Of a stretch of 64,000 bases of DNA, positions 1 through 64,000 are shown piece by piece. Under the pieces are notes generated by a model. It made no database searches and had not been told where the DNA came from. It worked only from the letters and a program-made list of their open reading frames with translations. Source of the stretch: Oscillospiraceae bacterium (GTDB taxonomy: Bacteria; Bacillota; Clostridia; Oscillospirales; Ruminococcaceae); the NCBI GenBank assembly GCA_018110825.1, contig JAGBCL010000105.1, forward strand, positions 62,001 to 126,000. The letters are read 5' to 3'. The first letter of the stretch is position 1. The number at the start of each line of letters is the position of its first letter. A program made the position numbers and the translations under genes.

Positions 1-2
1 TA

Positions 3-1259
3 AAAATCAACGGCACTATCGCTGCAGCAGGCGGTGACAGAATTGCTGTAACTTACGATGGAGCTGCTCTTACCGTTACAGGCAAGCTCACAGCTACTCT
101 TGCAAAGCCTACAGGCGTTTATGTTGACCAGTACACAGGCTATGTGTATATTTGTGACACTGAAAACGACCGTGTAATCAAGTGCGATACAGAGGGCAAC
201 ATCGACAGACTTTTCGGTAAGCCTACAGACGCACTTTACGACCAGGCTCTTACTTATAACCCAAGCAAGGTTCTTGTTGACAAGGCAGGCAACGTTTATG
301 TTGTTGTTAAGTCACAGACAAAGGGTGCTGTAATGTTCAACTCCCAGGGCGACTTCCTTGGCTTCTACGGCGCAAACCGTGTTGAACAGACTGCTGAAGT
401 TCTTGCAAACGCTTTCTGGGACCTCATTTCTACTGAAAAGCAGAGAGAACGTTCCGCAAAGCAGACTCCGGTCGGCTTCTCCAACTTCGATATTGACGAT
501 GACGGATTTATCTTCACAGTTACAGATTCTCAGGAAGTTAACACTGACCTGGTTAAGAAGCTTAACCCAAGAGGCGATAACATTCTCGACTCTCTCGGTG
601 CTACAGATATGACCTTCGGTGATATGCCTCCTACGTATTACTCAATTTATTCCAAGAATTCCAGCCTTAACGATATCGACCTCGGTCCTAACGGCGAGCT
701 GAATATTCTTGACTTCCAGCATGGCCGTATTTTCCAGTACGACAAGGAATGCTGGCTGCTGTTCATCGTGGGCGGCAAGGGCAACCAGCTCGGTCTTTTT
801 GAATCAGCTGTTGCTATCGAAAGCTATGACAACCACCTTTATGTGCTTGACTCCATCAAGGACAACATCACAATCTTCACAAGAACAGTTTTCGGTGAGA
901 TTGTTACAAATGCTGCAAACCTCTACAACGATGGTCTCTATGAGGAATCCCTCGAACCTTGGCAGAACGTACTGAAGTATGACGGTAACTACCGCCGTGC
1001 TTATATCGGTATCGGTAACGCGCTCTACAACAAGTACGAGTACGAGGAAGCTATGGAATATTTCGAAATTTCCATAAGCCGTGACCGTTACAACAGAGCG
1101 TTTGAAGGCTACAGAGATATCTGGCTGAAGGAAAATTACATGAAGTGCATTGTTGTAATCGTAATTCTTGTAATTCTCAGCTTTGTCTATAAGCATTTCC
1201 GCAAAAACGGTAAGATAGTTTATCCGTGGGAAAGAAAACGCAGAAAGAGGGGTGTGTAA
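3..1259 (+). CDS. NHL-repeat / TPR surface protein, 5' end outside window
   Basis: The frame is open from the first bases of the window, so the N-terminus lies upstream. The visible part has beta-propeller NHL-like repeats (phrases such as GVYVDQYTGYVYICDTEN and NVYVVVKSQ recur), then two TPR-like helical repeats (about residues 255-340 counted from the ATG at 144). One transmembrane helix (CIVVIVILVILSFVY) and a short, very basic tail follow. This suggests an extracytoplasmic propeller/TPR protein anchored by its C-terminus. It is followed at once by a YIP1-family gene, a DUF5696 gene and two sugar permeases, so a role in that export or uptake module is inferred. Substrate and partner are unknown. 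Confidence 0.75.
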   Translation, partial: KINGTIAAAGGDRIAVTYDGAALTVTGKLTATLAKPTGVYVDQYTGYVYICDTENDRVIKCDTEGNIDRLFGKPTDALYDQALTYNPSKVLVDKAGNVYVVVKSQTKGAVMFNSQGDFLGFYGANRVEQTAEVLANAFWDLISTEKQRERSAKQTPVGFSNFDIDDDGFIFTVTDSQEVNTDLVKKLNPRGDNILDSLGATDMTFGDMPPTYYSIYSKNSSLNDIDLGPNGELNILDFQHGRIFQYDKECWLLFIVGGKGNQLGLFESAVAIESYDNHLYVLDSIKDNITIFTRTVFGEIVTNAANLYNDGLYEESLEPWQNVLKYDGNYRRAYIGIGNALYNKYEYEEAMEYFEISISRDRYNRAFEGYRDIWLKENYMKCIVVIVILVILSFVYKHFRKNGKIVYPWERKRRKRGV

Positions 1260-1260
1260 T

Positions 1261-1890
1261 ATGCTGGATTTGACAAGAGGACAATTCGTTAAACATGTTG
1301 TTACTCACCCGTTTGAGGGCTTTGAGGACCTCCGTTGGAAAAAAGCAGGTTCGATGAGAATTGCAATCTTCATCGTGTTCATGCTCTTCTTCCAGCAGGT
1401 TGCATACAGCAGACTTTACGGTTTTCAGTATTACTCTGATTATGACAAGGTATTCAATATTGTACCGTATATTTTCAAGAGCTTTATCATCTTCGGTACA
1501 TGGGTAGTTGCAAACTGGGCGATGTGTACTCTCTTTGACGGAGAGGGAACAATGAAGAATATCTTCATTAACTCCGCTTATGCACTTATCCCTTACATTG
1601 CAGGATACCTTATCGGTACAGTAATGTCGCATTTCCTTATCAAGGACGAATATGTATTTATCCAGTCCATCGAAATCATCGGTACATGCTGGACATTCGT
1701 TCTTCTTATTTCAGGAATCAAGGCTGTACATCAGTTCAGCTTCGGAAAGACTATAGCACTTATGCTTCTAACAATCGTGGCAATGATTGCTATCCTGTTC
1801 CTGCTCGTACTTCTTCTTACATTGTTCCAGCAGGTAATTATCTTTATTCTTTCCATCTACACAGAGCTGTCCTACAGATTCAGAGTTTAA
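1261..1890 (+). CDS. YIP1-family membrane protein
   Basis: A 209-residue protein with about five hydrophobic helices and a soluble N-terminal stretch of about 35 residues, typical of Yip1-domain proteins in Firmicutes. The ATG at 1261 is chosen over the GTG at 1252 because the AGAGGGG ribosome site lies a normal distance upstream of it; from the GTG the gene would overlap the previous one by 8 bases. In this genomic setting YIP1 genes sit beside NHL and DUF5696 genes and ABC permeases. Biochemical role unknown; probably a membrane scaffold for the neighbouring system. Confidence 0.7.
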   Translation: MLDLTRGQFVKHVVTHPFEGFEDLRWKKAGSMRIAIFIVFMLFFQQVAYSRLYGFQYYSDYDKVFNIVPYIFKSFIIFGTWVVANWAMCTLFDGEGTMKNIFINSAYALIPYIAGYLIGTVMSHFLIKDEYVFIQSIEIIGTCWTFVLLISGIKAVHQFSFGKTIALMLLTIVAMIAILFLLVLLLTLFQQVIIFILSIYTELSYRFRV

Positions 1891-1922
1891 AATACTAAAA
1901 ACGAAAAGTGGTGAAATAACGA

Positions 1923-4220
1923 ATGCAGAATAGGTTTAAAAAGCTGCTTGCCTGCCTTTGCTGTGTGGCTATGATGATGCCTCTCTGTGCATTTCCTGTA
2001 AGTTCAGAAAGTGAACCTGCAGCTGATGCAGCGGCTTCTGATGCTTCAGGTGAGGAAGATTTAGGTTCCTATGCAATGAGCACTGAGGAACCTCTCATTA
2101 CTGATGACCAGGCATTGGCTGAAATGGAGCTTGCTGCTGAAAACAGCAAAATGGCTCTGTACTACAACAGCAAAGCCCAGATTGCTCTTGTTGATAAGAC
2201 AACCGGCGAAGTATGGTGGTCCAATCCTATCAACGTAGAGGCTGCGGCAGGTAAGGCTGCACAGAAAACAAAGCTTAAGTCCTCCATGACGATGACTTAC
2301 GCTCAGCCTTCAAAGAGAAGCACTACCGACCAGAACAGTGCTGACCAGAAAGTAAAGTGCAAGGTTTCCGTAAAGAAGGCTTCTGACGGGCTTGATATTA
2401 CATATAAATATGGAAACGCTACAATTACAGTCCCTGTAAAGTATACTCTTCATGACGATTACCTCAGTGTAAATGTTGACACATCGGCAATCGTTGAAGA
2501 AGACGCTGATAAGATTGTTACAAATCTTGTTATGATGGGTGCCTTCGGTGCGGCTGAGCCGACTGAAAAGGGTTATTTTGTTGTTCCTGACGGAAGCGGC
2601 GCAATAATCAACTTCAACAACGGCAAGACTAACTACAAGGCTTACCAGGGCGAGGTTTACGGAAGAAATATTACTCCTGTTGAAGCTACAAAGCCTGCTG
2701 TTACACAGAATGTATACCTTCCTATGTACGGTATCGTTAAGGGCAACAGCGGTATGATGGTAGTTGCTGATAAGGGTGACACATGTGCAACAATCAATGC
2801 ATACGTTACCGGTCAGCAGAAAACAAGCTATAATGCTTGCTACTTCGATTTTGAAATCAGAACAGACGACGAATATCTCATGGGCGGCGACGCTAATCCG
2901 CTTGCTGTTTATGAAAAGAGAGGAATTCTCGTTCCTGAGATTGAAGTAAGATATTATCCTGTATCCAATGACGACAAGTCCGAAATCAATTATGTTGATA
3001 TCGCTGACAGCTACAGAAATTATCTTACAAGCGAGCAGGGCGTTACAAAATCCGCTGCAGCTGATAATTCCGCTCTCTATATCGACCTTTACGGTGCGGT
3101 TATGAAGCAGGAAACAGTTTTCGGCTTCCCTGTAATGATGCAGCACGAAACAACCTCTTTCGATGAGGCTAAAACAATCCTTGAGAAGCTCAAGGAACTT
3201 GGTGTCGATGATATGGTTGTAAATTACAACCAGTGGACAAAGGCTGATATTACCGAAAAGATTGCCGATAAGGCTAAGCCTGCTTCCAAACTCGGCGGCA
3301 AGAAGGATTTCAAGACCCTCAAGGCTTATGCTGAAGAAAACGGCATTGCTCTTTATCCGGGCGTTGACAACCTTACATTTGAATCAGGCAACGGTTATTT
3401 CACAATGACCGATACCGCAATCAGAGTTTCCAACGCTTACTCCAGACAGATTGAATACGATCTGGCTCACGGCGTTGAAAACAAGTTCTATGATGCTATG
3501 TCACTCCTCAGCCCAAGAAAGTATGAGAAGATGTTCAAGAACCTTGCAAAGAGCTACAGCAAGGCAGGTATCGACAACATTTCCCTCGGCAGCGCAACAA
3601 CCGTAATCTACGGTGACTACGGCAGAAACTCCGTTTCAAGAGAAATGTTCAAGTATAACCTCCAGACTTACCTTGAAGACCTCAAGGGCTCTGTAGGCTC
3701 AATCCTTGCTGACGGAGCAAACGCTTACGTTCTCAAGTATGTTGACCACGTTTCCAATGTTCCGCTCAATTCCAGTAAGTTCGATATCTTCGACCAGGAA
3801 ATTCCGTTCTATCAGATTGTAATGAGCGGTCTGAAGCCTGTTTCCACAACAGCTGTAAACGGCGATGCTCAGGTTGCTGACCTCATTCTCCGTGCACTTG
3901 CAACAGGAACAAATCTCAGATTTGACTTTGTTGCTGAAACAGCTGACGAGCTGAAGGATACCCGCTATGACTCCCTCTATTACGCTAACTATGAGTACTG
4001 GCTTGAGGACGCAGCAGCTTGCTACAAGTTTGCTGAGGAAGTTCTCAACGAGACAGCAGGCTCAACAATTACTGAATACAATGTTCTCAGCGAAACAAAG
4101 GTTGAAACAGTATATGCAAACGGTACAAAAACAGTCGTTGACCTTGAAGCAAGAACTGTTGATGTCAACGGCAGAACAATCAGCATTTATGACTACATCG
4201 GAAAGGAGGTAATCGGCTGA
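1923..4220 (+). CDS. DUF5696-type secreted protein
   Basis: A 765-residue protein with a clear Sec signal peptide (KKLLACLCCVAMMMPLCAFP, then an acidic low-complexity linker rich in A, D, S and E). The rest is a large soluble domain beginning near residue 70 with SKMALYYNSKAQIALVDKTTGE and ending YDYIGKEVIG. The order (secreted large protein, then MalF- and MalG-like permeases) and the sequence style match DUF5696 proteins encoded beside sugar transporters in Clostridia. It may be a glycan-binding or glycan-processing factor feeding the permeases, but no catalytic motif is assigned. Its stop overlaps the next start by one base (TGATG), indicating translational coupling. Confidence 0.65.
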   Translation: MQNRFKKLLACLCCVAMMMPLCAFPVSSESEPAADAAASDASGEEDLGSYAMSTEEPLITDDQALAEMELAAENSKMALYYNSKAQIALVDKTTGEVWWSNPINVEAAAGKAAQKTKLKSSMTMTYAQPSKRSTTDQNSADQKVKCKVSVKKASDGLDITYKYGNATITVPVKYTLHDDYLSVNVDTSAIVEEDADKIVTNLVMMGAFGAAEPTEKGYFVVPDGSGAIINFNNGKTNYKAYQGEVYGRNITPVEATKPAVTQNVYLPMYGIVKGNSGMMVVADKGDTCATINAYVTGQQKTSYNACYFDFEIRTDDEYLMGGDANPLAVYEKRGILVPEIEVRYYPVSNDDKSEINYVDIADSYRNYLTSEQGVTKSAAADNSALYIDLYGAVMKQETVFGFPVMMQHETTSFDEAKTILEKLKELGVDDMVVNYNQWTKADITEKIADKAKPASKLGGKKDFKTLKAYAEENGIALYPGVDNLTFESGNGYFTMTDTAIRVSNAYSRQIEYDLAHGVENKFYDAMSLLSPRKYEKMFKNLAKSYSKAGIDNISLGSATTVIYGDYGRNSVSREMFKYNLQTYLEDLKGSVGSILADGANAYVLKYVDHVSNVPLNSSKFDIFDQEIPFYQIVMSGLKPVSTTAVNGDAQVADLILRALATGTNLRFDFVAETADELKDTRYDSLYYANYEYWLEDAAACYKFAEEVLNETAGSTITEYNVLSETKVETVYANGTKTVVDLEARTVDVNGRTISIYDYIGKEVIG

Positions 4221-5155
4221 TGAAAAGTCTTCGCAATTTGTCTTATGAAAAGAAGAAGGGCCTTTACGGCTACGGATTTATTGCACTCTGGTTTATCGGT
4301 GCACTGATGTTCTTCATCGTTCCGCTGTTCAAGTCGTTTTACTATTCTTTCCATGAAGTAACACCTGAAACAGGTTTTATGAAGGTAGAGCCTCTCATTG
4401 AGAGAATCGGTACAGAACAGGGCACAAACATATTCCTTAACTATAAGAATGCATTCATGACCGACCCAAGCTACAGAAAGTTTCTTGTTGAAGTTCTGGG
4501 TGATACAGCTCTGAACCTTCCGATTATTGTAGTGTTCTCACTCTTCGTTGCTATTATCATCAACCAGAAGTTCAGAGGAAGAACATTCGCAAGAGCCGTA
4601 TTCTTCCTTCCTGTAATTATTGCAACCGGTCCTGTTTATGCAATCATTACCGGTGACCTTGATACCGGAGGAAACAGCGACGCTGCTCAGTTCTCCACAA
4701 TCTTTGAGGCAGACATGGTTGACCAGCTGCTGGAGTTTATAGGTATTTATGGATTCGGTTCAAAATTCACCGAAATCCTTACAACGGTTACTTCTGATAT
4801 TCTTAACCTCGTTTGGAAATGCGGTATCCAGATTCTTATCTTCCTTTCCGCACTTCAGGGTATTCCTTCCTCCGCTAAGGAAGCTGCCGCAATCGAAGGT
4901 GCAACATCCTGGGAATTCTTCTGGAAGATTACTCTTCCTTACATTTCCCCGATGATTCTCGTTAATATCGTTTATACAGTTGTTGATACATTTACCGACC
5001 CTACCAATAAGGTAATGGAGCGTCTGCTCAGTGTACAGAGTGAATGGAAATACGGTTACTCTGCTGCCATGGCATGGAGCTATTTCGCAATTGTACTTGT
5101 AGTTCTGGGTATTATTTTCGCAATCATGAACAGACTCGTCTGGTATGACGATTAA
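4220..5155 (+). CDS. Sugar ABC transporter permease, MalF-like
   Basis: A 311-residue polytopic membrane protein, the first permease of a carbohydrate ABC importer (CUT1 type). About six hydrophobic segments are visible. The cytoplasmic EAA loop that docks to the ATPase is clear near residue 218 (KEAAAIEGATSWEFFWKITL). It is translationally coupled to the DUF5696 gene and followed 15 bases later by the second permease. No ATPase or solute-binding protein is encoded between here and the terminators at 6.3 kb, so those parts are upstream of the window or shared, as is common for CUT1 systems that use an MsmX-type ATPase. Confidence 0.9.
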   Translation: MKSLRNLSYEKKKGLYGYGFIALWFIGALMFFIVPLFKSFYYSFHEVTPETGFMKVEPLIERIGTEQGTNIFLNYKNAFMTDPSYRKFLVEVLGDTALNLPIIVVFSLFVAIIINQKFRGRTFARAVFFLPVIIATGPVYAIITGDLDTGGNSDAAQFSTIFEADMVDQLLEFIGIYGFGSKFTEILTTVTSDILNLVWKCGIQILIFLSALQGIPSSAKEAAAIEGATSWEFFWKITLPYISPMILVNIVYTVVDTFTDPTNKVMERLLSVQSEWKYGYSAAMAWSYFAIVLVVLGIIFAIMNRLVWYDD

Positions 5156-5170
5156 GGAGGAGAGAAATTT

Positions 5171-6253
5171 ATGGCGTCTACGATGGCAAAAAAGGGTTTC
5201 TCTCCCTTCAAGAAAAAAGAGAAGGACCCTACTCTCAGCGATGTGAAGCTGACTCGTAGGGAAAAAAGAGAGCGTTTCAAGAAAAGACTTGAATGTCTCA
5301 CTCCTGAGGAACAGAGATATCTGAAGCGTAAGCAGTTCATGGATGCGGTATGGCCTGTATTCAGAGCAGTTATCGTATTTGGTCTTTGCTTTATCATTCT
5401 TTATCCTCTTATCTTTATGATTTCTACAGCGTTCAGAACAAGAGCAGACATGAATGACCCTACAATCATGTGGATTCCAAAGCACCTGACATTCACAAAC
5501 GTTACCGATGTTATAAAGGCAATTAAATTCTGGCAGATTCTCAAAAACACATTGGTTCTCAATATCGGCTGTTCCGTTATTCAGGTTATTACCTGCGCAA
5601 TCACAGGTTACGGCTTTGCACGTTATGAATTCAAGGGCAAGAAGATTTTGTTCTTCGTTGTAATCATGATGATTATTGTTCCGCCGCAGATTATTCTTAT
5701 TCCGCAGTATGAGTTCTTCCGTTACTTCAATCCATTGGGTATCTGGGAGCTTATCACCGGCAAGACAATCAGCCTTATCGATACACCGCTTACAATGTAT
5801 CTCCCTGCGCTGACTGCCAACGGTCTGCGTGCAGGTCTGTTCATCTTCCTGTTCAGACAGTCCTTCAAGGGTCTGCCTAAGGAACTTGAGGACGCAGCTG
5901 CTCTTGACGGCTGTACTCCGTTTGAAACATTTATCAAGGTTATGATTCCTAACGCAGGTTCAACATTCCTTACAGTATTCCTTTTCTCTATCGTATGGTA
6001 TTGGAATGACTACTACGTATCCACATCGTTCTTCGTTAACAACAAGACAATTGCTCTTGAGCTGAAGAACCTTGACTCAAGCCTGAAGATGCTCCTTTTC
6101 GGTGATGCTAACGCACAGGTTAACATCCGTGAACTTATCGTATGGATGGAATCCGCTTGTCTGATTTCTATTCTCCCGATTCTTGTTCTGTATGTCTGCC
6201 TGCAGAAGCACTTCACAGAAGGTATTGCACGTTCCGGTCTTACAGGAATGTAA
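5171..6253 (+). CDS. Sugar ABC transporter permease, MalG-like
   Basis: A 360-residue second permease of the CUT1 importer. It has a long charged cytoplasmic N-terminus (about 55 residues rich in K, R and E) before the first helix, then about six helices. The EAA loop is present near residue 240 (ELEDAAALDGCTPFETFIKV). A strong ribosome site (AAGGAGGAGAG) precedes the ATG. The long basic N-terminus is unusual compared with MalG itself and could mediate an extra contact. This is the last gene of the operon; tandem terminators follow. Confidence 0.9.
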   Translation: MASTMAKKGFSPFKKKEKDPTLSDVKLTRREKRERFKKRLECLTPEEQRYLKRKQFMDAVWPVFRAVIVFGLCFIILYPLIFMISTAFRTRADMNDPTIMWIPKHLTFTNVTDVIKAIKFWQILKNTLVLNIGCSVIQVITCAITGYGFARYEFKGKKILFFVVIMMIIVPPQIILIPQYEFFRYFNPLGIWELITGKTISLIDTPLTMYLPALTANGLRAGLFIFLFRQSFKGLPKELEDAAALDGCTPFETFIKVMIPNAGSTFLTVFLFSIVWYWNDYYVSTSFFVNNKTIALELKNLDSSLKMLLFGDANAQVNIRELIVWMESACLISILPILVLYVCLQKHFTEGIARSGLTGM

Positions 6254-6256
6254 AAA

Positions 6257-6313
6257 CCAAAGAGGAACTGCGTTCCTCTTTGGCTCTGAGAAAAATTGCA
6301 ATGCAATTTTTCT
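6257..6313 (+). repeat. Two perfect hairpins after the permease operon
   Basis: A 12-bp perfect stem with a TGC loop (6257-6283) is followed by another 12-bp perfect stem with a 1-nt centre (6289-6313, AGAAAAATTGCA and its complement). Both lie just after the last permease stop codon. Neither has a T-run long enough to be a clean terminator; they may stabilise the 3' end. Confidence 0.6.
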
Positions 6314-6329
6314 CTTATATAACAAATCA

Positions 6330-6364
6330 GAATCAGAAAGCTTATGCTTTCTGATTCTTTTTTT
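6330..6364 (+). terminator. Intrinsic terminator 1 of the permease operon
   Basis: Perfect 12-bp stem GAATCAGAAAGC / GCTTTCTGATTC with loop TTAT, followed by seven T. Confidence 0.85.
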
Positions 6365-6403
6365 CCTGAATTGCAATGCCATTTTTCTTTTACATAACAA
6401 ATC

Positions 6404-6442
6404 AAAACCGACTTTGGCTATATGTCAAGGTCGGTTTTTCTT
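6404..6442 (+). terminator. Intrinsic terminator 2 of the permease operon
   Basis: A 13-bp stem (AAAACCGACTTTG with one G-U pair) and a T-run. About 35 bases before it (6371-6408) repeat, almost unchanged, the sequence just before terminator 1 (6296-6333), so the two terminators appear to be a local duplication. Confidence 0.85.
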
Positions 6443-6479
6443 TGCAATTAATTATATGGCTAAAAAATCCCAAAAGTTG

Positions 6480-6508
6480 TTGAAAAATTCAAGCTGGTAT
6501 GATATAAT
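6480..6508 (+). promoter_or_regulatory. Sigma-A promoter of the thyA operon
   Basis: TTGAAA, 17-bp spacer, TATAAT, with an extended -10 TG (TGATATAAT). A short hairpin AGGGTA/TACCCT lies in the leader at about 6532-6547, just before the AGGAGG ribosome site. Confidence 0.85.
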
Positions 6509-6566
6509 ATATATAATTATTTTTTAATATAGGGTAAGTGTACCCTTTTGTAGGAGGATGCCGTTT

Positions 6567-7397
6567 ATGAGCCGTGCTGATGAAATTTTTATCGATACCG
6601 TGAGGGATATCCTCGAAAACGGCGTTTCAGACGCTGATATGGACGTGCGCCCGAAGTGGGCTGACGGTACTCCTGCACATACAATCAAAAAATTCGGTGT
6701 TGTAAACCGCTACAATCTTGCGGAGGAATTCCCGATTATGACGCTCCGCAGAACATTCCTTAAAACCGCTGTTAAGGAACTTCTCTGGATTTGGCAGAAG
6801 AAGTCCAACAACATAAATGAGCTTGACGCTCACATCTGGGACAGCTGGGCGGACGAAAACGGCTCAATCGGCAAGGCTTACGGCTATCAGCTTGGCGTTA
6901 AGCATCATTACCCTGAGGGGGATATGGACCAGGTTGACCGTGTGCTGTATGATTTGAAGCACAACCCAGCAAGCCGCCGCATTATGACAAACATCTACAA
7001 CCACCACGATTTGTCCGAAATGGGTCTGTATCCCTGTGCGTACAGTATGACCTTCAACGTAAGCGGCGGAAAGCTGAACGCTATACTTAATCAGCGCTCG
7101 CAGGATATGCTTGCGGCGAACAACTGGAATATCTGTCAGTATGCAGTGCTTGTGCATATGATTGCACAGGTCAGCGGACTTGAAGCAGGCGAGCTTGTGC
7201 ACGTTATTGCCGACGCACACATTTACGACAGACACGTTCCGATTATAAAGGAAATCATCGAAAAGAAGCCTTTTGAAGCTCCGAAATTCACGCTGGACAA
7301 GTCGGTTACTGATTTCTACAAGTTCACCGCTGACAGCTTTACTCTTGAAAATTATGAGTATCACAAAGAGGATATAAAATTCGAAGTAGCAATATGA
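6567..7397 (+). CDS. thyA: Thymidylate synthase
   Basis: A 276-residue folate-dependent thymidylate synthase (dUMP to dTMP with methylene-THF). The catalytic cysteine sits in the LYPCAYS motif (Cys157), and the conserved RSQDMLAANNWNI phosphate/dUMP-binding region and the HIYDRH segment are present. The ATG at 6567 is chosen because AGGAGG (6552-6557) abuts the earlier ATG at 6558 but is 9 bases from this one. First gene of an operon that also carries folA, which regenerates THF from the DHF produced here. The stop codon lies inside the first hairpin of the repeat at 7394. Confidence 0.96.
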   Translation: MSRADEIFIDTVRDILENGVSDADMDVRPKWADGTPAHTIKKFGVVNRYNLAEEFPIMTLRRTFLKTAVKELLWIWQKKSNNINELDAHIWDSWADENGSIGKAYGYQLGVKHHYPEGDMDQVDRVLYDLKHNPASRRIMTNIYNHHDLSEMGLYPCAYSMTFNVSGGKLNAILNQRSQDMLAANNWNICQYAVLVHMIAQVSGLEAGELVHVIADAHIYDRHVPIIKEIIEKKPFEAPKFTLDKSVTDFYKFTADSFTLENYEYHKEDIKFEVAI

Positions 7398-7471
7398 ACA
7401 ACTGCGTTGCAGTTGTTCATATCCGAGTTTTTTCGCATTGCGAAAAAACATCGGGGTTTGCTTGTAAGTCA
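7394..7471 (+). repeat. Double-hairpin intercistronic element, copy 1
   Basis: Hairpin 1 is a 12-bp perfect stem with loop GTT (7394-7420). The linker starts with CCGAG. Hairpin 2 is a 10-bp perfect stem GTTTTTTCGC / GCGAAAAAAC with loop ATT, closed by an outer CCGA/TCGG pair (7423-7454). The tail reads GGTTTGCTTGTAAG. The same frame with different stem sequences recurs at 8204, 25537, 25645, 38735, 41857 and 51405. Confidence 0.8.
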
Positions 7472-7494
7472 AAACGTATGGAGAGTGATTGAAC

Positions 7495-7692
7495 ATGTTA
7501 GGTTTTGCAATTATTTTTATAATAGTTGGACTTGTACATATTTTTCTGCCTGAAGTTATATGGTATCTTGAACACGGTATACACGACAAAAATGCAGAAC
7601 CCGGTGAGTATAGCGAATTAATATATAAAATTATCGGCGGTATAGTTACTATTGCTGGAATAGCAGTCGCCGTATCGGAGGTAACAAAATGA
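7495..7692 (+). CDS. Small membrane protein, DUF6199-like
   Basis: A 65-residue protein with two hydrophobic helices (residues about 3-20 and 46-62) around a polar loop with EHGIHDKNAEPGEYSE. The arrangement resembles small DUF6199-type membrane proteins, but this is recognition by style only. The ATG at 7495 fits the GGAGAG site better than the TTG at 7489. Its end overlaps the folA start by four bases (ATGA), so it is translationally coupled to folA. Function unknown. Confidence 0.6.
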   Translation: MLGFAIIFIIVGLVHIFLPEVIWYLEHGIHDKNAEPGEYSELIYKIIGGIVTIAGIAVAVSEVTK

Positions 7693-8177
7693 TTACTGCA
7701 ATAGCCGCTGTAAGCGGAAACTGGGGTATTGGAAAGGGCGGCGATTTGCTGTTTCACATACCCGAGGATATGAAATTTTTCCGTATGACTACCCTTAACC
7801 ACAACGTGATTATGGGCAGAAAAACGCTGGAGTCCTTCCCGAATGGCAAGCCGCTGAAAAACCGCACGAATATCGTGCTTTCCCAAAATCCTGATTTTGC
7901 ACCCGAAGATGTTGTGGTTTGCAGAAGTGTGGGGGAAGCGATTGGCTATATGAATCAGCACGATGATGAGGATTTCATCTGCGGCGGCGGTGAGATTTAC
8001 AAGGCGTTTCTGCCATATTGCAGCAAGGCACTTATAACTAAGGTTGAAGCAACCCCTGAGGCGGATACATTCTTCCCCAATCTTGACGAGGACGAAAACT
8101 GGCTTCTTACTGAGCAATCTGAAGTTTTCGAGCACGAGGGGATAAAGTTCCGTTTCTGTACATATACAAGAAAGTAA
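7689..8177 (+). CDS. folA: Dihydrofolate reductase
   Basis: A 162-residue DHFR that reduces DHF to THF with NADPH. The N-terminal AAVSGNWGIGKGGDLLFHIP substrate loop, the VIMGRKTLESFP cofactor motif and the FICGGGEIYKAFLP motif with its paired glycines are all present, and the length is normal. It lies in the thyA operon, so dTMP synthesis and THF recycling are co-expressed. It overlaps the small membrane protein gene upstream. Confidence 0.96.
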   Translation: MITAIAAVSGNWGIGKGGDLLFHIPEDMKFFRMTTLNHNVIMGRKTLESFPNGKPLKNRTNIVLSQNPDFAPEDVVVCRSVGEAIGYMNQHDDEDFICGGGEIYKAFLPYCSKALITKVEATPEADTFFPNLDEDENWLLTEQSEVFEHEGIKFRFCTYTRK

Positions 8178-8203
8178 TTGACATAGACAAAAGATAGGAG
8201 TAA

Positions 8204-8293
8204 ATTTGAAAACAAGTTTTCAAATCCGAGTTTTGTGTTTTGCAAACACAAAACATCTTACAGAGAGGAGGACACACGCTTTTTCAAAGCGTG
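8204..8293 (+). repeat. Double-hairpin element, copy 2, with trailing hairpin
   Basis: Hairpin 1 is ATTTGAAAAC/GTTTTCAAAT (8204-8225); CCGAG linker; hairpin 2 is an 11-bp stem with loop TGC (8230-8254). A ribosome-site-like TAGGAG precedes it (8195-8200), and a second, stronger site AGGAGGACA follows (8266-8274). A third hairpin CACGCTTT/AAAGCGTG (8275-8293) then separates that site from the sirtuin start codon. Confidence 0.75.
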
Positions 8294-8305
8294 GTCAATA
8301 AGAAT

Positions 8306-9031
8306 ATGGACGAGCTTTTACAGCTGAAAAACTGGCTTGCTGAGTCGGAAAACATCGTATTTTTCGGCGGCGCAGGCGTTTCCACGGAAAGCGGCATACC
8401 CGACTTCAGAAGCGTTGACGGACTTTACAATCAGAAATACAAGTATCCTCCCGAAACAATTCTCAGCAGAACTTTTTACTGCAACAATCTTTCCGATTTC
8501 TATGAATTTTACCGTGACAAGCTTCTTTATCTTAACGCAAAGCCAAACAAGGCGCATCTTGCCCTTGCAAAGCTGGAGCAGATGGGCAAGCTTAAAGCGG
8601 TTGTAACACAGAATATCGACGGTCTGCATTATGCGGCGGGAAGCAAGGTTGTGTATGAGCTTCACGGCTCGGTGCACAGAAACTATTGCCTGCGCTGCGG
8701 AAAAATGCACGATGCCGAATACATAAAGAGCCTTGACGGACCTCCGCCCTGCACGGACTGCGGCGGACTTGTAAAGCCTGATGTTGTGCTTTACGAGGAG
8801 GGGCTGAACAGCGAGATTGTCAACGGTGCAATCGAGGCAATCAAGGCGGCTGATATGCTTATTATCGGCGGCACGTCCCTGTCTGTTTATCCCGCAAGCG
8901 GATATATCGATTTTTACACAGGCAAGAAGCTTGTGCTTATCAACAAGACCCCGACCGAAAAGGACGACCGTGCCGACCTGCTTATTCACGGCAGTATCGG
9001 CGAGGTGCTGGGTGTTGTGGACGAGCTTTAA
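8306..9031 (+). CDS. cobB: NAD-dependent protein deacylase, sirtuin family
   Basis: A 241-residue Sir2-family enzyme that removes acyl groups from lysine using NAD+. Visible motifs: GAGVSTESGIPDFRS (NAD binding), TQNIDGLH, the catalytic His in ELHGSVH, and four zinc cysteines as CLRC and CTDC. The ATG at 8306 is the best match to the family N-terminus; a GTG at 8291 would add five residues but lies in the arm of a hairpin. The AGGAGG site is 34 bases upstream, separated by that hairpin. nadC, an NAD synthesis gene, follows two genes later. Confidence 0.92.
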   Translation: MDELLQLKNWLAESENIVFFGGAGVSTESGIPDFRSVDGLYNQKYKYPPETILSRTFYCNNLSDFYEFYRDKLLYLNAKPNKAHLALAKLEQMGKLKAVVTQNIDGLHYAAGSKVVYELHGSVHRNYCLRCGKMHDAEYIKSLDGPPPCTDCGGLVKPDVVLYEEGLNSEIVNGAIEAIKAADMLIIGGTSLSVYPASGYIDFYTGKKLVLINKTPTEKDDRADLLIHGSIGEVLGVVDEL

Positions 9032-9049
9032 TGTGAAAAGAGTGACAAT

Positions 9050-9670
9050 ATGAAAAGATTTTTTGCAATTCTGCTTTCGGCAATGGTTTTGCCTGCAATG
9101 CTTCTGACGGGTTGTTCCGAAAAGGGTGAGGCTGCTGTTGAGGAGATTACGGCAACGGAGGCTGTCACCGAGGAAGCGATAAGAAAGTATCCGCTGAATT
9201 CGACAGCTGATATATGTCTTTCGGAGTTTTCTTTTGGTATGAGCAAACAAGAACTGGAAGCTGCGATAGACGATACACCGCTTGATATAGAATTTAAAAA
9301 CCACAGCATATATAAAAACATATCTTTGGATTTGGACGAAAGCCTGAACTCAGCCGCATTCAGATTTGGCAAAAGCGGACTTTTTGAGATTCAGCTTGAC
9401 AGCGGAACAATGTCCGAACAAGATGCTTTTGAACTGAGAGATAAGTTTATCGAACAGTTTAGCGAAATGTACGGTTTTTCGGCGTTTTCATCGGAAGACT
9501 GGGATATTTACAGTGATGGATATTGTAGTTTATCCAGAAAAACCAAAAATGACGCCTCTGTCTTTATAAGAATTAACGACAATGAAGATGCGTTTTCGGT
9601 AACGGTGATGTTTACAAGCAATGAACATCTCAGTTTCGAAAATGTTGAATTAAAATCTGTATTACAGTAA
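9050..9670 (+). CDS. Hypothetical lipoprotein
   Basis: A 206-residue protein with a lipoprotein signal peptide (basic MKRFF start, hydrophobic core, lipobox LTGC with Cys at about residue 22). A short E/A/T-rich linker precedes a soluble domain with phrases SFGMSKQELEAAID and SGLFEIQLDSG. I do not recognise the domain. It sits between the sirtuin and nadC in the same direction with short spacing, so it is probably co-transcribed. No function is assigned. Confidence 0.75.
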   Translation: MKRFFAILLSAMVLPAMLLTGCSEKGEAAVEEITATEAVTEEAIRKYPLNSTADICLSEFSFGMSKQELEAAIDDTPLDIEFKNHSIYKNISLDLDESLNSAAFRFGKSGLFEIQLDSGTMSEQDAFELRDKFIEQFSEMYGFSAFSSEDWDIYSDGYCSLSRKTKNDASVFIRINDNEDAFSVTVMFTSNEHLSFENVELKSVLQ

Positions 9671-9685
9671 ATAAGGAGAACCAAA

Positions 9686-10543
9686 ATGAACTTACCAAAC
9701 TTCTACACAGACGATATTATAAGACGTGCCCTTGAAGAGGACATCAACTATATAGACCTTGCGACTGACTACCTTCTTGACGACGAGGATATGTCAAGTG
9801 CTTCCTTTATCGCAAAGGCGGAGGGCGTCCTCTGCGGAATTGACATCGCTCTGCGTGTTTTCACACTTATCGACAGCGATGTTAAAACCGAAATCAAAAT
9901 CAAGGACGGCGGCAAGGTGAACAAGGGCGACGTTATTGCTACAGTAAGCGGCAGAACAAAGTCCATTCTCAAGGGCGAGAGAACCTCTCTCAACATTCTT
10001 CAGCATATGTCGGGAATTGCTTCCGAAACAGCTAAGTACGTTGCTTGCTGTGAGGGTACAAATTGCTCCGTTGCTGAAACAAGAAAGACACTTCCGGGAC
10101 TCCGCTCCCTTGAAAAGTACGCTGTAACGGTTGGCGGCGGCAAAAATCACCGCTTTAATCTTTCCGACGGTGCAATGCTCAAGGACAACCATATCGACGC
10201 TTACGGAAGCCTTACAAATGCAGTTGCGGCTCTTCGTGCAAAGATTGGACATATGGTGAAAATCGAGGTTGAGGTGCGCAATCAGGACGAACTGAGAGAA
10301 GCACTCAATTGTGCGGCTGACGTTATTATGCTTGACAATATGACACCTGCGCAGATGACAGACTGTGTGAAAATCGTTGACGAGGTTACGGCAGGAAAGT
10401 TCCGTCCCGTAATCGAGGCTTCGGGCAACATCACTCTTGACAATGCCGCTGAAATTGCAAAGACAGGCGTTGACCTGTTCTCTGTCGGTGCACTGACACA
10501 TTCTGTCAAGGCATTCGATATTTCACTTAGAATTATAAAGTAA
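9686..10543 (+). CDS. nadC: Nicotinate-nucleotide pyrophosphorylase (carboxylating)
   Basis: A 285-residue quinolinate phosphoribosyltransferase, which makes nicotinate mononucleotide from quinolinate and PRPP. Family motifs include GERTSLNILQHMSGIA, the ETRKTLPGLR substrate loop, GGGKNHRFNLSDGAMLKDNH and IEASGNITLDN near the end. A good ribosome site (AAGGAG) precedes the ATG. nadA and nadB are not in this window. Its place after a sirtuin gene links NAD supply and NAD consumption. Confidence 0.95.
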   Translation: MNLPNFYTDDIIRRALEEDINYIDLATDYLLDDEDMSSASFIAKAEGVLCGIDIALRVFTLIDSDVKTEIKIKDGGKVNKGDVIATVSGRTKSILKGERTSLNILQHMSGIASETAKYVACCEGTNCSVAETRKTLPGLRSLEKYAVTVGGGKNHRFNLSDGAMLKDNHIDAYGSLTNAVAALRAKIGHMVKIEVEVRNQDELREALNCAADVIMLDNMTPAQMTDCVKIVDEVTAGKFRPVIEASGNITLDNAAEIAKTGVDLFSVGALTHSVKAFDISLRIIK

Positions 10544-10578
10544 ATAAAATCCGGGGTAAATATATTGTAAAGGAAACA

Positions 10579-13509
10579 ATGAAAATGAGTAAAGTGTATT
10601 CACTGGGTATCGACGTAGGTTCAACAACAGTTAAAACAGTTATACTTGACGACAACAGCGAGATAATCCGTTCACGCTATCAGCGCCACTTCTCAAAGGT
10701 AAGAGAAACGGTTGCGGAGCAGCTGGAGGAAATCGCAAATGAATATTCAGGCTGTGAGTTCCGTTTAAGCATTACGGGTTCAGCAGGTCTTGGTCTTGCG
10801 AATGCGGCAGGTCTGCCATTCGTGCAGGAGGTTTTCGGTGCATTTATTGCCGTAAATCACAGCTACCCCGACGCTGATGTTGTAATCGAACTTGGCGGCG
10901 AGGACGCTAAAATTATCTTCCTGACAGGCGGTGTTGAACAGCGTATGAACGGTTCCTGTGCAGGCGGTACAGGTGCGTTCATCGACCAGATGGCAACACT
11001 TCTCGGTATTACAACTGACGAGATGGACAATATGGCACTGAAAGCGGAGAAGCTTTATCCGATTGCTTCACGCTGTGGTGTTTTTGCTAAATCCGACATC
11101 CAGCCTTTGCTCAATCAGGGTGCAAAGCGTGAGGATATCGCCGCTTCAATTTTCCAGGCGGTAGTTGACCAGACGGTTTCGGGTCTTGCACAGGGACGTG
11201 AAATCAAGGGCAAGGTTCTTTTCCTCGGCGGTCCTCTCTCATTCCAGAAGGGACTCCGCAAGGCTTTCGTGAACAGCCTCAAACTTTCCGATGAGAACGC
11301 AATCTTCCCTGAAAATGCGCCTTGCTTTATGGCTTTCGGCTGTGCACTCCACGCTAAGGAGTCCAGCGAGCCTATGGCAATTGACGAGGTTATCGAAAGA
11401 GTTAAGAACGCTAAGGCAAGCGATGACATCGTAACAGGCGAGCCGTTGTTCACTTCAAAGGAAGAATACAACAAGTTTGTTGAACGTCACAAGGCTTGTG
11501 ACCTAAAATATGCTGACATCAACACCTACGAAGGCGAGGCTTACCTCGGTATCGACGCAGGCTCAACAACCACAAAGCTTGTGCTTATCACACCAAAGGG
11601 CGAGCTTCTTTATCAGCACTACTGCTCCAGTATGGGCAGACCACTTGACATTATTTCCTCAAAGCTGAAGGAAATCTACAGCCTGACAGGAAACAGAATT
11701 ACCATTGCTTCCTCTGCTGTAACAGGCTACGGCGAGGATTTAATCAAGGCCGGTCTTGGCATCGACAACGGTATCGTTGAAACCGTTGCACACTACAAGG
11801 CGGCAAGCTTTTTTGAGCCTGAGGTTGATTTCATTATCGACATCGGCGGTCAGGATATCAAGTGCTTCAAAATCAAGAACAAGGCTATCGACAGCATTAT
11901 GCTCAACGAGGCTTGTTCCTCAGGCTGCGGCTCATTTATCCAGACTTTCGCACTTGCTCTCGGCTATGATATTGCAGAATTTTCTCAGCTTGGTCTTTTC
12001 GCAGAGCGTCCCGTTGACCTTGGCTCACGCTGTACGGTATTTATGAACAGCTCCGTTAAGCAGGCACAGAAGGACGGCGCTTCCGTTGAGGATATTTCCG
12101 CAGGTCTTTCCGCTTCTATCATCAAGAACGCAATCTACAAGGTAATCCGTGCTAAGTCCACGGACGAATTGGGCAAGCATATCGTTGTTCAGGGTGGTAC
12201 GTTCCTTAATGACGCCGTGCTCCGTTCCTTTGAGCAGGAACTCGGCAGAAATGTTGTACGTCCTGCAATCGCAGGTCTTATGGGTGCATTCGGCTGTGCA
12301 CTTTACGCAATGGAAAACCGCAAGGAAACTTCCAACCTCATTTCCGCAGAACAGCTTGAAAACTTTACATATTCCGCAAAGCAGATTAACTGTAACGGCT
12401 GTACCGCACACTGTGGACTTACCGTTATCACCTTTGCCGACGGACACAAGTTCATCAGCGGCAACCGCTGTGAAAAGGGCGCTGGTATCAAGGTTGAGGG
12501 CGAAAAGCTTTGCCTTTACGAATACAAATACAACCGTCTGCTCAGCGTTGTGGAAGAAAAGCCTGCACAGCCAAAGGCTAAGGTTGGTCTGCCGCTTTGC
12601 CTCGGCTTCTATGAGCAGCTCCCATTCTGGCACAGAGCACTTACAGACCTCGGCTTTGAGGTTATCACCAGCGAAGAAAGTACCCGTGACATCTACTACA
12701 AGGGTCAGCATACAATTCCGTCCGATACGGTTTGTTATCCCGCAAAGCTTGCTCACGGCCATATCCTCAGCCTGCTTGAACGCGGTGCAGATTTTATCTT
12801 CTACCCATGTGAAAGCTACAACATCGACGAGGGTCAGAGCGACAACCACTACAACTGTCCTGTTGTTGCGTACTACCCTGAGTTGCTGAAAGCAAACACA
12901 AACGAGCTTAACGACGATAACTTCCTGCATCCGTATATCGACATCAACCTTGAAAAGCACTTTGCCGAAGCAATGAGCAAGTCCCTTGCCAAGTACGGCG
13001 TAACAAAGGCACAGGCAAAGGCTGTTTGGGCGAAGTCCATGGAAGCTATGGAAAGCTACCGCAGGGACGTTGTGAAGAAGGGCGAGGAAATCATCGAAAA
13101 GGCAAGAGCAAAAAATATGCCGATTATCGTGCTTTCGGGACGTCCTTACCATATCGACCCCGAAATCAACCACGGTATCCAGAAGCTTATCACAAGTCTG
13201 GGACTTGCTGTTATCACAGAGGACAGCGTCGCTCACCTTGCTGATACACCGACACTTACCGTCCTTAACCAGTGGACATACCATTCACGTCTCTACCGTG
13301 CCGCTAAGTACGTTACAACACAGCCTGATATGCAGCTTGTACAACTTGTTTCATTCGGCTGCGGTATCGACGCAATTACAACAGACGAGGTGCGTTCAAT
13401 CCTCGAAAGCGGCGGTAAGCTCTATACACAGCTTAAAATCGACGAAATCAATAACCTCGGTGCAGCGAAAATCCGCTTAAGAAGTCTGGTAGCGGCAATG
13501 TCGAAATAA
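10579..13509 (+). CDS. 2-hydroxyacyl-CoA dehydratase activator, two ASKHA domains plus DUF2229
   Basis: A 976-residue activator-type ATPase. The first BcrA/BadF-type domain has GIDVGSTT (about 10-17) and two cysteines at 127 (CAGGTGAF) and 166 (SRCGVF) that fit the [4Fe-4S] ligands of HgdC-type activators. A second domain repeats this (GIDAGSTTTK, GGQDIKCF, CSSGCGSF). A C-terminal DUF2229-like part follows, with CNGCTAHCG near residue 610. Related clostridial proteins usually continue into an HgdB-like domain; here that part is a separate gene after a repeat, in the same reading frame. Either ATG 10579 or 10585 could be the start. Confidence 0.85.
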   Translation: MKMSKVYSLGIDVGSTTVKTVILDDNSEIIRSRYQRHFSKVRETVAEQLEEIANEYSGCEFRLSITGSAGLGLANAAGLPFVQEVFGAFIAVNHSYPDADVVIELGGEDAKIIFLTGGVEQRMNGSCAGGTGAFIDQMATLLGITTDEMDNMALKAEKLYPIASRCGVFAKSDIQPLLNQGAKREDIAASIFQAVVDQTVSGLAQGREIKGKVLFLGGPLSFQKGLRKAFVNSLKLSDENAIFPENAPCFMAFGCALHAKESSEPMAIDEVIERVKNAKASDDIVTGEPLFTSKEEYNKFVERHKACDLKYADINTYEGEAYLGIDAGSTTTKLVLITPKGELLYQHYCSSMGRPLDIISSKLKEIYSLTGNRITIASSAVTGYGEDLIKAGLGIDNGIVETVAHYKAASFFEPEVDFIIDIGGQDIKCFKIKNKAIDSIMLNEACSSGCGSFIQTFALALGYDIAEFSQLGLFAERPVDLGSRCTVFMNSSVKQAQKDGASVEDISAGLSASIIKNAIYKVIRAKSTDELGKHIVVQGGTFLNDAVLRSFEQELGRNVVRPAIAGLMGAFGCALYAMENRKETSNLISAEQLENFTYSAKQINCNGCTAHCGLTVITFADGHKFISGNRCEKGAGIKVEGEKLCLYEYKYNRLLSVVEEKPAQPKAKVGLPLCLGFYEQLPFWHRALTDLGFEVITSEESTRDIYYKGQHTIPSDTVCYPAKLAHGHILSLLERGADFIFYPCESYNIDEGQSDNHYNCPVVAYYPELLKANTNELNDDNFLHPYIDINLEKHFAEAMSKSLAKYGVTKAQAKAVWAKSMEAMESYRRDVVKKGEEIIEKARAKNMPIIVLSGRPYHIDPEINHGIQKLITSLGLAVITEDSVAHLADTPTLTVLNQWTYHSRLYRAAKYVTTQPDMQLVQLVSFGCGIDAITTDEVRSILESGGKLYTQLKIDEINNLGAAKIRLRSLVAAMSK

Positions 13510-13516
13510 CGCAAAA

Positions 13517-13866
13517 TAATGGGTTTCCAAAGGGTGTGCGCACCCTTTGGTAGGGGTCAAGGGGGCAACGCCCCATTGTCGCCGTCCGCAGACGGCGAAA
13601 CTCCCCAACCAAACGCTTGCGTTTGGTTTCTTGCGCCAACGTTTTGCGAAGCAAAACTTGGAAACAAAAGCTTGCTTTTGTTTTTCGCAGTGCCGCCTAA
13701 GAAGCGCTCCGAAAAGGTGAATTTTGCGGCGATAAGCCGCAAAAGAGGAAATCTTCTGCAAAAAATCAAAACAAGTTTTGATTTGAGGGATTTCCTAACA
13801 ATGGCGAAGCCATTGTTTACAGTGTGCGAAGCCATTGTTTACAGCGCAACGCATTGTTGCAATAAA
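13517..13866 (+). repeat. Large composite hairpin element, copy A
   Basis: About 350 bases made of consecutive perfect hairpins: CCAAAGGGTG stem (13527-13550), GGGGC/GCCCC with loop AAC (13562-13574), CGCCGTC/GACGGCG (13580-13597), AACCAAACGC stem (about 13607-13628), GTTTTGC/GCAAAAC, AACAAAAGC/GCTTTTGTT, TTTTGCGGC-GATAA-GCCGCAAAA, and GGAAATC...GATTTCC enclosing an inner stem. The first roughly 85 bases and the GAAGCGCTCCG...GGTGAATTTTG linker are shared with an inverted copy at 24061-24269. It fills the 399-base gap between the two activator genes. The same frame stays open through it, but this looks incidental. Confidence 0.8.
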
Positions 13867-13908
13867 AAGATACGACAAAACAAATCCAACCGAAAGGACC
13901 GTATCCAA

Positions 13909-15135
13909 TTGTCAAACGCAAAATTTACTCCCGAAATGAAGGAAACGCATACCATTCTCATTCCCGATATGCTTCCTATCCACTTCGGACTTATAATGGA
14001 AATCTTCCGTATCAACGGCTACAAAATGGAGCTGTTGACAACCTCCCATAGAAACGTCGTTGACGAAGGACTGAAAAATGTCCATAACGATACCTGTTAC
14101 CCTGCATTGCTGGTAATCGGTCAGTTTATGGATGCGCTGAAAAGCGGCAAGTACGACCCCGACAAGACTGCGCTGATGATTTCCCAGACGGGCGGCGGCT
14201 GTCGTGCGTCAAACTATATACACTTGCTGAGAAAGGCGCTTGACGCTGACTATCCGCAGATACCCGTGTTGTCAATCAATTTCAGCGGACTTGAAAAGGA
14301 CAGCGGCTTCAAGATTACCGCAAAGATGTTCCTGCAGATGCTCTATGCCGTGCTGTACGGCGATATGATGATGAGCCTGTACAACCAGTGCCGTGCGTAC
14401 GAGGTCAACTTCGGCGACAGCAAAAAGGTTCTCGACAAGTGGCAGGGGGTAATCGCTGACTTGTTCCGCAAGGGCGGATTTATGAAGACAAAGAAGCATT
14501 ACCGTGAAATGCTGAAAGACTTTTCAGCTATTGAACGCAAGAAGAAAAAGAAAATCCGTGTGGGCATCGTAGGTGAGATTTACGTTAAGTATTCACCTCT
14601 TGCCAACAACCACCTTGAGGATTTCCTTATCTCAGAGGGCTGTGAGCCTGTTGTTCCTGCATTTCTCGACTTCTGTATGTACTGTGCCGTGAACACGGTT
14701 AACGATGGCAAGATTTACAATTTCAGCAACAAGACAACCAAGATTTTCACTATCGCATACAAGTTGATTTACAAGCTTCAGCGTCAGATGATTGACATTT
14801 ACAAGGAGCATGGCGAGTTCGACCCGCCTCACGATTTTGAGGAGCTCCGTGCCTATGCTGACAAGTATATGCATCAGGGCGTGAAGATGGGCGAGGGCTG
14901 GCTTATCCCCGCAGAAATGGCGGCACTTGCGCACGGTGGTGTTGATAACATTATCTGCACACAGCCATTCGGTTGCCTGCCTAACCATATTGTTGCAAAG
15001 GGAATGTCCCGTGTAATCAAGGAGGCGTTTCCGAACGCAAATATCGTGGCAATTGACTACGACCCGGGTGCAACAAAGGTTAATCAGGAAAATCGTATCA
15101 AGCTTATGCTTGCCAATGCGAGAAAAGATATGTGA
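13909..15135 (+). CDS. 2-hydroxyacyl-CoA dehydratase-like protein (activator C-terminal part)
   Basis: About 408 residues similar to the HgdB/HgdA-type C-terminal part that many clostridial activators carry fused. It opens with TPEMKETHTILIPDMLPIHF and has conserved Cys motifs (NDTCYPAL, GGGCRASNY, MYCAVN, CTQPFGCLPNH) suited to an iron-sulfur site. The start is placed at TTG 13909 (site AAAGGA, 13893-13898); ATG 13936 is the alternative. Upstream in-frame codons translate the repeat and are not believed. It is in the same frame as the activator gene, the only in-frame stop being TAA at 13507. Ended by a terminator at 15138. Confidence 0.82.
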   Translation: MSNAKFTPEMKETHTILIPDMLPIHFGLIMEIFRINGYKMELLTTSHRNVVDEGLKNVHNDTCYPALLVIGQFMDALKSGKYDPDKTALMISQTGGGCRASNYIHLLRKALDADYPQIPVLSINFSGLEKDSGFKITAKMFLQMLYAVLYGDMMMSLYNQCRAYEVNFGDSKKVLDKWQGVIADLFRKGGFMKTKKHYREMLKDFSAIERKKKKKIRVGIVGEIYVKYSPLANNHLEDFLISEGCEPVVPAFLDFCMYCAVNTVNDGKIYNFSNKTTKIFTIAYKLIYKLQRQMIDIYKEHGEFDPPHDFEELRAYADKYMHQGVKMGEGWLIPAEMAALAHGGVDNIICTQPFGCLPNHIVAKGMSRVIKEAFPNANIVAIDYDPGATKVNQENRIKLMLANARKDM

Positions 15136-15137
15136 TT

Positions 15138-15163
15138 AAGAGGAGCGTTTGCTCCTCTTTTTG
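15138..15163 (+). terminator. Intrinsic terminator after the activator genes
   Basis: Stem AAGAGGAGC / GCTCCTCTT with loop GTTT, followed by a T-run. It closes the operon before the serS promoter. Confidence 0.85.
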
Positions 15164-15288
15164 TTTGGAGAATATATTATAATTTATATTAGTAATTTTG
15201 AAACATAATATTAGAAATTCAGTCCGATTTTTATGACAAATTAACAAAGAGTCGGTTCATAATTTTACCCCAAAATGACGGAATAATA

Positions 15289-15316
15289 TTGATTTTTTCC
15301 AATTTTGTGGTATAAT
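15289..15316 (+). promoter_or_regulatory. Promoter of serS
   Basis: TTGATT, 16-bp spacer, TATAAT, about 35 bases before the serS start. No T-box motifs were seen in the leader. Confidence 0.75.
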
Positions 15317-15351
15317 TAATATATCTACAATTATGCAAAGGAAGTTAAACT

Positions 15352-16641
15352 ATGCTCGATATCAGATTCGTCCGCGAAAATCCGGACGTTGTTAAAGAAA
15401 ACATCAAAAAGAAATTTCAGGATTCTAAGCTTGCTCTCGTTGATGAGGTAATCGCTCTTGATACCGAACTTCGTGCAGCTAAAACAAAGGCTGATGAGCT
15501 TCGTGCCAACAGAAACAAGGTTTCCAAGGAAATCGGCGGCCTGATGGCTCAGGGCAAGAAGGAAGAGGCTGAGGAAGCTAAGAAAAAGGTTACTGAATTC
15601 GCTGACCAGCTTGCTGCTCTTGAAGTGAAGGAAGCTGAGCTTGAAGAAAAGCTTACAAAGAACATGATGATTATTCCGAATATCATCGACGACAGCGTGC
15701 CAATCGGTAAGGACGACTCCGAAAATGTTGAACTTGAAAAGTTCGGCGAGCCTGTTGTTCCTGACTTCGAAGTTCCTTACCACACAGATATCCTCGAAAA
15801 GCTCGACGGTATCGACCTCGATGCTGCAAGAAAGGTTGCAGGCAACGGCTTCTACTACCTGATGGGCGATATCGCAAGACTCCACAGCGCAGTAATTTCC
15901 TACGCTCGTGACTTTATGATCAACAGAGGATTCACATACTGCGTTCCTCCGTTTATGATCAGAAGCAACGTTGTTACAGGCGTTATGAGCTTCGCTGAAA
16001 TGGACGCTATGATGTACAAGATTGAGGGCGAGGATTTGTACCTTATCGGTACTTCCGAGCACTCTATGATCGGTAAGTATATCGACACAATCGTGCAGGA
16101 AAAGACTCTTCCACATACCCTTACAAGCTACTCTCCTTGCTTCCGTAAGGAAAAGGGTGCTCATGGTATCGAGGAAAGAGGCGTTTACCGTATCCACCAG
16201 TTTGAAAAGCAGGAAATGATTGTTATCTGTAAGCCGGAAGAAAGCATGGACTGGTTCCATAAGCTCTGGAGAAACACTGTTGACCTGTTTGTTTCAATGG
16301 ACATTCCTGTTCGTACAATTGAATGCTGCTCAGGTGACCTTGCTGACTTGAAGGTCAAGTCTTATGACGTTGAAGCCTGGTCCCCAAGACAGAAGAAGTA
16401 TTTCGAAGTGGGCAGCTGCTCCAACCTGGGCGACGCTCAGGCAAGACGTCTTAAAATCCGCGTAAACGGTGAGGATGGCAAGAAGTATTTTGCTCACACT
16501 CTTAACAACACAGTAGTTGCTCCTCCAAGAATGCTTATCGCATTCGTAGAGAACAACCTCTGCGAAGATGGTTCCGTAAAGATTCCTGAAGTTCTCAGAC
16601 CATATATGGGCGGACTTGAAAAGATTGTTCCTAAGAAATAA
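15352..16641 (+). CDS. serS: Seryl-tRNA synthetase
   Basis: A 429-residue class II synthetase that charges tRNA-Ser. The N-terminal tRNA-binding coiled coil is visible (about residues 30-110, K/E/A-rich). The catalytic core follows with motif 2 ([12 protein letters not shown]) and motif 3 with GTAxxR-like ending ([18 protein letters not shown]). Normal length. A single clear promoter and a ribosome site AAAGGAAG precede it. The chemoreceptor gene follows 23 bases later and may be co-transcribed. Confidence 0.95.
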
Positions 16642-16664
16642 TAAAAAAATGGGGAGGTTTCCTT

Positions 16665-18122
16665 ATGAGAAATTTAAAAATCCGTGGTAAGCTTCTGGTT
16701 GTCAGCGGTATAATTTTTGTTTGTGTAATTGCAATGCTTATCGGTGTAAGAGCAGCTCTCGGTATTGTAGTGAAAAATGTTAATGCGCTTTATGAAAGTG
16801 CTGTTAAGACAGATGAGCTTACTGCGATTTATGAAAGCACACAGGGTTATATAACATCTGCATCTGTATTTATGATTGCAATGACTGCAATCCTTCTTAT
16901 TGCAGGTACAATTACAATGGTTATAGTTATCAGAATGCTCCGTAAGGGTGTTACTGAATGTATGGTTGCTGCTGAAAAGATGGCTGACGGCGACTTTATG
17001 GTTGACATCACCTATACCTCCAAGGATGAAATCGGACGTCTTGCAGAGGCTATGCGTTCACTTTCCGACCGAACAGGCAGAGTTATTTCCGACATCGATC
17101 AGGTTATGGGCAAGGTTGCTGACGGCGACCTGAATGCAAAATCCAATAACGAAATGATGTACATAGGTGCTTTCGGAAATATTCTCGCTTCCATGAAGAA
17201 CCTTATTTCCAAGCTCAACGGCACTATGACAAGCATTAACAATGCTGCTGAACAGGTTGCAGCAGGCTCAGAACAGGTTTCCGGCGGTGCTCAGGCACTT
17301 TCTCAGGGTGCAACTGAACAGGCTTCCTCTATTCAGGAACTCGCAGCTACAATCAATGTTATTGCTGATATGATTAACGTTAACGCTGACGACGCTGCTC
17401 AGGCAAGTGCCAAGACAAATGAAGCTGGTGCACAGATGCAGGAAGCCAACGCTAAGATGGAAGAACTCGTTAAGGCTATGGACGAAATCAGTACATCTTC
17501 CGATGAAACAAAGAAGATTATCAAGACAATTGAAGATATCGCATTCCAGACAAATATCCTCGCTCTCAACGCTGCTGTTGAGGCTGCAAGAGCAGGTGCT
17601 GCAGGTAAGGGCTTTGCAGTAGTTGCTGACGAAGTAAGAAACCTTGCAAGCAAGTCTGCAGAGGCTGCTAAGAATACAACTGCTATGATTGAAGGTACTG
17701 TTGTTGCTATTGAAAAGGGTAACGCTCTCGTTGATGAGGTTGCTGAAAAGATGGGCTCAGTTGCAGCAGCAGCTGGTGCAGTTGCAGTTATCAACAACAA
17801 AATTTCCGACGCTTCCAAGGAAGCAGCAGATTCTATCGTTCAGGTTACAGTTGGTGTAGACCAGATTTCCGAAGTTGTTCAGACAAACTCTGCAACTGCA
17901 GAAGAAAGCGCAGCAGCTTCCGAAGAACTTTCCGGTCAGTCCCAGCTTCTTCGTGACCTTGTTTCTGAATTCCAGCTTGTTGATGAGGACGCAAGCGACG
18001 ATGACGATGATTACAACTATGGCGGCGGATTCAGTAGCTTTGATGATGCTCCTGTTGTTGCGGACGACGATAACGAATTCGGCGGAAGTTTTGACGATGC
18101 ATTTTTCGGTGAACAGATATAA
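16665..18122 (+). CDS. Methyl-accepting chemotaxis protein
   Basis: A 485-residue receptor. Two transmembrane helices (about 8-30 and 64-90) flank a very short external segment (about 35 residues), too small for a usual ligand-binding domain. A HAMP region follows ([20 protein letters not shown]), then the long signalling coiled coil with the conserved hairpin tip ([20 protein letters not shown]). An acidic, glycine- and phenylalanine-rich tail closes the protein ([15 protein letters not shown] onward). The tiny sensor part suggests it senses membrane state or a partner protein. It follows serS with an AGG-rich ribosome site (GGGGAGG). Confidence 0.92.
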
Positions 18123-18136
18123 GCTCAGTAAAAAAA

Positions 18137-18164
18137 GCACTCCGATTTTTCGGAGTGCTTTTTT
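18137..18164. terminator. Bidirectional terminator between chemoreceptor and HEPN genes
   Basis: Stem GCACTCCGA / TCGGAGTGC with loop TTTT, T-run after it and A-run before it; it serves the + strand receptor and the - strand HEPN gene. Confidence 0.9.
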
Positions 18165-18176
18165 GTTGGATAAAAA

Positions 18177-18626
18177 TTATTTGTTTTTCTTGTTTCTGTA
18201 GTGATAACTGTTATAATCAAACTTGATAGCATCACAGATAAAATCCATCATGTCCTCAGTAGCTTCAAGAATTTCCTCAACAAGCTGTCTGTCAATTTCC
18301 TCAGGAATATCGGCAGGGTACCTTGTTTCAATGTAGAAACGATTAAGGAGTGTGCTTTTGCCAATCCATTTGGTAAATGACTGGTCGGTGAGAGCCGCCT
18401 GCTTGCAGAGCCAGGTAAGGTTGTGGCCGTCGAAAAGCTTGCGGTGTTTGTACAGCAGAAAAGCTTTCAGGCTCTTCTCGATAGCCTGCTGACAGTGGAA
18501 AACGGTTGGATTGAACAGACGCTTGTCTGTGATTAACATTCTTGCGGCAAGCAAATCCTGATAGGCGTGGAACAGCCAGTCATAGTAACGCTTGCTGTCG
18601 CCGCTGTGACTACTTTTTCTGCTCAT
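18177..18626 (-). CDS. HEPN-domain protein
   Basis: About 149 residues with the HEPN fold signature of the PF05168 type: helix YYDWLFHAYQDLLAARMLI, then HCQQAIEKSLKAFLLYK (about 44-60), and TRYP at 101-104. HEPN proteins are often toxins or RNases paired with a small nucleotidyltransferase, and such a gene lies directly upstream with a 17-base overlap. The RNase R-x4-6-H motif is not clearly identifiable, so activity is uncertain. The ATG at 18626 fits the GGAAGGG site better than the one at 18635. Confidence 0.75.
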   Translation of the reverse strand: MSRKSSHSGDSKRYYDWLFHAYQDLLAARMLITDKRLFNPTVFHCQQAIEKSLKAFLLYKHRKLFDGHNLTWLCKQAALTDQSFTKWIGKSTLLNRFYIETRYPADIPEEIDRQLVEEILEATEDMMDFICDAIKFDYNSYHYRNKKNK

Positions 18627-18927
18627 ACAACACATTCCCTTCCGTATCTACTCGGTACGCAAAGGTGCAGTCGTCGTCAACGCATTCGTTCCACTCGCTG
18701 ACAGTATACACAATCACGTCACAGGGCACGGGGCAATCCGTCTTAAGCAGGATTTCCGTTTCAAGGTCGGAGTGACTCTCATAGTGATTTTCAACAACAA
18801 TGCAGACCTTGAACGAGGTCAGCTCGCCCTTTGAGTTGGTTTTTGCGGAAACAAGGAAAATCTGTAACGGGTTGCAGATTTTGATGATGTCCTCGGTCAT
18901 TTCTTTGATGATGGGGTTGTTCCTCAT
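18610..18927 (-). CDS. Nucleotidyltransferase-like partner of HEPN, catalytic motif degenerate
   Basis: A 105-residue protein placed like MNT-type nucleotidyltransferases that pair with HEPN proteins. The late strand DVIVYTVSEWNE fits the family, but the usual GS...DxD motif is not there: the region reads IFLVSAKTNSKGELTSFKVC. It therefore looks like an inactive or highly diverged partner. Ribosome site AAAGGAG precedes the ATG. It may act as an antitoxin by binding rather than by AMP transfer. The family assignment rests on context as much as on sequence. Confidence 0.55.
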   Translation of the reverse strand: MRNNPIIKEMTEDIIKICNPLQIFLVSAKTNSKGELTSFKVCIVVENHYESHSDLETEILLKTDCPVPCDVIVYTVSEWNECVDDDCTFAYRVDTEGNVLYEQKK

Positions 18928-18990
18928 TGTAAATCATCTCCTTTGTATAATCTATAAATTATATTACAAAATGTATAAATTGCATATATC

Positions 18991-19024
18991 AAAAATGCGC
19001 TGTCGGGCACAAACCCACAGCGCA
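18991..19024 (-). terminator. Terminator of the fatty-acid operon (after acpP)
   Basis: On the minus strand, stem TGCGCTGT / ACAGCGCA with inner G-C pairs, followed by TTTTT. It lies just after the acpP stop codon. Confidence 0.85.
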
Positions 19025-19037
19025 CTCTTTTTTCGAC

Positions 19038-19265
19038 TTACTGGTTGTCTTCGATGTACTTAACGATATCGCCAACAGTCTTGATGCCTTCAACAGCTTC
19101 ATCAGGAATTTCAATATCGAATTCCTCTTCAAGGCTCATTACAAGGTCAACTACGTCGAGGGAGTCAGCGCCGAGATCGTCCTGAATGTTTGCACCGTTT
19201 GTAACCTTATCAGCGTCAACGTCGAGCTGATCAACGATGATTTCCTTTACCTTATCAAATACCAT
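19038..19265 (-). CDS. acpP: Acyl carrier protein
   Basis: A 75-residue carrier protein for fatty-acid synthesis. The phosphopantetheine serine is in the classic [12 protein letters not shown] motif (Ser35); helix II is acidic as expected for docking FAS enzymes. A strong site (GGAGG) precedes the ATG. It is the last gene of the fab/acc operon, 89 bases after accA, and a terminator follows. It is clearly different from the second carrier protein at 38.8 kb. Confidence 0.96.
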
Positions 19266-19354
19266 GAGAATTGCCTCCGTTCGTAATATTTTTATTTATA
19301 TAAAGAGCATGACCCAAGGGCGTTGTCTTTATATTCGAATTTTTGCAGGAAAAC

Positions 19355-20167
19355 TTATTCGATGAACTCACCGATTTTCCTAAACTTAGTATAACGTTGA
19401 TTTAGCAAAACGTCAATATCTATTTTTAATTTTTGATGTAAAGATTTGTAGAGAAATTCGCCTATATTTTCAGCAGTTTGACGAATATCATTATGAGCAC
19501 CGCCCAAAGGCTCCTCAATAATCTTTTCAGCAACGCCAAGCTCAACCATATCTTCTGCTGTAATTTTCATAATTGAGCAGGCTTCCTTTTCCCTGCCTGC
19601 GTCCTTCCATAGGATAGATGCAAAGCCACGTGGGGAAATTACCGAGTAAATGGAATTTTCAAGCACAGCAAGTTCATCGCATACACCAAGTGCAAGCGCA
19701 CCGCCACTTCCGCCCTCGCCGAGAACGATACTGATTACTGGAGTTTTAAGGCGCATAAATTCCATAAGGTTCTTTGCGATTGCCTCGCCCTGTCCCCTCT
19801 TTTCAGCTTCAACACCGCAGAAAGCACCAGGGGTATCAATAAAGCAGATTACAGGACGATGGAACTTCTCAGCCTGCTTTGCAAGACGGAGTGCCTTGCG
19901 GTATCCCTCAGGGTGAGGCATAGCGAAGTTGCTGTCCTTGTTTTCGTTGAGGTTTCTGCCCTTCACTTCTGCAATAACAGTAACGGGAATACCGCTGATA
20001 GAAGCGATACCGCCCATAATTGCGCCGTCATCACCGTAAAGACGGTCGCCGTGCATTTCCCAGAACTCATCAAAAATAAGAGGAATATAGTCACGGATAG
20101 TAGGTCTGCCCTTGTGACGAACGACTTCAAGACGTTCGTAGGGGGTAAGCTTATTGAGTTTTTCCAT
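19355..20167 (-). CDS. accA: Acetyl-CoA carboxylase carboxyltransferase, alpha subunit
   Basis: A 270-residue carboxyltransferase subunit that, with AccD, moves carboxyl from carboxybiotin to acetyl-CoA. Motifs include MPHPEGYRKALRLAKQAEKF, CFIDTPGAFCGVEAEKRGQG and LGEGGSGGALALGVCD (oxyanion-type glycines). It lacks the extra N-terminal helices of proteobacterial AccA (normal for Firmicutes). The start overlaps the accD stop by one base (TAATG), so the two subunits are translationally coupled. Confidence 0.96.
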   Translation of the reverse strand: MEKLNKLTPYERLEVVRHKGRPTIRDYIPLIFDEFWEMHGDRLYGDDGAIMGGIASISGIPVTVIAEVKGRNLNENKDSNFAMPHPEGYRKALRLAKQAEKFHRPVICFIDTPGAFCGVEAEKRGQGEAIAKNLMEFMRLKTPVISIVLGEGGSGGALALGVCDELAVLENSIYSVISPRGFASILWKDAGREKEACSIMKITAEDMVELGVAEKIIEEPLGGAHNDIRQTAENIGEFLYKSLHQKLKIDIDVLLNQRYTKFRKIGEFIE

Positions 20168-21051
20168 TATGCTTTACCTCCCTTGTGTAATTTCAGAATA
20201 TGTGCAATTGTACGGCGCATTGTCTTACGCTCAACAATCATATCAGCAAAGCCGTGTTCAAGCATGAATTCAGCTGACTGGAAATCGTCAGGAAGTCTCT
20301 GCTTGATTGTACCCTCGATAACACGACGGCCTGCAAAACCGATAAGTACCTTTGGTTCAGCAATGATAATATCACCCAAAGAAGCAAAGGAAGCTGTTAC
20401 GCCGCCTGTTGTCGGGTCGGTCATAACGGTGATGTAGAGAAGTCCTGCGTCGCTGTGGCGTGCAACTGCACCGCTTGTTTTAGCCATCTGCATAAGGGAA
20501 ACGATACCCTCCTGCATTCTTGCACCGCCTGAGGCTGTGAACATTATCACAGGAAGCTTGTTGTCGGTTGCGTACTCAAAAGCACGTGTAATCTTTTCGC
20601 CTACAACGCTGCCCATAGAAGCCATCATATAGCGTGAGTCCATTACACCGATAACGCATCTTTCGCCTCGGATTGTACACTCACCTGTGATGATAGCGTC
20701 CTTTAAACCGGTTGCGTCACGAAGCTTCTGTTGTTTAGCCTCATAGTCGGGGAAATCGATAGGGTTTGCACTGAGCATATCAGTGTCAAACTCCTTGAAG
20801 CTTTCCTTGTCGATAATAAGGTTGATACGTTCTGTTGCAGTAAGACGGGAATGGTAGCCGCACTCGGGGCATACCTTGAGATTTTTTTCAAGTTCGTCGG
20901 TCATAATCACATTAAGACATCTCGGACACTTGAAAAGCATATTGTCGGGCACCTTTACCGCAGAGTCAGCCTGCTGTTGTTCAGGCTGTTCCTCCTCGGC
21001 AGTACCGTTGAAACGGGTTTTAACCACGTTGAACAAGTCTTCAAGACCCAC
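20167..21051 (-). CDS. accD: Acetyl-CoA carboxylase carboxyltransferase, beta subunit
   Basis: About 294 residues. The N-terminal zinc ribbon is visible (CPRCLNVI ... CPECGYHSRL, about residues 37-60), followed by the crotonase-like core with TASGGARMQEG and SDPTTGG-type glycine turns (MTDPTTGGVTASFASLGD). A GTG at 21051 is preferred because the GAAGGA site is 9 bases upstream; the GTG at 21060 directly abuts the site. It forms the carboxyltransferase with AccA. Confidence 0.95.
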   Translation of the reverse strand: MGLEDLFNVVKTRFNGTAEEEQPEQQQADSAVKVPDNMLFKCPRCLNVIMTDELEKNLKVCPECGYHSRLTATERINLIIDKESFKEFDTDMLSANPIDFPDYEAKQQKLRDATGLKDAIITGECTIRGERCVIGVMDSRYMMASMGSVVGEKITRAFEYATDNKLPVIMFTASGGARMQEGIVSLMQMAKTSGAVARHSDAGLLYITVMTDPTTGGVTASFASLGDIIIAEPKVLIGFAGRRVIEGTIKQRLPDDFQSAEFMLEHGFADMIVERKTMRRTIAHILKLHKGGKA

Positions 21052-21093
21052 TTCGGTCACTCCTTCGGGAATAAATTTTGCAGATTAAGTTTA

Positions 21094-21714
21094 TCACGGG
21101 GGGAAAATAAAGCCAAGTACAATTGCGATTATAACAAGATAGTTTGCCTTGTACTGTTTCAGTTCATTCTTCATTGTTGAATTGAGAATAATACCTACAA
21201 TCGGAGCAAAGAACGACAACAGCAAAAGCCACCAGTATTTCTTCCAGAAAGCCTCAGTGCTTTCCGTATCAACGCTTGAATAAACAGACTGATTGGCAAA
21301 CGGCGAACCGCTTGTTTTGTTTGGTACGCCATCAGGGGTATACCCAGCATAAGGGTTACCGTCGCTTGCATTAGGGTTACCGTTGCTTGCATTAGGGTTG
21401 CTGTCGGTTGCATTTGCATAAGGATTGTTATCAGGCTTACTGCTTGGTTTTGTCAGGTCAATTCTGCTTCGTACAGTGTGCCCCTCGTCGTCACGAACCT
21501 TGAACATAGGTGTTTCAGCACGGTTAGGATAAATCTCCTCCATCTGAACCTCAGGAGTAATTTCCCTTATCGCAGGCTCAGGCTCAGGATATTCCGCAGG
21601 CTCGTAATCATAAATTGAACTGATATTTTCTTCATCGGGGAGCTTGTATCCGCAGGACATACATTCGCCGTTTTTGAGCTTTTCCATACAAAGCGGACAT
21701 CTTTCGTCAGCCAA
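21094..21714 (-). CDS. Zinc-ribbon membrane protein with 7-residue repeats
   Basis: About 206 residues: an N-terminal double-CxxC zinc ribbon (CPLCMEKLKNGECMSCGY), an acidic/proline linker, a low-complexity N/G/S/P stretch with three 7-residue repeats of the NPNASDG type, and two hydrophobic C-terminal helices (WWLLLLSFFAPIVGIIL and LVIIAIVLGFIF). The start is TTG 21714 because GGGAGGGA sits just before it. It lies between accC and accD in the fatty-acid operon although nothing ties it to lipid synthesis by sequence. Function unknown. Confidence 0.7.
   Translation of the reverse strand: MADERCPLCMEKLKNGECMSCGYKLPDEENISSIYDYEPAEYPEPEPAIREITPEVQMEEIYPNRAETPMFKVRDDEGHTVRSRIDLTKPSSKPDNNPYANATDSNPNASNGNPNASDGNPYAGYTPDGVPNKTSGSPFANQSVYSSVDTESTEAFWKKYWWLLLLSFFAPIVGIILNSTMKNELKQYKANYLVIIAIVLGFIFPP
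21352..21414 (-). repeat. Three tandem 21-bp repeats within the zinc-ribbon gene
   Basis: The unit AGGGTTACCGTCGCTTGCATT (as read on +, the first 20 bases being AGGGTTACCGTCGCTTGCAT) occurs three times with a few changes, encoding the 7-residue N/P/A/S/D/G repeats. Copy number probably varies between strains. Confidence 0.85.
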
Positions 21715-21736
21715 GGCTATCCCTCCCAAAATAAAA

Positions 21737-23080
21737 TTACAGGTTCATTTTTCTTCCCAGATAACCGATATCGTAGTTGCCCTCTTCGAAAGCAGGGTCA
21801 CGGATAAGAGAAAGCTGGAAGTCGATATTCGTGTCAACGCCCTCAACAATGAACTCAGCAAGTGCCCATTTCATCTTGGCAATTGCCTCGTCACGGGTTG
21901 GTGCGTAAACAATAAGCTTAGCAATCATACTGTCGTAGTATGGAGTAATTGTGTAGCCCTGGTAAGCGGAGCTGTCAATTCTGATACCTGGTCCACCAGG
22001 AATGTGGAGCGAATTGATTTTTCCGGGACTCGGACGGAAATTGTGTTCAGGACTTTCCGCATTGATACGGCACTCGATAGAGTGACCCGTGATTTCGATG
22101 TCCTGCTGTTCATACGGCAACTCCTTGCCAGCAGCAATTTTAAGCTGTGCCTTGACAAGGTCAACGCCGGTAACAAACTCAGTAATCGGGTGTTCAACCT
22201 GAATACGTGTATTCATCTCCATAAAGTAGAAATTCCTGTCAGCATCAACGAGGAACTCGATTGTACCTGCATTGTAGTAGCCGCACACCTTTGCAGCCGC
22301 AACAGCCGCCTTGCCCATACGGTCACGGAGCTGTGGGGTCATAATTGCAGACGGAGTTTCCTCCAGCACCTTCTGATTACGTCTCTGCATAGAGCAGTCA
22401 CGTTCGCCGAGGTGAATAACGTTGCCGTGCTTGTCAGCAAGAATCTGGAATTCGATATGCTTCGGGTTGATGATGAACTTTTCCATGTAAATGGAGTCAT
22501 CACCGAAGAAGTTGAGAGCCTCCTGCTTTGCGGCAGTAACCTGTGCTTCAAGGTCCTCCATCTTTTCAACAAGACGGATACCGCGTCCGCCGCCGCCAGC
22601 TGAAGCCTTAACCATAAGCGGGAAGCCGATTTCCTCAGCAAGTCGCTTAGCCTCCTCCATATCCTTTACAGCGCCGTCGCTGCCAGGGATAACAGGTACG
22701 CCGGCATTTTTCATTGCAGTCTTAGCAGCAGCCTTGTCGCCAAGCATTTCGATGGACTCAGGTGCAGGGCCGATGAAAGTGATACCGCACTTTTCACAGT
22801 TGCGTGCAAAAGCGGCATTTTCGGAAAGAAATCCGAAGCCGGGGTGAACTGCGTCAGCACCAGTGATTTCGCAGGCCGCAATGATAGCCTTTTCATTTAA
22901 GTAACTGTCCTTTGTTGCCGCACCGCCAATGCAGACTGCCTCATCAGCAATTTTTGCATGGAGAGCATTTCTGTCAGCAGTTGAAAAAACCGCAACAGTC
23001 CTGATGCCAAGTTCACGGCACGCACGGATAACACGTACAGCAATTTCGCCGCGGTTGGCGATAAGTACTTTTTTAAACAT
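21737..23080 (-). CDS. accC: Acetyl-CoA carboxylase, biotin carboxylase subunit
   Basis: A 447-residue ATP-grasp enzyme that carboxylates biotin on AccB. The N-terminal FKKVLIANRGEIAVRVIRAC, the glycine-rich KASAGGGGRGIR ATP loop, the EMNTRIQVEHPITEFVTGVD catalytic segment and the RINAE motif are present; normal length. Ribosome site GAAAGGA. It sits between fabZ and the zinc-ribbon gene. Confidence 0.97.
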   Translation of the reverse strand: MFKKVLIANRGEIAVRVIRACRELGIRTVAVFSTADRNALHAKIADEAVCIGGAATKDSYLNEKAIIAACEITGADAVHPGFGFLSENAAFARNCEKCGITFIGPAPESIEMLGDKAAAKTAMKNAGVPVIPGSDGAVKDMEEAKRLAEEIGFPLMVKASAGGGGRGIRLVEKMEDLEAQVTAAKQEALNFFGDDSIYMEKFIINPKHIEFQILADKHGNVIHLGERDCSMQRRNQKVLEETPSAIMTPQLRDRMGKAAVAAAKVCGYYNAGTIEFLVDADRNFYFMEMNTRIQVEHPITEFVTGVDLVKAQLKIAAGKELPYEQQDIEITGHSIECRINAESPEHNFRPSPGKINSLHIPGGPGIRIDSSAYQGYTITPYYDSMIAKLIVYAPTRDEAIAKMKWALAEFIVEGVDTNIDFQLSLIRDPAFEEGNYDIGYLGRKMNL

Positions 23081-23101
23081 AGTAATAGTTCCTTTCGGGA
23101 A

Positions 23102-23530
23102 TTACTTGATAGCGAAGGAAATTTCAGCTGCAACAGCCTTTTCGCCGTTTACTGTAGCGATAGCCTTGCCAACGCCTACAGGGCCTTTTACCTTGATGAT
23201 TTCAACTTCAATGCGAAGTGTGTCACCCGGTACAACCTGACGACGGAACTTAGCTTCCTTAACGCCGCCGAAGAAGCCGATTTTGCCCTTGTTTTCAGGC
23301 ATTGAAAGCATTGCAACAGCGCCTGCCTGAGCGCACATTTCCAGCATAAGTACGCCCGGTACAACAGGGTAATCAGGGAAGTGACCCTTGAACCAGAATT
23401 CGTCAGGGCTCATATATTTTGTAGCAACCACACGCTTGCCCACTTCCATTTCCTCGATTGTATCAATGAGGAGGAACGGGTCACGGTGAGGGATAATTTC
23501 TTTAATCTGTTCCTGAGACATAAGTGGCAT
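23102..23530 (-). CDS. fabZ: 3-hydroxyacyl-ACP dehydratase FabZ
   Basis: A 142-residue hot-dog-fold dehydratase. The catalytic helix motif GHFPDYPVVPGVLMLEMCAQ carries His50 and Glu64. It removes water from 3-hydroxyacyl-ACP in each elongation round. In Firmicute fab operons fabZ typically lies between accB and accC, exactly as here. Confidence 0.97.
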   Translation of the reverse strand: MPLMSQEQIKEIIPHRDPFLLIDTIEEMEVGKRVVATKYMSPDEFWFKGHFPDYPVVPGVLMLEMCAQAGAVAMLSMPENKGKIGFFGGVKEAKFRRQVVPGDTLRIEVEIIKVKGPVGVGKAIATVNGEKAVAAEISFAIK

Positions 23531-23543
23531 ATCTATATCCCCC

Positions 23544-24008
23544 TTATTTAATAATCATGATAGGCTGGTCAAACTCAACAGCCTCGCCGTTCTTCACGAG
23601 AATTTCAGCAACAGTGCCGTCGAATTCGCTCTGAACCTCGTTCATAAGCTTCATTGACTCAATAATCATAAGCACGTCGCCCTTCTTAACCTGCTGGCCA
23701 ACAGTTACGAACGGTGGCTTCTCAGGGGAAGCAGCAGCGTAGAAAGTACCAACGATAGGGGACTTTACAACATTACCGCTTACCTGTGGAGCAGCCGCAG
23801 GTGTAGCAGTCTGAGCAGGTGCAGGAGCAGCCATCGGAGCCATAGCAGGCATCATTCCGCCCATTGGAGGTGGTGGACAAGGTCTTTTAGCCTTGAGAGT
23901 GAGCTTTGCATCATCATATTCCATTGTGATTTCTTCGAGTTTTTTTTCTTCCATAACATCTGCGAGGACGCTGATGTTTTCAACGCTGAAAAGCTTTTCA
24001 ATATTCAT
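23544..24008 (-). CDS. accB: Biotin carboxyl carrier protein of acetyl-CoA carboxylase
   Basis: A 154-residue carrier. An N-terminal helical region is followed by a proline/alanine/methionine-rich linker (about 43-76) and a biotinyl domain. The biotin lysine is Lys120 in ESMKLMNEV, a variant of the usual AMKM. Site GAAAGGA before the ATG. Upstream lies a 266-base gap filled by the inverted composite hairpin element. Confidence 0.96.
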   Translation of the reverse strand: MNIEKLFSVENISVLADVMEEKKLEEITMEYDDAKLTLKAKRPCPPPPMGGMMPAMAPMAAPAPAQTATPAAAPQVSGNVVKSPIVGTFYAAASPEKPPFVTVGQQVKKGDVLMIIESMKLMNEVQSEFDGTVAEILVKNGEAVEFDQPIMIIK

Positions 24009-24060
24009 TTTAGCGTATCCTTTCTATGTGGATTTGGATAATTCGTGAACTTGTAGAAAG

Positions 24061-24269
24061 CGTTTTCTAAGCAGCTTCGCTGCTTCTAAGGACGCCCTCT
24101 CTTGCAGGGCGTCCCTCTTTTGAAGCTATCGCTTCAAAATTCACCCTTGCGGAGCGCTTGAAGCACGCCTGCGGGCGAAGTAGGATTTCGCCGTCTGCGG
24201 ACGGCGACGATGGGGCGCTGCCCCCTCGACCCCTGCCAAAGGGTGCGCACACCCTTTGGAAACCCATTA
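24061..24269 (-). repeat. Large composite hairpin element, copy B (inverted)
   Basis: Read on the minus strand it starts TAATGGGTTTCCAAAGGGTG like copy A at 13517 and stays nearly identical for about 85 bases. It then diverges, meets copy A again at the AAGCGCTCCG...GGTGAATTTTG linker, and ends with other stems. In the matching hairpin, copy A has GCGGC-GATAA-GCCGC and copy B has GAAGC-GATA-GCTTC: different stems, conserved loop and flanks. Further stems are GGACGCCCT/AGGGCGTCC and AAGCAGC/GCTGCTT. It lies between fabF and accB in the operon. Confidence 0.85.
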
Positions 24270-24274
24270 TTTTT

Positions 24275-25516
24275 TTAGTCCTTATACTTTACGATACAGA
24301 GTGTTGCGTTATGTCCGCCGAAGCCGAGGCTATTGGAAAGTGCCGCATTGACGGTCATATTTCTTCCGCCCTCTGTGCAGTAGTCCAGGTCGCACTCAGG
24401 GTCTGGTGTCTTATAGCCGCGTGTAACGTGAACATAGTCATTCTTTACGGAGAGAGCTGTTGCGATTGCTTCAACTGCACCAGCCGCACCGAGAAGATGT
24501 CCTGTCATGGACTTTGTGGAGTTGATAACAACCTTTCTTGCTGCCTCTTCACCGAGAGCAAACTTGATTGCCTTTGTTTCGTACTTGTCGTTAAGGCCTG
24601 TGGAAGTGCCGTGAGCGTTGATATAGTCGATATCCTCAGCCTTCAGACCTGCTTCTGTGTAAGCGTGAATCATACCTGTACCAGCCGCATCTCCCTCAGG
24701 GGAAGGACTTGTCATATGGTAAGCGTCGCCTGTTGCGCCGTAGCCAGCGATTTCAGCGTAAATCTTAGCACCTCTTGCCTTAGCGTGTTCAAGTTCTTCA
24801 AGAACAAGTGCGCCGCAGCCTTCACCGAGTACGAAGCCGTTTCTTTCTGCGTCGAATGGGATAGAACATCTTTCAAGGTCATCGGAACGAGTGAGAGCCT
24901 TCATATTGTTGAAGCCTGCGAGAGCGAATTCAGTTACGCAGGACTCTGCACCGCCAGCGATACAAACATCGAGGTAGCCATCCTTGATTTTTCTGAAGGC
25001 TTCACCGATAGCGTGTGTAGAAGATGCACAGGCTGTTGTTGTACAGTAGTTGTCGCCCTTGAAGCCTGTACGCATGGAAATTGTACCAGCCGCCATGTTG
25101 CCAATCATCATAGGCACGTAGAATACAGAAACTCTGTCTGTACCCTTTTCGAGGTATTTGTTGTGTTCCTGAAGTGTAAGTTCAAGACCGCCGATACCAA
25201 CGCCGAAGATTACGCCTGCACGGTATGGGTCAAGGTCCTTGAAATCGGAGCCGCTGTCAGCAACCGCGTCGAGAGCCGCACAAACGGAGAACTGTGTGAA
25301 GCGGTCCATTCTGCGTGCTTCCTTCTTGTCGATGTACTTCTCAAAGGAGAAATCCTTTGAACGTGCAGCGATTTTTACATCAAATTCAGGATTTGTAATA
25401 TCATCAATAAAGCTGAAACCGTGCTTGCCTTCTTTAAGGCTGTTCCAGAATTCTTCTACGGTATTTCCGACGGGTGAAACCACGCCCATACCTGTAATAA
25501 CTACTCTTTTGCTCAT
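24275..25516 (-). CDS. fabF: 3-oxoacyl-ACP synthase II
   Basis: A 413-residue elongating ketosynthase. The N-terminal KRVVITGMGVVSPVGNTVEE, the nucleophile Cys in TTACASSTHAIGEA (about residue 164), and both catalytic histidines (NAHGTST and KSMTGHLLGAAG) are present. It condenses malonyl-ACP with acyl-ACP. Two hairpin elements fill the 213-base gap to fabG upstream. Confidence 0.96.
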   Translation of the reverse strand: MSKRVVITGMGVVSPVGNTVEEFWNSLKEGKHGFSFIDDITNPEFDVKIAARSKDFSFEKYIDKKEARRMDRFTQFSVCAALDAVADSGSDFKDLDPYRAGVIFGVGIGGLELTLQEHNKYLEKGTDRVSVFYVPMMIGNMAAGTISMRTGFKGDNYCTTTACASSTHAIGEAFRKIKDGYLDVCIAGGAESCVTEFALAGFNNMKALTRSDDLERCSIPFDAERNGFVLGEGCGALVLEELEHAKARGAKIYAEIAGYGATGDAYHMTSPSPEGDAAGTGMIHAYTEAGLKAEDIDYINAHGTSTGLNDKYETKAIKFALGEEAARKVVINSTKSMTGHLLGAAGAVEAIATALSVKNDYVHVTRGYKTPDPECDLDYCTEGGRNMTVNAALSNSLGFGGHNATLCIVKYKD

Positions 25517-25536
25517 TATTTTAGTTTCCTTTCTAA

Positions 25537-25597
25537 AAGAATTGCAAGCAATTCTTTCCGAGTTTTGCTTTGCAAAACATCGGAGCTTGCAAAGAAC
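25537..25597 (+). repeat. Double-hairpin element, copy 3
   Basis: Hairpin 1 AAAGAATTGC/GCAATTCTTT (25537-25558), CCGAG, hairpin 2 GTTTTGC-TTT-GCAAAAC, then ATCGG (25559-25584) and an AGCTTGCAAAG tail. It is oriented opposite to the fab genes, unlike most other copies, and lies between fabG and fabF. Confidence 0.75.
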
Positions 25598-25644
25598 TTA
25601 TAATATTTGATTTAATATCGTTTTATCAGCGAAACAAGCTAAAA

Positions 25645-25726
25645 GTTTTATGGTTTTGCGTTAGCAAAATTTCAAGCGACAGCTTGAAAAATAAAACTCG
25701 GAGCTCAAACGGCAACGCCGTTTGAG
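25645..25726 (-). repeat. Hairpin element, copy 4, branched form
   Basis: Read on minus: hairpin 1 CTCAAACGGC-GTT-GCCGTTTGAG; then CCGA; then outer arms GTTTTAT...ATAAAAC enclosing two inner hairpins (TTTCAAGC/GCTTGAAA and TTTTGC/GCAAAA), so a three-way-junction-like layout. The outer arms GTTTTAT and CCATAAAAC are shared with copy 7 before metG, where the inside differs completely. Confidence 0.75.
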
Positions 25727-25729
25727 TTT

Positions 25730-26467
25730 TCACATTGACAAACCGCCGGAAATCTCGATTGTCTGTCCTGTTACATAGGAAGCATCTGCGGAGCAGAGGA
25801 AGGACACAACGCCTGCGATTTCGTCAACTGTACCGTAACGCTTCATTGCGATTGCTTCGAGCATCTTTGCCTTCTGCTCGTCTGTAAGCTTATCAGTCAT
25901 TGGTGTGCTGATAAAACCGGGAGCAACAGCATTAACGTTGATATTTCTTGAACCGAGTTCCTTTGCGGCTGTCATTGTCATACCGATGATAGCTGCCTTT
26001 GAAGCGGAATAGTTAATCTGTCCGGGATTGCCGTAAAGACCTGCAACGGAAGCGAGGTTAACAATCTTGCCCTGCTTCTGACGAATCATAACGTTGCCCG
26101 CAAGCTTCATCATATTGAACACGCTTTTCTGATTTACAGCGATAACCATATCGTACTGCTCCTCAGGCATTCTTGCCATAAGACCGTCACGTGTGATACC
26201 TGCGTTGTTGATAAGGGCATCAATTGTGCCGAAGCGTTCCTTGACAGCCTTAACCATATTTTCGCAGTCCTCGTACTTTGAAACGTCTGCGCAGAAGATT
26301 TCAACTTCAACGCCAAGAGCACGGATATCGTCTGCGATTGTATTATTTTCAAACATAGACTCATTAAGGTCGTTGAGGGCAATGTTGTAGCCGTCCTTTG
26401 CAAGGCGCATAGCGATTGCCGCACCGATACCTCTTGATGAGCCTGTGATAATTGCTGTTTTAGCCAT
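25730..26467 (-). CDS. fabG: 3-oxoacyl-ACP reductase
   Basis: A 245-residue short-chain reductase using NADPH. The TGSSRGIGAAIA cofactor motif, NNAGITRDG, catalytic Ser (NLASVAG) and YSASKAAIIGMT with Tyr/Lys are present. It reduces 3-oxoacyl-ACP. Its 5' neighbour in the operon is an unrelated small membrane protein. Confidence 0.95.
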   Translation of the reverse strand: MAKTAIITGSSRGIGAAIAMRLAKDGYNIALNDLNESMFENNTIADDIRALGVEVEIFCADVSKYEDCENMVKAVKERFGTIDALINNAGITRDGLMARMPEEQYDMVIAVNQKSVFNMMKLAGNVMIRQKQGKIVNLASVAGLYGNPGQINYSASKAAIIGMTMTAAKELGSRNINVNAVAPGFISTPMTDKLTDEQKAKMLEAIAMKRYGTVDEIAGVVSFLCSADASYVTGQTIEISGGLSM

Positions 26468-26493
26468 TGTATTTTCCTTCTTTCAATATTTTA

Positions 26494-26901
26494 CTAAATG
26501 TATAATTTGTGATAATTATTCTGTAAGTAAAATATTTTATCTGGTCTTTCAGCGGCAGACTGCTCCTTTACGGGAATGAACAGCTCGCTGTAAAGCTGTT
26601 CGTCACGCCGCACTTCTATTGAACGGTCGTACTGTTTTTTACGGAACTCGTCAAGCTTTCTTTCGGCAAGTTCACGGCGGCGGATGCTTATCCACACCGA
26701 GATACTGCCGTACACCGAATAAACGCCGATGTTAGCAAGGATTACGAACAGACCGCTGTTCTTGTCCCATGCCGAAAAAGCAAGAGTAATAGCCTGAATT
26801 ATCAGCACGACAACGCTTTTCTGTGTCAGAAACTCGAATATGCGGTTGATATACAAATCAATCATATTCCACGTTTCGTCATTATAACATTCGTAAAGCA
26901 T
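26494..26901 (-). CDS. Small membrane protein of unknown function
   Basis: A 135-residue protein with two hydrophobic helices (about 29-45 and 51-70) and a charged, probably cytoplasmic C-terminal half (RRRELAERKLDEFRKKQYDR). A GGAGA site precedes the ATG. It lies between fabH and fabG with short gaps (9 and 26 bases), so it is co-transcribed with fatty-acid genes, but I do not recognise the family. It could anchor or modulate the FAS enzymes; this is speculation from position. Confidence 0.65.
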   Translation of the reverse strand: MLYECYNDETWNMIDLYINRIFEFLTQKSVVVLIIQAITLAFSAWDKNSGLFVILANIGVYSVYGSISVWISIRRRELAERKLDEFRKKQYDRSIEVRRDEQLYSELFIPVKEQSAAERPDKIFYLQNNYHKLYI

Positions 26902-26910
26902 TGATTCTCC

Positions 26911-27903
26911 TTAATAATCCATAATAATTGCACCGAGAGTAAGACCTGCACCGAAGCCGACAAGACAAATTCTGTCGCCCTTCTTGATTTTACCGCTTTC
27001 GATTGCCTCGGTAAGTGCAAGAGGAATGGAAACGCTTGAAGTGTTGCCGTGGTTAGCGATATTTACGATGAACTTATCCATTGAAACGCCGAGATTTTTT
27101 GCGGCCGTTTCAATAATTCTTACGTTTGCCTGATGAGGCACGAACCAGTCGATTGAATTTATATCCACTTTTTCCTTTTCAGCAGCCTTTGTTGCCGCAA
27201 GAGGAAGTGCCTTTGTAGCAAACTTATAAACCTCCTTGCCGTCCTGAACAAGGAATTCGTGGTTACTGCCGAATTCACCCTCTGTCATTTCGCTTTCCTT
27301 TGTTCTGAAAGGGTGCTTCACGTCGGGGTGCTTTGCAAAAAGGAAGTGTGCTCCTGTTCCGTCAGCGCCCATATGGCTTGTGTAAAGCTTGTCGGATTTT
27401 CCGATTACAGCAGCTGCTGCACCGTCACCGAAAAGAATACAGCTTGAACGGTCGGAGTAATCGAGGATTTTTGAAAGACTTTCGTTTGCAACAACGAGAA
27501 CGTATTTCAGATTTTCGTCGGTCTGCAAGAAACGCTTTGCAACATCAACGCTGTAAACAAAGCCTGAGCAAGCAGCATTAAGGTCGAAAGCTGCCGCATT
27601 TACGGCACCGATTTCACGCTGGATAACGCAGGCAACGGAAGGGGTCTTGAAATCGTTCGTGATTGTAGCGTCAATGATAAGACCAATTTCTTCTGGAGCA
27701 ACGCCTGCCTTTTCGATTGCTTTCTTTGCGGCCTCGGAACCCATTTTCCAAGTCGGTTCGCCGTTGGAAAGGTTACGGGAGCTGATACCTGTTCTTGTGG
27801 TAATCCACTCGTCATTTGTCTCTACAATCTTCGCCATATCGTTGTTAGTTATGCAAAGGGAAGGGGTGTATGAACCCATACCCAGAATTTCAATTCCGAA
27901 CAA
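26911..27903 (-). CDS. fabH: 3-oxoacyl-ACP synthase III
   Basis: A 330-residue initiating ketosynthase that condenses acetyl-CoA with malonyl-ACP. The nucleophile Cys112 lies in NAACSGFVYS; the catalytic His is in VPHQANVRI and Asn in NHGNTSSVS. TTG at 27903 is the likely start: GGAGGT lies 7 bases upstream and the family N-terminus begins at FGIEILGMGSYTP; an upstream in-frame ATG would add 14 unrelated residues. First gene of the operon, after the promoter at 28031-28059. Confidence 0.94.
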   Translation of the reverse strand: MFGIEILGMGSYTPSLCITNNDMAKIVETNDEWITTRTGISSRNLSNGEPTWKMGSEAAKKAIEKAGVAPEEIGLIIDATITNDFKTPSVACVIQREIGAVNAAAFDLNAACSGFVYSVDVAKRFLQTDENLKYVLVVANESLSKILDYSDRSSCILFGDGAAAAVIGKSDKLYTSHMGADGTGAHFLFAKHPDVKHPFRTKESEMTEGEFGSNHEFLVQDGKEVYKFATKALPLAATKAAEKEKVDINSIDWFVPHQANVRIIETAAKNLGVSMDKFIVNIANHGNTSSVSIPLALTEAIESGKIKKGDRICLVGFGAGLTLGAIIMDY

Positions 27904-28010
27904 TTCGTTTACCTCCGTATCATGATTGCGCAAAAAATTCGCCACAATCTCTTGTAATTTTCCAATATATATGGTATATTAGTAATGACGACCTTTTATC
28001 CAGCCGATAC

Positions 28011-28041
28011 AAAGTTACACATATACTATTATTGTAACTTT
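28011..28041. promoter_or_regulatory. Operator-like inverted repeat overlapping the fabH promoter
   Basis: Perfect 9-bp arms AAAGTTACA / TGTAACTTT separated by 13 bases. It covers the -10 box of the fabH promoter and the predicted transcription start, the typical position of a repressor site. It does not match the FapR consensus I know (TTAGTACC type), FabT, or the arm order of BirA sites. Confidence 0.6.
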
Positions 28042-28059
28042 TTTCACGTCTGTTGTCAA
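28031..28059 (-). promoter_or_regulatory. Promoter of the fabH-acpP operon
   Basis: On the minus strand TTGACA, 17-bp spacer, TACAAT; about 120 bases upstream of the fabH start. It is the only strong promoter seen before the 9-kb operon. Confidence 0.8.
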
Positions 28060-28180
28060 CAGCTTTCGTGGAATAAACTGTTTCAAGGGTCAAAAAATTT
28101 TCCGTATTATCCGACTGATTTCTGCATAATATGATGAATTCCGGCAAAAATGCGGGGAATTATTGAAAGGAATTTGTATA

Positions 28181-29107
28181 ATGGCAAAAACTGTATTTCT
28201 CTTTTCGGGACAGGGCTCCCAGTATGTAGGTATGGGCAAGGAGCTTTGCGAAGCGTACCCTGATATCGACGTGTACGCAAGAGCAAGTGAAATCCTCGGC
28301 TTTGACCTTGCTGAAAAAATCAACAACTCCACAGAGGAGGAGCTTGCGCAGACTGTTATTTCCCAGCCTGCTATCATGGCAACCTCCCTTGTGGCTTTTG
28401 AGATAATGAAGAAAAACGGCATTGAATTTTCCGCAGTTGCAGGTCACTCTCTCGGTGAGTATGCAGCTATGGTTGCAAGCGGCGTGCTTTCTTTTGAGGA
28501 CGGCTTCAAGGTAATCAAGGCAAGAGCATCTGCAATGCAGAAAGCAGCTGAAAACAGTGACGGTGCAATGTATGCCGTACTCGGCAAGACCGCTGAGGAA
28601 ATTGAGGAAGTATGTGCTTCTATCGACGGCTACGTTGTACCTGTAAACTACAACTCCGCCGCACAGACAGTTATCGCAGGCGAAACAAAGGCCGCGGAAG
28701 CTGCTGCTGCAAAGTTTGCAGAAATGGGTGCAAAGGCAATAAAGCTGGGCGTTTCCTCCGCTTTTCACTCAAAGCTTATGCAGCCTGCTGCTGAGGAATT
28801 TGAAGCGGCTCTCAAGGAAATGAACATCACATTCAACAAGCCTTCCGTTGCTTTCTATTCCAACCTGCTCGGCGCAGAAATGACCGAATTTGACGGTATG
28901 CCCGAAAAGCTTGCTAAGCACATTGTTTCCCCTGTAAAGTTCACTTCCGAGCTTGCGGCACTTCAGGCTGAGGGATACGAAAACTTTGTTGAACTTGGTC
29001 CTAACAAGGTGCTGACAGGACTTGTAAAGAAAACTCTCAAGGGCGTAAACGCTGTAAATGTTGAAAATGAAAAGACTCTGGGCAAGGCTCTTGAATTGTT
29101 CAAATAA
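28181..29107 (+). CDS. fabD: Malonyl-CoA:ACP transacylase
   Basis: A 308-residue transacylase that loads malonyl onto ACP. FSGQGSQYVGMG at the N-terminus and nucleophile Ser90 in GHSLGEYAAM are clear. ATG 28181 (site AAAGGA) matches the family start; the earlier in-frame codon at 28163 is too close to the site. It is transcribed divergently from the fabH operon and thus shares the 277-base regulatory region with it. Confidence 0.95.
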   Translation: MAKTVFLFSGQGSQYVGMGKELCEAYPDIDVYARASEILGFDLAEKINNSTEEELAQTVISQPAIMATSLVAFEIMKKNGIEFSAVAGHSLGEYAAMVASGVLSFEDGFKVIKARASAMQKAAENSDGAMYAVLGKTAEEIEEVCASIDGYVVPVNYNSAAQTVIAGETKAAEAAAAKFAEMGAKAIKLGVSSAFHSKLMQPAAEEFEAALKEMNITFNKPSVAFYSNLLGAEMTEFDGMPEKLAKHIVSPVKFTSELAALQAEGYENFVELGPNKVLTGLVKKTLKGVNAVNVENEKTLGKALELFK

Positions 29108-29139
29108 GATTAGAAAATAGAATTTGGAGAAGATTGAAA

Positions 29140-29523
29140 ATGACTTACGAAGAAATTTTTACACAGGCTAAGGAAGCCTTCACATCAGGCGATATCACAG
29201 GCTACAATGGCGATTTCGCTATTCAGGTAAATATCACAGGCGAGGGCGAGGGTGCTTTCTACATTGCTTTCAAGGACAACGCTCTTGACGTTGCTCCATA
29301 CGAATATTATGACCGTGATGCAATCCTTATCGCTTCTGCTGAGGACTTCATCAAGATTGCTGACGGCTCACTCAACGCAGTTGCCGCTTTCACAACAGGC
29401 AGACTCAAGGTTGAGGGCAGCATTGACAAGGCACTCGAACTTCAGAAGATGATTGAGGTTATGAGCAAGAACGGCAAGAAGGCAGACAAGGCTGCTAAGA
29501 AGGCTGTAAAGAAGGTTAAGTAA
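29140..29523 (+). CDS. SCP2 sterol-carrier-domain-like protein
   Basis: About 127 residues resembling a free SCP2 domain: NITGEGEGAFYIAFKDNALDVAPYEYYDRDAILIA, then the ADGSLNAVAAFTTGRLKVEGS segment (typical of SCP2: amplitude 'G.l.v.Gd'), and a lysine/alanine-rich tail. SCP2 domains bind lipids or acyl-CoA in a hydrophobic tunnel. Its place directly after fabD suggests handling of acyl chains; experimental role unknown. ATG 29140 fits the GGAGA site. Confidence 0.75.
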   Translation: MTYEEIFTQAKEAFTSGDITGYNGDFAIQVNITGEGEGAFYIAFKDNALDVAPYEYYDRDAILIASAEDFIKIADGSLNAVAAFTTGRLKVEGSIDKALELQKMIEVMSKNGKKADKAAKKAVKKVK

Positions 29524-29524
29524 T

Positions 29525-30355
29525 ATGGCTAAATACGGTTTATTGGGTTACCCTCTGGGGCACACGATGTCCCCTCCGATACATAAAAGATTGTTCGAGT
29601 TTGACGGCAAGGCTGACGCTGAATATGAGGTGTGTGAGTTTGCTCCAGAAATCCTTGCGGACAAGATTGAATACCTCAACAGCCTTGGCGGATACAACAT
29701 CACTATCCCATACAAGGTTGAGATTATCAAGCATATTGACGGTCTTGACGAGTCCGCAAAGCGCTACAATTCCGTAAACTGTGTTGCTGTAAAGGACGGC
29801 AAGCGTATCGGTTACAACACTGACTGCTACGGTTTTCTCCGTTCCCTTGAAGCAGGCGGCGCAAAGCTTGACGGAAAGGTTCTGCAAATCGGCTGCGGCG
29901 GCGTGGGAAGAATGATGGCGATTGAAGCGGCACTTCACGGTGCTGACCTGACAATTGTTTCCCTGCCTGAGTTTATTGCAGGTGCAGAGGCAGCTGCTGA
30001 CGAGGCACGTGCGCTTAACCCTGACGCTAAAATCAAGGTTATCACTCACGCTGAAATCGAGGGTGAATTCGACTTGCTTATGAACGCAAGCCCTGTGGGA
30101 ATGTTCCCTAAGGTGGACGATTGCCCCGTAAGCGAGGAAGTAATAAAGAACTGCAAATTCGTGTTCGATGTTATCTACAACCCGAACGTCACTAAGCTTA
30201 TGCAGATTGCTCAGGATAACGGTATTAAGGCAATCGGCGGTATGGCTATGCTTGTATGGCAGGCTGTTGTTGCACACGAAATATGGGACGGTGCAAAATA
30301 CAATGACGAGGACATTAACGCTCTTATTGAGGAAATGAGAGCAAAGTTAGCTTGA
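29525..30355 (+). CDS. aroE: Shikimate dehydrogenase family protein
   Basis: A 276-residue NAD(P)-dependent enzyme. YPLGHTMSPPIHKRLF (substrate site), NITIPYKVEI (catalytic Lys), NTDCYGF (Asp) and GCGGVGRMM (nucleotide loop) match AroE, which reduces 3-dehydroshikimate. The start is one base after the SCP2-like gene stop. Other aro genes are not present here, so a specialised paralogue (for example a quinate/shikimate type) cannot be excluded. Confidence 0.85.
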   Translation: MAKYGLLGYPLGHTMSPPIHKRLFEFDGKADAEYEVCEFAPEILADKIEYLNSLGGYNITIPYKVEIIKHIDGLDESAKRYNSVNCVAVKDGKRIGYNTDCYGFLRSLEAGGAKLDGKVLQIGCGGVGRMMAIEAALHGADLTIVSLPEFIAGAEAAADEARALNPDAKIKVITHAEIEGEFDLLMNASPVGMFPKVDDCPVSEEVIKNCKFVFDVIYNPNVTKLMQIAQDNGIKAIGGMAMLVWQAVVAHEIWDGAKYNDEDINALIEEMRAKLA

Positions 30356-30396
30356 GAATATAAACATAAAACTTGTACAGAAAAGGAGGAAGGGCA

Positions 30397-31272
30397 ATGA
30401 AGCTTAATCGTAAGCTGCTGGTAATTGCAAAGGGCATAAGTGTCTGGTGGGGAATTTATCTCATTCTGGGCTGCTGTGCAGGGTTTGCGGTAAGAATGAT
30501 TCAGACCCTTTTCCTGACTGTCAAACCAATGGAAATCATTATGTATGCGCCGTATATGTGTGCATGTGCACTGCTTCTTGCGGTTGCTACATATTTCATA
30601 GGAGAGACAGCAAAAAAAGCTCCCCGAAGGAAGCTTCGCAAACAGTTGTTTGAAATCCTCAGCAATGAGGGATTTTCCTCGAATTACACAAACAAACTGT
30701 TTGAAAATGCAAAGGACGATATAAAAAACGTCCTGTATATAGAAGCTGCTTGTGTTTACTGTATGAGAGGCGAGTATGATTTTGCGGAAAAAACTCTTGA
30801 TGCAGTGGATATGGTCAGCGTGTATGACATTGCCCATTCAACAGGCGATTACCGCACGATTGCGTATTACTACTGCGTGAAGATTGCGCTGAGAGTTATC
30901 TGCAACGATAAAGATGGCGCAACAAGAGCTTATGATGACGGAATATATTATCTTGATGCTTTTTCGGGTAATGATATTGTCATGGCGGTAATGGCGCTGT
31001 ATCAGACGGAGGCGGGCCTGTACAACTCGGCAATCGACACCGTTGACAAAATAAAGTGGAAATCGCTTCCTAAGAAAATGAGGAAGAGTTACGGCAAGGC
31101 TTTTGTAAATCATGTAAAGGCCTGCAATCTGCTTAATATGGGCAAGTATGATGATGCGGTTATTTACGCACGAATGTCGCTTGAAGCACCCTGTACAGAG
31201 TATATTGCTTCCGAAGCAGAGGAAATTATAAGACGTGCAAAGAGTGCAAAGCTTGCTGCACAACAGCAATAA
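30397..31272 (+). CDS. Membrane protein with TPR-like C-terminal domain
   Basis: A 291-residue protein: two transmembrane helices (about 12-40 and 50-68), then a helical TPR-like domain with paired helices (AACVYCMRGEYDFAEKTLD, YQTEAGLYNSAIDTVDK, VKACNLLNMGKYDDAVIYAR). ATG 30397 has a perfect AAGGAGG site. It is last in the fabD operon and followed by a bidirectional terminator. Probably a membrane-anchored scaffold; partner unknown. Confidence 0.7.
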   Translation: MKLNRKLLVIAKGISVWWGIYLILGCCAGFAVRMIQTLFLTVKPMEIIMYAPYMCACALLLAVATYFIGETAKKAPRRKLRKQLFEILSNEGFSSNYTNKLFENAKDDIKNVLYIEAACVYCMRGEYDFAEKTLDAVDMVSVYDIAHSTGDYRTIAYYYCVKIALRVICNDKDGATRAYDDGIYYLDAFSGNDIVMAVMALYQTEAGLYNSAIDTVDKIKWKSLPKKMRKSYGKAFVNHVKACNLLNMGKYDDAVIYARMSLEAPCTEYIASEAEEIIRRAKSAKLAAQQQ

Positions 31273-31279
31273 TAAAAAA

Positions 31280-31307
31280 GCCGAAGGAAATTCCTTCGGC
31301 TTTTTTT
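31280..31307. terminator. Bidirectional terminator between TPR and Nudix genes
   Basis: Stem GCCGAAGG / CCTTCGGC with loop AAATT, flanked by A-run and T-run. It lies between convergent genes. Confidence 0.9.
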
Positions 31308-31713
31308 AATCCCTGATAGCTTTTTTGGCTTTGTTGACAATGGACTTGTCATTCTCGTAGGTAAGCACAGTAGTAGCGTGCCCGATGTCAACCCACTTGA
31401 TTTCAGCAATTTCCTCTTCCTGAGGAACAAAATCATAGTTTTTAGCCTTTGCAATAAAATAGACAACAACCTTCTGTGTGTCTTTTCTTGGGAAATACTG
31501 AACAGTTTCTCTGAAAGTAGGGTCAATGATAACATCGATGCCTGTTTCTTCCATAATCTCACGCTGAGCGGTTTCAACCTCAGTTTCGCCTTCCTCCACA
31601 TGTCCCTTGGGGAAAGACCAGTGACCGCTGTTGATATGCTTGATAAGCAGAATTTCAATATTTCCGTGATACCTGCGGTAAACAATAGCCCCGCAGGACT
31701 TCTCATGGGTCAT
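31306..31713 (-). CDS. Nudix hydrolase, Ap4A-hydrolase-like
   Basis: A 135-residue protein. The Nudix box spans residues 37-59 (GHVEEGE...REIMEETG) with all catalytic glutamates. The opening SCGAIVYRR and IKHINSGHWSFPKGH resemble diadenosine tetraphosphate hydrolases. ATG 31713 (site AAAGGA) is preferred to the in-frame start 27 bases earlier. A promoter lies at 31777-31805. Confidence 0.88.
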   Translation of the reverse strand: MTHEKSCGAIVYRRYHGNIEILLIKHINSGHWSFPKGHVEEGETEVETAQREIMEETGIDVIIDPTFRETVQYFPRKDTQKVVVYFIAKAKNYDFVPQEEEIAEIKWVDIGHATTVLTYENDKSIVNKAKKAIRD

Positions 31714-31776
31714 ATATGTACATCCTTTCCGAATCCGCAAATGACTTGCGGCTCTGTAATAGTATAGCTTGGTATA

Positions 31777-31805
31777 ATTATAACATAAAATAATTGTTTT
31801 GTCTT
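31777..31805 (-). promoter_or_regulatory. Possible promoter of the Nudix gene
   Basis: Minus strand AAGACA, 17-bp spacer, TATAAT. The -35 is weak, the -10 is perfect. Confidence 0.5.
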
Positions 31806-31876
31806 GCTTTTTTTGAAAAAAATTATAAATTTGAAAAAATTTTTTATGGCAAATCAGTATTACAAGGATTTACGGC

Positions 31877-31906
31877 AAAAAAATCACCCCGATTTTTTCG
31901 GGGTGA
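31877..31906 (-). terminator. Terminator of the 32-kb membrane protein gene
   Basis: Minus strand stem TCACCCCGA / TCGGGGTGA, then seven T. Confidence 0.88.
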
Positions 31907-31913
31907 AAAGTTT

Positions 31914-32834
31914 TTATCCGACTGCTGTTGTTAATTCGGTAACTTCTGTAGTTTCCGTTTCCTCGCTGCTGCCGAATTTATCTGTGATAACCTGCTTGAA
32001 ACGGTCGATGAGTTCGATAATCGGATATTCAAATTCGAAATAAGTGTGAGTCCATACGCCCTCGCTGAAATCGTAGGTCAATTCGCCGTCCTCGGTTTCA
32101 GTCAGGAAGTCCTTTTCGTCGAAATATTCCTCACCGTTAATCATCAGCAGGTCGCCTTCCCAGTGCACATCATAATGCAGCGCATCGTCCTTGTTTTCTT
32201 TGATAGCCTGCTTGATAAGGCGTTTGATTGTTGTTCTTAGCTCAATTACGCCTTTGATATCCTTGTCAAGCTGATTTGGTTCGATGTAAATTGCAACCTT
32301 ACCTGAAGATTTGTTCTGCACGTCAAGCACATAACAGCGGAAATGTCCCGACGGTGAAACGAGGCCTCCCTCAGGGGTAAGAAGAGTATCAACAGTTGTT
32401 ACTCTGAAAACATTCATAATAAGGAAAAATGCAATTCCGCCGAGGATATAGAGCAGCAGGAAAATCGTTCCGAACACGGTTTTGATTGTATCGTTCATTT
32501 TGCAGCAGAAGAAGCCGAAAACCGTGACTATTGCCGCAGGAATAAGCAGCGGCCAGTTGCCCCAGTCCATCAGCAGGGTAGGGAAAAGGACGACCATGTT
32601 CGCCATACCTATTATGCAGGTGATGAACGATTTGCGTGTGTAAAAGAAAAACAGTGCGGAAACCATTGAAAATGCTGCATAGGCGATAGCAAAGGTCATC
32701 TTGTCAAGGTAAGCGATTTCGTAGAAGAATACTGCATATGCAAAATATGCCAGCACTAGTGTGTATGCCGCACAAAGCACGCTTACCACAAGTATGAACC
32801 ATTTATTTGTAAGAACCTTTTTTACTTTTTCCAT
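31914..32834 (-). CDS. Membrane protein with extracytoplasmic or cytoplasmic C-terminal domain
   Basis: A 306-residue protein with about five hydrophobic helices in the first 150 residues, then a soluble domain of about 150 residues (TPEGGLVSPSGHFRCYVLDVQNK onward) ending in a threonine- and glutamate-rich tail. I do not recognise the family. It is a single gene with its own promoter (32872-32900) and terminator. Confidence 0.65.
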   Translation of the reverse strand: MEKVKKVLTNKWFILVVSVLCAAYTLVLAYFAYAVFFYEIAYLDKMTFAIAYAAFSMVSALFFFYTRKSFITCIIGMANMVVLFPTLLMDWGNWPLLIPAAIVTVFGFFCCKMNDTIKTVFGTIFLLLYILGGIAFFLIMNVFRVTTVDTLLTPEGGLVSPSGHFRCYVLDVQNKSSGKVAIYIEPNQLDKDIKGVIELRTTIKRLIKQAIKENKDDALHYDVHWEGDLLMINGEEYFDEKDFLTETEDGELTYDFSEGVWTHTYFEFEYPIIELIDRFKQVITDKFGSSEETETTEVTELTTAVG

Positions 32835-32871
32835 TTGAACACTCCTCAGAGCAATAGTATGTTACATATAT

Positions 32872-32900
32872 AATATACCAAGTAATTGAGATAAAATCAA
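32872..32900 (-). promoter_or_regulatory. Promoter of the 32-kb membrane protein gene
   Basis: Minus strand TTGATT, 17-bp spacer, TATATT. Confidence 0.65.
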
Positions 32901-32941
32901 GAACAATTTGATTTCACATCGGTTACAATTTGAATAATCAC

Positions 32942-32969
32942 AAAAATTCCCCCGAATATATCGGGGGAA
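32942..32969 (-). terminator. Terminator of the CBM-like surface protein gene
   Basis: Minus strand stem TTCCCCCGA / TCGGGGGAA followed by TTTTT. Confidence 0.88.
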
Positions 32970-32975
32970 CATTTT

Positions 32976-33716
32976 TTAAGAGAACTTTCTTAATGCCGAA
33001 GAAACGATAAGACCGATACCGCCTACGATTGCAAGGATAAGAACAACCAGAAGAATTGTCATGCCGATGTTCTTGCCTGTGGAAACAGTATCCTCGGCTA
33101 CCATCTTTTTAAGCTGATAGTCACCGATGTTTTCCATAATTGTGCCATCGGGTTTTGTAATAGTCAGGTCGTCAATGTAAACAATATTTCCTGTATATGT
33201 CTTGAATGTAGGAATTGTAAATCCGACAGTAGTGTTGTTTGCACCATCAGGTATTGTGATGGAAACTGTGGACCACTCTTCAGTACTGAGACCTGTTGCA
33301 GGCTGAGTGAGCCAGATTGTTCCGTCGCTGTAGAGAGAAAGGTTTTCGCAGAAAGCTTCAGCACCTTCACAGAGCTTTACGCTCATTTCGATTGTGCAGT
33401 TTTCGAAGCTTGTAAAATCTTCGGCTCCGAAACAAGATGCGTCGATGAAATATCCGCCGTACTGCTGCTGAATATCGCCGGAGCAGTCCTCGGAAACAAT
33501 TATACAGCCGTTTCCGTTCTTGGATTCAAAGGTTGTGTGAGTAAGCTTCATACCGGCCTGCTCAACGGAACCATAGGACTGGAATGTTTCAGACTTGATT
33601 TCTGTATCAAAGCAGAAAGTAGCTTCACCGTCCTCAACTGCGAATACATTTGCGGCACACATACCTGCAGCAACAACAGAAGCAAGCACTGCAGAAACAA
33701 TTTTTCTGAATTTCAT
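32976..33716 (-). CDS. Secreted, membrane-anchored beta-sandwich protein
   Basis: A 246-residue protein with a Sec signal peptide (KFRKIVSAVLASVVAAGMCA, cleavage near NVFAVED), a beta-rich domain resembling carbohydrate-binding or jelly-roll modules (KNGNGCIIVSEDCSG, TEEWSTVSITIPDG, GNIVYIDDLTI) and a C-terminal transmembrane helix with a short basic tail. ATG 33716 fits the AAAGGA site. The pattern IVYIDDLTI near the end of the domain is common in CBM-like modules. The ligand is unknown; a role in polysaccharide binding is inferred. Confidence 0.7.
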   Translation of the reverse strand: MKFRKIVSAVLASVVAAGMCAANVFAVEDGEATFCFDTEIKSETFQSYGSVEQAGMKLTHTTFESKNGNGCIIVSEDCSGDIQQQYGGYFIDASCFGAEDFTSFENCTIEMSVKLCEGAEAFCENLSLYSDGTIWLTQPATGLSTEEWSTVSITIPDGANNTTVGFTIPTFKTYTGNIVYIDDLTITKPDGTIMENIGDYQLKKMVAEDTVSTGKNIGMTILLVVLILAIVGGIGLIVSSALRKFS

Positions 33717-33764
33717 TATAATCAATCCTTTCGGAGAGTTGTCATTGTACAAATGCATGTAATA

Positions 33765-33793
33765 ATTGTACTATCAAACGAAAAATTTGTCAA
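33765..33793 (-). promoter_or_regulatory. Promoter of the CBM-like gene, -35 inside a terminator stem
   Basis: Minus strand TTGACA, 17-bp spacer, TACAAT. The -35 hexamer lies in the downstream arm of the terminator hairpin of the EF-G gene, so termination of one gene and initiation of the next overlap. Confidence 0.75.
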
Positions 33794-33825
33794 TATGTTT
33801 GCTGTGAAACATATTGACAAATTTT
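33782..33825. terminator. Long terminator hairpin of the EF-G paralogue
   Basis: Perfect stem of about 19 bp (core TTGTCAATATGTTT / AAACATATTGACAA) with a 6-base loop. U-run on the minus strand. Confidence 0.8.
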
Positions 33826-33832
33826 ATTGCAA

Positions 33833-35920
33833 TTATTCGTTGTTATTGTCAACGCTCAGGATAACTTCGCTTACGAGGTTACCGGGGAGCTGTTCATAGC
33901 GGAGATGTTCGAGGGAGAAGCTTCCTCTGCCTCTTGTAATCTGGCGGAGCTGAGTTGTAAAGCTCTGCATTTCTCTCATCGGAACTTCTGCTTCGATTGT
34001 GGTATTGCCCTTCTTTGCAGCAGGGTTCATACCAACAACGCGTCCTCTTCTCTTGTTGAGGTCGCCCATGATATCACCTGTGTTGTCATCAGGAGCAGTA
34101 ACGAGAAGCTTGCCGATTGGTTCGAGGATAGTTGGGTCAGCCTGTTTCAGACCTTCCTTGAAAGCGATGGAAGCAGCTGTCTTGAACGCCATTTCGGAGC
34201 TGTCAACAGGGTGGTAGGAACCGTCAACGAGGATAGCCTTAAGACCTGTTACAGGGCAGCCTGCCAGAACGCCCTTCTTCATGGAATCCTGAAGTCCCTT
34301 TTCAACAGCAGGGAAGAAGTTCTTAGGTACAGCACCGCCGAATACCTTTTCTTCGAAAACAAGTTCATCGGAGAGGCAAGGTTCGAATTCAATCCAAACG
34401 TGACCGTACTGACCGTGACCGCCGCTCTGTTTCTTGTGCTTACCTTCAACCTTAACCTTCTTGCGGATAGTTTCACGGTACGCAATCTTTGGTTCCTTGA
34501 GGTTGATGTCAGCACCGAACTTAGCTTTCAGCTTTGCAGCTGCAACTTCGATGTGCTGTTCACCGAGGCCTTCGATAATCTGTTCCTTTGTAAATGCGTC
34601 AAGACCGTAAGCAAGAGTCTTGTCTTCTTCAGTAAGACGCTGGATACCTGTACTGATTTTGCTTTCGTCGCCCTGTGCCTTAGCTGTTACAGCCATTCTG
34701 AAGCAAGGCTTAGGGAACTCAATTTCAGGGAATGTAACCTTTCTTGCAGCCTCGCAGATTGTATCGGAGGTAGCTGCATTAATCTTTACTGCAACAACGA
34801 TATCGCCTGCGTGAGCTTCTGTAACTTCGGTCTGCTTCTTGCCCAGGAGGGTATAAAGCTTACCGATTTTTTCTGTTGCGTCAGCGGTGGAGTTGTAATA
34901 CTCAGCATTAGCCTTGAGAGTGCCGCTTACAATCTTTATGTAGGACATCTTGCCAACGAACGGGTCAGCAACTGTCTTGAATACGAATGCGGAGAGAGGA
35001 GCGTTGTCTTCGTAAGGAATTTCAACAAGCTCGTCTGCTGCGTCTGTAGCCATAACAGGCTTGTTGTCAACAGGTGCAGGGAGAAGGAGTTCGATTTCCT
35101 TGAGGAGCATATCAACGCCTGCAGTTGTAGTGGAAGAACAGCATACAACAGGGGTGATAATACCTTCGTTCATGCCCTTATGGATACCGTGAACAAGTTC
35201 CTTCTGTGTGAAAGACTCGCCCTCGAAGAATTTTTCCATAAGCTCGTCATCTGTTTCAGCAACAGCTTCTGTAAACGCTGCAACAAGACCGTCCATACGG
35301 TATTCCATCTTCTCGGAGATTTCAGCTGTAGGCATATCTGTTTCAACAGCGTTGCCCTTGTCGTCGTATTTATAAGCCTTCATTTCGATAAGGTTAACGA
35401 AGGATACAACCTTTCTGTCCTGAATTACAGGAACAACTACAGGGCAGACTGTAGGACCGAACTTTGTCTTGAGGTCGGTGAGAACATTATAGAAGTTAGC
35501 GTCCTCATCGTCGATTTTTGTAACAACAAACATCTTAGGCTTGCCAAGGTCGCAAGCAAGGTCGTAAGCCTTTTCAGTACCAACCTTAACGCCGGATTTA
35601 GCGGAAACTGTAATCATAACAGTTGCGGCAGCTGCAGCGCCTTCGTGCATACCTGCGGCAAAGTCGAACAGACCCGGTGTGTCGAGCAGGTTGATTTTGA
35701 TATCATTGTATTCAAAGGATGCAAGAGCAGTGCTCAGGGAAGCCTTACGCTTGATTTCCTCGGGGTCATAGTCACAGATGGTATTGCCATCAGCGGTCTT
35801 TCCGAGTCTGTCGGTAACGCCTGCTCTGAACAGGAGCGCTTCAGCGAGAGATGTCTTGCCTGAGCCTGAGTGACCTGTGATTGCAATATTCTTGATTGTT
35901 TCAGCTCCGTAGTGTTTCAT
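33833..35920 (-). CDS. Elongation factor G-like protein (EF-G paralogue)
   Basis: A 695-residue translational GTPase with all five EF-G domains. The G1 loop reads GHSGSGKT (16-23) instead of the canonical GHIDAGKT, G3 is DTPGLFDF instead of DTPGHVDF, and G4 is TKID in place of NKMD. These changes mark the second EF-G type (EF-G II / FusA2-like) found in many Firmicutes, not the main factor, which is usually in the str operon. The His-to-Leu change in G3 affects the residue that activates GTP hydrolysis, so GTPase activity may be altered. Strong own promoter at 36029. Confidence 0.88.
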   Translation of the reverse strand: MKHYGAETIKNIAITGHSGSGKTSLAEALLFRAGVTDRLGKTADGNTICDYDPEEIKRKASLSTALASFEYNDIKINLLDTPGLFDFAAGMHEGAAAAATVMITVSAKSGVKVGTEKAYDLACDLGKPKMFVVTKIDDEDANFYNVLTDLKTKFGPTVCPVVVPVIQDRKVVSFVNLIEMKAYKYDDKGNAVETDMPTAEISEKMEYRMDGLVAAFTEAVAETDDELMEKFFEGESFTQKELVHGIHKGMNEGIITPVVCCSSTTTAGVDMLLKEIELLLPAPVDNKPVMATDAADELVEIPYEDNAPLSAFVFKTVADPFVGKMSYIKIVSGTLKANAEYYNSTADATEKIGKLYTLLGKKQTEVTEAHAGDIVVAVKINAATSDTICEAARKVTFPEIEFPKPCFRMAVTAKAQGDESKISTGIQRLTEEDKTLAYGLDAFTKEQIIEGLGEQHIEVAAAKLKAKFGADINLKEPKIAYRETIRKKVKVEGKHKKQSGGHGQYGHVWIEFEPCLSDELVFEEKVFGGAVPKNFFPAVEKGLQDSMKKGVLAGCPVTGLKAILVDGSYHPVDSSEMAFKTAASIAFKEGLKQADPTILEPIGKLLVTAPDDNTGDIMGDLNKRRGRVVGMNPAAKKGNTTIEAEVPMREMQSFTTQLRQITRGRGSFSLEHLRYEQLPGNLVSEVILSVDNNNE

Positions 35921-36028
35921 AGTGATTTCATCCTTTCTTTGTGGACGGGGTGATTATAACGTCCCATCGCAATATATCGTAAAATTATTTGTAACAAATC
36001 AACAAAAATATCTTTAACGACAATTAAC

Positions 36029-36057
36029 ATTATAGCATCTTTGCTTATGGATTGCAA
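36029..36057 (-). promoter_or_regulatory. Promoter of the EF-G paralogue
   Basis: Minus strand TTGCAA, 17-bp spacer, TATAAT. Confidence 0.8.
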
Positions 36058-36252
36058 CACTAAAACAACATTTTCAATAAATTACATTATACAATGTTGA
36101 AATTTATGTGCATTTTACACAACTAAATAAGCGGGACAATGCCCGACGTTTTAAATTATATTGTTACAAAGGAAAAAATATGCAGAATTCCACGGCTTTT
36201 GAAGCCTGTTTTGCATACTTTATCTAAAGTGTGCTTTATTTGCGGAAATTGC

Positions 36253-36280
36253 TTGACCGCGGGGGAAAAATATGTTAAAC
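36253..36280 (+). promoter_or_regulatory. Possible promoter of the NRPS-like cluster
   Basis: TTGACC, 16-bp spacer, TTAAAC. The -10 is weak. A hairpin CCGACG/CGTCGG follows in the leader. Confidence 0.45.
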
Positions 36281-36344
36281 TTTCAATAAAGTAAACCGAC
36301 GATTATTGAAAACCGTCGGATTTTGTAAAGAAAGAGGCGTTGTG

Positions 36345-37304
36345 ATGAACGGATTGCTTTTAGGTACAGGAATTGCCGCAGGTGTTGTGGCTCTTGCTGC
36401 GGCAGGCTCTACAGCAGGTGCTTTCAAACTGTTTAACAAGGTTATTCCACGTCAGGATGGTGTAAAGGTCAATATGGACGAAATGGCTGATGCGCAGAAG
36501 TGGGAGGAGTACAAGAAAACCATTGGTCCGAAAAAGGAATATCTTCTCGCTCAGACTTGCAGGCATATAACCATCAAGTCAAAGGACGGCCTGACTCTTC
36601 ACGGTGATTATTTTGCTGCAAATGAACCGACTGACAGAGTTGCAATCTGTTTCCACGGCTACACAAGCAGCAGAATGTCAAATGCAAGCTTCGCTTCCTT
36701 CCTGCACAAGCAGGGCATCAATTGTCTGCTTGTTGACAACCGCAGTCACGGTGACAGCGAAGGACAGTACATAGGCTTCGGCGTTCTTGACAGATACGAT
36801 TGCCTCAGCTGGATTGAGCATATGACTGGCGAGCTTGGCGGCAATGCAAGATTTATGCTTTACGGTGTTTCAATGGGTGCTTCAACTGCTCTTATGACAA
36901 TTGGTATGGACGAGTGTCCCGACAGCGTTGAGCTTGTTGTTGCGGACTGCGGCTTCACTTCCCCTTATGATGTGTTTGCGCACGTTCTCAAAAAGGACTA
37001 CAAGATGTCTGAATTCCCGATTATGAACATCAATGATGTAATCTGCCGCAAAAAAGCAGGTTACGGCTTCAAGGACTGCTCAACTCTTGATACACTGAAA
37101 AAGGCAAAGTGCCCCGTGCTTTTTATCCACGGCAAGGACGATAATTTCGTGCCTGTATGGATGAGTGAAAAGAATTATGAGGTGTGCACCTCCGACAAGG
37201 ATATACTTTTCGTTGAAAACGCAGGACACGGTGCAAGCTACTACGAAAATTCGGAGCTTTACGAAAGCAAGGTAAGCGAATTCCTTGATAAATATTTTAA
37301 ATAA
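36345..37304 (+). CDS. Alpha/beta hydrolase, putative release enzyme of the NRPS-like cluster
   Basis: A 319-residue serine hydrolase with an N-terminal hydrophobic helix (GLLLGTGIAAGVVALAAAG) that probably anchors it to the membrane. Nucleophile in GVSMGAS, acid in HGKDDNFVP and catalytic His in NAGHGAS are all in order; HGYTSS is the oxyanion region. ATG 36345 fits the AAAGAGG site. It resembles YqkD/S33-type hydrolases. Twelve bases separate it from the condensation-domain gene, so it is likely the thioesterase or amidase step of the same pathway. Confidence 0.82.
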   Translation: MNGLLLGTGIAAGVVALAAAGSTAGAFKLFNKVIPRQDGVKVNMDEMADAQKWEEYKKTIGPKKEYLLAQTCRHITIKSKDGLTLHGDYFAANEPTDRVAICFHGYTSSRMSNASFASFLHKQGINCLLVDNRSHGDSEGQYIGFGVLDRYDCLSWIEHMTGELGGNARFMLYGVSMGASTALMTIGMDECPDSVELVVADCGFTSPYDVFAHVLKKDYKMSEFPIMNINDVICRKKAGYGFKDCSTLDTLKKAKCPVLFIHGKDDNFVPVWMSEKNYEVCTSDKDILFVENAGHGASYYENSELYESKVSEFLDKYFK

Positions 37305-37315
37305 GGGGTTACATT

Positions 37316-38734
37316 ATGAGCCAGTTTATGAAAGAACTCAATATCAACGGTGCGGTTGTGCAGGGGTACCCACTCAACGCTGCACAACGTATCCACAACT
37401 ATACTATTAAATTTGCACCGCATCAGGTAATCAACATCGGTACGGGTTTCTACATTCAGACTGACATAAATTTTGACATTCTCCGCAAGGCTATCAAGAT
37501 GTCTTACGAGCGCTTCGACTGTATGCGTCTGCGTTTTGCCGAGGACGAGGAGGGCAAGGTTTATCAGTATCTTGTTCCTAAGGACGACAGAGAAATCCCG
37601 TTCTTTGACTTCTCCGAATGGAAGGAGGAGGACGCTCACAAGGAAATGGAAAACTGGACTAAAGTCCCCTTTGAGCGTTACAACTCACCGATGAACTATA
37701 TCGCAATGGTCAAGCTTCCCAACGGCTACAACGGTACATATTTAAAGGTTGACCACATGACAATGGACTCCAGTTCCCTTATCGCTTTCGACAAGGATAT
37801 CCTTGAAATTTACTGTCATCTTTGCTACGATACAGAAATGCCTAAGCCTATGATGTCCTACATCAAGGCTCTTGAAAAGGATTTGGAATACGAGGCAGGC
37901 TCACCTGCTCAGAAGCGTGACGAGGAATACTGGATGAGTCAGATTGAAGCTGACGAGCCAATGTACACCGACTTCAACGGTATGGGCAGACTCATTACCC
38001 AACGCCGTGAAAACAACAACCCTGACCAGCGAAGCGCAATGGTTATCTCACGCAATCCTGAAGCGGCAATTTCCGTGTTTGAGCTTGAAAAGGAGCCTTC
38101 CGACAGACTTATGCAGTTCTGTCTTGACAATCAGGTACCTATGGCTACACTTCTTCTTATGGGTCTGAGAACTGTTCTTTCCAAGTTCAACAACGACGAA
38201 AAGGACGTTTCCGTAAAGAGCTGTATTGCACGACGCGGCACACTTCTCGAAAAGCGCAGCGGCGGTACAAGAATTCACTTCTTCCCGCTTCGTACAATCA
38301 TTGAGCCTGAAACAACATTCTATGAGGCTCTCCACATTATTCAGGGTGAACAGAACAAGCTGTTCCGCCACGCAAACTTCGACCCTATCGACCTTACAAT
38401 GCGTCGAAGCAAGCACTGGGGACTTACTCCGGGTTCAAGCTACGAGAGTCTTAGTCTTACATATCAGCCTATGACAATTCAGCGCGGCAAGTACGATATG
38501 CCCGATATCAACTACAAGACAATGTGGTATACAAACGGTGTTGCAGGTCAGCCACTTTATCTGACGGTTATGCACCGTGCCGAGGATAACGGTCTGAATT
38601 TCAGCTTCGAGTACAGAAAGGATGCTGTTACCAAGGACGAAATGGAATACCTCTATTACTATCTTTGCCGTGTACTGTTCAGAGGTATTGAGGACAAGGA
38701 CAGGACTGTTGGTGAAATCTTGGAAATGATTTAA
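37316..38734 (+). CDS. Stand-alone NRPS-type condensation-domain protein
   Basis: A 472-residue protein made of one condensation-type domain. The HHxxxD motif appears as DHMTMD with His147 and Asp151; the first His is replaced by Asp, but the catalytic second His and the structural Asp remain. Later conserved pieces such as the RRG and FFPLRTII regions are present. It is followed by a carrier protein and an AMP-ligase, so it should join the carrier-bound acyl/aminoacyl group to an amine or alcohol. It has no adenylation or carrier domain of its own. Confidence 0.85.
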   Translation: MSQFMKELNINGAVVQGYPLNAAQRIHNYTIKFAPHQVINIGTGFYIQTDINFDILRKAIKMSYERFDCMRLRFAEDEEGKVYQYLVPKDDREIPFFDFSEWKEEDAHKEMENWTKVPFERYNSPMNYIAMVKLPNGYNGTYLKVDHMTMDSSSLIAFDKDILEIYCHLCYDTEMPKPMMSYIKALEKDLEYEAGSPAQKRDEEYWMSQIEADEPMYTDFNGMGRLITQRRENNNPDQRSAMVISRNPEAAISVFELEKEPSDRLMQFCLDNQVPMATLLLMGLRTVLSKFNNDEKDVSVKSCIARRGTLLEKRSGGTRIHFFPLRTIIEPETTFYEALHIIQGEQNKLFRHANFDPIDLTMRRSKHWGLTPGSSYESLSLTYQPMTIQRGKYDMPDINYKTMWYTNGVAGQPLYLTVMHRAEDNGLNFSFEYRKDAVTKDEMEYLYYYLCRVLFRGIEDKDRTVGEILEMI

Positions 38735-38812
38735 AACCAAATCGGCAACGCCGATTTGGTTACGGGTTTTTTCGCCTTGCGAAAAAACACCGTGGTTTGC
38801 TTGTAATCTAAA
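38735..38812 (+). repeat. Double-hairpin element, copy 5
   Basis: Hairpin 1 AACCAAATCGGC-AAC-GCCGATTTGGTT right after the condensation gene stop; then an ACGG/CCGT-closed hairpin 2 (GTTTTTTCGC-CTT-GCGAAAAAAC, almost the same stem as copy 1); tail TGGTTTGCTTGTAATC. In the closing pair, copy 1 has CCGA/TCGG and this copy ACGG/CCGT: a paired change. Confidence 0.8.
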
Positions 38813-38838
38813 CTATAATTTATAAAGGAGAAATTATT

Positions 38839-39066
38839 ATGTTTGAACAGCTTAAAGAACTTATCTGCAACTATGTTGAGGTTGACGAGTCCGCTATTAC
38901 TGAGGACGCAAGATTTATCGAGGATTTAGGCTTCAACTCCTACGACTTTATGAGCATGCTTGGTGAAATCGAGGAAACTCTCGACGTTCAGGTTGACGAG
39001 CAGGAGGTTATCAAGCTCAGCACTGTAGGCGACGCTGTTAAATACATCGAGTCACTGAAAGCGTAA
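38839..39066 (+). CDS. Acyl/peptidyl carrier protein of the NRPS-like cluster
   Basis: A 75-residue carrier. The phosphopantetheine serine is Ser34 in DLGFNSYDFMSM, where the usual DSL is replaced by NSY. It is clearly distinct from the fatty-acid acpP (19038). A ribosome site AAAGGAG precedes the ATG, and the AMP-ligase gene starts 9 bases after its stop. It should carry the activated substrate between ligase and condensation domain. Confidence 0.9.
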   Translation: MFEQLKELICNYVEVDESAITEDARFIEDLGFNSYDFMSMLGEIEETLDVQVDEQEVIKLSTVGDAVKYIESLKA

Positions 39067-39075
39067 GGTGTAACT

Positions 39076-40617
39076 ATGGATAAGACTAAAGTAAAAAGCT
39101 TACAGGATTTAGTAAGACTTGCCGCTGAGGAATACGGCGACGGTGCATTCGTAAAGGAAAAGGCTGGCAAGGAAGTTGTTGAAAAATCCTTCAAGCAGTT
39201 CTTCTCCGATACAAGAAAGGTTGCTTCATTCCTTCTTGAAGCAATGGAACCTAAAAAAATCCACGCTGCAACAATCGGTCTGACAAGCTACGCTTACCTC
39301 GTTGGCTACTTCGGAACAATCATGGGCGGAAACGTTACTGTTCCGCTTGATGCACAGCTTGCTTGTGAGGATCTTTGCGACCTTATGAACCGTGCTGACG
39401 TGAACGTGTTCTTCTATGACGCACGTTACGCTCCTATGCTTCCCGCAATCAAGATGAACTGCCCCGAAATCAAGGTTTATGTTGCACTTCAGCCACACGA
39501 GGGCGCTGAAAACGTGCTTGCTGAAATTCTTGAAAAGTATGACGAGGCTAAAATTTACGATATTCCGTCCGAGTCCCTTGCATCAATCGTGTACACATCA
39601 GGTACAACAGGCAAGGCAAAGGGTGTAATGCTTACCCACGGCAACCTTATCGACAACGCTATGTGTCAGGATAACGAGGCTTCACCTGAAGATTCACTTC
39701 TCAGCGTGCTTCCTATCCATCACGTGTTCTGTTTTGCTTGTGATATACTTCTTTCTCTCCGTTACGGCACAACAATCTGCGTTAACGATTCTATGATGAG
39801 AATTGCACAGAATCTCAAGCTTTTCCAGCCGACGATCCTGCTTCTTGTTCCGATGATTGCTGAAACAATCCTCAAGCAGATCAACGCTGCCGCAAATGCA
39901 AAGGGACTTCCTGCCAAAGCTGTTGCACAGGCTTTCTTCGGCGGAAGATTAAAGGGTATCTACAGCGGCGGTGCGTACCTTGCTCCTGAGATTATCAAGG
40001 CTTACGGCGAGTTCGGTATTCCTATGGCACAGGGCTACGGTATGACCGAGTGCTCACCACGAATTGCTACCGCTGACTTCAACAACGTGAGCTTGCTGGG
40101 TGATGTTGGTACAATCGTAAATGGCTGTGAGGTCAAGATTGTGGACGGTGAAATCGTAGTAAAGAGTCCATCTGTAATGCAGGGCTACTACAAATTCCCT
40201 GAGGCTACAGCTGAAGCACTCGACGCTGACGGCTGGCTCCACACAGGCGACCTTGGTTACGCTGAGGACGGACGTCTTTACATCACAGGCAGAAAGAAAA
40301 ATCTTATCATTCTCAGCAACGGCGAGAACGTTTCCCCTGAGGAGCTTGAAAACAAGTTCGCTCTTATCGACCTTGCTGCTGAAATTCTTGTTTACGCAGA
40401 GGAAGGTTACATCACAGCTGAAATCTTCCCTAACCTTGATATGTGTCCCGACATTGATGAGGCAGCTGCAAAGCTGAATGAAATCATCAAGGAAGTGAAC
40501 GCTGCACTCCCGTCCTCAAAGACAATCCGCAGACTCCGTATCCGTGATAAGGAATTTGACAAGACAACTTCCAAGAAAATAAAGCGTACACAGACTTATC
40601 AGGGCGAAATAAAGTAA
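39076..40617 (+). CDS. AMP-dependent acyl/aminoacyl ligase of the NRPS-like cluster
   Basis: A 513-residue ANL-superfamily enzyme. The P-loop YTSGTTGKAKGVM (173-185), LPIHHVF (212-218), YGMTECSP (321-328), GWLHTGDLG (386-394), TGRKKNLIILSNGENVSPEE and a C-terminal Lys in KTTSKKIKRT are all there. LPIHHVF and the TECSP loop resemble fatty-acyl ligases more than amino-acid adenylation domains, so a fatty acid or aryl acid is the likelier substrate. It should load the adjacent carrier protein. Confidence 0.9.
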   Translation: MDKTKVKSLQDLVRLAAEEYGDGAFVKEKAGKEVVEKSFKQFFSDTRKVASFLLEAMEPKKIHAATIGLTSYAYLVGYFGTIMGGNVTVPLDAQLACEDLCDLMNRADVNVFFYDARYAPMLPAIKMNCPEIKVYVALQPHEGAENVLAEILEKYDEAKIYDIPSESLASIVYTSGTTGKAKGVMLTHGNLIDNAMCQDNEASPEDSLLSVLPIHHVFCFACDILLSLRYGTTICVNDSMMRIAQNLKLFQPTILLLVPMIAETILKQINAAANAKGLPAKAVAQAFFGGRLKGIYSGGAYLAPEIIKAYGEFGIPMAQGYGMTECSPRIATADFNNVSLLGDVGTIVNGCEVKIVDGEIVVKSPSVMQGYYKFPEATAEALDADGWLHTGDLGYAEDGRLYITGRKKNLIILSNGENVSPEELENKFALIDLAAEILVYAEEGYITAEIFPNLDMCPDIDEAAAKLNEIIKEVNAALPSSKTIRRLRIRDKEFDKTTSKKIKRTQTYQGEIK

Positions 40618-40631
40618 AAATGTTCAAATTG

Positions 40632-40683
40632 ACCGCTGTATTTGTTGCAATTAGCACATTGACATACAGCGGTTGTTTGTTTT
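40632..40683 (+). terminator. Terminator of the NRPS-like cluster
   Basis: Arms ACCGCTGTAT / ATACAGCGGT with a loop of 22 bases, then a T-rich run. The next promoter begins in the loop and uses the second arm as spacer. Confidence 0.6.
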
Positions 40684-40688
40684 ATAAT
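40659..40688 (+). promoter_or_regulatory. Promoter of the HExxH-protein gene
   Basis: TTGACA, 18-bp spacer, TATAAT. Overlaps the preceding terminator. Confidence 0.8.
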
Positions 40689-40723
40689 ATAGTAAAGAAG
40701 TGTTTTCGGAGGGAGGTTTTATT

Positions 40724-41272
40724 ATGACAATCGGTTCAATCGGCGTTGGCATTTCAGGTGCAAATACTGGCTTTGCAGGTAAATCTTTCAACTACGCTAT
40801 GTCCGCTTACGGAAAGAACAAAACCGAAAAGGCTGATGAAAAATACGGAAAATACAGCGGAAGTCCCGAACATGCTCATGATAAGATTTCCGAGGAAAAT
40901 GACAGGAAGCGCCGTTTCGATTCCTTTGAGTGCCAGACTTGCGAAAACAGACGCTATCAGGACGGTTCAACAGATATGGGTGTTTCCTTCCAGACACCTA
41001 CAAAGGTTGACCCGAAAGCCGCTGCCGCTAAAGTGAAGAGCCACGAGATGGAGCACGTCGGCAGAAATCAGGCAAAGGCTGAACGTGAGGGCAAGGAAAT
41101 TGTTTCCCAGAGCGTAACTCTCAGTACGGGTATTTGTCCCGAATGCGGCAGAGTCTACGTTTCAGGCGGTCTTACCCGTACAGTTACAAGAGGAGCAGGC
41201 GACAACCGCTTCAACGTGGGAATGAACGACCCGTCACAAGGCAGGGGCGGAATGCTTGATATGACTGCATAA
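40724..41272 (+). CDS. Small HExxH zinc-protein, SprA-related-like
   Basis: A 182-residue protein. HEMEH (107-111) is a zinc-metallopeptidase signature inside KVKSHEMEHVGRNQAKAE, similar to the vraHExaH region of SprA-related proteins. Two CxxC pairs, Cys70/73 and Cys138/141, could form a separate zinc knuckle around it. The N-terminus is glycine-rich without signal peptide. Strong site GGAGGGAGG before ATG 40724, own promoter and own terminator. A short-range protease or a zinc-bound structural protein are both possible. Confidence 0.65.
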   Translation: MTIGSIGVGISGANTGFAGKSFNYAMSAYGKNKTEKADEKYGKYSGSPEHAHDKISEENDRKRRFDSFECQTCENRRYQDGSTDMGVSFQTPTKVDPKAAAAKVKSHEMEHVGRNQAKAEREGKEIVSQSVTLSTGICPECGRVYVSGGLTRTVTRGAGDNRFNVGMNDPSQGRGGMLDMTA

Positions 41273-41280
41273 AATTATGT

Positions 41281-41312
41281 AGCACCATACGGAAGTGTGG
41301 TGCTTTTATTTT
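41281..41312 (+). terminator. Terminator of the HExxH gene
   Basis: Stem AGCACCATAC / GTGTGGTGCT (one G-U) with GGAA loop, then a T-rich run. Confidence 0.85.
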
Positions 41313-41381
41313 ATGGACGGTAAAAAATACAATCTGTAAAATTAATACAAAAAATTATTTTTTGTATTCAACAAAAAGACC

Positions 41382-41410
41382 TTGACAAATAAAAAATAAT
41401 GTGATATAAT
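41382..41410 (+). promoter_or_regulatory. Orphan promoter P1 upstream of metG
   Basis: TTGACA, exact 17-bp spacer, TATAAT. No gene begins behind it. Confidence 0.8.
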
Positions 41411-41416
41411 ATAAGT

Positions 41417-41499
41417 TAATCCAAAATTTATTAACTGCATTTAATTTAGAATTACTGCAGTTTGTTCAGTATAATTTCGTTGTAAATTCTATTTTTTTT
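41417..41499 (+). ncRNA. Candidate small RNA 1
   Basis: Begins about 7 bases after the -10 of P1 and ends at a T8 run (41492-41499) after a hairpin TAGAATTAC / GTAAATTCTA. A second possible hairpin, AACTGCA (41433-41439) with TGCAGTT (41456-41462), interleaves with it, so two structures exclude each other as in an attenuator. No ORF of note. Unit inferred from promoter and terminator only. Confidence 0.4.
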
Positions 41500-41591
41500 A
41501 CGGAGTTTCTTCCGCAGGATTACAATAAGCACAATTTAGGTTCAGCGTTTTTGTGCAAGTATACAAAATCCAAAAATGTTACCAAAACCAG

Positions 41592-41620
41592 TTGACGTAA
41601 CTGGTAAAATAGGTTATAAT
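41592..41620 (+). promoter_or_regulatory. Orphan promoter P2 upstream of metG
   Basis: TTGACG, 17-bp spacer, TATAAT. Confidence 0.75.
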
Positions 41621-41626
41621 AATATC

Positions 41627-41763
41627 GATGTTAGAAATCATCTAATTTACTTTAATTTAGTTTAACATCCGTTTTGTTGTCTCCTTTCTTTTGTTCTACA
41701 CATATTTTACTTATCTCATTTAATCTTATCTTTGCAGGGCACCGTTTGTCCTGCTATTTTTTT
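41627..41763 (+). ncRNA. Candidate small RNA 2
   Basis: The predicted 5' end folds as GATGTTA / TAACATC (41627-41669). The unit contains a pyrimidine-rich single-stranded stretch (GTCTCCTTTCTTTTG, 41678-41693, which could pair with ribosome sites) and ends at stem GCAGG / CCTGC (41734-41754) followed by TATTTTTTT. No coding frame seen. A trans-acting regulator is possible; unproven. Confidence 0.42.
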
Positions 41764-41783
41764 GCCCTTTTTTACTCCGTAAA

Positions 41784-41812
41784 TTGACAAACGTCAATTG
41801 TTGGGGTATAAT
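41784..41812 (+). promoter_or_regulatory. Promoter P3 of metG
   Basis: TTGACA, 17-bp spacer, TATAAT. The leader has a ribosome-like AGGAGG (41848-41853) that now lies before a hairpin element and far from the start codon. Confidence 0.8.
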
Positions 41813-41856
41813 AATAAAGTATATACGAAAATTACCCTTTTGGGTTTAGGAGGAAA

Positions 41857-41969
41857 AGCTTGAAAATAAATTTTCAAGCTGTAAGTTTTATTTTCTTCGC
41901 TGACGCTCAGAATTTTCTGACGAAAACCATAAAACTTTGAAAGGAGGACATATTCCCAATGGGAATATG
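41857..41969 (+). repeat. Hairpin element, copy 7, in the metG leader
   Basis: Hairpin 1 AGCTTGAAAAT-AA-ATTTTCAAGCT (41857-41880). Outer arms GTTTTAT (41885-41891) and CCATAAAAC as in copy 4, enclosing different inner stems. Then the second ribosome site AAAGGAGG (41940-41947) and a trailing hairpin CATATTCCC-AAT-GGGAATATG (41949-41969). The first ribosome site AGGAGG at 41848 lies immediately before the element, so it is bracketed by two sites. Confidence 0.75.
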
Positions 41970-41978
41970 ACTATTATT

Positions 41979-43916
41979 ATGTCAAAGAAATTCTACATCA
42001 CGACCCCGATTTATTATCCATCGGGCAATCCGCACATCGGTCACTGCTACACAACCGTTGCATGTGACTCCATCGCTCGCTACAAGCGAATGCAGGGCTA
42101 TGATGTAATGTTCCTCACAGGTACTGACGAACACGGTCAGAAAATCGAAAACAAGGCAAAGGAACAGGGTGTTACACCAAAGCAGTACGTTGACCCTATC
42201 GTTGATAATTTCAAGAGATTATGGGCAACTATGAACATCAGCTATGACAGATATATCCGTACAACCGACCCTTACCATATTGAAACCGTACAGAAAATCT
42301 TCAAGGCTCTTTACGACAAGGGTTATATCTACAAGGGCAAGTACACAGGCAAATACTGTACTCCTTGTGAAAGCTTCTGGACTGAGTCTCAGCTAGTTGA
42401 CGGCAAGTGCCCCGACTGTGGACGTGAAGTAATTGAGGCTGACGAGGAAGCTTACTTCCTCCGTCTTTCCGATTTTGCAGACAAAATTGAGAAGTTCCTT
42501 ACTGAAACGGATTACCTCCAGCCAAAGAGCCGTGTAAACGAAATGGTAAATAACTTCATCAAGCCGGGTCTTGAAGACCTCTGCGTTTCTCGTACCAGCT
42601 TTACATGGGGTGTACCTGTTGATTTCGATAAGGGACATGTTGTATATGTATGGGTTGACGCACTTTCCAACTATATCAGTGCTCTCGGTTACGAAAACAG
42701 CGAATACAATGATTATGACAAATACTGGCCTGCTGATATGCATATGACAGCAAAGGAAATCGTTCGTTTCCATTCTATTGTATGGCCTGCAATCCTTATG
42801 ATGCTTGACCTGCCGCTTCCGAAGCGTCTTTACGGTCATGGCTGGATTAACTTCAACGGTCAGAAGATGAGTAAGTCTATCGGTAATGTTATCGACCCGT
42901 TCGTTCTTGCGGAACGTTACGGCGTTGACTCGGTACGTTATCAGATTCTCCGCGATATGCCTTATGGCTCAGACTGCAACTTTTCCAACGAGATTATGAT
43001 TGGACGTATCAATACCGACCTTGCAAATGCTCTGGGTAACCTCGTTTCCAGAACTGTTGCAATGGTTGTGAAATACTTTGACGGAACACTCGGCGGTGAG
43101 AAACAGGAAGGTCCTGAGGACAGTGCTCTTATCGAGTCGGCAAAGGCTCTCAGAAGCAAGGTTGACGAAACTGTGGAAAATGCACAGCTCAGCAATGCTC
43201 TCGATGAAATTTTTAAGGTAATCTCTTCTGCAAACAAATATATCGACGAAACTGCTCCATGGGTGCTTGCCAAGGAAGAAAGCAGCAAGCCAAGACTTCG
43301 TGCTGTTCTTTATAATCTGCTCGAAACAATCCGTATTACAACAACACTCCTCTCCGCATTCATGCCTACAGATATGCCTAAGGTATGGGAGCAGATTGAT
43401 GCAGCAGCTGAACACGTTACTTACGAAAAGGCGGCTGAATTCGGCGTGCTTCCTGCTGATGTAACTGTAAAGAAGGGCGACGTTATCTTCCCACGTATTG
43501 ATGTTGAAAAGGAAATTGAAGCACTCAATGCTCTGCTTGCGGCTGACGCTCCTGCTGATGACGCTGACAAGGCAAACCTTGTTCCTATTTCCGAAACTAT
43601 CGGTATCGACGATTTCTGCAAGGTCGATATGAGAGTTGCAGAAATTAAGGAATGTGAGAAAATTCCTAAGGCAAAGAAGCTTCTGAAGCTTCAGCTTGAC
43701 GATGGCTTCGGTACACGTCAGGTTGTTTCGGGTATCGCAAAATGGTACGAGCCTGCTGACCTTATCGGCAAGAAGGTTATTGTTGTTGCAAACCTCTCTC
43801 CTGCAAAGCTTTGCGGTGTTGAGTCCAACGGTATGATTGTTGCCGCTTCCGTGGGCGAGGACGCAAAGGTGCTCTTTGTTGACAAGGATATCCCTAACGG
43901 TTCAAAATTAAGCTAA
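41979..43916 (+). CDS. metG: Methionyl-tRNA synthetase
   Basis: About 645 residues from ATG 41979. HIGH motif appears as PSGNPHIGH, four zinc cysteines as CTPC and CPDC, KMSKS as QKMSKSIGNV, and a C-terminal Trbp111-like tRNA-binding domain (IGIDDFCKVDMRVAEIKECE onward) is fused. The start choice is unusual: AAAGGAGG is 31 bases from this ATG, but a perfect 21-base hairpin lies between them, leaving 10 unpaired bases. ATG 41967, in the hairpin, is the alternative (649 residues). The leader has no T-box motifs. Confidence 0.95.
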   Translation: MSKKFYITTPIYYPSGNPHIGHCYTTVACDSIARYKRMQGYDVMFLTGTDEHGQKIENKAKEQGVTPKQYVDPIVDNFKRLWATMNISYDRYIRTTDPYHIETVQKIFKALYDKGYIYKGKYTGKYCTPCESFWTESQLVDGKCPDCGREVIEADEEAYFLRLSDFADKIEKFLTETDYLQPKSRVNEMVNNFIKPGLEDLCVSRTSFTWGVPVDFDKGHVVYVWVDALSNYISALGYENSEYNDYDKYWPADMHMTAKEIVRFHSIVWPAILMMLDLPLPKRLYGHGWINFNGQKMSKSIGNVIDPFVLAERYGVDSVRYQILRDMPYGSDCNFSNEIMIGRINTDLANALGNLVSRTVAMVVKYFDGTLGGEKQEGPEDSALIESAKALRSKVDETVENAQLSNALDEIFKVISSANKYIDETAPWVLAKEESSKPRLRAVLYNLLETIRITTTLLSAFMPTDMPKVWEQIDAAAEHVTYEKAAEFGVLPADVTVKKGDVIFPRIDVEKEIEALNALLAADAPADDADKANLVPISETIGIDDFCKVDMRVAEIKECEKIPKAKKLLKLQLDDGFGTRQVVSGIAKWYEPADLIGKKVIVVANLSPAKLCGVESNGMIVAASVGEDAKVLFVDKDIPNGSKLS

Positions 43917-43923
43917 GAAAAAG

Positions 43924-43954
43924 AAATCACCTTTGACATCGTCAAGGGTGATTT
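43924..43954 (+). terminator. Terminator of metG
   Basis: 14-bp stem AAATCACCTTTGAC / GTCAAGGGTGATTT with loop ATC and a short T tail. Confidence 0.75.
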
Positions 43955-43983
43955 TGGTGTATGTGGTAAATTATAATTTGTCT

Positions 43984-44104
43984 GAATGTGAAAAGTGGAA
44001 TGTGAAATGAGGAATTAATGTTGTCGGCTTTGCCGACAATTTAAAAATTGTCCGCCAAAGGCGGGCACAATAATTTCACTTTCCTCATTCCTAATTCCAC
44101 ATTT
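43984..44104. repeat. MITE-like imperfect palindrome, copy 1
   Basis: Outer arms are related to AATGTGGAATTAGGAA...GTGAAATTA in inverse orientation; inside are two hairpins, TTGTCGGC/GCCGACAA (about 44022-44039) and TGTCCGCC/GGCGGGCA. The outer sequence recurs at 51884-51963. Confidence 0.6.
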
Positions 44105-44109
44105 GCTAA

Positions 44110-44127
44110 GATAAATTATAATTTATC
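44110..44127. promoter_or_regulatory. Perfect 18-bp palindrome before the FMN-binding gene
   Basis: GATAAATTATAATTTATC is its own reverse complement and contains a TATAAT-like box. It could be an operator overlapping the promoter. Confidence 0.4.
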
Positions 44128-44148
44128 TAATCAACAAGGAGTGATACT

Positions 44149-44631
44149 ATGTTCAGAGATATGCGACGTTTCAGACAGGCTCTCCCAAAGGAACAATGCG
44201 AGGAAATTCTCCGCAAGTGCACTTCGGGCACGCTTGCTCTTTTGGGCGATAACGGTTACCCCTATGCTGTGCCGCTGAGTTATTTCTACGGTGACGGAAA
44301 GATTTACTTCCACTGTGCAAAAGAGGGACACAAGATTGACGCTGTGAAGAATTGTCCCAAGGCTTCTTTTTGCGTAATCGAAAGCGACGGGGTAATTCCC
44401 GAAAAGTTTACTACCGCCTACAGAAGTGTGATTGCTTTCGGGCAGGTGCGTATTATTGACAACCATGAGGAAATACGCAGGGCGATTACAATGCTGTCGG
44501 ACAAGTATTCACCCAATATGGACAGCGAGCGTGACAAGGAAATCGACGAGTTTTTCAGCCGTCTTTGTATGCTGGAGCTTACGGTTGAGTATATGACGGG
44601 CAAGCAGGGACTTGAAATGATGAAGAATTAG
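44149..44631 (+). CDS. Pyridoxamine 5'-phosphate oxidase-family FMN-binding protein
   Basis: A 160-residue split-barrel flavoprotein of the NimA/PNPOx-like type: TLALLGDNGYPYAVPLSYFYGDGKIYFHCAKEGHKID contains the usual strands and flavin-contact residues, and the C-terminal half has a helix-rich segment. Such proteins reduce or bind small substrates; NimA homologues act on nitroimidazoles, but the substrate here is unknown. Site AAGGAG precedes the ATG. Confidence 0.85.
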   Translation: MFRDMRRFRQALPKEQCEEILRKCTSGTLALLGDNGYPYAVPLSYFYGDGKIYFHCAKEGHKIDAVKNCPKASFCVIESDGVIPEKFTTAYRSVIAFGQVRIIDNHEEIRRAITMLSDKYSPNMDSERDKEIDEFFSRLCMLELTVEYMTGKQGLEMMKN

Positions 44632-44687
44632 TAATCAGAATTATATAGAGCACCTTGCATATGATTAAGAAACAAAGGAGAATAACT

Positions 44688-45458
44688 ATGCTTGAATATA
44701 TCGACTCACACGCACATTACGACGACGAAGCCTTCGACAGCGACCGTGACGAGCTGCTTGTCCGTGTACACGAGGGCGGCGTGAAATACATTATAAATAT
44801 GGGCTGTAATATGGAGCGCTCACGCTTTTCAGTGGAGTACGCAAACAAGTTTCCTTTCATCTATGCGGCGGTGGGAATTCACCCTGAGGACGTAGACAAG
44901 GCTCCTGCCGACTATCTTGAACAGCTCCGCAAGTGGGCGGCTGACCCTAAGGTTGTTGCAATCGGCGAAATCGGACTTGATTATCATTATGACGGCTACG
45001 ATGCTGAATTGCAGAAGAAAATTTTTGAGGAACAGCTTGACCTTGCGGCTGAACTTGACCTGCCCGTTGTAATTCACTCCCGTGACGCAACGGAGGACAC
45101 GCTGAACATTCTCCGCAAGAGGGGAAAGGTAAACGGTGTAATGCACTGTTTCTCAGGCTCGGCGGAAACCGCAAAGCAGATGCTTGACCTCGGTCTGCAT
45201 ATCAGCTTTACGGGCGTGCTGACCTTCAAGAATGCGAAAAAGGCAATCGGTGCGCTGGGAGTTGTGCCTGTGGACAAGCTTCTCCTTGAAACGGACTGTC
45301 CATATATGGCACCTGAGCCAAACCGTGGCAAACGCTGCGACAGCAGTATGATTGTCCACGTCATTGACAAAATTGCCGCTGAAAAGGGAATTGCACCCGA
45401 AGAGGTTGCAAAGCAGACAATGGCGAACACTATGAATTTGTTCTGCAGAATGAAATAA
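44688..45458 (+). CDS. tatD: TatD-family metal-dependent hydrolase
   Basis: A 256-residue TIM-barrel hydrolase. Metal ligands in IDSHAHYDD, AIGEIGLDYH, VVIHSRDA, MHCFSG and LLETDCPY are all present. TatD homologues are 3'-5' DNases/exonucleases; the physiological role is not settled. ATG 44688 has the AAAGGAG site; an earlier in-frame ATG is not supported. In many Firmicutes tatD follows metG closely, and the same order is seen here with one gene between. Confidence 0.92.
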   Translation: MLEYIDSHAHYDDEAFDSDRDELLVRVHEGGVKYIINMGCNMERSRFSVEYANKFPFIYAAVGIHPEDVDKAPADYLEQLRKWAADPKVVAIGEIGLDYHYDGYDAELQKKIFEEQLDLAAELDLPVVIHSRDATEDTLNILRKRGKVNGVMHCFSGSAETAKQMLDLGLHISFTGVLTFKNAKKAIGALGVVPVDKLLLETDCPYMAPEPNRGKRCDSSMIVHVIDKIAAEKGIAPEEVAKQTMANTMNLFCRMK

Positions 45459-45461
45459 CAC

Positions 45462-45497
45462 AAACGGCTTCCGACGTATAGTCAGAAGCCGTTTTCG
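45462..45497. terminator. Shared hairpin between tatD and rnr
   Basis: Arms AAACGGCTTC / GAAGCCGTTT with extra GAC/GTC pairs; between convergent genes. Confidence 0.75.
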
Positions 45498-45498
45498 C

Positions 45499-47643
45499 TT
45501 ATATAAGGTCGTCCTTGTTATCTCCGTCAACAACAAAATCAACCTGACCTGCCGCAACGTTTGCCGAAGCACAGATTACTTTTACACGGTCGCCTACACG
45601 GTAAGCAGGCTTGCCCTCCTTGGTAAGGGTGAAATGTCCGTCATAGTCATAAGGTCCTTTAGCAAGACTGTCAACACGGACAAGCCCCTCAACAGTATTG
45701 TCAAGCTCAACAAAAAAGCCGAATTCCTGAACGGAAGAAACCGTACCCTCAAAGGTTTCACCGATGTGCTTTGTCATATATTCCGCAAGGTAACAATCGT
45801 CACACTCACGCTCAACACGCATTGCAACAAGCTCAGCCTCAGAAGATTGCTGTGCGGCTTCCTTTGCAAAGCCTGCATAACGCTTCTGCATATATTTGAT
45901 ATTCTGCTTGTTGTAGCAAAGGTCGGTGAGAATACGGTGAATTGCAAGGTCGGGGTAACGTCTGATAGGTGAAGTGAAGTGTGCGTAATCCTCCAGCACA
46001 AGGCCGAAGTGTCCGAGAGGCTCGTCAGCGTATTTTGCCTTTGCCATTGAGCGGAGCACCATATTGTTTATGGCTGTTGCAATAGGCATATCCTTTGTTT
46101 TTTCAAGGATTTCAGCAAGGTGCTTAGGTTTTGCACTTGTGAATTTCGGCACAGGCACACCAAAACGTGAAAGTACGTCCACAAGCTCGTTTACCTTTTC
46201 GGGTGCAGGGTCCTCGTGGACACGGTATACAAACGGCACGCCGCTTTCCTTTGCAAGTCTTGCCGCCGAGGTGTTTGCCATGAGCATAAATTCCTCAATA
46301 ATCATTTCACTTCTGCCGCGTTCACGCTTCTTTACATCAATGCACACGTCATTCTCGTCAACGATAATCTTGCACTCGGAAGTTTCAATCTGCGGTGCAC
46401 CGCGATTCAGCTTGTTTGCAGTAAGAATTGATGCAAGTTCGTCCATAAGTCGGATTGTATCGGTCAGGCCGTTGTATTTTTCTGAAAGCTCCGCAGGGAT
46501 AGCCGCACCTGTCTTAAAGCAATCGAGGATAACATTTACCTCGCTGTATACACCCTTTACACGGGAGCAGATAACGGACTTGCTGAATTTGTATGAAACA
46601 AGCTTGCCGTCGCTGTCAAGCTTCATAAGGCAGGAAAAAGCAAGTCTGTCCTCATTTGGGTTAAGAGAGCAGATACCGTTGGAAAGTTCCTTTGGAAGCA
46701 TTGGTACAACTCGGTTTGCGAAATAAACGGAAGTGCCCCTCTGCATAGCGTTCTTGTCAAGCTCAGAACCCGACTTTACATAGAATGAAACGTCTGCGAT
46801 GTGTACGCCTAAATCCCAGCCTGTTTCGGTCTTTGCAACGGAAATCGCATCGTCGATATCCTTTGTGTCAGCACCGTCAATTGTGAAAATTATCTCATCA
46901 CGCAGGTCAAGTCTGCGTTCTGTTTCAGCGGCAGGAATTCCCTTGTGCTCAGCAGTTTTAGCCTCATCAATTACACAGGCGGGGAACTCAACCTCAATTC
47001 CGTTACTGTAAAGAACGGCATCGGCACTGCTTGTTGCCTTTTTGCTGTCGCCGAAAATTGCCGTAACACGTGCACGATGGTCAGCATGACGTGTACCACG
47101 GCGGTCAATTTCCGCAAGAACCTTGTCGCCGACTCTTACGGGAACATCAAGCACCGAAACAATCATAGGTTCTTTCGCAAGGGTATCGGGACGGATAAGG
47201 ATAGTTTTGCCTTCCTTTTCGATTATGCCTGTAAATTCCGAGAAGCCCTCTTCGATTACCGAAACGACCTCGCCCTCGGGACTTTCGCCCCTTTGCGGAA
47301 GAAATCTTGCCATAACGATATCCCCCGGAAGCGTACCCATAAGGAACTTGCCCGGCACGAAAACCTCTGAACCGTCCTCACATTCGAGGAAACCGAAAGT
47401 CTTGTTCAGCCTTGAAACCTTTGCACGGAAAAGTCCCGACGCCGTCGCAAGCTTGATACCGTGCTTGTCCTCAAAGATAATGCCGTCCTTTTTCATTTCA
47501 GCAACAGCTCTCGCAAATGCCGTATTGTCAGGCTTTCTGCCCTTGCACTTATTGAAAAGCTGATTGTAGGTTGTACCTTTTCTGCCTGCATGGGAAAGCT
47601 GTTCCTTGATTCTTTTCTTGTAAATCTCTTTAATTTCCGCCAT
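45499..47643 (-). CDS. rnr: Ribonuclease R
   Basis: A 714-residue 3'-5' exoribonuclease. Order: N-terminal helix-turn-helix-like region, two cold-shock-type domains (SGLFRAKVSRLNKTFGF), catalytic RNB domain with TIDGADTKDIDDAIS (four acidic ligands), and a C-terminal S1 domain (GETFEGTVSSVQEFGFFVEL). ATG 47643 has AAGGAGG with 6-base spacing; the GTG at 47649 abuts the site. It lies downstream of secG as in other Firmicutes, but a terminator-like hairpin separates them. Confidence 0.94.
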   Translation of the reverse strand: MAEIKEIYKKRIKEQLSHAGRKGTTYNQLFNKCKGRKPDNTAFARAVAEMKKDGIIFEDKHGIKLATASGLFRAKVSRLNKTFGFLECEDGSEVFVPGKFLMGTLPGDIVMARFLPQRGESPEGEVVSVIEEGFSEFTGIIEKEGKTILIRPDTLAKEPMIVSVLDVPVRVGDKVLAEIDRRGTRHADHRARVTAIFGDSKKATSSADAVLYSNGIEVEFPACVIDEAKTAEHKGIPAAETERRLDLRDEIIFTIDGADTKDIDDAISVAKTETGWDLGVHIADVSFYVKSGSELDKNAMQRGTSVYFANRVVPMLPKELSNGICSLNPNEDRLAFSCLMKLDSDGKLVSYKFSKSVICSRVKGVYSEVNVILDCFKTGAAIPAELSEKYNGLTDTIRLMDELASILTANKLNRGAPQIETSECKIIVDENDVCIDVKKRERGRSEMIIEEFMLMANTSAARLAKESGVPFVYRVHEDPAPEKVNELVDVLSRFGVPVPKFTSAKPKHLAEILEKTKDMPIATAINNMVLRSMAKAKYADEPLGHFGLVLEDYAHFTSPIRRYPDLAIHRILTDLCYNKQNIKYMQKRYAGFAKEAAQQSSEAELVAMRVERECDDCYLAEYMTKHIGETFEGTVSSVQEFGFFVELDNTVEGLVRVDSLAKGPYDYDGHFTLTKEGKPAYRVGDRVKVICASANVAAGQVDFVVDGDNKDDLI

Positions 47644-47664
47644 ATTCACCCTCCTTTTCTGTAT

Positions 47665-47696
47665 GAAAAAAGTCCCGTGCAGAAAACACAGGACTT
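47665..47696 (-). terminator. Hairpin terminator or attenuator between secG and rnr
   Basis: Minus strand stem AAGTCCTGTG / CACGGGACTT (one G-U) with TTTTCTG loop, then a run of T. May let only part of transcription reach rnr. Confidence 0.7.
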
Positions 47697-47708
47697 ATCG
47701 GTAATATT

Positions 47709-47984
47709 TTAACCCTGACTGGTTTTGTTAATGATTGCAGGGATAATATTAACTGCAAGAGTTACAATGAAGAATGCAATAGCAAGGATTTTTGTAGTTC
47801 TTGCAAGAATCTGTTCCTTGGAGCTGGAAACGTTGCCCTTGCCGAAGAAGTTATCGCTCTGACCTGAAAGAGCAGAGCCCATATCCTGCTGCTTGTGATC
47901 CTGCATCATTGTAACTGCAATAATCAAAACGCTGCAAACGAGCATTAAAATACCACCGATAATCTGAATTGCGCCGAATTCCAT
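47709..47984 (-). CDS. secG: Protein translocase subunit SecG
   Basis: A 91-residue protein with two transmembrane helices and the typical cytosolic loop GSALSGQSDNFFGKG. It is a small accessory part of the SecYEG channel. A strong promoter (48023-48051) precedes it. The gene order secG-rnr is a well-known Firmicute arrangement. Confidence 0.93.
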   Translation of the reverse strand: MEFGAIQIIGGILMLVCSVLIIAVTMMQDHKQQDMGSALSGQSDNFFGKGNVSSSKEQILARTTKILAIAFFIVTLAVNIIPAIINKTSQG

Positions 47985-48022
47985 TGGTCTGTACCTCCAT
48001 AATAATATACGTTATCTTTTGA

Positions 48023-48051
48023 ATTATAACACATTTCTTTTTATTTTGCAA
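48023..48051 (-). promoter_or_regulatory. Promoter of secG-rnr
   Basis: Minus strand TTGCAA, 17-bp spacer, TATAAT. Confidence 0.82.
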
Positions 48052-48068
48052 GGGGTTTTTGAAATTTT

Positions 48069-48746
48069 TTAATCAAGTTCTTCAAGTGACTCTCTGATAG
48101 ACTTTTTAAAAGGATCTACTTCTAAATACAATCGTAATGCTTCATATCCATATGGGTCATCATAAAAGTCCTCTCCATAATGATATCCTTCAGAGAATTC
48201 TATGATTTTCCCATTTTCCAAAGCACCATATATACTGTAATAATATTCATACTTTGGCTCCATACATAAGAAGCGTGCTGGATGTTGTACTTTATCCATT
48301 TTGCTACTTGTATCAATCTTCGATATTGTATCATAAAATTCAATAAGCTTATGAACATCAACAGTACCCGTTATTTCATACTTGTCAGCTTCCGTAAATT
48401 TCTGTGCCGCCCATTCAAATTCAGTTTCAACAGTATAATCCTTGTAGAATTTTTCGTGACCAGCCCATTTGAAACATCGAACAGCACCATTCTTTTCTAT
48501 AAATAATATTTCTAGTGTCTCTTTCTTGTCATCAAATTCTTCTGAATAAAACCTCTCTGAATTAATCCTCATAGTAACAACCTGCGGCATAGTTTCCCAG
48601 ATTGCCATTTCTTCCTCGGTTAAGTCTGTAGGGAGCGTTACTGTAATTTCTTCCTTTGCAGGCTGTTTGTCGTCTGCCGAGCTGCACCCTGTGAGCATAA
48701 TTATTGCTGAAAAAACAATTGCTGTTATCCGTTTGAATTTTATCAT
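48069..48746 (-). CDS. Hypothetical lipoprotein
   Basis: A 225-residue protein with lipoprotein signal (IKFKRITAIVFSAIIMLTGC, lipobox LTGC). The mature part is mixed alpha/beta with many charged and aromatic residues; family not recognised. Codon use is more AT-rich than its neighbours, which may indicate transfer or weak constraint. Site AGGAGGG before the ATG. It follows the flavin reductase gene. Confidence 0.7.
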   Translation of the reverse strand: MIKFKRITAIVFSAIIMLTGCSSADDKQPAKEEITVTLPTDLTEEEMAIWETMPQVVTMRINSERFYSEEFDDKKETLEILFIEKNGAVRCFKWAGHEKFYKDYTVETEFEWAAQKFTEADKYEITGTVDVHKLIEFYDTISKIDTSSKMDKVQHPARFLCMEPKYEYYYSIYGALENGKIIEFSEGYHYGEDFYDDPYGYEALRLYLEVDPFKKSIRESLEELD

Positions 48747-48796
48747 ATAAATCCCTCCTATATAATAAAACGCTTTTCGAAGTTATTTCACTACAA

Positions 48797-49402
48797 CTAT
48801 TTTTTCTTCTTTTTCGCAACCGAGTACCCGAACGACCCAAGCTTTCTTCCCAACGAAAAATATTCACCGTGGGAGTATGCCATAAGCCCCGACTGCTGAA
48901 GGTTGATTTTGCCCTTGCTGTCGAGATAGTGACCGTCCACGCTTACCGCAACAATTTCCGCAAGGAACATATCGTGTGTACCCAGCTGCTTCACCTCAAC
49001 AACCTTGCACTCCAGCGACAGCGGACTTTCAGAAATTATGGGTGCGCTGACCTTTGAGGCAGGCTCAAGGTGCAGGTTGCACTTCTTTATCTTGTCTATA
49101 TCCTTGCCGCTTCGCACACCGCAGAAGTCGGTTTCCCGTACCATTTTCGACGTGGTAAGATTAATTACAAACTCGCCGCTTTCCTTGATGATGTTGTAGG
49201 AATGACGTGACGGACGCACAGAAATATATGTCATAGCAGGGTGCGTGCAGACAATTCCCGTCCAGGCAACCGTCAGCACGTTTGCTTTTTGCATCGTGCC
49301 GCAGGAAACCATTACCGCAGGCAGCGGTGCAAGAAGCGTGCCTGGGTTGAGGGCCTTGCGGGAATAATCTATCTTAGGTTTGTTCTGCTTGTTTTCGGGC
49401 AT
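48797..49402 (-). CDS. Flavin reductase-like protein
   Basis: A 201-residue FMN-binding split-barrel reductase: TLLAPLPAVMVSCGTMQKANVLTVAWTG and THPAMTYISVRPSRHSYN are conserved phosphate/flavin-contact regions, and GEFVINLTTSKMVRETDFCG follows. It likely reduces flavin or acts on a small-molecule substrate. It starts one base after the ABM gene, implying coupling. Confidence 0.88.
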   Translation of the reverse strand: MPENKQNKPKIDYSRKALNPGTLLAPLPAVMVSCGTMQKANVLTVAWTGIVCTHPAMTYISVRPSRHSYNIIKESGEFVINLTTSKMVRETDFCGVRSGKDIDKIKKCNLHLEPASKVSAPIISESPLSLECKVVEVKQLGTHDMFLAEIVAVSVDGHYLDSKGKINLQQSGLMAYSHGEYFSLGRKLGSFGYSVAKKKKK

Positions 49403-49403
49403 T

Positions 49404-49745
49404 TCAATCTTCCTGCTCTCTTATGAATTTCCTGTCACTTTCGGGAACGCCGTTCTCATCGGAAACATAGCGTTCCACACGCATTGTAAGATTATACTTT
49501 TCACGGAGTCCGATAATTGTATCCATCATCGGAGTAGCGTGGTGCTTGTCGATTGCGGACTGGTCTTTCCAGCTGTCGATAAGCAGCACCGTTTCGCTGT
49601 CATTCATTGGGAAGAAATATTCGTATTTTTCGTTCCCGTCTTCGGCACGAATCAAATCCGCCGTACCGCTGCTTTCCATTTCCTCGGCAAATTTTCTCGC
49701 ATTGCCGTTTTCACCTTTGTAGTAGATATTTACTGTTATGCTCAT
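49404..49745 (-). CDS. ABM-domain monooxygenase-like protein
   Basis: A 113-residue ferredoxin-fold protein of the antibiotic-biosynthesis-monooxygenase (ABM) type (YYKGENGNARKFAEEMES and ETVLLIDSWKDQSAIDKHHATP). Such proteins act as cofactor-free monooxygenases or in quinone/aldehyde metabolism. Coupled to the flavin reductase gene. ATG 49745 is chosen; the earlier GTG-type start lies in the previous gene's end. Confidence 0.8.
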   Translation of the reverse strand: MSITVNIYYKGENGNARKFAEEMESSGTADLIRAEDGNEKYEYFFPMNDSETVLLIDSWKDQSAIDKHHATPMMDTIIGLREKYNLTMRVERYVSDENGVPESDRKFIREQED

Positions 49746-49753
49746 AAGGCACC

Positions 49754-50932
49754 TCATTCATCAGGATAATTCTTCATTATCTCCAGAAACGCATCAAAGT
49801 TTTCCTTGAACGCGTCAACAACCTTCGGGTCAAACTGCTTTCCGCTCTGGGACACAATTTCCTCGTAAGCCTTTTCGGGAGTCCACGCCGCCTTGTATGG
49901 CCTGCTGCTGACAAGTGCATCAAAAACGTCAGCAAGTGCGGCACATCTTGCATAAGGCGTGATATCGTCGCCCTTTACACCCTTGTAACCATTGCCGTCC
50001 CATCTTTCGTGGTGCTGGTAGGCGATATCTGTGGATATCTTAAACAATTCACCCGGAGAGGTTTCAAGCATCTGCTTGCCGTACTCGATATGCTTCTTCA
50101 CAACCTCATATTCTTCCGCAGTAAGCTTGCCCGGCTTTTCGAGAATTGTTTCGGGAAGCATAATCTTGCCCACGTCGTGCATCATAGCTGCAAGACTGAT
50201 TTTCCAGCTTTCCTCCTCGTCATAGCCAAGGCTTCTGCAAAGCACTTCCGTATATTCAGCAACACGGCGGACGTGCTGACCTGTATGTTCAGACTTATTT
50301 TCGATAATCTGCGACAACGCAAGGATAAGGTTTTCCTGGTCGTCATAAAGTTCGGCATTTTTCTTTGCAAGTGTATCAACAAGACGTTCCATTCTGTCCG
50401 AAATAAAGTAGCACATTATTACAACGCCTGCAAACTCAATACCTCTCGGAAGAATGCCGTAGAGAACAGTTCCTTTCAGCGTTACAAGCGGCTCATCGGG
50501 AACAACCTTAAGCGCATACGCCGCAAGGTGTGAAATAATAATCATAGGTACGCTCAGTATCGCCGTGAACTTTACATACTTCTTTTCGTTGTACAGACAG
50601 GACATTACCAACGGAAAAACAAGCATTATTATTGTGTGATAAGACAACGAAGCATATTGCAGACCTGACTGGAAAACCATAAGCGCAAGAAAAAAATACC
50701 TCATTTCCTTAGAACGCATTTTCAGGATGTCGCCGAACAGCGTCGGAAGAAAAAAGATAAAGATTGACACGCCGACTGTCAGATAAAGCGGTACTGCGTC
50801 AATTATAAAAACACCGATAAAATTCAGCAGTGCCACAAGCAGCATAAACACAATCATAAGCCTGCATATAAATGCAAGACGCTTGTCGGCGTCCTTGCTG
50901 TATTCACTTATTATTTTTTCAGAAAAATGCAT
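49754..50932 (-). CDS. Membrane HD-GYP-domain protein
   Basis: A 392-residue protein: five or six transmembrane helices (about 20-180), then an HD-GYP hydrolase domain. HD catalytic pair is His252/Asp253 (HDVGK); HHERWDGNGYKG (307-318) corresponds to the GYP motif but has Lys in place of Pro. HD-GYP proteins hydrolyse cyclic di-GMP; activity is likely but the variant motif leaves doubt. A membrane sensor region suggests control by an external or membrane signal. ATG 50932 follows GGGGTG; the GTG at 50941 is rejected. Confidence 0.88.
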   Translation of the reverse strand: MHFSEKIISEYSKDADKRLAFICRLMIVFMLLVALLNFIGVFIIDAVPLYLTVGVSIFIFFLPTLFGDILKMRSKEMRYFFLALMVFQSGLQYASLSYHTIIMLVFPLVMSCLYNEKKYVKFTAILSVPMIIISHLAAYALKVVPDEPLVTLKGTVLYGILPRGIEFAGVVIMCYFISDRMERLVDTLAKKNAELYDDQENLILALSQIIENKSEHTGQHVRRVAEYTEVLCRSLGYDEEESWKISLAAMMHDVGKIMLPETILEKPGKLTAEEYEVVKKHIEYGKQMLETSPGELFKISTDIAYQHHERWDGNGYKGVKGDDITPYARCAALADVFDALVSSRPYKAAWTPEKAYEEIVSQSGKQFDPKVVDAFKENFDAFLEIMKNYPDE

Positions 50933-50970
50933 TTTCCGCACCCCATTTCAATTAATGTTGCTTTTACAAA

Positions 50971-51378
50971 TCAACGTATATACTCAAAAACCCCGTTATT
51001 ATCAAAATCGTCAATTATTTCCTGGGGCAGTAACCGCCTGCATTCAGCTTCATCTGCCCACACAAAAGCCTGATGTTCTTCGCTGAGTGTCACGTTTTCC
51101 GTCAGTGCCTCGCAAAGATACGCAATAATCAGATACGGCTCATTCGTATTAACAAGGGTCACGTACGCAACGTGCCTGATACGCACCTCCGTCAGACCTG
51201 TTTCCTCATATATTTCCCTTGCCATAGCAAACTCGGGAGTTTCACCCTGCTCAACGTTTCCACCTGCGTTTTCCCACGTTCCAGCACCGATATCGTCAGA
51301 ATTGCAGCGCTGAACAAGAAGAATTTTACCAAGCTTTCTGTTGTAGATAATGCTTTTTACAACTATGTCGGCTTTCAT
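50971..51378 (-). CDS. Nudix hydrolase
   Basis: A 135-residue protein with a complete Nudix box at residues 40-62 (GGNVEQGE...REIYEETG). VVKSIIYNRKLGKILLVQRC resembles ADP-ribose/8-oxo-dGTP type clades, but the substrate cannot be assigned. Site AGGAGG. The element at 51405 separates it from the upstream gene. Confidence 0.88.
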   Translation of the reverse strand: MKADIVVKSIIYNRKLGKILLVQRCNSDDIGAGTWENAGGNVEQGETPEFAMAREIYEETGLTEVRIRHVAYVTLVNTNEPYLIIAYLCEALTENVTLSEEHQAFVWADEAECRRLLPQEIIDDFDNNGVFEYIR

Positions 51379-51404
51379 TTTGTTCCTCCTGATAGAATAT
51401 AAAA

Positions 51405-51472
51405 TACAAGCAAACCCCGACGTTTTTCTGCAACGCAGAAAAGCTCGGAGACAAAATCTTTGATTTTGTTTT
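51405..51472 (-). repeat. Double-hairpin element, copy 6
   Basis: Read on minus: hairpin 1 ACAAAATC-AAA-GATTTTGT at the end of the upstream gene, then CCGAGCTTTTCTGC-GTT-GCAGAAAAACG-TCGG and the tail GGTTTGCTTGTA, exactly the tail seen in copy 1 and, nearly, in copy 5. Confidence 0.8.
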
Positions 51473-51863
51473 AATCTCCCATCATATCAAAGTGTCTGCG
51501 ATACCTTTTGGGAATTTCAACTTCAACATCATATCCAATTTCATTCAGTGCCTTTGGAATAACCGTCATCCCGTCCTTGAAGAAGCGTTCAATGCGTTTG
51601 TCCTTGCGTGTAATTCCGCTGTAATCAGGCGGACACACAAAAGTCCAGTCCGCACCCGAACGGTCGAGAACAATTCGGAAGTATTTATCAATATCCGTAT
51701 CAGGCAAATCAACCTTGCGGAGCAGAATGTGATGTTCAACAGCGTCATCAATCTGACTTGCGATTATCTGTTCACCGTCAAAGGAAATCAGCACTAACAG
51801 CGGTTCGTCCTGCTCCATAGCGGTTTTTACAGTTTCGCCATCGGGGTAGTAGGTTATATTCAT
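51471..51863 (-). CDS. Hypothetical protein of unknown function
   Basis: A 130-residue soluble protein starting NITYYPDGETVKTAMEQDEPLLVL and ending KRYRRHFDMMGD. No motif recognised; no signal peptide or membrane segment. Its last codons run into the copy 6 hairpin element. A GGAGG site precedes the ATG. Confidence 0.65.
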   Translation of the reverse strand: MNITYYPDGETVKTAMEQDEPLLVLISFDGEQIIASQIDDAVEHHILLRKVDLPDTDIDKYFRIVLDRSGADWTFVCPPDYSGITRKDKRIERFFKDGMTVIPKALNEIGYDVEVEIPKRYRRHFDMMGD

Positions 51864-51883
51864 TTTGTGCCTCCGTTTCTTGT

Positions 51884-51963
51884 AAATGTGAAATTTGAAA
51901 TTAGGAAAGTGGAATTTATATACTATCTGAAATTTCTAATTTCACTTTCCTAATTCCACATTT
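51884..51963. repeat. MITE-like imperfect palindrome, copy 2
   Basis: Arms AAATGTG...GAAATTAGGAAAGTGGAA and its inverted relative CACTTTCCTAATTCCACATTT frame a short centre. The right arm nearly matches that of copy 1 at 44073-44104. Confidence 0.6.
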
Positions 51964-52049
51964 ATTAAAGTATACCACACGTTGCCCCAAAAATCAATAA
52001 TCAAAACACGGCACCGCCGAAGCAATGCCGTGTTAAAAATTTAGTTTAA

Positions 52050-54458
52050 TTATCCAAGTGTTACAACAACTTCGTTTTCATCCTTGAGCATAGCAGCAGG
52101 AATGAAGTTGCCGTCGAGCTTTTCACCGTTGAGAACGATAGAGGAAACGCCGCTTTCAACCTTGTTAGGGTTGTTGAAAGTCATATTGAGCTTCTTGCCT
52201 CTGAACATCTTGTCAACTGTGTAGCTTTCCCAATCGGAAGGAATTGCAGGGTCAACTACAAGACCGTCAGCGTTAGGACGCATACCGAGGATACCCTCTA
52301 CGCAGCCAACCATAACTGTAGAAGCTGTACCTGTGAGCCAGTGAACGTGGGAACGTCCCTCGAATGGAGAACGTGTGGACTCTGTGAACTGACCGTGAGC
52401 GTAAGGCTCGATAACACGTGTTTCAGCCTTGTCGTTCATAGCAGCAGGAGAGGATTCCATGAAGTATTCGAATGCTCTGTTACCGTGACCGAGGAGGGAT
52501 TCAGCGAGGATTGCCCAACCCTGTGACTGGGAGAAGATACCGCCGTTTTCCTTTGTATCAGGGTTGAAGATGTGCATGAGAGCACCGTCGAAGTAGTGCT
52601 TAACATATGGTGGTTCGAGAAGCTTTACACCGTAAGGTGTGTTGAGAATTTCGTGAACGGAGTTCATGGACTTTTCAGCCTGTTCCTTGGAAGCAAAGCC
52701 GGAAATTACGCCCCAGCTCTGTGGGTTGAGCCACATATTAGCTTCAGGGTCCTTCTTAGCACCAACAACTACGCCGTCTTCACGGATACCACGAATCCAT
52801 CTGTCTTCGTCCCAGCATTCAGCGAGGGAAGCACCAAGCTTGCCCTGTACTTCGTCGATGTACTTAACGTAGTCAGCGTCGCCCTTTTCTTCAGCATAGC
52901 CCTTGATAACGGACATAGCGTAGTAAAGCTGGAATGCAACGAATGTAGACTCACCCTTCTTACCCATACGGAGGCAGTCGTTCCAGTCAGCGTGGAGACC
53001 TGCAGGCATAGCGTGGTCGCCCAGGTGGTTCATAGAGAAGTCAATAGCCTTCTTGAGGTGTTCGTAAACTGTATCTTCACCGCCGTTAGCGTAAACAATA
53101 ACTTCGTCGAGGAATGCCTTGTTACCGCTTTCACCGATGTACTTAGCGATAGTTGGGAACAGCCAGAGAGCGTCGTCTGCACGGTAGGATGGGTGGCCTG
53201 TTTCCTTAGCGTAAACGGAGTTCTCGTCGTTCTCGTCAGGGAATGTTTCGTGGCCTGCGTTGTGGTTGAACTTAACAAGTGGGAGACCTGCGCCGTTGTC
53301 AACCTGAGCAGAAATCATGAAACGAATCTTTTCAGCAGCCATTTCAGGGTCAAGGTGGATGATACCCTGGATATCCTGAACTGTATCACGGTAGCCATAA
53401 CCGTTACGGAGACCGCAGTAGATAAAGGAAGCAGCTCTGGACCAGATGAATGTGATGAAGCACTGGTAAGCGTTCCAAACGTTGATCATATTGTTGAACT
53501 CGTTGCTTGGAGTCTTGATCTGGAAGTTACCCAGCTTGCCGTGCCAGTAGTTCTTGAGAGCCTTGATTTCAGCATCAACCTTACCTGGTTCCTTGTATTC
53601 GTTGAGGATAGCAGTAGCCTGAGCGTTGTCACGCTGACCAACGATGTAGATGAGCTCGATTGTTCCGCCTGCACCGAGAGTGATTGCGCTCTGGAGTGCA
53701 CCACAAGCGTTAGCGTTATAGTTGAGAACATTGTCACATCTGCCGCTTTCAACAGCGATAGGGTTAGCAAGTGTTCTGTAAGCGCCGATGAAGTGGTTCA
53801 GGTCACCATTGTAGCCGCAAACCTCAGCACCAACCATACCGAAGAAACGCTCTCTGTGGTTGGAGCCTGTTTCGTCCTTGCCGCTGTTTTCGTTGATGTG
53901 CTGAAGAATCTTATTTTCTTCAAAAGTAGTTCTTGTGATGAACTGTGTGTACTGGAGGTTAACCTGATCCTGTTCGTAGTTGTTTTCGTTTGTGAATTCA
54001 CAGAAGCCGTAAACGGAAAGCTTTCTTTCCTTGCTGGAAAGGTTAGTGATAACAGCTCTCCATACTTCGTAAGTCTTGCCCTGTGGAACATAGTATGTAA
54101 CTTCAGACTTTACTTCAGCATATTCAGCGGAAATTACTGTGTAAGCTGTACCGTGACGGCATTCGCTCTTGTACTGGTCAAGAGGCTTGCCGACAGGCTG
54201 CCAGGAAGCAGACCAGTAGTCAGCTGTATCGTTGTCGCGGATATAGATAAATCTGCCCGGGAGAGCAACATTGGTGTTGAAACGGTAACGGAGGAGACGT
54301 CCGTTTGCACCTGACTTAACAAAGCTGTAGCCTTCAGCGTTGTTGGAAATCATTGCGCCGTATTCAGGGTCACCAAGATAGTTAGCCCAAGGTGCAGGTG
54401 TATTAGGCTTGGTAATAACGTATTCTTTCTTTTCAAGATCAAAATGTCCGTAATTCAT
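52050..54458 (-). CDS. GH94 glycoside phosphorylase (cello-/chitobiose phosphorylase type)
   Basis: An 802-residue phosphorylase that splits a beta-linked disaccharide with phosphate to give a sugar 1-phosphate. The N-terminus (NYGHFDLEKKEYVITKPNTP), ADWNDC (490-495) with the general-acid Asp, GQFTE- and WLTGTA-type phosphate-site regions and final beta sandwich fit GH94. Cellobiose phosphorylases have RDSNQDLLG; here it is RDTVQDIQG, closer to chitobiose or other subgroups, and DTADYWSASWQPV also resembles chitobiose phosphorylase. The donor/acceptor pair is therefore open. ATG 54458 has GAAGGAG. Confidence 0.85.
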   Translation of the reverse strand: MNYGHFDLEKKEYVITKPNTPAPWANYLGDPEYGAMISNNAEGYSFVKSGANGRLLRYRFNTNVALPGRFIYIRDNDTADYWSASWQPVGKPLDQYKSECRHGTAYTVISAEYAEVKSEVTYYVPQGKTYEVWRAVITNLSSKERKLSVYGFCEFTNENNYEQDQVNLQYTQFITRTTFEENKILQHINENSGKDETGSNHRERFFGMVGAEVCGYNGDLNHFIGAYRTLANPIAVESGRCDNVLNYNANACGALQSAITLGAGGTIELIYIVGQRDNAQATAILNEYKEPGKVDAEIKALKNYWHGKLGNFQIKTPSNEFNNMINVWNAYQCFITFIWSRAASFIYCGLRNGYGYRDTVQDIQGIIHLDPEMAAEKIRFMISAQVDNGAGLPLVKFNHNAGHETFPDENDENSVYAKETGHPSYRADDALWLFPTIAKYIGESGNKAFLDEVIVYANGGEDTVYEHLKKAIDFSMNHLGDHAMPAGLHADWNDCLRMGKKGESTFVAFQLYYAMSVIKGYAEEKGDADYVKYIDEVQGKLGASLAECWDEDRWIRGIREDGVVVGAKKDPEANMWLNPQSWGVISGFASKEQAEKSMNSVHEILNTPYGVKLLEPPYVKHYFDGALMHIFNPDTKENGGIFSQSQGWAILAESLLGHGNRAFEYFMESSPAAMNDKAETRVIEPYAHGQFTESTRSPFEGRSHVHWLTGTASTVMVGCVEGILGMRPNADGLVVDPAIPSDWESYTVDKMFRGKKLNMTFNNPNKVESGVSSIVLNGEKLDGNFIPAAMLKDENEVVVTLG

Positions 54459-54538
54459 TATGAACACACTCCTTCTCAATTAAAGCCGATTCAGACCGTT
54501 TTTTCAGTTGTCACTTACGGCTATACATTCATACATTT

Positions 54539-54567
54539 ATTCTATCATTAATATATAATTATTGCAA
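54539..54567 (-). promoter_or_regulatory. Promoter of the GH94 gene
   Basis: Minus strand TTGCAA, 17-bp spacer, TAGAAT. Confidence 0.75.
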
Positions 54568-54590
54568 GGGGGTAATAAAAAAATTCACAA

Positions 54591-54606
54591 TTTCAAACGT
54601 TTTCGG
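54591..54606. promoter_or_regulatory. LacI/CcpA-like palindromic site
   Basis: TTTCAAACGTTTTCGG has an AAACGTTT core like cre/LacI-family sites but two mismatches to the cre consensus. It lies about 28 bases upstream of the GH94 -35 box. Confidence 0.35.
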
Positions 54607-54713
54607 CAAATTTATTTATTTAATTTACACAAACGCCTGATTTGCGGCAAAAACACCTGAGCACGCTTTTTTCGGCTCGTTTGTGCAAAAGGACTTTTCT
54701 TTGCGAAATGCCC

Positions 54714-54742
54714 TTGATTTTTTTGTTCAAAAGTGGTAAAAT
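54714..54742 (+). promoter_or_regulatory. Promoter of fabV
   Basis: TTGATT, 17-bp spacer, TAAAAT. Confidence 0.65.
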
Positions 54743-54783
54743 AATAATGTATATTTGAATTTTGATTTGAAAGGAATTTTATT

Positions 54784-55962
54784 ATGATAGTTAAACCAAA
54801 AATCCGCGGTTTCATCTGCACAACCGCTCACCCTGACGGCTGTAAGGCCATTGTCAAGGAGCAGATTGACTATGTAAAAAAATGCGGTAGGATTGACGGT
54901 CCTAAGAAAGTGCTTGTAATCGGTGCTTCTATGGGTTACGGCCTTGCTTCAAGAATTTCTGCGGCTTTCGGCAGCGGTGCTTCAACAATCGGTGTTATTT
55001 TCGACAAGCAGGGTACCGACACAAAGCCGGGCTCCGCAGGCTGGTACAACACAGCCGCTTTTGAGGAGTACGCAAAGGCTGACGGTCTTTACGCAAAGAC
55101 AATCAACGGCGACGCTTTCTCCTCCGCAATCAAGGACGAGACAATCGCTCTTATCAAGAAGGATTTCGGTAAAGTTGACATGGTTGTTTACAGCCTTGCT
55201 ACTCCGAGAAGAACAACTTCCGATGGTACAGTTTACAGCTCCGTACTTAAAACTGTAGGCGGCGACTTCACAAACAAGTCTATCGACGTCAAGACAGGTG
55301 CAGTTTCCAACGTTACTATAACACCTGCTACTGAGCAGGAAATCCACGCTACCGTAAAGGTTATGGGCGGCGAGGACTGGAAGGAATGGATTGGTGCACT
55401 CAAAGCCGCTGACGCTATCGAGGACGGTGCGATTACGGTTGCATACTCCTACATCGGCCCTGAGGTTACTCACCCTATCTACAAGGACGGCTCTATCGGA
55501 CGTGCAAAGGCTCACCTTGCTGAAACTGCAAAGGAAATCACAAAGTCAATCGACGGCGTTTCCGCTTACGTTTCTGTAAACAAGGCTCTTGTTACACAAT
55601 CAAGCTCTGCAATTCCGATTGTTCCGCTTTACATTTCAATCCTCTACAAGGTTATGAAGGAAATGAACATTCACGAAGGCTGTATTGAACAGATGCAGAG
55701 AATGTTTGCTGAGAAAATTTACGGCGGCGAGGTAAAGGTTGACGCTGAAAATCTTATCCGTCTTGATGACTGGGAAATGCGTGAGGACGTGCAGGCTAAG
55801 GTTGCTGAGGCGTGGGATAAGATTAACGCTGAAAATCTTAACGAGCTTGCTGACATTGACGGCTACAACAAGGATTTCATCAAGCTGTTCGGCTTTGAAG
55901 CTGACGGTGTTGACTACGAGGCTGAAACCGACACTGCGGTTGGCATTGCAAGCCTTGAATAA
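54784..55962 (+). CDS. fabV: Enoyl-ACP / trans-2-enoyl-CoA reductase FabV
   Basis: A 392-residue NADH-dependent enoyl reductase of the FabV/Ter family. Signatures: KIRGFICTTAHPDGCK near the start, nucleotide loop VLVIGASMGYGLASRI, DMVVYSLATPRRT, and the Tyr-x8-Lys active site in YSYIGPEVTHPIYK. It supplies the last step of each fatty-acid elongation round, for which no gene exists in the fab operon here (no fabI, fabK or fabL seen). It may also act on crotonyl-CoA. Confidence 0.95.
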   Translation: MIVKPKIRGFICTTAHPDGCKAIVKEQIDYVKKCGRIDGPKKVLVIGASMGYGLASRISAAFGSGASTIGVIFDKQGTDTKPGSAGWYNTAAFEEYAKADGLYAKTINGDAFSSAIKDETIALIKKDFGKVDMVVYSLATPRRTTSDGTVYSSVLKTVGGDFTNKSIDVKTGAVSNVTITPATEQEIHATVKVMGGEDWKEWIGALKAADAIEDGAITVAYSYIGPEVTHPIYKDGSIGRAKAHLAETAKEITKSIDGVSAYVSVNKALVTQSSSAIPIVPLYISILYKVMKEMNIHEGCIEQMQRMFAEKIYGGEVKVDAENLIRLDDWEMREDVQAKVAEAWDKINAENLNELADIDGYNKDFIKLFGFEADGVDYEAETDTAVGIASLE

Positions 55963-55988
55963 GAATTAAAGGAAGTTACTAATTTACT

Positions 55989-57353
55989 ATGGATAAAATT
56001 TTTGAACAGCTTTTTGCTTATATCGACAGCCACACCGAAGATATGATTTCCGACCTGGCACGTTTAATCCGTATCCCGTCCGTTAAGGGCGAGGCTGAGG
56101 AAAATGCACCTTTCGGAAAAGAACCTGCTGCGGCACTTGACGAGGTGCTGAAAATCTGCGGCGAAGCAGGACTTTCAGTACGCAACATTGATAACTATGT
56201 TGGCACGGCTGATTTTTACGAAACTGATACACTTCCCGAACTGGGAATTTTAAGCCATATGGACGTTGTTCCCGTTGGCGGCGGCTGGAGTGTTCCTCCG
56301 TTTGAACTTACACAAAAGGACGGCAAGCTTCTCGGACGCGGCACAATTGATGATAAGGGCCCTGCAATTGCGGCACTTTACGCTGTAAAGGCAATCAAGG
56401 ACAGCGGCATCAAGCTTTCTAAAAACGTACGCCTTGTTTTCGGCACGGACGAGGAATGCGGCTCGGGTGACCTTGAGTATTATCTGAAAAAGGAAAAGCT
56501 TCCCGAAATGCTGTTTACTCCTGACGGAAGCTACCCTGTTATCAATGCTGAAAAGGGTCTGATGAGGGCTTCTTATACAGGTGCAATCTCCGAAAAAATC
56601 GTAAGCATAAAGGGCGGCACGGTTGTAAACGCTGTTCCCGAATATGCTGAGGCAATTCTTGCAGGAGTAACTGTTGATACTGCAAAATACAGCTTTGATG
56701 GTGTTACTCTTGAAACCGAAGCCTGTGGTGAAAACGTGAAGCTTATCGCAAAGGGCAAGAGTGCTCATGCTTCTCTTCCTGAGGGCGGAAAGAACGCTGT
56801 TACTGCACTTCTCACAGTTGTTGCAGACGTGACAGGCGACGAGATGATAAAGTCTCTTGTGGAGATGTTCCCATACGGTGAAACCGACGGTGCTTGTGCA
56901 GGAATAAAGTGCTCCGACAAGATTTCAGGTGACCTCACAACTGTTCTCAGCGTTATCGACGGCGGAAACGGTACACTTACTGCAAAGCAGGATATCCGCT
57001 TCCCTATCGACAGAAAGTGTGCCGAAATTATTGCCATGATTGAAACTAAGGCAAAGGAAAAGAAACTTTCCCACAAGATTGATATGGCAATCGAGCCGCA
57101 CTATGTTTCTGAGGGAAGCGAGTTCATTCAGAAGCTTCTTTCGGTGTACGAAACTGTTACGGGCGAAAAGGGATACTGCGTTGCAATCGGCGGCGGCACC
57201 TACGTCCACGAAACTGAGGGCGGCGTTGCTTTCGGTGCTGAATTCCCGGGCGAGGACAACCATATGCACGGTGCTGACGAGTTTATTACACTTGAAAGCT
57301 TTGTGAAGAATGCAAAAATCTTTGCGGCGGCAATTTATTCCCTCTGCAAATAA
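55989..57353 (+). CDS. M20-family dipeptidase, PepV-like
   Basis: A 454-residue zinc peptidase. Metal/catalytic motifs: ILSHMDVVPVGGGW, GRGTIDDKGPAIA, DEECGSGD and a C-terminal GGGTYVHE with His. The two-domain layout with the lid domain in the middle fits PepV/Sapep. It cleaves dipeptides (carnosine-like or Xaa-Gly). It lies 26 bases after fabV and could share its transcript. Confidence 0.9.
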   Translation: MDKIFEQLFAYIDSHTEDMISDLARLIRIPSVKGEAEENAPFGKEPAAALDEVLKICGEAGLSVRNIDNYVGTADFYETDTLPELGILSHMDVVPVGGGWSVPPFELTQKDGKLLGRGTIDDKGPAIAALYAVKAIKDSGIKLSKNVRLVFGTDEECGSGDLEYYLKKEKLPEMLFTPDGSYPVINAEKGLMRASYTGAISEKIVSIKGGTVVNAVPEYAEAILAGVTVDTAKYSFDGVTLETEACGENVKLIAKGKSAHASLPEGGKNAVTALLTVVADVTGDEMIKSLVEMFPYGETDGACAGIKCSDKISGDLTTVLSVIDGGNGTLTAKQDIRFPIDRKCAEIIAMIETKAKEKKLSHKIDMAIEPHYVSEGSEFIQKLLSVYETVTGEKGYCVAIGGGTYVHETEGGVAFGAEFPGEDNHMHGADEFITLESFVKNAKIFAAAIYSLCK

Positions 57354-57381
57354 AATATTACGTAAATTAAGGAGAATGAAA

Positions 57382-58317
57382 ATGGATGTAAATTATCATA
57401 TCCCCAGCTTTACCGACCATTATAGTCTTAATCTTCTGCTTATCGATTATATGAAGGATAACCCTGACCGTTTCCGTGACGGAGTAAGAATCGCTTCTGT
57501 TTTCGGTGCGTTTGCAGGTTCAATGTGGAACGGCGGACGAAGCGTTGCTGGAAAATACGAGCCAAAGATGACAGAGCTTATTCTGAAGGAATACAACAAA
57601 AGAGGTATTCCTCTCCGTTTTACTTTTACAAATCCTGTGCTTGAAGAAAAGCACCTTTCAGATGGACCGTGCAACGAAATCCTGAAGATGGCTGATAACG
57701 GTCTTAACGAAGTAATTGTTATGTCACCGATACTTGAACAGTATATCCGTGAAAATTATCCGAATTATAAGATTACTTCATCTACATGCAAGCAGATTCG
57801 TGACATGGACGACCTCAATGCAGAGCTTGATAAGCCATACAGCCTTGTTGTTATCGACTATAACTGGAACAACAAGTTCGACCAGCTTGAACAGATTAAA
57901 GACAAGGCACGCTGTGAAATCCTTGTAAATGCCTGCTGTCAGCCGAATTGCCCGAGACGAGGCAAGCATTACACCGAAATCGGTAAATTCCAGATTAATG
58001 TATGTAATGTTGCAAAGAGCAATCTCGCTGTCGGAGATATTGTGAGAGACCCGTTTGAATGTGAATTCATGAATTATCATATTTACATGAGCAATAAGTT
58101 TTCCACACATATTTCTCCTGAGTCAATTGAAAAGGATTATATCCCTATGGGCTTCAATCAGTTCAAGCTTGAAGGAAGAACCATGGGCGATATGGATATG
58201 CTTGAAATGTACGTATACTATCTTGTAAAGCCTGAGTATAAGGACCTCGTCCGTTTTGAACTTCTTAAGTATCTTACCGGCGGAATCAAATATTTCAACA
58301 TCTTCCCGAGAGGATAA
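57382..58317 (+). CDS. Unknown Cys-rich protein, U32-like in part
   Basis: A 311-residue protein. NACCQPNCPRRGKHY and NEVIVMSPILEQYIRENYP recall peptidase U32/UbiU-type barrels, whose clustered cysteines can hold an iron-sulfur centre. Other cysteines sit in SSTCKQI, ARCEI and INVCNV. ATG 57382 has AAGGAG at normal spacing. No catalytic assignment. It is close behind the peptidase gene, and a terminator follows. Confidence 0.6.
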   Translation: MDVNYHIPSFTDHYSLNLLLIDYMKDNPDRFRDGVRIASVFGAFAGSMWNGGRSVAGKYEPKMTELILKEYNKRGIPLRFTFTNPVLEEKHLSDGPCNEILKMADNGLNEVIVMSPILEQYIRENYPNYKITSSTCKQIRDMDDLNAELDKPYSLVVIDYNWNNKFDQLEQIKDKARCEILVNACCQPNCPRRGKHYTEIGKFQINVCNVAKSNLAVGDIVRDPFECEFMNYHIYMSNKFSTHISPESIEKDYIPMGFNQFKLEGRTMGDMDMLEMYVYYLVKPEYKDLVRFELLKYLTGGIKYFNIFPRG

Positions 58318-58328
58318 AAGCAAATGAA

Positions 58329-58368
58329 AAAGCAGTCTGAGAAACAAATCTCAGGCTGCTTTCTTTTT
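58329..58368. terminator. Terminator after the U32-like gene
   Basis: 14-bp stem AAAGCAGTCTGAGA / TCTCAGGCTGCTTT (one G-U) with loop AACAAA, then T-rich. Between convergent genes. Confidence 0.88.
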
Positions 58369-59125
58369 AGTGTTCGCCTTTTTTAGTCTGGATATTATAT
58401 GTTACTGCGGCAAGAGCGTTGTCGGGAATAAGCCGTGAACCGTAAACGCAGATTTTCATTTTGAGAGTAGGAATGATAAGCGTCCTGCGTTCAAACATTC
58501 CCTTTACAGCACATTCAGCAGCATATTTTGCGGTAATTCCCCGCAGTCCGAAATCAACTCCCGCAACATCATTGAATGGTGTCTTTACAGGGCCGGGGCA
58601 AAATGCTCCCACATATACATCACTGCCCTGAACACGGAGTTCCTCGTTGATTGCCTGCGTAAGCTTTACAACATAATTCTTGGTTGCATAATAAGTTGAC
58701 ATCAAAGGCCCTGCCATAAAACCTGCTGCGGAAGCAACATTGAGAATATAGCCCTTGTTCTTTTCGGTAAAATCCCTGAGGAAAAGCTTTGTAAGGATAT
58801 GAACAGCCTTGATGTTTACGTCAATCATTTCAAGCTCACGTTCAAGCTTTGATTCGCAGAATTTCCCGAACAGACCGAAGCCTGCATTGTTTACGACAAT
58901 GCTTATATTATATTCGGAAGCTTCTTCGTAAAGCCTGCGGCACTCGCTTTCCTTTGAAATATCTGCCACAATAATCCTTACACGGTTTGCACCGATTTCA
59001 TCACGGAGCTGTTCAAGCTTTTCCTTGTTTCTTCCCGAGATTACAAGCCTCATTCCCTTGCGGGCAAGCTTAAGAGCAATTTCACGTCCTATTCCTGAGC
59101 TTGCTCCAGTAACCAATGCGGTCAT
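58367..59125 (-). CDS. Short-chain dehydrogenase/reductase
   Basis: A 252-residue SDR with TGASSGIGREIA (NAD(P) loop), NNAGFGLFGK, catalytic Ser in NVASAAG and YYATKNYV with Tyr and Lys. The C-terminal part RRTLIIPTLKMKICVYG is typical of membrane-associated SDRs acting on lipids or sterols. ATG 59125 fits the AAAGGA site. It starts 5 bases after the transglutaminase gene stop. Confidence 0.9.
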   Translation of the reverse strand: MTALVTGASSGIGREIALKLARKGMRLVISGRNKEKLEQLRDEIGANRVRIIVADISKESECRRLYEEASEYNISIVVNNAGFGLFGKFCESKLERELEMIDVNIKAVHILTKLFLRDFTEKNKGYILNVASAAGFMAGPLMSTYYATKNYVVKLTQAINEELRVQGSDVYVGAFCPGPVKTPFNDVAGVDFGLRGITAKYAAECAVKGMFERRTLIIPTLKMKICVYGSRLIPDNALAAVTYNIQTKKGEH

Positions 59126-59130
59126 TAAAA

Positions 59131-61323
59131 TCAATCCTTTCGTTTTTTGCATTTTTTTATTGCCTTGTGCTGCATTCTGTAACAAACATATGCGTTTTTC
59201 TTTTCGTCCTTTTCGGGCTTTGCTCCGCCGTAACATGCTTTAATAAACGGTTTTGTCAGCGGCTCAAGGCTGATTGATGTTTTCTGATTTGTGTATTCTG
59301 CAAGCTGTTCAGGGGTAAGTGCCTTGCAGCTTTGTCCGAATCTGCGTTCCATGTTTGCGGCGTGACGGTTGTAAAGAAGAACAACCGCCTTGTCAGAATC
59401 TGAAAGTCTGACTCTGAGTCTGAACAGCCGCTCCATAAGCTTAGGAAATAAAATCATAAGCAGAACAAGCAGTCCTATAACTGCCACAGCAATAATTGCG
59501 GTAAATACTATCGCAAGAGGGTCTGTTCGTTCATTTTCGTTGTTTTGCCCCTCACCTGCGGCAACTATTTCAGCAGGGGTAGGTTCGTATACAACCCAGC
59601 CTGCGCCGGGGATATATACTTCAGGGTAAGCATGGGCGTTGTCCGTATAAATGTAATACAAGTCATCGGTGGTCTTTGAACCTTGCATTACAAAGCCTTC
59701 GACATATCGCACCGTAAGCCCCGATGCCCTTGCAAGCAGGGTATAGGCTGTTGCAAAATCGGAACAAATTCCTCTCTTGCTTTCAAACAGGAAATATTCC
59801 GGCGTGTCAGTTTCCTCAGGCGGTTCATAAGCAAGGTCATAAACAAAACCGTTTCGCAGGAAATATTCCTCAATGGCTTCCGCTTTCTGATAATCGTATT
59901 CCAGTCCGTCGGTAATCTGATTTGCAAGCCGCTGTATCTGCACGGGAATATCCATCTGTGTATTTTCACGGTACTCCATAGCAATTTGATGTGTACGGTA
60001 AAATTCACGGATAACATCGCTGTTCTCGGAGAATTTCACATACATAAACGAAAGGAAGGTGCCGTAATCTTCAGCGGATACGTCGCATAAGCCTTCAGTG
60101 ATAAGTTCCTCAAAAACATCTTCGGAGTAATACCGCACTGTGTAGCTTGCGTTTTCGGGAAGATGTCTTATGTTGGTAAAAATTTCACCGTCGTCAGAGC
60201 GTGCACTGTAGGAAGCCGTTACACTTGGAAGGCTGAGTCCCGTTGCACGAAGCGGGGAAAGGATATATGCGGCAGGATAATTCTGCGTGTAAATTACCGC
60301 ATAGCTTTCGGTTTCTTCAATTTCGGTAAGTCTATCGGCGGCAGGGTAGAAGTCTGCGACAGAAGGGGTGTCTTCAAACACCACATTCACTGTTTCTCCC
60401 AGCTTTGCATAATTCAGCAGAGGAGCTTTTTCCTGCCATTTCTTGCTGCCTGTCATTTCGTCAATTTCAACCCATCCGCCCTGTTCAGCGTCATAAATAT
60501 CGAAAACCTGAGTTTTCATATACACTGGATTTTTGGTATTTGCAAGATATATAAGAACGCTTTCTCCGCGGCGGAGGTCATCTGTGCCGCCGGAAATGTC
60601 TTTGTATTCGCCCGTGTAACGTGCTTCGGAGCTTCCTCCAATCTGGAATCTGTTTGTAAATTCCTCAAATTTTTCGTAATACGGAGCAACCTCAGGCTTC
60701 GGAATAAGCAGTGCAAGCATAATTACCGCAAGCGTAAAATCCGTGTAGACCGTAAGTGTTGACTTGCCGCGGGTCTTTGCATCTGCGGTAAGTGTTTTTC
60801 GTGAATTGAATACAAAAATCATTATATTCAGTGCTGAAACAATTGCAGGATAAGCGTAGGGAAGGGAAGTAACGGTTTTTACCGCAAGAGCAAACGGAAT
60901 AAGCGATATCAGCGTAATGATTGATGAACGGTAGATTACCCTTGTGAAATAGCATGCAACTGATGTAAAGAAAAATCCCATCAGCACCGTAAGCATAAGG
61001 ATATATGACGTTTTCGTTTCAACGGCTTCCGAGCCTGAGAAGAACCATTGCACAAATTCTATCATATCTGTAAGGCTGGTTATGGCGAAACTCGGAACAA
61101 AGCTGACAAGTACCATTGCCGCCACATAAAGAACCGAACCGTATTTCTTTTTTCGTGTAAATTCGATAAAGAGGATAACCGCCGCAGACATTACAGCACC
61201 GAGCACAGAACAGAAATTTATTACCGAGGAAAGATAGATATGTATCGTTGCCGTTATGCAGACCGTGCAAAGCGCCCATAACAACAGATATTCACCGTAC
61301 ACGGCGAGCTTTTTGTCTTTCAC
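59131..61323 (-). CDS. Transglutaminase-domain membrane protein
   Basis: A 730-residue protein: N-terminal cluster of about six transmembrane helices, a large extracytoplasmic region, a transglutaminase-like domain with Cys about 520 (GICSDFATAY), His about 564 (NAHAYPEVY) and a Glu in place of the usual Asp (WVVYEPTP), then a transmembrane helix and a basic, cysteine-containing cytoplasmic tail. This is the TgpA-like layout, and DUF4129-like tails occur in such proteins. GTG 61323 is chosen, with AAAGGAGG upstream. Target unknown. Confidence 0.85.
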   Translation of the reverse strand: MKDKKLAVYGEYLLLWALCTVCITATIHIYLSSVINFCSVLGAVMSAAVILFIEFTRKKKYGSVLYVAAMVLVSFVPSFAITSLTDMIEFVQWFFSGSEAVETKTSYILMLTVLMGFFFTSVACYFTRVIYRSSIITLISLIPFALAVKTVTSLPYAYPAIVSALNIMIFVFNSRKTLTADAKTRGKSTLTVYTDFTLAVIMLALLIPKPEVAPYYEKFEEFTNRFQIGGSSEARYTGEYKDISGGTDDLRRGESVLIYLANTKNPVYMKTQVFDIYDAEQGGWVEIDEMTGSKKWQEKAPLLNYAKLGETVNVVFEDTPSVADFYPAADRLTEIEETESYAVIYTQNYPAAYILSPLRATGLSLPSVTASYSARSDDGEIFTNIRHLPENASYTVRYYSEDVFEELITEGLCDVSAEDYGTFLSFMYVKFSENSDVIREFYRTHQIAMEYRENTQMDIPVQIQRLANQITDGLEYDYQKAEAIEEYFLRNGFVYDLAYEPPEETDTPEYFLFESKRGICSDFATAYTLLARASGLTVRYVEGFVMQGSKTTDDLYYIYTDNAHAYPEVYIPGAGWVVYEPTPAEIVAAGEGQNNENERTDPLAIVFTAIIAVAVIGLLVLLMILFPKLMERLFRLRVRLSDSDKAVVLLYNRHAANMERRFGQSCKALTPEQLAEYTNQKTSISLEPLTKPFIKACYGGAKPEKDEKKNAYVCYRMQHKAIKKCKKRKD

Positions 61324-61348
61324 AGTGTATCCTCCTTTCCTGAATTCT

Positions 61349-61388
61349 AAAAAAGGGGTACATAGCAATGCGTCGCATTTTGTACCCC
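61349..61388 (-). terminator. Terminator between the LRR and transglutaminase genes
   Basis: Minus strand stem GGGGTACA / TGTACCCC with an inner AATGCG/CGCATT stem, then six T. It separates genes that otherwise look like one operon. Confidence 0.8.
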
Positions 61389-61394
61389 ATAAAA

Positions 61395-62594
61395 TCAACT
61401 TTGAGTTTTATTGTTCTTTTTTGTCATAACAAGCATTGTTGCAAGCACCGCAATTACAACCGCCATGATTACAATTACAACCACAACGCCGACACTGAGA
61501 CCGTCTGATTTTTCAGCAGGTGCAGAGGTTGCGGCAGATGATTCTGCAGCAGACGCTTCTGTTTCAGCAATTTCCTCGGAGGTTGTAACTTCTTCTCCTG
61601 CCGAGCTGTCTGTAACAGCTTCTGTTTCGTCAGCAACGTCATTCTCAGCAGCTGTTTCTGGAGCAGGTTTTTCTGTTTCGGCAGTTTCTGTTTCGGCAGT
61701 TGTTTCAGTTGTTCCAACTGTGGAAACAGTATACTCGCCCGTAAGGTCAGCAGCGATTGTAATATTGTTCTGTGCCCAGCTTTCAAAGCTTTCTTCAGCT
61801 TCTTCGGAGCAGTGAACGGTTGCACTTACGTTGCGGAACACATCACTGTCGAGGGCAGGTGCTTCCGTGCCGTAAACGTAGACATCTTTAAGTGCGTTGC
61901 AGTCCGCAAAAACGCTCATTCCGATTTTCTTTACGTCAGGACCGATTGAGATTTTTTCAAATCCGCACTTGCTGAATGTGTTTGCGTAAATTTCGGTAAT
62001 GCCTGAAGGAATTACGAATTCAGTCAATGCCTTGCAGTCCTGAAACGCACCCTCACCGATATATGTTACCGCTTCTGAAATCGGGAATTCTGACATTGAT
62101 TCGCAGGAAGAAAACGCATAATCACCGATAACGGAAACTGATGACGGCATTGTAACCTTAATAAGCTTTCTGTTGTTAGAGAAAGCGTTCTTGCCGATTT
62201 CAACAGTGTTTTTCGGAAGAGTTACAAGAGAAAGCTGATTTCTTGAAGTAAGGGCGTTTTCGGGAATGATTCCGTTTTCGGTTTCAGTTCCTGCAAGCTC
62301 AAGAATTTCAAGATTCGGAATGTTTGTCAGTGCCGCATAATCGTCGGCATTCAGAGTACCCTCAAGAACAGCGACATTCTTTATAAAGTTGAAATCCGTG
62401 CCGTCAGCCGCTTCTGTAAGAGCATCTGCAAGTTTTCCCATTTCAAAGCTTGCTACTGTGATGTTTTCGCTGTCATCAGCACTTGCTGTAAGCGGCAGAA
62501 TTATAATACCCAGCAGAAGAGCAATTGCAACAAAAACAATAAAAATTCTCAGCACCAGGTTTTTCTTCTTCACGTATGTAGTCTTTTTTGCCAT
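61395..62594 (-). CDS. BspA-type leucine-rich-repeat surface protein
   Basis: A 399-residue protein: signal peptide/TM near residues 14-38 (LRIFIVFVAIALLLGIIILP), LRR_5/BspA repeats (phrases IGKNAFSNNRKLIKVTMP, IGDYAFSSCESM, IGEGAFQDCKALTEFVIP, MSVFADCNALKDVYVYG), a threonine/glutamate/alanine-rich stalk, a C-terminal transmembrane helix and a basic tail. Such repeats mediate binding to host or other cell surfaces. No sortase motif. GGAGG site. Confidence 0.88.
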   Translation of the reverse strand: MAKKTTYVKKKNLVLRIFIVFVAIALLLGIIILPLTASADDSENITVASFEMGKLADALTEAADGTDFNFIKNVAVLEGTLNADDYAALTNIPNLEILELAGTETENGIIPENALTSRNQLSLVTLPKNTVEIGKNAFSNNRKLIKVTMPSSVSVIGDYAFSSCESMSEFPISEAVTYIGEGAFQDCKALTEFVIPSGITEIYANTFSKCGFEKISIGPDVKKIGMSVFADCNALKDVYVYGTEAPALDSDVFRNVSATVHCSEEAEESFESWAQNNITIAADLTGEYTVSTVGTTETTAETETAETEKPAPETAAENDVADETEAVTDSSAGEEVTTSEEIAETEASAAESSAATSAPAEKSDGLSVGVVVVIVIMAVVIAVLATMLVMTKKNNKTQS

Positions 62595-62598
62595 TTGA

Positions 62599-63432
62599 TT
62601 AATCCTCCCTGTTTTCGGTGTGGCCTATGGAAAATCTTCCCGCAATCTGAACGTCCTGCCCTGTAAACAGCAGAACGTCGGTTGTAAGCGGATTCTGAGC
62701 CTTTCTGTATTCGCTCAGAATAACCGTGCCGAGTCCCTTTATGACATCGTTTGTAAGATTTTTCAGCACCAGCAGATTTTCTCTTGATGGAGCAACAACG
62801 AGAAACTTCTCGCCGAATTTTTTCTTTACCGCAGAATGAAAATCGTTGCACAGCATAAGTGCACTGCTGAAAGTTTCAGCTTCAATTTTTATTTCCAGTG
62901 CCATGAGGCCGCCCGGAAGTTCTTCCTCGCTTATCACTGCCCTGGAGAGAAGTCTGCACATATTTCTGTCTGCAACCGAAAAAACGACTTCCTTCGGAAC
63001 GCTCCAGCGTTTAAGAGTTGCTTCGTCAAGGAAAAAAATCGTCTCGTCATCGGGTGTGTAAACAACAACCTTTTTCAGTCCCTCTACAAAGTCGGTGCTT
63101 ATCATATTCCGTCTGACATCCTTGTCACGCATAGGCATAAGACGGAGAAACTCCTGACCGTTGGTGAAAGAAATCATTCTGCTTTTTGTGGCAACCTCTT
63201 TTTCGAGGCGGCGGACGATTTTCTCCAGTTTTTCGTCGGTAGGATTTTTCTCATAAGCCGCACGGGGCTTTGTTGTATCAAATCTGAAAGAAGCCGTGCC
63301 GTTAGCAAGCTCGTAGCTGTTTCTGCTTTCGTGGGAAATAATGTGGAGGTGCAGATTCTTCAGTATGTTTCTGAATTCAGCTTCAAATTTATCATGAGTA
63401 AAAAAACCGCCGAGTTTGTCCGTCAGTTTCAT
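62599..63432 (-). CDS. DUF1444-like protein
   Basis: A 277-residue soluble protein. The middle and end (STDFVEGLKKVVVYTPDD, VFSVADRNMCRLLSRA, FSSALMLCNDFHSAVKKKFGE, VVAPSRENLLVLKN) match the style of DUF1444/UPF0354 (YtpQ) proteins, whose function is unknown. ATG 63432 has AAAGGAG. It lies 4 bases before the LRR gene and is probably the first gene of that operon (promoter 63473-63501). Confidence 0.6.
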   Translation of the reverse strand: MKLTDKLGGFFTHDKFEAEFRNILKNLHLHIISHESRNSYELANGTASFRFDTTKPRAAYEKNPTDEKLEKIVRRLEKEVATKSRMISFTNGQEFLRLMPMRDKDVRRNMISTDFVEGLKKVVVYTPDDETIFFLDEATLKRWSVPKEVVFSVADRNMCRLLSRAVISEEELPGGLMALEIKIEAETFSSALMLCNDFHSAVKKKFGEKFLVVAPSRENLLVLKNLTNDVIKGLGTVILSEYRKAQNPLTTDVLLFTGQDVQIAGRFSIGHTENRED

Positions 63433-63472
63433 GGCAAGCAGGCTCCTTTCGTAAATTTCAAAATACAAATAT

Positions 63473-63501
63473 AGTATAGCATATCTGAAGAAAATTGTAC
63501 A
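63473..63501 (-). promoter_or_regulatory. Possible promoter of the DUF1444/LRR operon
   Basis: Minus strand TGTACA, 17-bp spacer, TATACT. Confidence 0.5.
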
Positions 63502-63539
63502 CACTTTTTCGGGATATTTTTTAAAAAATTATCAGCAAA

Positions 63540-64000
63540 TCAATCGTGTCTTTGTTCTGTATTTGCAAAGGTTTCGCAGAAGCGTCCCGCAAAAGCAGGC
63601 TCCTCGCCCTTGACGTAAAGATGTGAAATATCTCCGAAGGCACTGACACGGAAGGACGCAATTCCGTCACGTCTTTCCTCCGTATTCACAGTTGTCACAG
63701 AGGTAGGTGCAGCCATAAAGCCGTGCCACAAAGCCATAGGCGAAATACCGAGCAGGTGACCCAGTATTACACATTCCACACCGAAGTGGCAGAAAATTGC
63801 GATAGTGTCCTCGTTGGGATTTTCAGCACGGTAATACATACCCTCACGCTTGTAACCGTGACGTGCAAGAAGCTCATCAAGTCCGTCCCATACCCAGCGC
63901 AGACCTTCCTCCATTCCAGCCTCTTTCATAACAGGCACGTCGTACCACTTGTCCTTGTCGTAATATTCAGGTACGGCCGTCCATTTTTCGGGAAGCATAT
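63540..64000 (-). CDS. Histidine phosphatase family protein, 5' end outside window
   Basis: The visible C-terminal part of about 153 residues matches the phosphoglycerate-mutase-like family: IAIFCHFGVECVILGHLLG carries the second catalytic His, followed by MALWHGFMAAPTSVTTVNTEE and FGDISHL. The N-terminal RHGET part lies beyond the window end. Substrate unknown (sugar or nucleotide phosphate). Confidence 0.82.
   Translation of the reverse strand, partial: MLPEKWTAVPEYYDKDKWYDVPVMKEAGMEEGLRWVWDGLDELLARHGYKREGMYYRAENPNEDTIAIFCHFGVECVILGHLLGISPMALWHGFMAAPTSVTTVNTEERRDGIASFRVSAFGDISHLYVKGEEPAFAGRFCETFANTEQRHD

Follow-up and report, generated by a model that had tools for sequence, protein, structure and literature searches.

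Several described systems come close to the sequences analyzed here, as presented in the available portions of the articles cited. Among the pneumococcal BOX, RUP, and SPRITE repeats, BOX has a modular build, and a start codon is supplied by some of its large members; the frames carried by BOX reportedly have no good Shine–Dalgarno (SD) candidates, and SPRITE is enriched near gene 3' ends (PMC3049150). Rickettsia palindromic elements (RPEs) are palindromes of ~150 bp that add an in-frame peptide to unrelated genes (PMC10969869). In phage T4 genes 25 and 38, a hairpin between the SD and the AUG reduces the spacing from 27 to 11 nt and from 22 to 5 nt, respectively (PMC3014915). Mitochondrial GC clusters and double-hairpin elements are flanked by AG or ACT direct repeats (PMC4478555), while MRSC-65-2 has one long stem and is found across phyla (PMC11109978).

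We analyzed a 64,000-nt window of a gut bacterium of the Oscillospiraceae (contig JAGBCL010000105.1, assembly GCA_018110825.1, positions 62,001 to 126,000; all coordinates are those of the window), which contains a family of hairpin elements in two forms, S (before start codons) and T (in part after stop codons). Like MITEs, BOX, RUP, and SPRITE, the family is short, folded, multi-copy, and patchy among relatives (PMC3049150, PMC10969869). Unlike MITEs and small interspersed palindromes, it has no visible target duplication and no terminal inverted repeats discernible by eye, the element ends being hairpin 1 and the tail, which are not mutual inverted copies. Unlike BOX, as far as the available text describes it, the S form brings an SD and is placed between an SD and the start codon (PMC3049150); the terms Shine–Dalgarno, ribosome binding, and start codon do not occur in the available text of a review of MITEs (PMC10969869). 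RPEs insert inside reading frames, whereas the S form ends before the native ATG and adds at most an MVII-like N-terminal stretch; the likeness to RPEs is one of description (PMC10969869). Similar to the T4 genes, the S form would by its geometry shorten the SD–AUG spacing from about 33 to 10–12 nt; however, the T4 sites belong to single genes, while here the arrangement is carried by a dispersed, mobile-looking cassette (PMC3014915). Short hairpins, presence/absence variation, and merging and shuffling of modules are shared with the mitochondrial double-hairpin elements, but these are organellar, no translation-site form is described in the available text, and the likeness is in layout only (PMC4478555). 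MRSC-65-2, judged likely selfish, is also a multi-copy structured motif with strong covariation (PMC11109978). Among the publications covered, mostly by titles and abstract openings and with subscription papers outside the coverage, none was recognised as describing the family.

Table 1. Copies of the family and adjoining features in the window.
Feature	Position	Strand	Details
T copy 1	7392..7466	+	hairpin 1 7392-7422, overlapping the stop codon that ends at 7397; CCGA/hairpin 2/TCGG 7423-7454; tail GGTTTGCTTGTA 7455-7466
Native SD (AGGAG) of the sirtuin gene	8196..8200	+	now upstream of S copy 2
S copy 2	8202..8308	+	hairpin 1 8204-8225; CCGAG-hairpin 2 8226-8254; second SD 8262-8274; hairpin 3 8275-8293, ending in GTG (in frame); native ATG 8306-8308
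SIR2-family gene behind S copy 2	8306..9031 (from native ATG)	+	Pfam
Extra copy	13631..13683	-	closing CCAA/TTGG; within a cluster of another multi-hairpin repeat
T copy 3	25536..25592	+	antisense to both neighbours; without GGTTTG tail
Copy 4	25603..25730	-	hairpin 1 and three-way-junction core; without SD tail; lies behind the stop codon of gene 25730-26467(-)
T copy 5	38735..38805	+	begins directly after a stop codon; hairpin 1 38735-38761; ACGG/hairpin 2/CCGT 38762-38793; tail 38794-38805
Native SD (AGGAGG) of metG	41848..41853	+	upstream of S copy 6
S copy 6	41856..41983	+	hairpin 1 41857-41880; three-way junction; second SD 41940-41947; hairpin 3 41949-41969, ending in ATG (in frame); native ATG 41979-41981
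Methionyl-tRNA synthetase gene behind S copy 6	41967..43916 (from hairpin-3 ATG)	+	Pfam
T copy 7	51405..51471	-	hairpin 1 51451-51469; CCGA/hairpin 2 51424-51442/TCGG; tail 51405-51416

A sequence-only reading of the window had proposed one family of seven double-hairpin copies. Hairpin structures are indeed present at all seven places, and perfect hairpins of at least 8 bp number 40 in the window vs. 2–5 in five dinucleotide-matched random sequences; the pair CCGAGTTTT..AACATCGG has two exact matches vs. none in 100 shuffles. The tail GGTTTGCTTGTA occurs exactly three times (7455, 38794, and 51405 on the minus strand); with up to two mismatches it has eight matches vs. 7.1 expected, which is the chance level, and therefore only the exact tail counts. 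Both forms share a core of hairpin 1, a CCGAG-type linker, and hairpin 2 or a three-way junction. This part of the proposal stands, but a single uniform type does not, since two position-specific forms, S and T, are mixed among the seven. Copies 7394, 25537, 38735, and 51405 are T (a GGTTTG-type tail in three of the four, a position after a stop codon in three of the four), 8204 and 41857 are S, and 25645 resembles S in its core but lacks the SD. Some details also change: the CCGA/TCGG closing, ascribed to copies 1, 3, and 6, is found in copies 1, 3, and 7, and the outer arms GTTTTAT..CCATAAAAC, ascribed to copies 4 and 7 (both on the minus strand), are in copies 4 and 6. The reading of ACGG/CCGT in copy 5 as a compensatory change was correct. 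The statement that nearly all copies come after a stop codon was not: it is true of copies 1, 4, 5, and 7, but 2 and 6 stand before a start codon, and 3 is antisense to both flanking genes. Many other palindromic repeats are also present.

Copies elsewhere were collected with two models, R1 for the core and T kind, which also partly matches S cores, so that its rows are not purely T, and R2 for the S form, with the SD tail included. The home assembly (G000, 96% complete) has 28 R1 matches at E ≤ 0.01 and 24 R2 matches at E ≤ 1e-4. S copies are found by R2 in 19 of the 21 genomes of the genus and T-kind core matches in 7–8 of them, with best E-values of 4e-17 (R1) and 3e-28 (R2). Of 146 other genomes sampled from the order, 5, belonging to five other genera, hold weaker relatives. 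The single S copy compared with phage and plasmid records gave no match.

Insertion polymorphism is present among relatives, between species rather than strains. All three S copies tested are missing in relatives: 8204 has an empty site in all seven aligned relatives (ten searched), 41857 in all three (G004, G001, G003), and the home yidC copy in both. As for T copies, none of the three aligned gaps (G004, G001, G003) holds 7394, and 38735 is absent in two of three relatives (G001, G003) and remodelled in G004. Copy 25645 is present in G001 and G003, with hairpin 1 changed but still paired, and was not seen in G004; the nearest relative lacks it, although more distant ones share it. For 25537, no copy is seen in the relatives' gaps, which do not align; at 51405, the gene order is interrupted in G004, and the remaining matches extend over just one side. 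In single cases, absence could reflect deletion. The empty sites of 8204 and 41857 give no visible sign of a target-site duplication; 18-nt direct repeats flank two of ten distant copies. The empty sites, both orientations, and orthologous stems that are changed yet paired bear out the earlier suggestion of a mobile palindrome family with replaceable stems. None of the three results named beforehand as refuting that reading was obtained: the copies exceed chance, the covariation is strong, and the linkers are conserved in relatives.

The S form was characterized on 75 R2 matches from 72 sources, a part of all copies in the genus. The complete layout is seen in 65 of the 75 scored copies, in the sense position before genes: the element lies between the gene's SD and start codon, with its own SD, a third hairpin, and about nine more bases. 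An SD-like word stands just upstream of 68/75 copies, vs. 9–24 at nine control offsets. With hairpin 3 removed, the SD-to-start distance is 10–12 nt in 45 of 64 copies. The hairpin-3 start codon is in frame with the native start in 45/53, but a fixed 9-nt tail would yield this even in the absence of selection. The hairpin-3 end was scored as lacking a start codon in 12/65 copies (10 by eye, as an ATG is in fact located close to it in L192 and L210), and the frame is not the same in the orthologous copies L181 and L182; hence, an obligatory start at the hairpin-3 ATG is not favoured. One distant R2 match (L331) does not fit the S layout. Because the S form is seen almost only before start codons, partly since the R2 model contains the SD tail, insertion preference and survivorship are inseparable here.

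Placement of the T form was assessed on 52 of the 91 R1 rows, after removal of the S copies, the echoes that the palindromic hairpin 2 produces on the reverse strand, a copy that appeared in two loci, and several cases of a second copy in the same locus; the open reading frames were mechanical calls, at least one of which (window 7396) is mis-called. Here, of the 52 copies, 31 lie with and 9 against (antisense to) co-directional genes, and 6 lie between convergent genes. The 5' flank, counted on 44 rows, is TA, TAA, or TAAA in 32. Several T copies do not fit the layout.

Covariation is strong in both sets. In the S form, 96.3% of cells are paired and 29 of 41 pairs change on both sides, with 368 such cells, all in the model-fitted alignment; shuffling gave 83 (sd 13) and sliding no more than 60. 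The R1 set, which includes some S rows and reverse-strand echoes, has 22 of 23 pairs changed on both sides (235 cells, compared with 55, sd 7, after shuffling and no more than 23 after sliding). RNAalifold on a MAFFT alignment of 42 copies recovered hairpin 1 and the same three-way junction unguided and did not recover hairpin 3, for which the model-fitted alignment has both-side changes at 9/9 pairs. The minimum-energy fold of copy 41857 forms hairpins 1 and 3, but not the junction.

The level at which the pairing is kept may differ within the element. G-U pairs are no commoner than A-C mismatches in the R1 set (22 vs. 27, counted on 72 of 91 rows, which include S-type and duplicate ones) and in S hairpin 1 (1 vs. 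3, of 674 cells), which therefore suggests that pairing there is renewed at the DNA level. Over all S helices, G-U prevails (48 vs. 23, p = 0.004), and in the closing helix, hairpin B, and hairpin 3, grouped after the counts had been seen, it does so by 37 vs. 14 (p = 0.002); this lean of the other S helices hints at an RNA role. The earlier suggestion of a structured RNA in polycistronic mRNA is supported only for the start-codon form, by its position, second SD, and modest G-U bias.

We favour, with a probability of about 0.62, a new non-autonomous mobile palindrome family with two position-specific forms, the S form keeping the invaded gene translatable, probably via a hairpin-split ribosome-binding site. 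Its elements, ~50–160 bp long, have a shared folded core, i.e., hairpin 1, a closing helix of CCGA/ACGG type with one bulged base, and hairpin 2 or the three-way junction. Pairing of the core may be maintained mostly at the DNA level, through template switching that copies the hairpin or through exchange among copies, and stem sequences would therefore turn over while pairing and linkers stay; the core itself may be the recognition target of a putative mobilising activity. The T form, often with a GGTTTG-type tail, mostly starts after TA or TAA, sometimes that of the preceding gene's stop codon. After insertion of an S copy, ribosomes would start from the SD of the element while hairpin 3 is looped out, and the SD–AUG distance would thereby fall from about 33 to about 10–12 nt, so that the gene would stay expressed; alternatively, initiation may occur at the hairpin-3 ATG, adding a few residues such as MVII.

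The position-specificity could also arise from the spread itself, directed at the ends of reading frames (S before starts, T after stops) via mRNA or the initiating or terminating ribosome, with the S form as a portable translation-initiation cassette; we consider this unlikely. That the S form is a conserved cis-regulatory RNA, a protein- or metabolite-binding leader of a scattered regulon that was duplicated, with T as its degenerate relative, is rather unlikely as well, although it agrees with the strong covariation, the conserved unpaired linkers and junction bases, the sense position before genes in 65/75, the G-U over A-C bias across the S helices, and the weaker relatives in five other genera. 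Against a regulon, of the 21 downstream proteins scanned, 19 have a Pfam family (MetG, SIR2, YidC, RbfA, sigma factors, a histidine-biosynthesis enzyme, transporters, and others), with no common pathway. The sites are lineage-specific, the same core also occurs after stop codons and antisense, and none of 4227 Rfam families reaches its gathering score in the window; by E-value, ten loci yielded one weak miRNA-family match, below the cut-off.

Mobilisation of REP/RAYT type by a Y1 (HUH) transposase of the IS200/IS605 group would fit the small bulged hairpins, the lack of visible target duplication, both orientations, and the TA-rich 5' flank; still, we find it quite improbable. The transposase screen, which was for Y1 (PF01797), revealed no mobilising gene: PF01797 is absent from the home genome and present in 4 of 21 genus genomes, but all seven that have R1 matches at E ≤ 1e-5 lack it, so that a Y1 mobiliser is not supported. 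REP/RAYT elements have a conserved GTAG-like tetranucleotide at the 5' hairpin foot; here, GTAG is at the 5' foot in only 1/63 copies, and anywhere in the copy or the 8 nt around it in 13/63 (CCGTAG in 7/63). Of six copy-clustered stretches (L317–L322), four carry origin-region core genes; reading five of the six (L317–L320 and L322) for genes, with Pfam on L317, showed no transposase-like gene. Very improbable, finally, is a collection of intrinsic terminators, mRNA-stabilising hairpins, or REP-like clutter of many independent origins. Hairpins are common between co-directional genes, other palindromic repeats abound in the window, and the antisense and convergent T copies might be expected of such material; however, the linkers, bulge, tail, and second SD are common to unrelated genes, shared unpaired sequences that already contradict it, and the best E-values of both models speak against it. 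Terminators are rejected as a sufficient explanation, since S copies sit between the SD and ATG, a place in which termination would shut the gene off.

Gene prediction can place the start codons of S-form genes wrongly. The simple count of G-U vs. A-C would separate palindromes paired at the DNA level from RNA structures kept by selection, and its result would be a warning for covariation-based RNA discovery. If the mobile family with a translation-preserving form is real, bacterial mobile sequences land between the ribosome-binding site and the start codon, even of metG and yidC, and the invaded gene is kept working by a new ribosome-binding site borne by the element; the choice of sites by such elements and the generality of hairpin-split ribosome-binding sites in bacteria would then become testable.

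Hairpin pairs are present at all seven copies listed in the table, and the window contains 40 hairpins that pair perfectly over 8 bp or more, compared with 2–5 in each of five random sequences with the same dinucleotide frequencies. Read in its own sense, the core of every copy consists of hairpin 1 followed by a four-base helix closing hairpin 2; the closing helix varies (CCGA/TCGG, ACGG/CCGT, CCAA/TTGG, and others) and carries one bulged A or G on its 3' side. Some copies have a three-way junction with unpaired CC in place of hairpin 2. The list of copies in the sequence-only reading proved correct in substance when checked on the sequence, apart from shifted copy numbers where it describes the closing pair and the common arms; its copies 4 and 7 lie on the minus strand.

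Copies of the core in its two forms, T and S, and other hairpin features of the window (SD, Shine-Dalgarno site; R1, covariance model of the core)
Position	Feature	Remarks
7394	T copy	
8204	S copy	precedes SIR2 gene; one of two S copies in the window
25537	T copy	
25645	S-like core	no SD
38735	T copy	
41857	S copy	precedes methionyl-tRNA synthetase gene; the other S copy in the window
51405	T copy	
6257–6358	three hairpins in a row, double-hairpin-like	3' of a gene; not matched by R1
13527–13820	second multi-hairpin repeat	CCAAAGGG..CCCTTTGG, then TTTAGGGGCAACGCCCCTAAA, then TCGCCG..CGGCGA; stems variable, paired
24118–24259	second multi-hairpin repeat	
33782–33825	perfect 19-bp inverted repeat AAAATTTGTCAATATGTTT, 6-nt loop	just past the start of gene 32976–33758 (minus strand)

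The second multi-hairpin repeat is also seen at loci L010, L011, L013, L014, L017, and L018.

Sites filled in the home genome are often empty in its relatives. S copy 8204 is missing from all seven relatives aligned (ten searched), the site in the nearest one, G004, reading AGGAGCAAATT then TATGGACGAG; S copy 41857 is missing from three of three; and at the yidC S copy of the home genome, the relatives G003 and G004 show an SD, a 5-base spacer, and ATG. T copy 7394 is missing from three aligned gaps, one of them (in the relative G001) rearranged. G001 and G003 also lack T copy 38735, which G004 has in remodelled form. Stem replacement at a fixed site is thus real, since copies at one site differ in their stems but keep pairing: copy 25645, not found in G004, is shared by the home genome with G001 and G003, where the hairpin-1 bases differ yet stay paired, and in the yidC–jag gap the home genome and G004 have the tail in common and differ in hairpin 1, the closing helix, and hairpin 2, all paired.

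Covariation is very strong in both sets. In model-fitted alignments, the S form has 368 double-changed cells, compared with 83 (sd 13) after shuffling and at most 60 after sliding, and the R1 set, which includes some S cores, has 235, compared with 55 (sd 7) and at most 23. With 42 S copies aligned without structural information, RNAalifold recovered hairpin 1 and the same three-way junction, with both sides changed at 14 of 28 pairs, and left hairpin 3 unpaired. Single-sequence folds are stable (z of -4.2 and -3.5), that of 41857 containing hairpins 1 and 3 and no junction. Covariation by itself does not establish RNA; selection at the RNA level should tolerate G–U pairs and not A–C mismatches. 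The R1 set has 22 G–U and 27 A–C among 1469 cells, and S hairpin 1 has one and three, respectively, among 674. All S helices together show 48 G–U and 23 A–C (p = 0.004); the closing helix, hairpin B, and hairpin 3, a grouping chosen after the fact, show 37 and 14. We infer that the palindromes are renewed at the DNA level, in the manner reported for template switching (PMC8794818), with some RNA-level selection on S copies.

The S form lies between the native SD of a gene, directly upstream of hairpin 1, and its start codon: hairpin 1 (GTTTGAAAATAAATTTTCAAAC type), core, AAAGGAGG(ACA), a third hairpin, about nine bases such as GTCATAATT, and the ATG. Anatomy was scored on 75 matches from 72 sources to R2, the S-form model. 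The full layout is seen in 65: a second SD (the element's own), hairpin 3, and a start codon opening a reading frame of at least 60 codons. Of the others, five lack the second SD, three a scored hairpin 3, and two the frame. An SD-like word stands within 16 nt 5' of hairpin 1 in 68/75 copies, compared with 9–24/75 at nine control offsets. The median distance from the second SD to the start is 33 nt; with hairpin 3 looped out, it is 10–12 nt in 45 of 64 copies. By analogy, hairpin 3 would shorten the spacing as in T4 genes 25 (27 to 11 nt) and 38 (22 to 5 nt), where a hairpin likewise lies between SD and start, and which are reported to initiate via a looped-out hairpin (PMC3014915).

ATG or GTG also occurs at the end of hairpin 3 in 53 of 65 S copies, in frame with the native start in 45 of these 53 (one third expected, p = 1e-14), and would yield peptides such as MVII. 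On sequence grounds, we prefer the native start as the probable initiation site, because the in-frame excess would also follow from a fixed tail length, some copies have no start codon at hairpin 3, and two orthologous copies differ in its frame.

T copies frequently end in a GGTTTG-type tail (base counts from 39 copies), and TA, TAA, or TAAA directly precedes hairpin 1 in 32 of 44 examined. The stop codon of the sense gene ends at most 3 nt from the start of hairpin 1 in 11 of 52 copies and overlaps hairpin 1 by 6–13 nt in five more. Among co-directional genes, 31 T copies are sense and nine antisense (p = 7e-4), a bias and no rule. Heptamer-like arrays (TAATGCG/TAATTCG) run right up to hairpin 1 of several T copies (e.g., L046, L064, L076, L320), a GTTCCACGTGGAAC palindrome and TTGTAGGGGCGG repeats lie close to others, and an extra hairpin such as GCCCCCTTGATATGGGGGC stands 5' of copies L066, L067, L073, L080, L086, and L087 (genomes G002 and G011), a different stem enclosing a similar loop in L087.

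R1, built from seven copies, matches the 3.1-Mb home assembly at 39 places with E ≤ 1, of which 28 reach E ≤ 0.01. Under stricter filters, 8 of the genus's 21 genomes have a match at E ≤ 0.01; at a cut-off of E ≤ 1e-5 the number is 7. None of the 40 genomes from outside is matched. R2, built from nine S copies, matches 24 places in the home genome and 19 of the genus's 21 genomes (E ≤ 1e-4), the other two being 78% and 55% complete, and five of 146 further genomes of the order, from five other genera. Four of these genomes match weakly; the strong match is single, at a contig edge, and could be contamination. Nine of ten outside copies read show, by eye, a second SD-like stretch and an ATG; of three outside genera read, one has hairpin 3, and the S layout was not seen in a fourth (match L331). 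The window gave no match at Rfam cut-offs. Comparison by the home SIR2 protein gave, as closest relatives, assemblies of uncultured Oscillospiraceae and Clostridia, some of them labelled as animal-gut material (goat cecum, goat colon). Direct repeats of 18 nt, each an SD with its spacer, flank two of ten distant S copies examined, L340 (G088) and L341 (G122), and may reflect target duplication or recombination.

R1 copies cluster near replication-origin genes at L317 (G000:C1:12000-31999; by Pfam dnaN, recF, gyrB, gyrA, yidC, jag, mnmE), L318 (G003:C20), L319 (G001:C17), and L320 (G004:C42); protein starts are similar, by eye, at L318 and L320, and L319 has only an mnmG-like protein. The origin regions hold 4/27, 5/21, 5/28, and 3/23 of the copies of these contigs, which were chosen for clusters, compared with 0.1–0.5 expected. 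Clusters occur also elsewhere, at L322 and on the window's contig, C97 (10 of 28 matches, 2.3 expected).

Small palindromic mobile repeats are a known kind. The literature searched, mostly at title and abstract level and with subscription papers outside its scope, reports no form between SD and start codon with its own SD and hairpin. The data show the anatomy and dispersal of the copies, sites that one species has filled and its relatives have empty, stems that turn over yet still pair, and the placement of S copies. The folded core would be what a putative mobilising activity recognises, and S copies may persist before start codons through bringing their own SD, with hairpin 3 looping out at initiation.
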